DNA from: a virus | Length of the DNA: 21,400 bases | Direction: 5' to 3' (one strand) | IMG/VR virus record: IMGVR_UViG_3300034736_000596 | Location: 1 to 21,400 of that record | Part shown: positions 1 through 21,400 of the stretch, in pieces | Position numbering within the stretch: position 1 is the stretch's first letter | Layout of the letters: the number at the start of each line of letters is the position of its first letter | Notes under the pieces: generated by a model | Told to the model about the DNA's origin: nothing | Database searches by the model: none | The model's input: the letters and a program-made list of their open reading frames with translations, nothing else | Position numbers and translations under genes: made by a program

Positions 1-12
1 ATCTAGATATGT

Positions 13-42
13 GGGGGCGTAGCGCCCCCGCGAGGTACCTCG
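13..42. repeat. GC-rich hairpin plus adjacent palindrome
   Basis: GGGGGCG (13-19) and CGCCCCC (23-29) form a perfect 7-bp stem with a 3-base loop. Directly next to it, CGAGGTACCTCG (31-42) is a perfect 12-bp palindrome. Both lie downstream of the leftward terminase small-subunit gene. The hairpin could stop or pause leftward transcription, but no T-tract follows it on the minus strand, so a rho-independent terminator is not clearly supported. Confidence 0.4.
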
Positions 43-96
43 ATTTTGCGAAGCGGCCTGAAATCGGGCCTCACAGGCACAAAACCAAGGCCGGAT

Positions 97-156
97 GTAC
101 CAAATCGGGTACAAATCGGCTGTAAGTCATTGATTTTAAAGGGAATCTCCCCGATC
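97..156 (+). repeat. Left att-like block (inverted copy of 14686-14744)
   Basis: GTAC boxes at 97 and 109 are followed at fixed distance by TAAGTCATTGATTT (123-136) and CCCGATC (150-156). The same elements occur on the minus strand next to the integrase, at 14744, 14733, 14719-14706 and 14692-14686. The offsets are identical: 14 bases from the second GTAC to TAAGTC, and 27 from TAAGTC to CCCGATC. The block ends just beyond the 3' end of the terminase small-subunit gene. It is probably a recombinase-recognised or att-derived sequence; the orientation is opposite to the copy beside the integrase, so the two are not simple attL/attR. Confidence 0.5.
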
Positions 157-170
157 ATCGATGGGGGTGA

Positions 171-551
171 TCACAATGACGCGGGGTCAACGCCCGCATC
201 CTTCAACGCCTGGAGGGCAGCGTCGATGTCGTGGGTAACGGTCACATCAGCGTGGATGTTAGCGTCTACTTCGGTGCGATCCCGCCAGCCTGCTCGGTTC
301 TTCAGGAAGAATATCTGGGCTGATGTGTTGGGCTTGTCACCAGTTGCGCCTTCGAACAGGGCGTTCGTCACCGCGTCGATGCCGCGCTGCTTGCCAGCCT
401 TTAAGGTGGTAGCAAATCGTTCATCTTCACGCTTGCGTCTGCCTATGGTTGAGACAGATATGCCCAGGCTCACAGCTATCTGTTCTTCTGATAACCCTAT
501 CTTTGCTAGGTCGTAGAGCTTTTCGTAGTCAATCACGATTGTGTTAGCCAA
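171..551 (-). CDS. Terminase small subunit-like DNA-binding protein
   Basis: The 126-residue product has an N-terminal helix-turn-helix (about residues 15-40, EEQIAVSLGISVSTIGRRK). It then has the phage pattern of a basic helix, KAGKQRGIDAVTNALF, and the segment QIFFLKNRAGWRDR. This architecture is typical of terminase small subunits and related phBC6A51-type phage proteins, which bind the packaging site and recruit the large subunit. The reading frame is open to an ATG at 599, but I place the start at TTG 551. GAGG lies 8 bases upstream of it, and a TATAAT box sits at 591-586, so upstream ATGs would lie in or before the promoter. The gene is read leftward, like the virion genes at the right edge; terL would be expected beyond the left edge. 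Family assignment is fairly sure; the role in packaging is inferred. Confidence 0.75.
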   Translation of the reverse strand: MANTIVIDYEKLYDLAKIGLSEEQIAVSLGISVSTIGRRKREDERFATTLKAGKQRGIDAVTNALFEGATGDKPNTSAQIFFLKNRAGWRDRTEVDANIHADVTVTHDIDAALQALKDAGVDPASL

Positions 552-585
552 TGCTGAATCCTCAATATAAATGTAGATGAGGCGC

Positions 586-614
586 ATTATAACGTACATA
601 CCACAGCCTGTTGA
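586..614 (-). promoter_or_regulatory. Sigma70-like promoter of the terminase gene
   Basis: On the minus strand TCAACA (614-609) is followed after exactly 17 bases by a perfect TATAAT (591-586). The start of transcription would fall near 580, about 17 bases before the GAGG at 563-560 and the TTG start at 551. It may be the first promoter of the leftward late operon. Confidence 0.55.
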
Positions 615-883
615 GTATCCCCTGTTAGGTTGACTATATGGTATGACACTATGGATTACAGGCTAACCAGGGGCCATTGGGTGCCTGCACAGGCAAATCA
701 CCCAAGATTAGATATCCCATGCCGCTCTAGCCCCCGCCGTTACTGGTGCGGCACAGGTTACTCAGAAAACATGGGTTATTTTCCAAATCGTTTATAAAAG
801 GTTTATATACCGCATAGGCACACAGGTATAAGTAGTATATTTATATATATATATAGAATAAAAAAAAGGGTGAGTAACCTGAT

Positions 884-981
884 TAACCCATGCCGGCCCA
901 TAGCCTATGCGGTCTATGACTGCACAGGTTATTTACATCAACGACCAATAACCCGTGCAGAAGGGCATAACCCATGCCGGC
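884..981 (+). repeat. Direct repeat TAACCCATGCCGGC, two copies plus a partial copy
   Basis: TAACCCATGCCGGC is present at 884-897 and 968-981, 84 bases apart, or eight helical turns. A partial copy, TAACCCGTGC, starts at 949. The inverse ATGGGTTA is at 771-778, and an AGGTTACTC/GAGTAACCT pair flanks the AT-rich stretch (about 755 and 872). Confidence 0.6.
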
Positions 982-989
982 TTGACCAT

Positions 990-1063
990 TTCCAGATGGA
1001 ATTATTCTTTTCCAGATGGAATTAATTCTTTCCCAGCTGGAATTAATCTTTCCCAGCTGGGAA
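990..1063. repeat. Array of four helically phased palindromes
   Basis: Four palindromic boxes occur in a row: CCAGATGG at 992-999 and 1012-1019, and CCAGCTGG at 1033-1040 and 1053-1060. Each is embedded in TTTCC...GGAAT-type flanks separated by AATTAAT-type spacers. Start-to-start distances are 20, 21 and 20 bases, two helical turns, so bound dimers would sit on one face of the helix. The last copy is a perfect 14-bp palindrome, TTCCCAGCTGGGAA (1050-1063). Likely binding sites for a replication initiator, terminase or regulator; the protein is unknown. Confidence 0.65.
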
Positions 1064-1171
1064 GACATCGTCATCAACACCAACCCACACCAACATCACA
1101 ACCACATACACGCACCAAAACATCATTACTCTACAACCTCACAGCTCACAATTAAAAGATGCGGCATATTA

Positions 1172-1213
1172 AGGTTATAAGCACGACACAACTAATGCAC
1201 TTAGGTTATAAGC
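1172..1213 (+). repeat. Direct repeat AGGTTATAAGC, two copies
   Basis: AGGTTATAAGC occurs at 1172-1182 and 1203-1213, 31 bases apart (about three helical turns), just before the terminator of the leftward accessory operon. Both belong to the GGTTA word family of this control region. Confidence 0.5.
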
Positions 1214-1231
1214 TGCATGATCAGCAGGCAT

Positions 1232-1252
1232 AAAAAAACCGCCCGAAGGCGG
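1232..1252 (-). terminator. Rho-independent terminator of the accessory operon
   Basis: On the minus strand a CCGCC-TTCG-GGCGG stem with a UUCG tetraloop is followed by seven T residues (1238-1232). It lies 24 bases beyond the stop codon of the last gene of the leftward accessory operon. Confidence 0.85.
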
Positions 1253-1275
1253 CAAAGGAGGAGGAAATCTTCTTA

Positions 1276-1542
1276 CTAGTGATACTCGTCTTCTTCGTAT
1301 TTAAGCTTAGAGTCTACAAATTCTGACTTGAGTATCTCAATGGCTCCAACCAGCGTGACGGGGGTCATGGTTGAGTACCAAGTGGTGATGACCTCACCGT
1401 CATCGTTCACGGCCACTGCCGCAAAGGCTCTACACTTTAACGCCTCAACGCCTTGCGCCAGTTCTGCGATGGTGAGCATAAGCTCTGGGTCTACGTCCAC
1501 CTCGCGCTTAACGGCTTGCAGCATTACTACTTTGTCAGTCAT
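1276..1542 (-). CDS. Hypothetical small acidic phage protein
   Basis: This 88-residue product is not recognised. It is rich in hydrophobic and acidic residues, with a strand-like middle (AFAAVAVNDDGEVITTWYS) and a highly acidic C-terminus (KYEEDEYH). It has no cysteine pair, signal peptide or membrane segment. The start ATG follows the stop of the upstream membrane-protein gene by 10 bases, and the AAGG at that junction can serve as ribosome binding site. It is the last gene of the accessory operon and is directly followed by a strong terminator, which supports it as a real gene. No function can be assigned. Confidence 0.6.
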   Translation of the reverse strand: MTDKVVMLQAVKREVDVDPELMLTIAELAQGVEALKCRAFAAVAVNDDGEVITTWYSTMTPVTLVGAIEILKSEFVDSKLKYEEDEYH

Positions 1543-1552
1543 CGTGTACGCC

Positions 1553-1711
1553 TTACAGTATGTGTTCGATTAGCCCTTCAGCACCGAACACTAGGATGAT
1601 CACAAATCCAAACGCCATTGCCTTGATTAAATCATAAATCTCACGACTTGATATTCGCTTTGAAGTCCGGTTGCGTATTGATGCCCATTGGCAGATGTTA
1701 ATAGTTTTCAT
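1553..1711 (-). CDS. Small single-pass membrane protein
   Basis: The 52-residue product has a basic N-terminal half (RNRTSKRISSR) followed by one hydrophobic segment at about residues 31-48 (AMAFGFVIILVFGAEGLI). By the positive-inside rule the N-terminus would be cytoplasmic. The frame is open further upstream, to an ATG at 1813. I chose ATG 1711 because AAAGGAGT lies at ideal distance before it; the longer frame would also overlap the preceding small gene. It sits in the leftward accessory operon. Single-pass phage proteins of this size can be lysis, superinfection or host-takeover factors; nothing in the sequence decides which. Confidence 0.6.
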   Translation of the reverse strand: MKTINICQWASIRNRTSKRISSREIYDLIKAMAFGFVIILVFGAEGLIEHIL

Positions 1712-1748
1712 AATAACTCCTTTTGTTGAGTATACCCGATGTTGTTGT

Positions 1749-1898
1749 TTATATGCGTATCCGTCGATCACACGCTCGACAATGCTCCGCATAGCTATCA
1801 TGCTCATGGGCACACTTACAGTACGCCTTTCGGCACTGCACCTCAGTGATGCTGTACTTGCCCACTGTCCGCACAGCTTTACCTGTAATAACCCTCAT
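1749..1898 (-). CDS. Tiny cysteine-rich, zinc-binding-like protein
   Basis: A 49-residue frame fits the otherwise empty gap between the methylase-like gene and the membrane-protein gene, on the same strand. It begins MRVITGKAVRTVGKYS and carries five cysteines and two histidines in a C-x4-C-x-C ... HEH ... C-x2-C arrangement. That suggests a small zinc-binding knuckle. The start ATG lies 20 bases after the upstream stop; the ribosome binding site is weak (only AGAGAT before ATG). Its size and dense Cys/His pattern are typical of overlooked phage genes. It is supported by position, strand and composition only; function unknown. Confidence 0.4.
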   Translation of the reverse strand: MRVITGKAVRTVGKYSITEVQCRKAYCKCAHEHDSYAEHCRACDRRIRI

Positions 1899-1918
1899 AT
1901 CTCTGACTGTCAGTACCA

Positions 1919-2509
1919 TTACTTGTTACTCCATTGGTTTGCTATGGCATCAGCGATGCCTTGGTATGTAGTTGATCTAATCTTCCAGCGACCCGCACTT
2001 GGGCCAATCTTGTTCTGACCACTCGGCGTTTGGTTATCCCAGTACCCGCGCTCTGGCTTCTCAACTATGTTGGTAGGCTTCAAAGGGGGTAAGTTATGCA
2101 GCCATAATCCGGTCTTTTTGGACTCAGAATGGCCGTATTCGTAAGGTTGGACGTACTGCGTTGGTTTGATAGGCAACACACCGACAGGGTTTTCAAGGGC
2201 CACCTTGTCAGCATGTTTTTTGGCGTGTTCCCAAAGAGCCATAGTCCACTCAATCGCTTGGTGGCGCATAGCGTTCTTTGCCATGCCCGTGCCGTAGTGA
2301 GCGTTACCGCTCACAGCCAGAGCCGTACAGGGGGGATGCATCATTATTAAATCCCAACCTTCAGCTATTACCGGCCAACAGTCGCCGGTGTAATGTTGGG
2401 GGCTATCATCATCGGAAGGTAACAGGTCGCAGCTATAAGCGTCATGCCCCAGTGCGCGGAAAGCCTCCCTGACTTTGCCGCTGTACTCGCAAGCAACTAG
2501 CACCTTCAT
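1919..2509 (-). CDS. Short C5-cytosine methyltransferase-like phage protein
   Basis: The 196-residue protein opens with MKVLVACEYSGKVREAF, the FxGxG-like SAM-binding start of C5-methylase relatives. It has an HPPC motif at about residues 58-61, matching the catalytic PC motif, and ENP at 106-108 in place of the usual ENV. There is no room for a normal target-recognition domain; true C5 methylases are usually over 300 residues. Phages often carry such short relatives annotated as cytosine methylases. It may modify phage DNA against host restriction, or be a diverged non-methylating relative. The ATG overlaps the upstream stop as ATGA, with GAGGTGG as ribosome binding site, so translation is probably coupled. 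Fold assignment is fairly good; activity is inferred. Confidence 0.65.
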   Translation of the reverse strand: MKVLVACEYSGKVREAFRALGHDAYSCDLLPSDDDSPQHYTGDCWPVIAEGWDLIMMHPPCTALAVSGNAHYGTGMAKNAMRHQAIEWTMALWEHAKKHADKVALENPVGVLPIKPTQYVQPYEYGHSESKKTGLWLHNLPPLKPTNIVEKPERGYWDNQTPSGQNKIGPSAGRWKIRSTTYQGIADAIANQWSNK

Positions 2510-2919
2510 GCTGCCACCTCTTCCTTGGCAAACCACATCTCAACATGCTCAGTAGTAAGGTCGTAGTTTTTGCCAGTGTTCATGTCAGTGGCTATAAAAG
2601 GACGCTTACGAGCGCGTGGCTTGAATCCAATAAGCAATAACTGCTTACCATCAATCTTGTGGACGATGTCAGCATCTAATGACACAACCGCGCTGAACTT
2701 TTCTCTCCAAGCTAATTCTTGGTCTAGGTCTTTTTGAATCTGCGTTTTGCCGCCTTTAGTCATTACCTTAAAGCCGTTGATCTTGGCAGAGTCATCGTCA
2801 TATGCGATGTTGCCCATCTCAAACTCCAGACCATACGCCTCTAAAATTGGAGTAAGTTCTTGCTCTAAGATTTCACGGATTAGCTTTGCAATTTCACGGT
2901 TCATTGTTTCAATTTTCAT
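2506..2919 (-). CDS. Conserved-looking phage protein of unknown function
   Basis: This 137-residue product has an N-terminal amphipathic helix (about residues 1-28, with alternating Ile/Leu and charged residues) and a mixed alpha/beta body. A basic stretch, GFKPRARKRPF, lies near residue 103, and the end is acidic. I chose ATG 2919 because AAGGGGAAACAAG precedes it closely. The frame continues upstream to 2988, but that would overlap the preceding gene. Its stop overlaps the start of the methylase-like gene (ATGA), so the two are likely translationally coupled. The basic stretch could contact nucleic acid; I do not recognise the family. Confidence 0.6.
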   Translation of the reverse strand: MKIETMNREIAKLIREILEQELTPILEAYGLEFEMGNIAYDDDSAKINGFKVMTKGGKTQIQKDLDQELAWREKFSAVVSLDADIVHKIDGKQLLLIGFKPRARKRPFIATDMNTGKNYDLTTEHVEMWFAKEEVAA

Positions 2920-2956
2920 CTTGTTTCCCCTTAGTTGCCCCGAAGGGCCGGTTAGA

Positions 2957-3304
2957 TTATGCTCGCGTCTTCTCAAAGTGCTTCTCAACGTGCTTGGGGT
3001 ATTCGCCCTGCAACGCGCCGTGAACTATCTCGTACATATCCCTTCTGCTAAGGCCAATATCGTCGTTACCGAAATTCCTGCTAAGGCCAATATCGTCGTT
3101 ACCGAAATTCCTGCTAAGGCCAATATCGTCGTTACCGAAATTCACCCAAAGCTCAATCATCGAGTTTCCATCAATGAGGGCCGCACAGGCTAAAGCTTCG
3201 TGGTAGGTGTCAGTAAAGGCATAGTCTTGGATGTCGCCATACTCATCCATTTCAGCAATTGCGTACTCGTAAGTCCGTTCAAGAGCTTTAAATAGGTTAG
3301 TCAT
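2957..3304 (-). CDS. Hypothetical protein with three perfect 11-residue repeats
   Basis: The 115-residue protein has an acidic helical N-terminus (FKALERTYEYAIAEMDEYGDIQDYAFTD in outline). About residues 54-86 consist of three identical copies of NFGNDDIGLSR, and the C-terminus (RDMYEIVHGALQGEYPKH) is charged. It looks like a small globular phage protein interrupted by repeat expansion: sequence on either side would join smoothly with a single copy. It is the first gene of the leftward accessory operon, directly downstream of a tandem operator at 3345-3375, with AGAGG upstream of the ATG. Function unknown. Confidence 0.6.
   Translation of the reverse strand: MTNLFKALERTYEYAIAEMDEYGDIQDYAFTDTYHEALACAALIDGNSMIELWVNFGNDDIGLSRNFGNDDIGLSRNFGNDDIGLSRRDMYEIVHGALQGEYPKHVEKHFEKTRA
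3045..3143 (+). repeat. Perfect 33-bp tandem repeat, three copies, inside a gene
   Basis: Units at 3045-3077, 3078-3110 and 3111-3143 are identical base for base. The unit length is a multiple of three, so the frame of the minus-strand host gene is preserved and the repeat encodes three copies of an 11-residue motif. Absence of any divergence points to recent duplication or slippage. Confidence 0.95.
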
Positions 3305-3344
3305 TTTTGTAGCCTCTTTCTCGTTAGTAGAGTTACACCTTAGT

Positions 3345-3375
3345 CAACTTTCAGTTGTTAGTCAACCGTTTGTTG
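3345..3375. promoter_or_regulatory. Tandem operator and leftward promoter of the accessory operon
   Basis: Two CAAC-N5-GTTG palindromes lie 18 bases apart, at 3345-3357 and 3363-3375. On the minus strand each overlaps a TTGACT -35-like box (3365-3360 and 3347-3342). From the first box a 17-base spacer leads to a weak TAAGGT -10 (3342-3337). The operon starts at 3304. The design fits a repressor blocking RNA polymerase. Confidence 0.6.
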
Positions 3376-3398
3376 TAAATACACATTACAGTGTGCAT

Positions 3399-3428
3399 AA
3401 AAAAGCCCCGACCCTTTCAGGTCGAGGC
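3399..3428 (-). terminator. Rho-independent terminator after the primase operon
   Basis: On the minus strand a GCCTCGACC/GGTCGGGGC stem (3428-3405) with a TGAAA-type loop is followed by six T residues (3404-3399). It lies 29 bases beyond the stop codon of the zinc-ribbon gene and separates the primase operon from the accessory operon. Confidence 0.8.
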
Positions 3429-3456
3429 AAAACGGACAATAGTCCGCGAGGGGGAA

Positions 3457-3699
3457 CTAGTGATTCGGCTCTACTTCTGAGCCGCACTCCGCACAGTTGT
3501 GCGTGTACATCAATCTCTCGATTACCTGGTCGCCGTAATCCTCGTGATTAACCTCGACGACCTGGTTCACTTCATCTGCGTCAAGCTGACCACACTTCAA
3601 GCACTCATAATCCTTAATCGCTGGCTTCTCACCAAAAACCGCGTCCCAATTGTCCCAAAATGTCTCAGCCGTTGGCCGTTGCTTACTACCTTTACCCAT
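3457..3699 (-). CDS. Small zinc-ribbon phage protein
   Basis: The 80-residue product begins MGKGSKQRPTAETFWDNWDAVFGEK, a start shared by many small phage proteins of the MGKGS-RP type. It then carries two cysteine pairs, CLKC (about residues 33-36) and CAEC (about 70-73), which form a likely zinc ribbon. Its ATG follows the stop of the primase-helicase gene by one base, with AAGGAAAT as ribosome binding site, so it is co-translated with that gene. Such proteins are usually uncharacterised; proximity to the primase hints at a replication or nucleic-acid-binding role, which is inference. It is the last gene before the terminator. Confidence 0.7.
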   Translation of the reverse strand: MGKGSKQRPTAETFWDNWDAVFGEKPAIKDYECLKCGQLDADEVNQVVEVNHEDYGDQVIERLMYTHNCAECGSEVEPNH

Positions 3700-3700
3700 T

Positions 3701-5965
3701 TTAATTTCCTTCCCAATTTGCGGGGTCTAGCGGGTCTTGATCGACATCACCCTCGTCGATCTCAGCCCAGTTAATATTTAAATTGTTGGCTGCGTCAAAG
3801 ATGAATCGTGCGGCTTCTAGGCTGCTAACATCGGCGTGTCTGATCCGAAATCCATCTACCTTTTTCTGTATCCCCCTGAACATCGGTTCGTACTTTTTTA
3901 TCGATCTCCAAAATGCGTTTTCTTTCAAAACATACTCAAATCTGCTCACGACAGACGAACAATAGATGTCGTAAATCTCTGACTTAACCACCTCTGATCC
4001 GAAGCTCAAGACGTTTCCGCCCAACCGGCTTGCGCGTATCTCGCCGTTTTGTAAGCAGTTTAAAATCCAAGAATCTACGGTATCCAAGGTCTCTAGCTTT
4101 TGATCTTGTAGCGCCATCGTTTGAGGGATCATTCGAAGGTTGAGCTTGGACATATCAAAGTTGCGGAGGTAATGTATTAATGCCGATGCGCCGCCACACT
4201 CATACCAGGTGTCGAGACGGGCGAAATACGCGCTGTCCTGCTGCCTCGATTGACCAACGTCAAACACCGCAAAGCGTCTCTCGTCGAGACCCGCTGGCAC
4301 CACGAAGTCATCGTTCGATGTGAAGAGGATGCGCGTGTAATTTGACGCTGAGTAGCTATCGACTCCCTTTCGCTCAATCTGGATTTTGGGGTTAGTCAGC
4401 AGGTCTTTCAAAGCGCCCTCGCTCGACTTAGCACCGGCCCAATAAGCCTCATCTGCTTGCAGCAAAAGGCACGACTCTAGGTGTCTGTTAAAGTTACCTG
4501 TAACGTGATCAGCGCGACTCACTATCTGGTGGTGAGCCGCGAATAGGTGACCTAATAGCTCACCGAACTTGGTCTTACCCGTACCCTTACCTCCGCGAAG
4601 CACTAAGCCAACCCCGACTTTGGTCATCGGCTTCTGGATGATCTGAGCCGCCCAACCGATGATGTAATTAGCGTTAACAACATCACCGTCAGCGATTACG
4701 TCAGTAACAAAGTCAAGCCAAGGCTGAACGTCACCCTCCCTAGCCTCTACTGACCAACCGCGCCACAGGTTGTACCTGTCGAGCGTTTGGATGTCAGGGG
4801 CGAAGGTAAGGCCCGCCGCATAGGTTCTCCGCTCTGGAGCCTCAAGCCACATATCGACGAGGTTCAGCAGCTTCGGCTTCTCGTCGCCCGACAAGACGCG
4901 GCAGTTCATATGCTCTTTCTTGAGATCGTCAAGCTTGTACAGCACCATGTTGTCTTTGTTGAGGTCTTCGCGCAGCACTCTAGCCGCACCCTCCACCTGA
5001 ACGAAAGCCCACTCTCTAAGCATTTTCGGAAGTTGTTCTTCCTTTATTACATGACTAACGGCCTTGTTTTCCATCGCCTTCACAGAAGCTAGGGTGACCG
5101 CGTTGGCGCTGCTTGAGTCGAACGTGGAGTACCGTCTAGCGCAGTGGCCCTCTTCATAGCTCACACCCGCACTCGACCACTGATCCCAGATGTCACAGCC
5201 GATGTCCTCACCGTTAAAATGGTGGTGCAGCGCCATGCCGATCTTCACCCACTCGTCGTGATGAGAGTCGGGATCAATGGACTTGAGCATTTCGTGAACA
5301 TCTTGCTCAGAAACGTCCATCTTTTGACGTAGCCAAGACAAATCATCTGGGTCTGTTTCAGCAGCGGTTTGTGACGCACCTACCCGCGCCAGTTCCCACC
5401 CCTCCTGATTGCCAGCAAGCTCCTCGAAGTATGCAACAAACGCAACAGCCTGATCGCGTGTGATCACTGGTAGGTCAGACTGTTTAATGTCTGCGATACT
5501 CAAGCCCTTAACCCACTTGTAGGGTTGATTAGTGTTGGGGTGAATACCAAACGCAACAAATTGCTGGCCGTCTGCTAACACCTCAACAGCGTGTTTCGTG
5601 CCAACCGCATCGGAATATTCCGCAGATCGTATTTTGCTAAAGCTGCCCTCAACCCTAAAAGGTAGGATGCACTTCGGCTTCTGACCGATCCGCACAGCCG
5701 CATCGCCTACGTTGGCTTTGAGCCAATGTAGTAAGTCGTAGTTAACCTTTGCGTCGAGGCAGTCGATATCGACAGCGATAGTGCTTCGGCATAGAACCCC
5801 TACCCCGCCATCCGCATGACCGTTAGACAACCACTTATCAACGTCATCATGCGTTGCTCTGATGTCTTGCCAGCCCGAGATCATCGGAAACTTCTTGCCC
5901 TTTTTGAGCGGCACGATTTCGTAGCCTTGATCTACCAGCTTGTGACCAAATTCTTTGAGGTACAT
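3701..5965 (-). CDS. Bifunctional primase-polymerase / SF3-like helicase
   Basis: This 754-residue replication protein has three parts. Residues 1-185 form an archaeo-eukaryotic-type primase-polymerase domain: VDID with D66 and D68, RIGQKPK at 93-99, and VEVLADGQQFVAFGIHP at 128-143. Residues 205-300 resemble the PriCT_2 domain. Residues 450-600 form a superfamily 3-type helicase: Walker A GGKGTGKT at 458-465, Walker B DE at 505-506, TSN at 549-551 and arginine finger DERR at 561-564. The same arrangement is known from phage NrS-1 primase-polymerase (DUF5906 helicase part). It should prime and unwind DNA at the phage origin. The frame extends upstream to 6016, but ATG 5965 has AGGGG at proper distance and lies 4 bases after the regulator gene stop. 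Confidence 0.88.
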   Translation of the reverse strand: MYLKEFGHKLVDQGYEIVPLKKGKKFPMISGWQDIRATHDDVDKWLSNGHADGGVGVLCRSTIAVDIDCLDAKVNYDLLHWLKANVGDAAVRIGQKPKCILPFRVEGSFSKIRSAEYSDAVGTKHAVEVLADGQQFVAFGIHPNTNQPYKWVKGLSIADIKQSDLPVITRDQAVAFVAYFEELAGNQEGWELARVGASQTAAETDPDDLSWLRQKMDVSEQDVHEMLKSIDPDSHHDEWVKIGMALHHHFNGEDIGCDIWDQWSSAGVSYEEGHCARRYSTFDSSSANAVTLASVKAMENKAVSHVIKEEQLPKMLREWAFVQVEGAARVLREDLNKDNMVLYKLDDLKKEHMNCRVLSGDEKPKLLNLVDMWLEAPERRTYAAGLTFAPDIQTLDRYNLWRGWSVEAREGDVQPWLDFVTDVIADGDVVNANYIIGWAAQIIQKPMTKVGVGLVLRGGKGTGKTKFGELLGHLFAAHHQIVSRADHVTGNFNRHLESCLLLQADEAYWAGAKSSEGALKDLLTNPKIQIERKGVDSYSASNYTRILFTSNDDFVVPAGLDERRFAVFDVGQSRQQDSAYFARLDTWYECGGASALIHYLRNFDMSKLNLRMIPQTMALQDQKLETLDTVDSWILNCLQNGEIRASRLGGNVLSFGSEVVKSEIYDIYCSSVVSRFEYVLKENAFWRSIKKYEPMFRGIQKKVDGFRIRHADVSSLEAARFIFDAANNLNINWAEIDEGDVDQDPLDPANWEGN

Positions 5966-5969
5966 AGCG

Positions 5970-6251
5970 TTACCCCTGACGAGATGATGTGTATATAACT
6001 TCAGATGCTTCTTCAAATTCCTTCAGGATGTCTGGACATAAATCCTTCCAGCTCACCTGTCCGTCGGTTATTAATTCCATCTGCAACGCTCGGTGGGCGG
6101 GTACAACACCACTCAAGCGCCACTTGCTTAAAGCCTGCTTGCTAACATCCAGGCGCCGCGCCAGGGCGTTACAGTTTTTAAGGCCAGCATCTTCCACCAC
6201 CTTGTCTATTGCCGTTTTAACCGACTCTGCGTGTTCTGAAATAAAAAACAT
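5970..6251 (-). CDS. Cro/YdaS-like helix-turn-helix regulator
   Basis: The 93-residue protein has a helix-turn-helix at about residues 28-50 (NALARRLDVSKQALSKWRLSG), followed by VVPAHRALQMELITDGQVSW. That pattern is typical of YdaS/Cro-like phage repressors. It is the first gene leftward of the divergent promoter region and ends 4 bases before the primase-helicase start, so it probably acts as the lytic-side switch protein and as a brake on its own operon. AAAGG precedes the ATG by 8 bases. YdaS homologues have also been called antitoxins, but no toxin partner is present. It is one of two candidate proteins for the CAAC-N5-GTTG operators. Confidence 0.75.
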   Translation of the reverse strand: MFFISEHAESVKTAIDKVVEDAGLKNCNALARRLDVSKQALSKWRLSGVVPAHRALQMELITDGQVSWKDLCPDILKEFEEASEVIYTSSRQG

Positions 6252-6306
6252 CTATTTACCTTTTTAAGTAATTGCTCATTAAATTAATATATTCAACTTT
6301 CTGTGG

Positions 6307-6334
6307 TTGACACAGTAGCCGATGCAGTTAATAT
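6307..6334 (+). promoter_or_regulatory. Rightward early promoter
   Basis: A consensus TTGACA (6307-6312) is followed after 16 bases by TAATAT (6329-6334). Transcription would start near 6341 and run into the nuclease-SSB-polymerase-helicase operon. The -35 box lies in the left operator and the start point in the right operator. Confidence 0.6.
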
Positions 6335-6339
6335 GTCAA
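6312..6339 (-). promoter_or_regulatory. Leftward early promoter
   Basis: On the minus strand a consensus TTGACA (6339-6334) is followed after 16 bases by TACTGT (6317-6312), a weak but usable -10. It would drive the Cro-like regulator and primase operon. It occupies the same DNA as the rightward promoter, so the two could not be bound by polymerase together. Confidence 0.5.
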
Positions 6340-6389
6340 CAACAGAAAGTTGATTATTTAAAGAAACATTATTCGGAAAAGGTAATTTT

Positions 6390-7517
6390 ATGAAACATGC
6401 AGCACTAGGAGCGTCTAAAGCGCACCGTTGGATGCGGTGTCCAGGTTCGATAATGTTGGAGTCCACATTTCCCGAGCAAACATCTTTCTTTGCAGCGGAA
6501 GGAACAGCCGCACACGCACTGGCCGAAGAGTGTCTGCTCAAGCAGAAGCCACCCGAACATTTTATAGGTGTGGAGTTTGAGGGCTTTATTGTTGATCAGG
6601 TGATGGCTAACCACGTTGCCACTTATGTCGATTTCTGCAACGGTCAGGAAGGTGATGAGAAGCACGTTGAACTGCGCGTAGATTACTCGCAGTGGGCAGC
6701 AGGCGGCTTTGGTACTTGTGATTTCGTAACCCTACACGACGGCATTCTGCACGTTATCGACCTGAAGTATGGGCAAGGCTTAAAGGTAAACGCTAACCGC
6801 AACGAGCAGTTAATGCTCTACGGATTAGGGGCTGCTTATGAGTTTATTGACCAAGTCGATACGGTCAGCATGACCATCGTGCAGCCACGGCTCGATCACA
6901 TTGACACCTACTCGATGAGGGCCAAAGACCTATTTAAGTGGGCTGACGAGGTTGTCAAGCCCGCCGCTTTGGCAACGATGCGTCCAGACCCTACCTTTAA
7001 CCCTACTAAAAAAGCGTGTCACTTTTGCAAAGCCAAACCAACTTGTCGGGCGTTAGCAAAGCACAACTACGATTTAACACTGGGGTCGTTCGACAATCTT
7101 GAAGAGCCGCTTTTAGTGCAGGTTCCACACACGATAAATGTTGAAGAGCTATCTAACCTACTGCCAAAAATGGACGCGCTTATAGGGTGGGCGCAAGGCG
7201 TTCAGAAACACGCGCACAAGCTTTTGCTAGATGGCGGCATCCTACCAAACTACAAACTGGTGTCTGGCAGAGGTCAGAGAAAGTGGATCGATCAAGATAT
7301 AGCGCAAGACCAACTCATCGAGATGTGCGGCGAAGAAGCCCTCATATCTAAACTCATTTCGCCAACTCAAGCTGAAAAGCTGCTTGGGAAGGCGAAGTAT
7401 GGAGAGATCGTCGATCTCATCCACAAACCCGAAGGTAGACCACAGCTTGCGCCGGACACAGACCCTCGTCCGGCTGTTAAGCCTAACGCTACTGAATACT
7501 TCAGCGACATAACTTAA
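6390..7517 (+). CDS. Cas4/RecB-like PD-(D/E)XK exonuclease (DUF2800)
   Basis: This 375-residue protein matches the DUF2800 phage family. Nuclease residues in view are H42 in EGTAAHALAEE, D111 in GFGTCDFV, D124 and K126 in VIDLKYG, and Q140. One cysteine near the N-terminus (C17, RWMRCPGS) and three after the core (C210, C213, C219 in CHFCKAKPTC) match the layout of the iron-sulphur cluster in Cas4 and AddB nucleases, so a 4Fe-4S site is predicted. It probably resects DNA ends for recombination or replication. It is the first gene of the rightward operon, with AAAAGG before the ATG, and is followed by the ssDNA-binding protein gene, its usual neighbour in phages. Confidence 0.85.
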   Translation: MKHAALGASKAHRWMRCPGSIMLESTFPEQTSFFAAEGTAAHALAEECLLKQKPPEHFIGVEFEGFIVDQVMANHVATYVDFCNGQEGDEKHVELRVDYSQWAAGGFGTCDFVTLHDGILHVIDLKYGQGLKVNANRNEQLMLYGLGAAYEFIDQVDTVSMTIVQPRLDHIDTYSMRAKDLFKWADEVVKPAALATMRPDPTFNPTKKACHFCKAKPTCRALAKHNYDLTLGSFDNLEEPLLVQVPHTINVEELSNLLPKMDALIGWAQGVQKHAHKLLLDGGILPNYKLVSGRGQRKWIDQDIAQDQLIEMCGEEALISKLISPTQAEKLLGKAKYGEIVDLIHKPEGRPQLAPDTDPRPAVKPNATEYFSDIT

Positions 7518-7539
7518 AATCTTACTAGGTAAAATCATA

Positions 7540-8088
7540 ATGAGCATTATTACACTTAAAAATGTACGACTATCCTTTCCACAAATCTGGTCAGCAAAGG
7601 CGTTTAACGAAGGTCAGACACCGAAGTTTTCAGCCAACTTTTTGCTTGATAAAGAAGGCAACATAGATCAAATCGATGCTATCAAAAAAGCGATTAAGCA
7701 GGCAGCTACTGTCCATTTTAACGGCGAGATACCGAAGGGTTTAAAGACGTTTTTAAACGATGGCGAAGAGAAGGCATACGATGGTTATGACGGCGCTATG
7801 TATGTGTCTACATCTGGCAAGAACAGACCAACAATCATTGATCGTGACCGCACACCCCTAGTTGAAGAAGATGGTAAGCCATACGCAGGATGTTACGTCA
7901 ACGCCGCCATCAGCCTTTGGATTATGGATAACAAATGGGGTAAGAAAATAAACGCAAACCTCGTTGGAATCCAGTTTGTAAAAGATGGCTCAAGCTTCGG
8001 CTCTGGCGCTGTAGCTGCGGAAACAATCTTCGATGACATCAGCAGCGAGCAAGCAGCAGACGCAGCCGATGATGATTTTCTTAGCTAA
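7540..8088 (+). CDS. Phage single-stranded DNA-binding protein (DUF2815)
   Basis: The 182-residue product is recognisable as the DUF2815 / Enc34-type ssDNA-binding family, an OB-fold group functionally similar to T7 gp2.5. Typical elements are the opening TLKNVRLSFPQIW, a long lysine-bearing middle, CYVNAAISLWIMDNKWGKKINANLVGIQF, and an acidic tail ending DDDFLS. The tail probably docks partner enzymes, as in other SSBs. It should coat ssDNA made by the helicase and nuclease. It lies 22 bases after the nuclease gene. An operator of the CAAC-N5-GTTG type follows its stop codon. Confidence 0.85.
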   Translation: MSIITLKNVRLSFPQIWSAKAFNEGQTPKFSANFLLDKEGNIDQIDAIKKAIKQAATVHFNGEIPKGLKTFLNDGEEKAYDGYDGAMYVSTSGKNRPTIIDRDRTPLVEEDGKPYAGCYVNAAISLWIMDNKWGKKINANLVGIQFVKDGSSFGSGAVAAETIFDDISSEQAADAADDDFLS

Positions 8089-8093
8089 ACCAT

Positions 8094-8110
8094 TACAACT
8101 TTTGGTTGTA
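8094..8110. promoter_or_regulatory. Operator between the ssDNA-binding protein gene and polymerase genes
   Basis: TACAAC-TTTTG-GTTGTA (8094-8110) is an uninterrupted inverted repeat containing the CAAC-N5-GTTG core at 8096-8108. It begins 6 bases after the upstream stop codon. A TATATA stretch follows, but no convincing -35/-10 pair was found, so it may act as a roadblock or on a cryptic promoter. Confidence 0.55.
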
Positions 8111-8157
8111 TATACGACAAACGTGCGGCGGCAATGTAGCGCCGCACAGGGACTAAA

Positions 8158-8448
8158 ATGAAAGCAACTTTGAGCTATCCGTATCTGGGTGAACGATTCC
8201 CCGATTTAAACGCCACCGTGGTGGTTGTAAAAGACATGGCTGCACTTGCCGACATTCCGTACATGCTTTTGAAGAATCGCATGGGAATGAAGAGGACGCG
8301 GACTGAGCAAGATATTAGCGTCTTTATCACCGACACAGATTTGCTCCCACGCCGAAAAACCTCGCCGAAAAAAGGTCGCAGGCAAGGTCGCAAAACACCT
8401 GCAAGTCAAAGCATCAGTGCGATTTGGCTACGGAAACCCATAATATGA
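8158..8448 (+). CDS. Small basic protein, possible helix-turn-helix
   Basis: The 96-residue product is not firmly recognised. Its middle (ALADIPYMLLKNRMGMKR) resembles the short helix-turn-helix found in small phage proteins, where a G-[IV]-[PS]-x-x-T-[LI]-x-x-R pattern is usual. The C-terminal third is strongly basic (PRRKTSPKKGRRQGRK). It could bind nucleic acid. AGGGA precedes the ATG at proper distance. The stop overlaps the DNA polymerase start as ATGA, so the two are probably translationally coupled. A regulatory role or a polymerase accessory role are both possible. Confidence 0.6.
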   Translation: MKATLSYPYLGERFPDLNATVVVVKDMAALADIPYMLLKNRMGMKRTRTEQDISVFITDTDLLPRRKTSPKKGRRQGRKTPASQSISAIWLRKPII

Positions 8449-10340
8449 ACATATCACTCGATTTTGAGACGTACTCAGAGTGCGACATTTTTAAGGCGGG
8501 CGCATACGCGTATGCTGACCACCACTCCACCGAAGTTTTGTGCATGGCATGGGCTGTTAATGACGAACCCGCTACGTTGTGGACACCTGACATGGCACCG
8601 CCGCACAGGCTCCTAGATTTAATTCATCAAGGCGCAACTGTTTGGGCCTGGAACTCTTTTTTTGAGATGGCTATATGGAATCTCGTTTTGAAATGGGAAC
8701 CCGTTCCTATCGAGCAGTGGCGTGACACCGCCGCACTCGCAGCCGCACAGGCGTACCCCAGAGCTTTGGGTAAATGCGGTGAGGCACTTGGACTTGATGG
8801 CGATGACGCAAAGTCAAAGCGCGGAAAGCTATTAATACAAAGACTCTGCAAACCGTATCGCGGTGAGCGTGTACTTGACGCTGGCATGTACCAAGAGTTG
8901 TACGACTACTGCTTACAAGACGTTGTCGCGGAGCGTGAGATTCGACACAGGCTCCGAAGCCTCAGAGGCGTTGAAAGTAAAGTTTGGGAGACTGACCAGG
9001 CCATTAATTGGCGTGGTGTACGCTTGGATAGAGAGTCTATCGTCAACGGCCTAGGGATTATTGAAAAGCACAGCAGCGCGATGAATAAGCGCGTTGAGGT
9101 TTTGACGGGCGGGGTAATCGACTCCACGGGATCACGCGCAAAAGCGATGCTTTGGTGCGCCTCACAAAATTACCCACTTGTAAAATACGACAAAGCGGCA
9201 ATCGCTGACGCGCTTGCAGATGACCAATGCCCACCGCTAGTAAAAGAGTTCCTAGGCATACGCCAGAGCCTGTCGCGCTCCTCAACTAAAAAGTACAGCG
9301 CCATGCTGGACTGCCTTGGCAAAGACGGTCGAGTGCATGGATGCTTGATGTATCACGGAGCTTCCACAGGTCGGTGGTCAGGCCGTCACGTTAACCCGCA
9401 AAACTTACCACGGCCAACCATCGACGATGTGGATGCTTGCATTGAAGAGATGAAAGCTCAAGACCCTACAGCTATTAGCGGTGAGCCGATGGAGGCGTTA
9501 GCTTCGTGCTTGCGTGGAATGCTGATTGCATCAGATGATCACCGCTTAATCGTGTCTGACTACGCAAGTATAGAGGCCCGCGCTTTAGCATGGCTAGCCG
9601 ATCACGCTGATGTGTTGCAGACTTTTCGTGATGGCAAGGACATTTACAAAGCAACAGCATCGGGCATGTTCAACGTCCCATATGACCAAATTGATTACGA
9701 CCAACGCTTTGTTGGCAAGGTCGCCACGTTGGCCCTTGGATATCAAGGTGGTGTTCGCGCATTTCAGAAAATGTCTGAAGCGTATGGTACTGAAGTATCA
9801 GAAGTCCAGGCACTCAAAATCCGCAACGATTGGCGGGATGCAAACGCCCCTATCGTTCAACTGTGGGTGGATGTTGAGAAGGCGGCCCGCAACGCTATCA
9901 GCTATACCGGCCAAGCTTATGATGCGGCTAAAGGCACTTTTCGGGTTGTCGGCGGTGACCTGCTGTTTAAACTTCCAAGCGGTCGGATTCTTAGCTTTCC
10001 AGAGGCCAGTCTGACGCAAGGCGAGCGGCTCATGGAAATTAAATATAAAGGTATGAACAACCACACTCACCGCTGGGGTGAAATAAAAGCATATGGCGGT
10101 TCATTGGTTCAGTCGATCACTCAAGCTGTTGCCAGAGACATTCTTGCCGAAGCAATTTTAAGACTTGAAGCTGCCGATTACCCCGTTGTTCTGCATGTCC
10201 ACGATGAGATCGTTGGCGATGTGCCAAATGACTTTGGATCACTAGAAGAGTTTGAGCGACTGATGTGCGTTTTGCCTGACTGGGCTGCAGGTATGCCCGT
10301 TGAAGCTGAAGGCTATGAATCGAAACGATATAGGAAATAG
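8445..10340 (+). CDS. Family A DNA polymerase with 3'-5' exonuclease
   Basis: This 631-residue replicative polymerase lacks the 5'-nuclease domain of bacterial Pol I. The proofreading domain shows D6 and E8 (LDFETYS), N70/E74 (WNSFFE) and YCLQDV at 155-160. The polymerase part shows TGRWSGRHVNPQNLPRP (308-324), motif A DYASIEAR (372-379), motif B R421, K425 and Y433 (RFVGKVATLALGYQGG), and motif C HDE (586-588). All expected catalytic residues are present. An earlier TTG (8424) is in frame, but ATG 8445 places DFET at the usual distance from the N-terminus and gives a 4-base ATGA overlap with the preceding gene. It copies the phage genome together with the primase-helicase and ssDNA-binding protein. 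Confidence 0.95.
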   Translation: MNISLDFETYSECDIFKAGAYAYADHHSTEVLCMAWAVNDEPATLWTPDMAPPHRLLDLIHQGATVWAWNSFFEMAIWNLVLKWEPVPIEQWRDTAALAAAQAYPRALGKCGEALGLDGDDAKSKRGKLLIQRLCKPYRGERVLDAGMYQELYDYCLQDVVAEREIRHRLRSLRGVESKVWETDQAINWRGVRLDRESIVNGLGIIEKHSSAMNKRVEVLTGGVIDSTGSRAKAMLWCASQNYPLVKYDKAAIADALADDQCPPLVKEFLGIRQSLSRSSTKKYSAMLDCLGKDGRVHGCLMYHGASTGRWSGRHVNPQNLPRPTIDDVDACIEEMKAQDPTAISGEPMEALASCLRGMLIASDDHRLIVSDYASIEARALAWLADHADVLQTFRDGKDIYKATASGMFNVPYDQIDYDQRFVGKVATLALGYQGGVRAFQKMSEAYGTEVSEVQALKIRNDWRDANAPIVQLWVDVEKAARNAISYTGQAYDAAKGTFRVVGGDLLFKLPSGRILSFPEASLTQGERLMEIKYKGMNNHTHRWGEIKAYGGSLVQSITQAVARDILAEAILRLEAADYPVVLHVHDEIVGDVPNDFGSLEEFERLMCVLPDWAAGMPVEAEGYESKRYRK

Positions 10341-10343
10341 CGA

Positions 10344-10679
10344 ATGGATACGTTAGATTTTGATAACAACGACCCAACCAACCACTGTTCTCCCAATATG
10401 AAAATTGGAACGACTGTCAGAGAATCAACTATTGAAACTAAGGTTACCGCTAACGCAAAGGCTAACGGGTGGCTATCTTATAAATGGGTGTCACCCTCAC
10501 AGCGTGGAGTTCCAGACCGCATGTATTTTAAGAATGGATCATTAGTGATCGTTGAGTTTAAAGGGCCAGGTAAGCTACCGACCCCGTACCAGCAGGCAAT
10601 CCATAGAAAGTTAAAGGCTGTCGGCTTTATCGTACATATCATAGATGATATTGAAAAAGGGAAAGCGTTGCTATGTTAG
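10344..10679 (+). CDS. VRR-NUC domain nuclease
   Basis: The 111-residue protein is a stand-alone VRR-NUC nuclease of the PD-(D/E)XK superfamily. Expected active-site residues are E31, D58 (RGVPDRM at 54-60), E71 and K73 (VEFKGPG) and Q83. Family members act on branched DNA such as Holliday-type or flap structures. AGGAAAT before ATG 10344 supports this start; an internal ATG at 10398 would leave a more typical N-terminus and remains possible. The gene follows the polymerase by 3 bases and overlaps the helicase gene by 7. That order is common in phages and suggests nuclease and helicase act together in recombination or fork processing. Confidence 0.88.
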   Translation: MDTLDFDNNDPTNHCSPNMKIGTTVRESTIETKVTANAKANGWLSYKWVSPSQRGVPDRMYFKNGSLVIVEFKGPGKLPTPYQQAIHRKLKAVGFIVHIIDDIEKGKALLC

Positions 10680-12025
10680 ACCGCAAAAACCTACACCCGT
10701 ACCAAGAAAAAGCTGTCCAGTTCGTGAAGGACAACCCGAAGGCCGCGCTATGGATCGACATGGGATTAGGTAAAACAGTCTCAACGCTCACAGCCTTATC
10801 TGACTTGATTGATCAGAAAGTGATCAAAAAGACGCTAATTATCGCGCCCCTGCGCGTCTCAAATCACACTTGGCCAGCAGAGATACACAACTGGAAGCAT
10901 ACGAGCGCGTTAAATTACACGATTTTGAGCGGTTTAACCCCGAAAAAGCGTGAAGCGGCAATCGATAGAGACACCGACATCCACATTATTAATCGTGAAA
11001 ACATACCGTGGCTCGTCGAGCAGTTAGGCCAAAGGTGGCCATACGACTGCGTTGTGATTGACGAGAGCAGCAGCTTTAAGTCTCACACATCTAAGCGATG
11101 GAAGGCGCTGCGTAAAATATTAGGTAAGGTTAGCCGAATGGTATTGCTCACAGGCACACCCGCTCCAAACTCGTTACTGGAGCTTTGGCCGCAATTCTAT
11201 TTGCTCGATAAAGGTGATCGCCTGGAGAAAACCAGAGGTAAGTTTCTATCAAAATACTGCACAGCCGTGGGCAATCCGCAATGGAATCAGTGGGTTGTTA
11301 CACCTAGTCGCGCTCAAGAAATACACAGTGCCGTGGCCGACATCGCTCTAGTGATGAATGCAGAAGACTACCTGCAGCTTCCAGAGCGTGTAGACATAAA
11401 GGTCTCAGTCGCCCTGCCCCCATCAGCGCGGTCGTTATACGAGGATATGAAGAAAGATTTTATTATTCAGTACGAGGGCGGGGAGGTCTTGGCGGTTAAC
11501 GCCGCCGTCCAAGTTGGAAAGTTGATGCAGATTGCCAATGGTAATATCTATGAAGAGGATGGTGAATATGTCCGTATGCATTGTGAAAAGTTTGACGCGC
11601 TCGAAGAGATTATTGACAGCACCAACGAGCCAATCCTCATAGCGTACAACTTTAAATCTGATTTAGCTGAACTGCGGCTACTGTACCCAGATTCGGAGGT
11701 CATCGGCAGAGACCCAACCGTCATCGACAGATGGAATGCAGGCAAAATTCCGATCCTGCTTGCACACCCCGCAAGTGCAGGACACGGGTTAAACCTGCAA
11801 AAAGGTGGGAGCATAATAGTATGGTTCGGCCTCACCTGGTCTCTAGAGTTGTATCAGCAGTTTAACGCCAGACTGCATCGCCAGGGGCAAGAAAAACCTG
11901 TGCGAATCTTCCACATAATGGCCGATCAAACCGCCGATCAAGCTGTGTTTGAAGCACTGACTAGCAAGAAAGATAATCAAGACCTGCTACTTAATGTTGT
12001 TGAGTCATTAAAAAATAACAAATAA
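10673..12025 (+). CDS. SNF2-type DEAD-box helicase/translocase
   Basis: The 450-residue protein is a superfamily 2 helicase of SNF2 style. Motifs in order are Q-like HPYQ (8-11), Walker A DMGLGKT (29-35), DES Walker B (130-132), TGTPAPN (160-166), a helicase C domain with LLAHPASAGHGLNLQ, and motif VI QQFNARLHRQGQ (395-406) with R400 and R403. Such phage proteins are thought to translocate on duplex or branched DNA and remodel forks. The start overlaps the VRR-NUC gene, so expression is coupled. It is the last gene of the rightward replication operon; an operator and a new promoter follow the stop. Confidence 0.92.
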   Translation: MLDRKNLHPYQEKAVQFVKDNPKAALWIDMGLGKTVSTLTALSDLIDQKVIKKTLIIAPLRVSNHTWPAEIHNWKHTSALNYTILSGLTPKKREAAIDRDTDIHIINRENIPWLVEQLGQRWPYDCVVIDESSSFKSHTSKRWKALRKILGKVSRMVLLTGTPAPNSLLELWPQFYLLDKGDRLEKTRGKFLSKYCTAVGNPQWNQWVVTPSRAQEIHSAVADIALVMNAEDYLQLPERVDIKVSVALPPSARSLYEDMKKDFIIQYEGGEVLAVNAAVQVGKLMQIANGNIYEEDGEYVRMHCEKFDALEEIIDSTNEPILIAYNFKSDLAELRLLYPDSEVIGRDPTVIDRWNAGKIPILLAHPASAGHGLNLQKGGSIIVWFGLTWSLELYQQFNARLHRQGQEKPVRIFHIMADQTADQAVFEALTSKKDNQDLLLNVVESLKNNK

Positions 12026-12030
12026 ACTTA

Positions 12031-12069
12031 CAACTCTAAGTTGACTAAGCATCTTTTAGGGGTTACTAT
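12031..12069 (+). promoter_or_regulatory. Operator and promoter of the putative repressor gene
   Basis: CAAC-TCTAA-GTTG (12031-12043) overlaps the -35 box TTGACT (12041-12046). A 17-base spacer then leads to TACTAT (12064-12069), placing the transcript start near 12076. The downstream gene encodes a helix-turn-helix protein, so this looks like an autoregulated repressor promoter, independent of the rightward operon. Confidence 0.65.
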
Positions 12070-12099
12070 CTCGCTGAATCAACGAACAGAGTGTGTGAG

Positions 12100-12708
12100 A
12101 TGGAATTTCATCAGAGACTTACAAAAGCAGCCGGTAACTCTTCACAAATACCGGAGTACGGAATGGGCCGTCAAACTTTTATAGCAAAAGAGTTAGGCGT
12201 ATCACAAGAAGCTGTCAGAAAATGGTTTGCGGGCGAATCAAAACCGCGATCCGCAGCGATGGCGAAATTAGCTACGCTGTTAGACGTAGAGCTGGTTTGG
12301 TTATCGCTGGGCGTGGATTATTCGGAGACAAACTCTAATAGGGTTATGGCGCGGAGGCAAGACGCAGGAATGTACGCACTGACATCATATCTAATCTATA
12401 GCGGATACAATGTTGCGTTTACATTTGATGAGTCTGATAAAAGTGACCTTACCGCCATGCGTAACGGTCAAATTACAAAATTCAGAACCCACACTGTGGA
12501 ACAAACTACCGGAGCGATTGAGGCTTTGGCAGCACCAACAGGGTCTATAGTAGATGTAGCGTGTGTTATAAACACAAATTTAGGTTTCGGAATTGAGTTT
12601 TTAGACATATCGAATTTGATGGGTACTGGTTCCTTACAACTTAAAGCCCCAAGCAAAACGGGCATCTATAAAATCGGTAAAGACGTAGTTAAACAACTTC
12701 AACTGTAA
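12100..12708 (+). CDS. Helix-turn-helix regulator, candidate lysogeny repressor
   Basis: The 202-residue protein has an XRE/CI-type helix-turn-helix at about residues 24-50 (RQTFIAKELGVSQEAVRKWFAG) and the continuation KLATLLDVELVWLSLG, as in CI-like repressors. The C-terminal 120 residues are not recognised. They lack the Ser/Lys layout of S24 self-cleaving repressors, so RecA-driven autocleavage is not expected. The start could instead be GTG 12091; neither has a strong ribosome binding site, and the leader from the promoter is short. Its own promoter carries the same operator found across the early region, which supports it as the regulator of the set. Repressor function is inferred. Confidence 0.7.
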   Translation: MEFHQRLTKAAGNSSQIPEYGMGRQTFIAKELGVSQEAVRKWFAGESKPRSAAMAKLATLLDVELVWLSLGVDYSETNSNRVMARRQDAGMYALTSYLIYSGYNVAFTFDESDKSDLTAMRNGQITKFRTHTVEQTTGAIEALAAPTGSIVDVACVINTNLGFGIEFLDISNLMGTGSLQLKAPSKTGIYKIGKDVVKQLQL

Positions 12709-12722
12709 AAAGGATTATTCAA

Positions 12723-12938
12723 ATGACAAAACCGTACTATTCATTGGCAGAGTTAGCTGAACTATTCGGGCTGACTCCGAAATCGCTACTTAACTCTGTC
12801 GGCGCAGAGCGTTTCCCCGTTCCGACCTACAAAATTGGTAAGTCGAGAGTAGCAGACAAGGTTGTTGTGTCAGCGTATTTCGACAAACACCAGCAAGAAG
12901 GACTAGCTGAGATTGCAGGAAGCTCTTTTTTTGATTAA
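12723..12938 (+). CDS. PrtN/AlpA-like activator or excisionase
   Basis: The 71-residue protein has a winged helix-turn-helix pattern, YYSLAELAELFGLTPKSLLN, followed by FPVPTYKIGKSRVADKVVVSAYFDKH. It resembles the pyocin activator PrtN and AlpA/excisionase-type proteins, which bind DNA near integrase or prophage promoters. AAGGA lies just before the ATG and the gap to the regulator gene is 14 bases, so the two share a transcript. Proximity to the integrase would suit an excisionase; similarity to PrtN would suit a transcription activator. The sequence alone does not separate these. Confidence 0.65.
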   Translation: MTKPYYSLAELAELFGLTPKSLLNSVGAERFPVPTYKIGKSRVADKVVVSAYFDKHQQEGLAEIAGSSFFD

Positions 12939-12943
12939 CGTAT

Positions 12944-12956
12944 CAACAATAAGTTT
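12944..12956. promoter_or_regulatory. Operator-like site, one mismatch
   Basis: CAAC-AATAA-GTTT matches CAAC-N5-GTTG except for the last base. It lies 6 bases after the stop of the PrtN-like gene and upstream of the DUF3310 gene, the same kind of intergenic position as the perfect copies. Confidence 0.35.
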
Positions 12957-13119
12957 TATATGCAATTTACTATTGCCTATCTATTCAGTATTGAGTAGAA
13001 TTTATTATGGCACACGAACTGCCACTTAGGAAACTGATGTTTACATATTAACTAAGACGATTTGGGAGAGGATTATTAATAATCAAAATAACAAACAAGA
13101 TATAGACCCACCAGACGCA

Positions 13120-13362
13120 ATGGTCGTTACCCCGCCACACTACAACGCGACATCGATTGAGGCGATAACGTACATTGAAGATTCGTTAGGAAGTGGTTAC
13201 GGTTTTTTCTTGGAGGGAAATGTTAAAAAGTACCTCCACCGCTGGCGACATAAGTCCGAGGATCAAGCTGGAAGGGTTCAAGACCTAGAAAAAGCAGCGT
13301 GGTTCTTAGCAAAATTAATTAAGGATGTTCAAGAACACGATGTTCCAACCTGTCATGACTAA
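13120..13362 (+). CDS. DUF3310 family protein (related to T7 gp1.7)
   Basis: The 80-residue product has the DUF3310 signature: PPHYN, IEAITYIEDSLG, GFFLEGNVKKYLHRWRHK and DLEKAAWFLAKLI. The family is related to T7 gp1.7, a nucleotide kinase, and is presumed to act in nucleotide metabolism. The first ATG (13120) has no ribosome binding site. The frame upstream stays open with protein-like sequence (NNKQDIDPPDAMVV) up to ATT 13075, which has GGAG 6 bases before it, so the real start may be that rare codon (95 residues). It is the last gene of the rightward block, ahead of a bidirectional terminator. Family is fairly sure; start is uncertain. Confidence 0.8.
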   Translation: MVVTPPHYNATSIEAITYIEDSLGSGYGFFLEGNVKKYLHRWRHKSEDQAGRVQDLEKAAWFLAKLIKDVQEHDVPTCHD

Positions 13363-13371
13363 TCATGATAC

Positions 13372-13399
13372 AAAAAAAAGGGGCGCAAGCCCCTTTTTT
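13372..13399. terminator. Bidirectional rho-independent terminator
   Basis: A GGGGC-GCAA-GCCCC hairpin (13380-13393) with a GCAA tetraloop is flanked by eight A residues on the left and six T residues on the right. It can therefore stop transcription from both sides. It lies between the convergent DUF3310 and integrase genes. Confidence 0.9.
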
Positions 13400-13411
13400 A
13401 TCGTCTAAAAC

Positions 13412-14443
13412 TTAGGCTGCTAACGCTTCAGCCCTCTCATCGAGCATTTTAAGCACCTTACTCGCGTTTATGTGGGTGTAACGGCGAAGCATATTGATGT
13501 CTCTGTGCCCAGAGAACGTGGCCACAACCATGCTGTCAAAGCCCAACTCAAACAACCTAGATATGGCTTCATGCCGCAGATCGTGGTACCGCAAATCCTC
13601 CACCCCAGACCGCGCTACGCCTTTTCTAAACGCATGGGTTATAGACTTTGGGTTATCTGCAAATATACAGCTTGGATTACGCGGGTCGATTGGTTGCCGA
13701 GATATAATCTCTCTCGCCGCTGGCACTAAAGGGACAACCTCATCCCGCTTTTTTCTTGGGTGTTTACGGTCACGGATTATAATGCTCTTGCCGTCCTTGC
13801 TTAAATCCGCCCATCGAAGAGATCCGATCTCGCCAACGCGCATAGCGGTGGCTAGTGAGAACGCCACCCAATCCCGCACAGGCAAACTGGATTTAACATA
13901 ACTAAGGACTTCCTCAAGCTCTTCATCAGTTACACGACGATCCCGCTCGTCAGATGCAGCAATTACCCCAAACCTGTTGCAGTTATCGATGCACTTGCGG
14001 TACTCGCTAAATTTAGGCTTTGCGCCCCACATATTCTCGCCAGTCGATAAAACAACGCCGATATACATCATGTCTTTTTTTATCGTTGAGGCGCAGCAGG
14101 TTGCAGACCTTTGCAGCGCGAAAGCCATAAGCGTTTCGGCGGTGAGGTCTTTAAGTTTGTGGTGGCCAAGCTGATCTCTCAAGAAACCTAAGATGTGTGC
14201 TTTGCTGCGCCCAAAAGGTTTAATCGCGCCGATTTCTTTTGTGTACCTGTCGATAAGGCGACCAAAGCTTTGCTCATCTTCACGATAATCATTGGCGTTG
14301 ATCAGCGATTCAGTCTTCGCCATCCACGCTGTCGCCAGGGCTTTCTTTTTAAATGTTTTGGTGACGGGTTTTTGTTTTGGCCTTCGGACAACAGCCCGAA
14401 AAGTATCGCCATGTTTGCCTTCTCTCTTAACAATCATGCCCAT
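13412..14443 (-). CDS. Tyrosine-type site-specific recombinase (phage integrase)
   Basis: The 343-residue integrase has an N-terminal arm-binding part (about 1-55), a SAM-like core-binding domain (about 56-155) and a catalytic domain from about 170. Catalytic residues are all visible: R202 (TAMRVGEIGSLRW), K227 (RKHP), H287 and R290 (YHDLRHEA), H313 (FSGHRD) and nucleophile Y322 (RRYTHI). It should integrate and excise the phage chromosome. AGGTG before ATG 14443 supports the start; a second ATG two codons on is possible. A TTTGTAC box touches the start region and more lie upstream, suggesting that arm-binding by the protein may also affect its own promoter. Confidence 0.93.
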   Translation of the reverse strand: MGMIVKREGKHGDTFRAVVRRPKQKPVTKTFKKKALATAWMAKTESLINANDYREDEQSFGRLIDRYTKEIGAIKPFGRSKAHILGFLRDQLGHHKLKDLTAETLMAFALQRSATCCASTIKKDMMYIGVVLSTGENMWGAKPKFSEYRKCIDNCNRFGVIAASDERDRRVTDEELEEVLSYVKSSLPVRDWVAFSLATAMRVGEIGSLRWADLSKDGKSIIIRDRKHPRKKRDEVVPLVPAAREIISRQPIDPRNPSCIFADNPKSITHAFRKGVARSGVEDLRYHDLRHEAISRLFELGFDSMVVATFSGHRDINMLRRYTHINASKVLKMLDERAEALAA

Positions 14444-14444
14444 T

Positions 14445-14744
14445 TTTGTACACCTTTTAATAAATTCAGGTGTAGTATATCGCGGTAAACGTAGCGTTGA
14501 CAGGGATGTTGGAGTTATTTATTTGTACATCAATTTGTACAGTAGCAAAAAGCACGAAGGTGTACGAAAATGATTAATCGTTATAAATCAATAGGTTACA
14601 TGATGTTTTAAAATGTCCTAAAATTGACACAAATTACTCTAAGTCATTGATAATTAACAGGAAATTGTATATTGATCCGATTCCCGATCGGGATAACTCC
14701 TATATAAATCAATGACTTAGAAGCTGTTTGTACTACTTTTGTAC
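14445..14744. other. attP-like region with arm-type repeats
   Basis: This non-coding stretch upstream of the integrase carries five exact TTTGTAC boxes in one orientation: 14445-14451, 14522-14528, 14534-14540, 14727-14733 and 14738-14744. Four form pairs spaced 12 and 11 bases. Between the pairs lie a 13-bp perfect inverted repeat (CTAAGTCATTGAT at 14639-14651, its complement at 14708-14720) and the palindrome TCCCGATCGGGA (14682-14693). Paired direct repeats around a central symmetrical core beside an integrase gene are the usual anatomy of a tyrosine-recombinase attP. The exact crossover cannot be seen without the host site. Confidence 0.6.
14639..14720. repeat. Inverted repeat around a central palindrome (putative att core)
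   Basis: CTAAGTCATTGAT (14639-14651) and ATCAATGACTTAG (14708-14720) are exact reverse complements, 56 bases apart. TCCCGATCGGGA (14682-14693) is a perfect palindrome inside. The right arm and palindrome recur as an inverted copy at 97-156. Confidence 0.75.
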
Positions 14745-14750
14745 TCCCTT

Positions 14751-16976
14751 TTATAGTGGGGATAAAAACTCGCTTCCTGTCCGAACAATATCCCTTGGCA
14801 AACCTTTATCCATGTAATTACCCCCTGTTGCACTGCCTAGATAGGGTAAATCGTACAGGTTAGGTATTCTCCTATCGCTTCCCGATAAATTCAAGACCGC
14901 ATTTATCTGATCAGATGTCAAAAAGTTTATTCCATCTACTACGGCACGGTTAATTCCCGACATGGTTTCTAGTGCCACGTCGGCTGTATCTTTCAATATT
15001 CCGTCTTGTTGCGGCTTGGCAGAGCTGGCCTGTGCCTCCCCTGGAGAGAACAACGCACCAGCGCCGACAGCCAAACCGCCTTGAGCGAACAACGGCAGAC
15101 CCTTTTTAACACGGTCACGCATCTCAGGGGTAATGTCGATTGAGTGTACGGTGTCAGTTCTAGGTTTTGGCTGATACATAGCTAACAATTCATTGTAACG
15201 ATCATGTGTAGCAGAAGTGTCATCACCATTATAGATTTCATCTCTTAGCCTAAGAAGTTCTTCACGATCACTAGCGGAAGCAATCTCAGTTTTAGAAGGT
15301 GTTTTACCAAGTAACTCGCTCTGACCAACCTTAACGCCATCCTGCTTTACTAACTTGCCAAGCGCGTTAGGTAGTGTGCGGTCATAAAACTGCTTCATAC
15401 CCTCACCGCCTACACTGAGGTCTTGTCCTGCAAGCACTCGCGCAGAGCCAGAAGCTGTGTCAGTAAGCGGTTGGTCTACCAATGACTTAGCGGCATCTTT
15501 ACCAATCAAGTTAGGCAGTTCATCTAAGGATTCTATAGACTCCATAATCACTGGGGTATTGTTCTTGTCAAAAGCAGAGACTGTAAATCCGTCTCGCTCA
15601 TTACCGCCCAAGCGCACCTCGTTTATCTGCTTACTTAAATCATAACGATCAGCCTGCTGGCGGCCAGTGGTAATAGCCAACTTATTGTAGTCACCCTCTG
15701 CCGCCTCAAGTAGCCCACGCTTCATAGCTAGGTTGTACCAAGACGATTTGTCATCGGTCTTGAACGGCGCGTCAGGCACACCATCGTGCATAGGATCAAG
15801 CTCGGCTCTCAGCATTTGCATTTCTGATTGCGCTTGCTCGTGAGCAGCCCCCGGTCTCACCCCATTCTGTTTTAAGTAATCTTGTTGAAATGCATCGTCC
15901 AGTTCTATTTTCGCTGCCCGTAAACTGTCACGGGTGGTTCCGATTGCCTCAGAGTGATCCAGTAACGGAAAATCCTCTGCTTTTTGACGAGCCGCTCTAA
16001 ATGCAATTCGTGCGCTTTCGACCGCGCTGCTTAAATCTGGAGCATTTAGCTGACCCCAATTGAATCCGGCGTCGATACTAGTCTCGTCTAAAATGAGGTT
16101 TAACCTTGTCTGCTCACTCCTCAAGTCCTCATATTCGGCCTTATTAACATATCCCCGATCTCCCCCCGTTTGATGCCAATCGGACTGCGCTTCTTCAATC
16201 AACAGGGTCTTGTTGCCGTCAGCATCTACCCGATCTTTCATTCTTAAATGTGCAAGGATATTTGGCTCGTCAAAGTGGCTGCTATTGATAAATGGTTCTG
16301 GAAGGTTGGCTTTCTGCCTTGCAAGCTCATCTCGTCTTTCTATAAGTTCTTTAGCCCCGTATATATATTTGCCAGCCGCTTCATCACTTAGCGGCTTTCC
16401 GTCTTGGAAATCCCTTAGTTCTCTGTTTACTCTCTGATAGTTGTCATAGTTTTCTTTGGTGTTGTCACCACCAATAAACTTATCCGCTTCTCTTTGCATA
16501 TCTTCTGCTACGTTTAGCAACGCACTCTGATCATTTCTTAATGCGACTTTTGCATCTCCAATCTGACCGTTCAATGAATTAAGCTCATCAAATAACCCCG
16601 CTGAACTGTTATCTTGCAGCAGCAACTCACGGTAGTTATCACCACCTTCTAGGGTGTAATCTCCGAATTTGGTGCCGCGCCGGTAGCCTTCCGCGTTGCT
16701 TAACAATGTCTCTTTAATCTGTACTTGGTTCTCGTTGATGAACTGCTGAACCTCTTCCTTGGTAATGTCTTTGCGATCACCAAAGTGTTCGTCAAAGCCC
16801 ATAGCCTTCAACTCGTCAGGCTTGACCTGCCCTTTGCCTATCAGATCATTCTTAAACCCGTCAGCGTTACCAGTTTTGCGTTGAAGATTTTCAGCCGATC
16901 TTGCCGCCTGACTGAAAAAACGAGACGTTTCAATGGCATCAGCGGCTATATCAAAAATAGAACTGGCTCTGGACAT
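14751..16976 (-). CDS. Large virion-interior protein with polyvalent-protein-associated domain
   Basis: This 741-residue protein contains the pattern NILAHLRMKDRVDADG, LLIEEAQSDWHQ, DAPFKTDDKSSWYNLAMKRGLLEAAEG, TTGRQQADRY and GMKQFYDRTLPNALGKLV. That pattern occurs in large polyvalent phage proteins thought to be packaged in the virion and injected. A small hydrophobic stretch (LAVGAGALF, about residue 645) follows. The rest is helical and charged. It is the last gene of the leftward virion operon, starting 5 bases after the preceding stop, with GGAG 9 bases before the ATG. No terminator follows; transcription would run into the att-like region. The enzymatic role of the domain is not known to me; injection is inferred. 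Confidence 0.65.
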   Translation of the reverse strand: MSRASSIFDIAADAIETSRFFSQAARSAENLQRKTGNADGFKNDLIGKGQVKPDELKAMGFDEHFGDRKDITKEEVQQFINENQVQIKETLLSNAEGYRRGTKFGDYTLEGGDNYRELLLQDNSSAGLFDELNSLNGQIGDAKVALRNDQSALLNVAEDMQREADKFIGGDNTKENYDNYQRVNRELRDFQDGKPLSDEAAGKYIYGAKELIERRDELARQKANLPEPFINSSHFDEPNILAHLRMKDRVDADGNKTLLIEEAQSDWHQTGGDRGYVNKAEYEDLRSEQTRLNLILDETSIDAGFNWGQLNAPDLSSAVESARIAFRAARQKAEDFPLLDHSEAIGTTRDSLRAAKIELDDAFQQDYLKQNGVRPGAAHEQAQSEMQMLRAELDPMHDGVPDAPFKTDDKSSWYNLAMKRGLLEAAEGDYNKLAITTGRQQADRYDLSKQINEVRLGGNERDGFTVSAFDKNNTPVIMESIESLDELPNLIGKDAAKSLVDQPLTDTASGSARVLAGQDLSVGGEGMKQFYDRTLPNALGKLVKQDGVKVGQSELLGKTPSKTEIASASDREELLRLRDEIYNGDDTSATHDRYNELLAMYQPKPRTDTVHSIDITPEMRDRVKKGLPLFAQGGLAVGAGALFSPGEAQASSAKPQQDGILKDTADVALETMSGINRAVVDGINFLTSDQINAVLNLSGSDRRIPNLYDLPYLGSATGGNYMDKGLPRDIVRTGSEFLSPL

Positions 16977-16981
16977 CCAAA

Positions 16982-17506
16982 TTACTCCGCTAACATAGCT
17001 GGGTTATAGTCAAACTCTTGAGCCGGCTCGTACAGATAACCGCTGTCGTTGTTGGTGTTGGTGTCTGCCTCTAGCGCGTCTATCTCATCTAACTCCGGCG
17101 CTTGTGACGGTGCGGGTTTCGTTTGAATCATTGACGGTTGTGTAGGCATCTGCGCCAGCGGGGGCATCGATCCAAATGCCTCAGAGCCACCACGGAGCAT
17201 ACCCGCCATCGGGTCTGATATACCCGCCTGCGACATTACACCCTGCATCTGGCCGGTTGCGTCTGCGTAATTAGAACCACCCGCCTGCGCTTGAGAGTGG
17301 TGTTGCATTCCCCCACTCCCACCAAAATTGTTAAACTCTTTACTCTCGCCCATTTTTACCGCTTTGCCTAACGCGCTGTTGTTAAAAGAATCAGAGATGT
17401 CACCTAAAGGGCTTGATGCAAAGGCGCTATCCATTGCTGTTTCTAAGGCAGCAGTCTTTGCAGCTATGGCTGATGAGGCACCCGATATTAAAGCTAATAA
17501 ACTCAT
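16982..17506 (-). CDS. Low-complexity virion-associated protein
   Basis: The 174-residue product has an alanine-rich N-terminus (LLALISGASSAIAAKTAALETAM) that could form an amphipathic helix. A Gly/Gln/Ser/Met-rich middle and a Pro-rich, then acidic C-terminus follow. Such composition is common in small internal or ejection proteins of short-tailed phages. Its start overlaps the stop of the upstream 669-residue gene as ATGA, and it is followed by the 741-residue gene after 5 bases, so it belongs to the same virion block. No family recognised; function unknown. Confidence 0.6.
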   Translation of the reverse strand: MSLLALISGASSAIAAKTAALETAMDSAFASSPLGDISDSFNNSALGKAVKMGESKEFNNFGGSGGMQHHSQAQAGGSNYADATGQMQGVMSQAGISDPMAGMLRGGSEAFGSMPPLAQMPTQPSMIQTKPAPSQAPELDEIDALEADTNTNNDSGYLYEPAQEFDYNPAMLAE

Positions 17507-19512
17507 TCTTCTAACGCTCCTTTGTTTTCAGTTTTACTAAAGTCACCAAAGCCGTCTGACCAAGCGTCATAAACATTTTGTAAGCCGTTGTTTATGGCAA
17601 TTCTTTTACCCGCAGCTTTCCACTTTTTAACAGCGACCTTTGACGCATCAACGGGGGCGTTACGCAACCAACCTGTAAAAGCATTGGACTGAATACCTTT
17701 AGATGCCAGGTACTGTGTTAACACATAAATTGCACCACCAATTGCAGGAACAACGTCACCTGACGCTAGAGACGCTACGGCTGTACCAGCACCGGCGAGA
17801 GCCTCCCCTGCTTGTATCTGCGTGCCAGAGTTGGAGTTGTTTACCATGCGCTCTACATCGCGGGTACTTTCCGCAAACGTCCTCATGTCAGCCAAAATAA
17901 TCCTAGAGTCTTGATTAAGAAATATCTCTTGAGCCTCATCTGACATCTTTGATGATTGAGTCAACACCCGTGACGGAGACAACTGATCACCAGTAGCGTT
18001 TTGGTTGCGGCCAGTTGCCTGACCTATGTCATCGAACATACTTGAAGACACAGCGTTGAAATCGCCTTCATCTAACACACCTGATTCTCTCAACTTTGCT
18101 GCGGTTTGGGGTTTATTCATTAGCCCGCTTACACGCTTGGTAGCATCTGCGGGGTCAATCCAAATCCCATTATTCATCATAAATGGCTCCACAAACTTCT
18201 CTTGGATATCCATACCTACTTTATAATGGTCGTTAAACTTTCTAGCTACGTCACCGACAGCGCCGCCCATCTTATCGGCGGCCCCAAACTTATCCAATGT
18301 CATGGCTTTATATATTTGCTTTAACTCACCTTGCGTAACATCCCCAATAGATTCGTTGTCCTTAATCATTCCACCAATACGAGTGCGAAGTGCGCTTAAC
18401 GCTTGGTAAGAGATTTGCTGATTCTGAGCCTCAAAGGCTTCAGACAATATTTGTGGATAAGAATCTTTTATTAGCTTTTGAAATGCGGGGTCGCTTTTAA
18501 ATGCGTTAGCGTACTGCTTCAATAAAGTCACAGTCTCATCCGCGCTAACCATCGTCCCTGGAGGTATCATTTCGGCAAGCTCATCAGCTAATGTTTTCGA
18601 TGTGTCTATAAACTGCGCTTGGTATGCCTTACCTTTTTCTAGTAGCTGCATACCCGCACTTGTTGGAGTTTGCTTGCCACCAAGCGAAGCCTGGAAATCA
18701 GTAACGATACGACCGAAACCATCAAGCATCTCGTCGTAACGCTTCTGCCAAGCATCAACAGTAACCATAGACTTTTGCTGCACAGCATCAAGGATACCGA
18801 TCATCTTATTACCCACCACTCCCGCTGTAGGTGCAATATCGTACTTATTTAAAACATCTTGTATTCTATCGTTAGTAGACGACAAAAAAGCGCGCACTGG
18901 GGGGGCTAGTTTATTACCCAATTTTCCAAGTGCTTCGGGTATAGGTAAAGCGTCCACAACAGCATTAAAGGTTGCGTCTCCCGCTCTTTCCCCAACGTCA
19001 CGAGAGTCTATGCCGCCAAGCGCACCTCTCACGGACATCTCATACAATTCATTAGCCGCAGACGCTCCAACTCCAGCCGCTGCAAATGCACCAGGGCCAG
19101 TTACTGCTGTCGGTACTGTCGCTAATGCGCCGCCCATAATCTCTGGGACAATGCCAAAGTTCTCAGCAAGGTCACCTGTTATTGTGTCCATCCGCAGAAA
19201 CCCTTCAGGGTTATATATAGTGGGCCTTTGCTCTTTACGATCAAAAAATGCGTAGTTGTCATCACCAACAGGCATTGCTTCTGGATAGTGTCTTCTAAGG
19301 TTAGTAAGTTTATCCTTGTCATCCGAAGCACCGACCAACATACGAGTGGTCATCGGCGCACCCTTATCGCTCAAAGCGTCTCGGGCTGTGTTTGCGGGGT
19401 TGTAGTTGGGGGATGCGCGCCTTGCTTTTTCCGCGTAGAGGGCAGCGAGTTCGTGATTTTCGTTTGACGCAGCGGCATCCATTCTCGATAAAATGTCTTT
19501 TAGGTTGTCCAT
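17503..19512 (-). CDS. Internal virion / ejection-type protein
   Basis: This 669-residue protein is mostly helical. It has two glycine/alanine-rich hydrophobic regions that could insert in membranes: about residues 120-155 (IMGGALATVPTAVTGPGAF and on) and 575-605 (ALAGAGTAVASLASG, IGGAIYVLTQYLA). Long charged helices lie between. This is the profile of internal core or ejection proteins that build a DNA conduit through the cell envelope, although no sequence family is firmly recognised. It lies between two other virion proteins with a 2-base gap upstream and an ATGA overlap downstream; GGAGG is 12 bases before the ATG, with a closer AAGG. Ejection role is inferred. Confidence 0.6.
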   Translation of the reverse strand: MDNLKDILSRMDAAASNENHELAALYAEKARRASPNYNPANTARDALSDKGAPMTTRMLVGASDDKDKLTNLRRHYPEAMPVGDDNYAFFDRKEQRPTIYNPEGFLRMDTITGDLAENFGIVPEIMGGALATVPTAVTGPGAFAAAGVGASAANELYEMSVRGALGGIDSRDVGERAGDATFNAVVDALPIPEALGKLGNKLAPPVRAFLSSTNDRIQDVLNKYDIAPTAGVVGNKMIGILDAVQQKSMVTVDAWQKRYDEMLDGFGRIVTDFQASLGGKQTPTSAGMQLLEKGKAYQAQFIDTSKTLADELAEMIPPGTMVSADETVTLLKQYANAFKSDPAFQKLIKDSYPQILSEAFEAQNQQISYQALSALRTRIGGMIKDNESIGDVTQGELKQIYKAMTLDKFGAADKMGGAVGDVARKFNDHYKVGMDIQEKFVEPFMMNNGIWIDPADATKRVSGLMNKPQTAAKLRESGVLDEGDFNAVSSSMFDDIGQATGRNQNATGDQLSPSRVLTQSSKMSDEAQEIFLNQDSRIILADMRTFAESTRDVERMVNNSNSGTQIQAGEALAGAGTAVASLASGDVVPAIGGAIYVLTQYLASKGIQSNAFTGWLRNAPVDASKVAVKKWKAAGKRIAINNGLQNVYDAWSDGFGDFSKTENKGALEE

Positions 19513-19514
19513 CC

Positions 19515-20891
19515 TTATTTGGCCTCCAACTGCATTATGCGGTCGTTTAAACTGATATCATCTAGCTGCGTGAAATTAAAAGTTCCGGCCTGCCCACCCG
19601 AAACATCTGTTGTTACTTCGGGTACGAGACCGGGTCTAGCAAGCAGCGGTGGGACATCTTTAGGTAACACCTGCGGGACATCGTTAGTTACGACCGGCGG
19701 GAAGAACGGCGTGGCTTGTTTGAACTCTGGTATTTTTAAACCTTCCCCAAGGAAGTTATTGACCATCCTCTCATCGCCATAGCCCAGCATTTCCATATTA
19801 CCTATCGCGTCTTTACGGTATCGCTCGTATGACTTCGCATAGGTTTTCATCAAATCAGTCGCGTATCCTCGCATTTGCTCACGCACTTTTTCCGGTAGAA
19901 CCTCTCCCTTGGCGTATGCTTTTTCCAGATTTTTCATGTTTTCCCAAACACCGCCAGCGTTAGCCGCAACTTTAAACTCACTATCTCTGACCACAGATCG
20001 AGGATCGAGAGATTTCATAAAACTAAAGATTGCTGCAATGTCACCAATACCGCCGTAATTGCCGGATAGCGCAGTCATCATCCGACTATAGTTTCCGTAA
20101 GCCTCTGCGGTTCCTTCTGCCAACGTCTTAAATCTAGTTCCGACATCGTCAAACTTAGTAAACAATGCGGTTGGAAGAATTCTGTTAGTACCATCATTAA
20201 TTGGGAAAGCCTTTTGCTGTTGAACGTCAAGCATGTTTTGCAATTCTTGCTGCGATTCTGGGGTTCTATCGTTGTACAAATTAAGCAGGCCGTTAGCTGC
20301 TGCAAAATCCCGCAAACCTTTCTGGTTAGCGCCAGCTGGTTGGTTCATATCAAAAAGCTGCTTGTCGCGTGTAACTCTGTTCGTGTTGAGGGTCTCTACT
20401 TTAGCTAATCGGTTATCTCTTGCTTTAAGCAACTTGTCATACATATTCACGCGCAAAGCTTCGGACTCACGCATTTTCTGTTTATAACCAGCGTCCACCA
20501 TTGCGGAAGGGTCATACTTTGTAGTGTCTTCACCACTCAGCCAGAAGAGGGGCGACAAGAACAAACGCCCTGCATCAGCAAGCGTGTCGCCAACTTTAAA
20601 AAGAGTACTGTTCTTTGTGTCTTGGTATTCTTGCTGTAATCTCTGCTGGCGCTCGGACTCTTTCTGGTCGTAATGCTCTACAAGCCTCCGACTTGGGGTG
20701 ACCATGTTGCCTGGATTATTTTTATCCGGCACAAAGCCAGCCCGCTCATGGAGACTTCGGTCGGTATCGTTAACAGGTATCGCTGGGAGGTTATTAATCT
20801 CATCGGTAATGAAACTGTCATACCTTCTATCTGACAGAACACCTTCAGTAGTGCCTCGATCAGATAGTGAGTCGAAATATTTATTTGGCAT
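19515..20891 (-). CDS. Phage virion structural protein
   Basis: The 458-residue protein contains GDIAAIFSFMKSLDPRSVVRDSEFKVAANAG at about residues 285-315. This motif recurs in many tailed-phage structural proteins of unknown exact role. The N-terminal half has a long charged, glutamine-rich helical segment (about 75-100) likely to form a coiled coil. The C-terminal 80 residues are proline-rich (PFFPPVVTNDVPQVLP) and look flexible. AAGGAG lies 8 bases before the ATG, one of the best ribosome binding sites in the window, in keeping with an abundant virion protein. The next gene starts 2 bases after its stop. Confidence 0.65.
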   Translation of the reverse strand: MPNKYFDSLSDRGTTEGVLSDRRYDSFITDEINNLPAIPVNDTDRSLHERAGFVPDKNNPGNMVTPSRRLVEHYDQKESERQQRLQQEYQDTKNSTLFKVGDTLADAGRLFLSPLFWLSGEDTTKYDPSAMVDAGYKQKMRESEALRVNMYDKLLKARDNRLAKVETLNTNRVTRDKQLFDMNQPAGANQKGLRDFAAANGLLNLYNDRTPESQQELQNMLDVQQQKAFPINDGTNRILPTALFTKFDDVGTRFKTLAEGTAEAYGNYSRMMTALSGNYGGIGDIAAIFSFMKSLDPRSVVRDSEFKVAANAGGVWENMKNLEKAYAKGEVLPEKVREQMRGYATDLMKTYAKSYERYRKDAIGNMEMLGYGDERMVNNFLGEGLKIPEFKQATPFFPPVVTNDVPQVLPKDVPPLLARPGLVPEVTTDVSGGQAGTFNFTQLDDISLNDRIMQLEAK

Positions 20892-20902
20892 TTATATTCT
20901 CC

Positions 20903-21400
20903 TTAACCGAATCCAAAGCCGCCAGACTTACTCGACCCGCTACTGTTAGATGTTGCAGTGCTTAGATTATTCGGCGCTCCGACTACACTGTTATAGAAAT
21001 TCAGCGAGTTGTATGGCGCCATGCCCTGCTGATACTGATTGGCAAGCAGTTGCTGCTCGTATGCGCGTTGCTGATCACCAGCGCCCGCAGCCATACCAAT
21101 GCCTGTGTTCATCATTCCTTGGCCCGCCTGCATGTTACTCACGCCCTGCGCGCCAAGGTTCTGAGCCATACCGGCACCGAACTGTTGATTCTGCACGTTA
21201 TTGTTGTAAGCGTTAGCGCCAACACCTGTCCCAAACTGACGGGCTGAGTTGTACGCCCCTTGATTTCCCATAGCGGCCTGCTGACTTCTGCCTAGGTTGC
21301 CGGCTAGTTGAGACGCGCCCATATTGTAGCCCTGGCTCATTGCGGCGTTCTGTGCGCCCATATTGGCGCTGTTAGCCTGCTGACCAAATCCAGCGTTCTG
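20903..21400 (-). CDS. Gly/Gln/Asn/Ala/Met-rich virion protein, 5' end beyond window
   Basis: The frame is open to the right edge of the window: the 13 codons from 21400 to 21362 continue the same composition, so the first ATG inside (21361) is probably not the start. The visible 165 residues are dominated by G, Q, N, A and M in short irregular repeats (AQNLGAQGV, MQAGQGMMNTG), ending in a Ser/Gly tail (SGSSKSGGFGFG). Proteins of this kind sit beside the internal core genes of many short-tailed phages and are presumed structural. The exact role is unknown. The gap to the next gene is 11 bases. Confidence 0.65.
   Translation of the reverse strand, partial: QNAGFGQQANSANMGAQNAAMSQGYNMGASQLAGNLGRSQQAAMGNQGAYNSARQFGTGVGANAYNNNVQNQQFGAGMAQNLGAQGVSNMQAGQGMMNTGIGMAAGAGDQQRAYEQQLLANQYQQGMAPYNSLNFYNSVVGAPNNLSTATSNSSGSSKSGGFGFG

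Follow-up and report, generated by a model that had tools for sequence, protein, structure and literature searches.

Two inverted integrase-type blocks around the early module

Integrases are usually credited with one pair of reactions, attP x attB and its reversal, and the virus DNA described here raises the question of what a second block of integrase-type motifs, lying beside the small terminase gene and inverted with respect to attP, does for the phage. The window, by which we mean the whole stretch analysed, is a complete IMG/VR record and a linear fragment of 21.4 kb, in which the minus strand runs from the structural genes (14751-21361) through the integrase (13412-14443) and the early module to terS (171-599). 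A contig, L003, that shares 10.6 kb with the window at 99.99% identity passes terS and the block beside it, site A, into terL. The layout of the phage is terS, site A and terL in one direction, with int and the other block, site B, placed where the structural genes give way to the early module. Cultured phages gave no nucleotide match to the window, and a search of GTDB genomes for prophages of the group gave no close one among the matches listed, in which the best segment of the integrase did not exceed 40% identity. The genes needed for the argument are the following.

171-599, minus strand: terS, terminase small subunit (phrog_309 match; terL is next in L003)
12723-12938, plus strand: excisionase-like protein (phrog_1300 match, E=5.5e-7)
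13412-14443, minus strand: tyrosine integrase, whose closest bacterial relatives are of the dusA-associated family

A sequence-only reading of the window had described an att-like block at 97-156 (plus) that recurs at 14744-14686 (minus), and all of its elements are present at these places. The paired arms, 109-156 and 14686-14733, are 48 nt long and 73% complementary, with an extra GTAC outside each, and their score of 22 (ungapped, +1/-1) is the highest of any inverted pair in the window. First-order Markov shuffles of the window reached a score of at least 21 in 5 of 76 cases and at least 22 in 4 of 76 (p about 0.05-0.07), so that the match is borderline from the window alone. Comparison with the genomes of relatives, which the sequence-only reading had proposed, revealed the same two-site arrangement across a group of these uncultured temperate phages, and because it recurs in this way we regard the repeat as secure. 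The 14-nt identity noted between the blocks was confirmed as well: TAAGTCATTGATTT has exactly two copies in the record, one per block, and its other strand includes AATCAATGACTTA, which matches the IHF consensus of the literature, WATCAANNNNTTR, at every position; it is therefore an IHF consensus site in both blocks. The positions also bear out that the blocks are mutually inverted and have terS, the early genes and int between them. An origin of window positions 1-170 as a contig-end chimera or host junction was rejected, since L003 continues through site A into terL. The possibility that site A is a small gene under conservation (ORF 3-158) was set aside; what is conserved there are motifs of a regulatory kind, and their type goes with the integrase.

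Site B has the layout of a lambda-type attP

The integrase has a catalytic domain of PF00589 (E=2.5e-24), in which R202, H288, R291, H313 and Y322 are invariant in the alignment, the H288-type positions being judged by eye. Such an R...HxxR...H...Y domain, and DNA beside int that combines arm repeats and IHF sites with a core, argue for a tyrosine integrase of the lambda type, and site B (14445-14744), upstream of int, is by its motifs the ordinary attP of that enzyme.

14445-14451, 14522-14528 and 14534-14540, plus strand: P'-arm repeats TTTGTAC, in a layout kept in relatives
14586-14598, plus strand: IHF consensus site AATCAATAGGTTA
14640-14652, minus strand: IHF consensus site TATCAATGACTTA
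14674-14694, plus strand: attP core GATCCGA / TCGGGAT, with the 7-nt centre TTCCCGA (14681-14687)
14706-14719, minus strand: P-arm IHF site TAAGTCATTGATTT, the inverted-repeat partner of 123-136
14727-14744, minus strand: two P-arm repeats GTACAAA, the inner at 14727-14733 and the outer from 14744

In relatives the order is the same: two arm repeats, an IHF site, the core, IHF-like sites, two arm repeats and int. The type of attP repeat tracks the N-terminus of the integrase, which by eye begins with MATITKR in the GCTCC group. Bacterial integrases share 27-40% identity with that of the window among the matches listed, and of the 80 bacterial integrase loci closest to it, again among the matches listed, at least 29 have a dusA-like gene directly upstream of and divergent from int. 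This is the arrangement of the dusA-associated integrase family (Farrugia 2015, PMC4482086), and it points to integration of the nearest relatives at the dusA 5' end. The likeness to these integrases and islands extends to the attP core, which spells dusA codons in several relatives (e.g. G001; VAPMLD in L083, translated by eye), whereas the core of the window (14674-14694) has no dusA motif and reads DPIPD, not APMMD or APMLD. No second site was found in the parts of this literature consulted. In L184 the attP region seems by eye to hold, some 150-250 nt upstream of int, the 3' part of a tRNA gene with a CAT anticodon, which suggests a tRNA as integration target in place of dusA.

Site A resembles half an attP and is kept beside terS

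Site A (97-167), between terS and terL, is in its motifs an attL-like half copy, in which arm repeats and a single IHF site accompany an inverted core, in keeping with the earlier view that both blocks are att-like.

1-50, minus strand: hairpin GGGGGCGCTACGCCCCC with its flanks, between site A and terL, kept in relatives; possibly part of a packaging site
97-115, minus strand: arm-type repeats, the variant GTACC(AAA) and GTACAAA of the attP type; the type follows the resident integrase
123-135, minus strand: IHF consensus site AATCAATGACTTA (WATCAANNNNTTR), found in 61/63 terS-terL gaps
149-167, minus strand: core CCCCCA / TCGGGG with the 7-nt centre TCGATGA (155-161), a fixed-place inverted repeat just past the terS stop

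The IHF count was made on the 63 loci with both terS and terL, for which Markov shuffles gave an expected frequency of 0.6% per gap. The inverted repeat of the core, with its 7-nt centre, lies 3-7 nt past the terS stop and reaches a mean score of z=11 against shuffles at that spacing; lesser signals were obtained at neighbouring spacers, at odd ones only. From symmetry, spacing and matches in a few lineages we infer that the half-sites are Int core sites; the inverted repeat may instead be an RNA hairpin. The order of the elements differs by clade, being core, IHF site and arms in one and core, arms and IHF site in another. Site A is absent from a related clade (G010, G012, G019 and L081) although TerS is present there, and G010, G012 and G019 carry a related integrase.

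A packaging site (pac or cos, including terminase-binding repeats and an IHF site), in which the likeness to an integrase site is secondary, was considered for A. It is favoured by the adjacency to terS and by an IHF site that is kept even where its position relative to the arms shifts, but the repeats track the attP of the integrase, which the conserved DNA beside terL does not, and we consider this explanation improbable. That conserved DNA consists of the GGGGGCGCTACGCCCCC hairpin and CATATCTCGTTACATATAGGGCGG, strongly conserved between site A and terL (window 1-50; L003:10560-10620), and is itself a possible packaging site. Small variable genes directly follow the hairpin region in some relatives. 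Between the window and L003 the first four bases (1-4) differ, the match otherwise starting at base 5. A fixed cos end at A was rejected, since contigs cross A and the ends of contigs of about 40 kb do not gather there.

Site A follows the resident integrase

For 11 representatives, and with the IHF motifs masked, site A was compared with the attP of the same genome and with those of the other genomes. Words common to site A and its own attP were enriched for 8-mers (p=0.0002) and 7-mers (p=0.0016) in permutations in which kinship was handled solely by the use of representatives; 6-mers were not significant (p=0.10), and the flanking controls, the 130 nt at the 3' end of terS and the DNA 170-300 nt past the stop, gave p=0.31-0.73. 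On the arm side of A the 8-mers gave p=0.002. Within the core, 7-mers gave p=0.054, with 7-/8-mers at 0.05-0.06, and 5-/6-mers were not significant (p about 0.2), so that the co-variation of the core taken by itself is weak. Individual repeats found at both A and attP are GTACAAA in the window, GCTCCA in G002/G004, TGCACC in G022 and, with one copy at each site, CCCGCG in G003, and the core half-site GGTTA is found at both in G022 and G025-27. The arm repeats and, less firmly, the core half-sites of A follow the resident integrase. As site A changes together with the integrase, it is probably functional, and we hold it to be very probable, on this pattern of motifs, that A is a functional second integrase site. 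Among the alternatives listed in the sequence-only reading, a duplicated integrase site is the best supported.

Close relatives also differ at A itself. L024 and L046 share 92-95% identity in the region 40-120 nt before the stop, only 52-55% across A and, beyond A, 90% to 100% from 80 nt on, except for one bin at 70%; the pattern is similar for L055 and L059, with identities of 72-82% ahead of A, 42-51% within it and 87-100% beyond. Site A thus appears to be exchanged as a unit, the DNA on either side staying nearly identical. The breakpoints were rejected as evidence of A x A exchange between phages, since they fall just outside A and not in its centre. The terL genes of L065 and L066 are identical by direct alignment.

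These comparisons bear on another alternative of the sequence-only reading, that A is the relic of an old integration at the 3' end of terS. A relic would account for the attL look, i.e. an arm and a core without a second arm, joined to the end of a gene. However, the arms of A still track the attP of the resident integrase and A looks block-exchanged between near-identical flanks, and for these reasons we consider a simple relic unlikely.

A more serious competitor, possible but clearly short of an even chance, is an Int/IHF nucleoprotein complex at A that does not recombine and that regulates terL or late transcription, the initiation of packaging or the amount of free Int. The binding anatomy and the co-variation are equally expected of such a complex, A lies directly before terL and beside the conserved hairpin, and its centre is unconstrained. 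The exact recombinase geometry, with a 7-nt centre and constant spacing, nevertheless exceeds the needs of simple binding. We therefore treat this as the main rival, one that fits the sequence data almost as well as recombination does.

The centres of A and B differ

Since A and B are inverted and agree in arm, IHF site and core spacing, the sequence-only reading had proposed that recombination between them inverts the 14.5 kb early module. For exchange, the overlaps of attP and attB need to be identical. Strand exchange by tyrosine integrases takes place across a 7-nt overlap common to attP and attB (PMC8371274), but the 7-nt centres of A and B are mismatched in 16/16 genomes, at 2-6 of the 7 positions in the 15 genomes placed by script and at three in G028, counted by eye. 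Placement of the core half-sites was by eye, and a string match confirmed it in every genome except G028. In the assemblies, moreover, terS and terL are co-oriented in 63/63 pairs and int lies beside terL in none. With neither an identical crossover sequence (16 genomes) nor a second orientation or inverted junction (63 pairs) in these assemblies, inversion of the module is unsupported, and we regard it as the least probable of the explanations considered, although a rare inverted form might escape assembly. In one locus, L092 (5660-9612), int and attP alone are flipped relative to both flanking modules, unlike in the other loci showing both; a module inversion was rejected for it, as int and attP are flipped and not the whole module. 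Site A, if present in L092, would be in direct orientation to attP.

The centre of A also speaks to whether A serves as a landing site for other elements, such as satellites or related phages, or as a second attP for another host gene. Some satellites embed in late genes of the prophages that help them (PMC10111431), and their likeness to A lies in integrase sites within late-gene regions of phages. An attB needs no arms, however, close relatives (L004/L005) have different centres at A while the centre at B remains dusA-like for the most part, and, in contrast to the helper-embedded satellites, no inserted element is seen at A in the loci compared. A landing site is therefore an unlikely explanation.

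A possible role for site A in circularisation

A centre that is free to drift while the recombinase geometry stays suggests that the partner of A would be its own copy. The phage would then use one integrase at two sites with different overlaps, attP for lysogeny and A, beside pac, for Int-driven A x A recombination, so that the integrase acts as the phage's own Cre/lox; we put the probability of this reading as a whole at roughly 0.37. In the proposed mechanism, site A would be an attL-like integrase site fixed between terS and terL and maintained with the integrase. TerL belongs to the group containing P22, with 38.5% identity to that of P22, the nearest TerL among cultured phages being at 52%. 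In P22, pac lies inside terS and packaging proceeds toward terL. By analogy with P22, we presume a pac in terS, beside A. A headful genome begun at such a pac would have A among the first DNA packaged and, since terS and the presumed pac adjoin A, again in both terminal repeats. Int and IHF could then recombine the two direct copies of A, circularising incoming DNA or resolving concatemers; such A x A recombination is a tentative proposal, to which we give somewhat less than even odds.

In phage P1, Cre recombines lox sites, lox being present in both terminal repeats, and thereby circularises the genome. The likeness here would be a recombinase site near the start of packaging that could circularise terminally redundant DNA, and the adjacency of A to terS together with the P22-type TerL is consistent with a lox-like position in the terminal redundancy beside pac; the difference is that the recombinase would be the integrase itself, acting at a second site. 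Scanning of part of the early ORFs gave no match to a known family of annealing recombinases. With lambda attP and attL, recombined by Int, IHF and Xis, the phage has in common the arm repeats, IHF sites, inverted half-sites and 7-nt overlap, as well as a candidate excisionase gene, but unlike in lambda a second, attL-like site is permanently present in the phage genome beside terS, with an overlap sequence of its own. Lambda Int can recombine attL x attL. Several observations weaken the A x A reading, namely that site A has only one arm, that the relatives of TerL here also include phages with short fixed terminal repeats, that the core-only co-variation is weak and that the related clade lacks A.

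A site of this kind (a second attP, Int-driven circularisation or attL x attL) is not described in the few papers searched. A conserved second site that follows the integrase, yet whose overlap bars recombination with attP, suggests that the enzyme has a second role near the packaging genes, and the anatomy of site A provides a sequence signature by which such sites could be found in other temperate phages. If the A x A reading is true, a lambda-type integrase would serve the phage as its own Cre/lox.

Other repeats

Two further repeat arrays were observed. In the window, three 33-nt direct repeats at 3045-3157 lie in frame (FGNDDIGLSRN) inside ORF 2957-3304. Upstream of terS in G010 (L241, 100-490), many inverted TTACACACCCTTG repeats are accompanied by one IHF consensus site; this is a different repeat array and possibly an origin.

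Follow-up and report, generated by a model that had tools for sequence, protein, structure and literature searches.

The 21.4-kb IMG/VR record analysed here (the window) carries, beside the gene for the terminase small subunit (terS), an array of four palindromic boxes that is very probably a real, selected DNA element. It borders what is probably a replication origin of a known type, composed of iterons (713-977) and an AT-rich stretch, and we put the chances at about even that the array acts as an accessory cis-acting element at the outer border of this iteron-type origin. Read along the minus strand, the primase-helicase is followed by small genes, a PHROG 796 gene, a terminator-like stem (1238-1255), a micro-ORF, the array, iterons, the AT-rich stretch, further iterons, a terS promoter-like site and terS (Table 1).

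Table 1 Features of the window discussed in the text (nucleotide positions in the window)
Feature	Position	Strand	Detail
terS ORF (terminase small subunit)	171..599	-	
terS promoter-like site	586..614	-	TCAACA-17-TATAAT
terS-side iteron set	713..778	713-722 +, 751-760 -, 769-778 -	TAACCYRTGC with up to 1 mismatch
AT-rich stretch between iteron sets	781..886		74% AT in 781-870; richest 60 nt 82% from 827
Array-side iteron set	884..977	884-893 +, 901-910 +, 922-931 -, 949-958 +, 968-977 +	
Box 1	990..1001		TTCCAGATGGAA
Box 2	1010..1021		TTCCAGATGGAA
Box 3	1030..1042		TTCCCAGCTGGAA
Box 4	1050..1063		TTCCCAGCTGGGAA, perfect 14-bp palindrome; copy best conserved in relatives
Conserved 27-codon micro-ORF	1043..1126	-	MMFWCVYVVVMLVWVGVDDDVFPAGKD; box 4 inside
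56-aa Cys-rich ribbon-like protein	1749..1919	-	
Prim-Pol / PriCT-2 / DUF5906 primase-helicase	3701..6016	-	Inferred initiator
Iteron-associated C-terminus	3704-4039		About residues 660-771

The preliminary description of this DNA had placed the boxes at 992, 1012, 1033 and 1053, and CCANNTGG cores were found at these positions with a spacing of 20/21/20, the last of them within the perfect 14-bp palindrome that had been described. Tandem Repeats Finder reported 992-1060 as a repeat of period 20 with 3.4 copies and 92% matches, indicating that the spacer is repeated as well as the box. The four-box palindromy score of 20 was reached by none of 60 whole-window and none of 2000 regional dinucleotide shuffles, the best of which scored 19, a narrow margin on a score that takes in palindromy only. 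Taken singly, boxes with up to 3 mismatches are unremarkable (14 window matches relative to 10 expected, with at least 14 in 13 of 100 shuffles), and what makes the array strong is the succession of four similar boxes together with their conservation. Neighbouring boxes with intact arms were 19-20.5 bp apart across 19 homologous segments (the window and 18 relatives), spacings that are not independent and that lie near 20 rather than 21, so that the two helical turns proposed earlier hold approximately. The surrounding region, previously called a large non-coding one, proved not to be purely non-coding, as box 4 falls within the conserved micro-ORF.

Relatives were gathered by a TerS search (best 80 of 195 relatives) and a primase-helicase search (70 loci); further searches with a micro-ORF alignment (16 loci) and with the L110 primase (70 loci) returned mostly the same contigs again. 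Boxes were tallied over L001-L140, L155, L207 and the window in segments that contain the micro-ORF motif followed by 250 nt or more, giving 41 distinct, though not independent, 400-nt segments with the window included. Boxes (TTCC-N4to6-GGAA) were present in 23 of these 41 micro-ORF-bearing segments, in place in 21 and moved in 2, and two or more were seen in 14 of the 21. The remaining 18 segments had none, showing that the array is not essential to this origin type. The absence of the array from related phages, which would have counted against it, was thus not what was found: it is kept in part of the family. Among 19 contig records, several being fragments, 15 matched TTYCCANNTGGRAA, solely at the array locus and with zero matches for a reversed-pattern control, which argues for a single-locus DNA element and not a regulon operator. 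As for the four records without it, L083 stops before the origin, L089 and L102 have no micro-ORF in the loci examined, and L037 has a boxless origin. In the core tree (30 rows, last 120 residues removed), the array-bearing L110 grouped with the array-less L033 (99/96), indicating that the presence of the array is patchy.

Full boxes have constant half-sites (TTYCCA/TGGRAA) and a variable centre (GC, TC, GA, GG or AC), the remaining boxes being shortened (TTCCAGTTGGAA, TTCCCGTGGGAA) or degenerate; L110 has two full boxes 38 apart with a degenerate stretch between them. These TTYCCA half-sites and the free 2-bp centre of the full boxes are consistent with binding of a dimer, and the arm spacing, which varies from TTCC-N4 to N6-GGAA, is unusual for one rigid dimer. 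A second palindrome, such as TTAGTGACCACTAA or TTAGTGGATACTAA, lies just after the array in L008, L100, L110 and others, including most of the group B members compared, and is absent in the window. A pattern scan aimed beyond the family gave 62 matches, family members among them; of the non-family matches with two chained boxes, L189 and L143 were inspected, and like boxes were found only in L189, an unrelated-looking viral contig with two TTTTCCCAGTTGGAAAAA boxes in series at 2313-2350, 22 bp apart.

In relatives the micro-ORF comprises about 20-50 codons with the consensus MxxWCVYVVTMLVxIAVED and a hydrophobic core, read by eye, and its product is probably a membrane peptide to judge from these residues. 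It adjoins the origin whether or not a relative has the array, had no Pfam match up to E 1 and only weak PHROG matches (best E 0.02), and looks coding because of the codon-position differences in its core, where comparisons gave 31/9/198 changes at positions 1/2/3 in group B and 31/25/61 in group A. Translated, the first box gives VFP(A/S/D)GK in group A and DS(Q/H)(V/L)GK in group B, the same DNA word being kept in two reading frames, and hence the box is conserved as DNA. Third positions changed in 5 of 75 pairwise comparisons in the box codons relative to 61 of 180 in the core for group A (6 sequences), and in 39 of 225 relative to 198 of 540 for group B (10 sequences), counts in which the pairs are not independent and the box residues are possibly constrained too.

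A neutral tandem duplication in the micro-ORF tail, without function, would account for a box count that ranges from 0 to 4 and for the duplication of the spacer along with the box, but is highly unlikely given that the arms have stayed symmetric in different lineages and reading frames despite drift of the 2-bp centre, and that the array reappears at a second place beside the origin. Equally hard to sustain is an RNA element in which the palindromes form hairpins in the micro-ORF transcript. Although four of seven arrays folded better than shuffles (z of -4.73 for the window, -3.53 for L003, -2.53 for L020 and -2.21 for L090), the other three were not clearly better (L110 -1.71, L015 -0.71, L100 +0.35), the good folds of the window and L003 pair neighbouring boxes, which is impossible in single-box phages, and symmetry is maintained within single boxes with the centre free.

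The adjacent DNA has the layout expected of an iteron origin. With up to 1 mismatch, TAACCYRTGC occurs 16 times in the window, 8 of these within 713-977, and five of its six exact window matches fall within 600-1280; no 8-mer in the origin region of the window reaches 4 copies, and the words there are variants of TAACCYRTGC. Relatives likewise have a short word in many copies and both orientations around AT-rich DNA, and this word switches in concert between them (CCTGTGCA, CCTGTGCG, CCTGAACG, CCCTGAGT, CCCGTGCG, CCTTGACC, CCTGTGAG, CCTGACAC). AT-rich DNA flanked by two iteron sets was found in the window and in 8 of 8 hand-picked relatives that were mapped, and the AT-rich stretch of the window is the probable melting site. 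GC skew in the window and two long records tracked gene direction, with the origin signal absent, and was uninformative. Phages with the CCTTGACC iteron also have extra tandem repeats beside the origin: ACCGCGAC-containing units in L024 (repeats at 7996-8213) and, from k-mer counts, in L030, L043 and L111, and in L024 also AAGCTGCAGAAAGTT in 7.7 copies.

The primase-helicase is probably the initiator, and its C-terminus may be what reads the iterons. Its Prim-Pol, PriCT_2 and DUF5906 domains scored above cut-offs and a VapE-like domain below, and DNA primase PHROGs were matched, so that the window itself encodes the helicase and primase parts required of such an initiator. This assignment follows mainly from near-identical proteins that differ in C-terminus and iteron. 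The primase-helicases of L023 (iteron CCCGTGCG) and of L024 and L114 (iteron CCTTGACC) are 99% identical in residues 20-200 and 96% in 340-640, and 58-59% identical in residues 660-760, differing in the last ~110 residues and in the iteron, whereas L024 and L030, with the same iteron, are 95% identical in residues 660-760. Across 25 genomes (300 pairs), each with its own origin, C-terminal identity and iteron similarity had a partial correlation of 0.32 once the rest of the protein was controlled for, a value reached in 1 of 2000 label permutations; an alternative run on 22 genomes (231 pairs), in which three origins were taken from near-identical contigs, gave 0.33 (reached in 2 of 2000). Without this correction the C-terminus tracks the iteron no better than the rest of the protein does, with rank correlations in the two runs of 0.44 and 0.40 for the C-terminus, 0.47 and 0.47 for residues 20-200, 0.50 and 0.50 for residues 340-640, and 0.28-0.50 for the rest overall (25 genomes). 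There are exceptions in both directions, as L010 and L100 have different iterons and C-termini that are 85% identical, and L087 and L100 share an iteron with C-termini that are 68% identical. In the predicted model of the C-terminus the elements follow a winged-helix-like order, at low confidence (pLDDT 69.3, best Z 6.1), and comparison with the PDB yielded winged-helix-like matches of middling quality only; the P4 origin-binding domain was absent among the PDB matches listed.

The array had been offered as a candidate origin, a proposal that finds indirect support for the neighbouring DNA, through the iterons around AT-rich DNA and the association of C-terminus and iteron, but not for the array, which is a separate element beside it. 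The array is not linked to iteron type: L020, with iteron CCTGAACG, has the same four boxes as L087 and L134, with iteron CCTGTGCG, and L155, also of type CCTGAACG, has two boxes of the L020 kind. Its constant place is the outer edge of the iteron region (the window and six array-bearing relatives mapped). In L015 and L019, contigs from two samples, boxes are missing after the micro-ORF and the array lies about 0.5 kb away on the terS side, ~100 bp upstream of that gene; the L015 array is situated past the last iteron.

As an accessory element, each box would bind one dimer, adjacent dimers on roughly one DNA face would bind together, and occupancy of the array would control events at the origin, in the simplest case as a block or gate to transcription from upstream of the micro-ORF before it reaches the iterons and melting site. 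Such a roadblock to transcription into the origin is a tentative proposal that we consider possible but doubtful. More speculative, and on balance unlikely, is an origin-border module formed by the array and the membrane micro-ORF, in which a coat of phage or host dimers would insulate the origin from transcription or tether it to the membrane, the array being able to change sides and iteron/initiator specificity to swap independently.

A rather unlikely alternative is an ordinary operator, at which a dimeric regulator controls the micro-ORF unit or genes across the origin with no role in replication. Tandem palindromes are typical of repressor sites, and the first box has a fixed place just past the micro-ORF core in most array-bearing lineages. 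However, the boxes lie downstream of the start codon and not at a promoter, the micro-ORF of L015 and L019 has no box with the array at its distance of half a kilobase, and no second site was found in the 19 contig records (several being fragments), where the exact box is absent elsewhere. Nor did any of the 14 window matches (up to 3 mismatches) fall at 6251-6390 or 12025-12091, the places examined for a CI/Cro operator. Region 6251-6390 of the regulators has instead a different, GTTGAC/GTCAAC inverted repeat (6284-6362, 34-nt arms, 82% complementary), which lies between the Cro/YdaS-like and DUF2800 genes and is probably the lysogeny operator. GTCAACC words are also repeated in relatives, in the DNA upstream of terS.

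Recognition by TerS for packaging, as a pac or cos site, would fit the position of terS as the next gene, 0.4 kb away in the window, and repeated TerS sites beside terS are a known pattern. This reading is nevertheless very unlikely. In a TerS comparison of 25 rows (16 with boxes, 9 without), the helix-turn-helix residues, whose placement is inferred, were common to array-bearing phages and their close array-less relatives, GISRSTISRRKREDDTF being found in both L008 (array) and L033 (none); the distance from array to terS varies from about 0.1 kb in L015 to about 1 kb in L087 and L104; and conservation of the array followed neither the DNA-binding residues of TerS nor the position of the gene. 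The pac site of the preliminary description is accordingly disfavoured, as is its late-promoter control element, the array being found on both sides of the origin, at distances from terS that range from about 0.1 to 1 kb.

As a protein that might bind the array, the 56-aa ribbon protein is a weak candidate on the grounds of co-occurrence, much of which is explained by shared ancestry. It was found in 21 of 26 contigs labelled array-bearing and in 1 of the 23 others; the label covers L005 and L006, each with a single 12-bp box, and L015 and L019, where the array has moved. Four of the misses (L012, L013, L020, L155) do not cover the gene, and L110 covers the locus without having it; the labels are unsure for three contigs, L083 (the 1 of 23, whose sequence stops short of the origin), L089 and L102 (the last two with no micro-ORF in the loci examined). 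A TM-like small protein (1556-1711) occurred in 19 of the 26 array-bearing-labelled contigs and 0 of the 23 others. A predicted DNA methyltransferase (PHROG 757; 1919-2536, minus strand) adjoins the ribbon gene, and at 3045-3143 three perfect copies of a 33-bp repeat within an ORF encode NFGNDDIGLSR x3.

The true start of terS is probably the TTG at 551, because the longer ORF would include TATAAT (586-591) and because the alignments of many homologues begin at about this TTG. Promoter-like sites in 560-1300 (1 found, 2.0 expected in shuffles) were not above expectation alone, and terminator-like ones numbered 3 relative to 0.7 expected; no promoter-like site was detected on the side of the micro-ORF. 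The TATAATGCG of the terS promoter-like site is repeated upstream of terS in relatives. A DNA search with 600-1280 among phages gave zero matches, and the closest phage proteins were, for TerS, those of Roseobacter phages CRP-901 and CRP-902 (46-47% over 64% of the length) and, for the primase, those of Vibrio phages of the VP2, VP5 and phiVC8 kind (27-28%); two scans of genome contigs found no relatives of the primase-helicase. Elsewhere in the window TAAGTCATTGAT occurs exactly at 123-134, 14640-14651 (+) and 14708-14719 (-), with one further copy at 1 mismatch (0.1 expected with up to 1 mismatch) and two copies upstream of the integrase gene, and is a possible attachment-site or recombination repeat.

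With these assignments an uncultured phage family gains a testable origin and initiator, and its near-identical initiators differing in C-terminus and iteron provide a natural experiment that could show how such a domain reads DNA. The analysis also flags an origin-border site and a conserved micro-ORF short enough for ordinary gene callers to miss; neither was described in the titles and abstract openings covered by a literature search. Operator arrays for dimeric repressors of temperate phages consist of tandem palindromes about two helical turns apart, as does the array of the window, which differs from them in being a single locus beside a probable origin, the regulator intergenic region having a GTTGAC-type repeat instead.

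The origin is of a known kind in a different setting. PMC6092414 describes an AT-rich region flanked by two sets of short iterons for the Escherichia coli PICIs compared there and, for PICIs, an origin directly 3' of the initiator gene, and PMC7581432 describes recognition of the origin through the C-terminal domain of the SaPI Rep helicase and binding of a putative SCCmec origin by the C-terminal domain of Cch2. The window similarly has two short-iteron sets around AT-rich DNA. Unlike PICIs and SaPIs, the elements here are phages, about 40 kb in size (39-41 kb for the longest related contigs), whose Prim-Pol and helicase are fused, and their probable origin is bordered by a palindrome array and a micro-ORF; unlike in PICIs, the probable origin lies beside terS, about 2.7 kb past the 3' end of the initiator gene (gene end 3701, iterons 713-977). 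The alpha protein of phage P4 is a fusion of helicase and primase with a cognate ori in the portions of PMC7145576 and PMC6092414 that treat it. The window resembles P4 in combining the initiating helicase and the primase in one protein, and differs in that the primase is of the Prim-Pol type and the iteron words differ between relatives. In P4 the iterons are bound by the C-terminal domain of alpha, and we know of no such palindrome array there.
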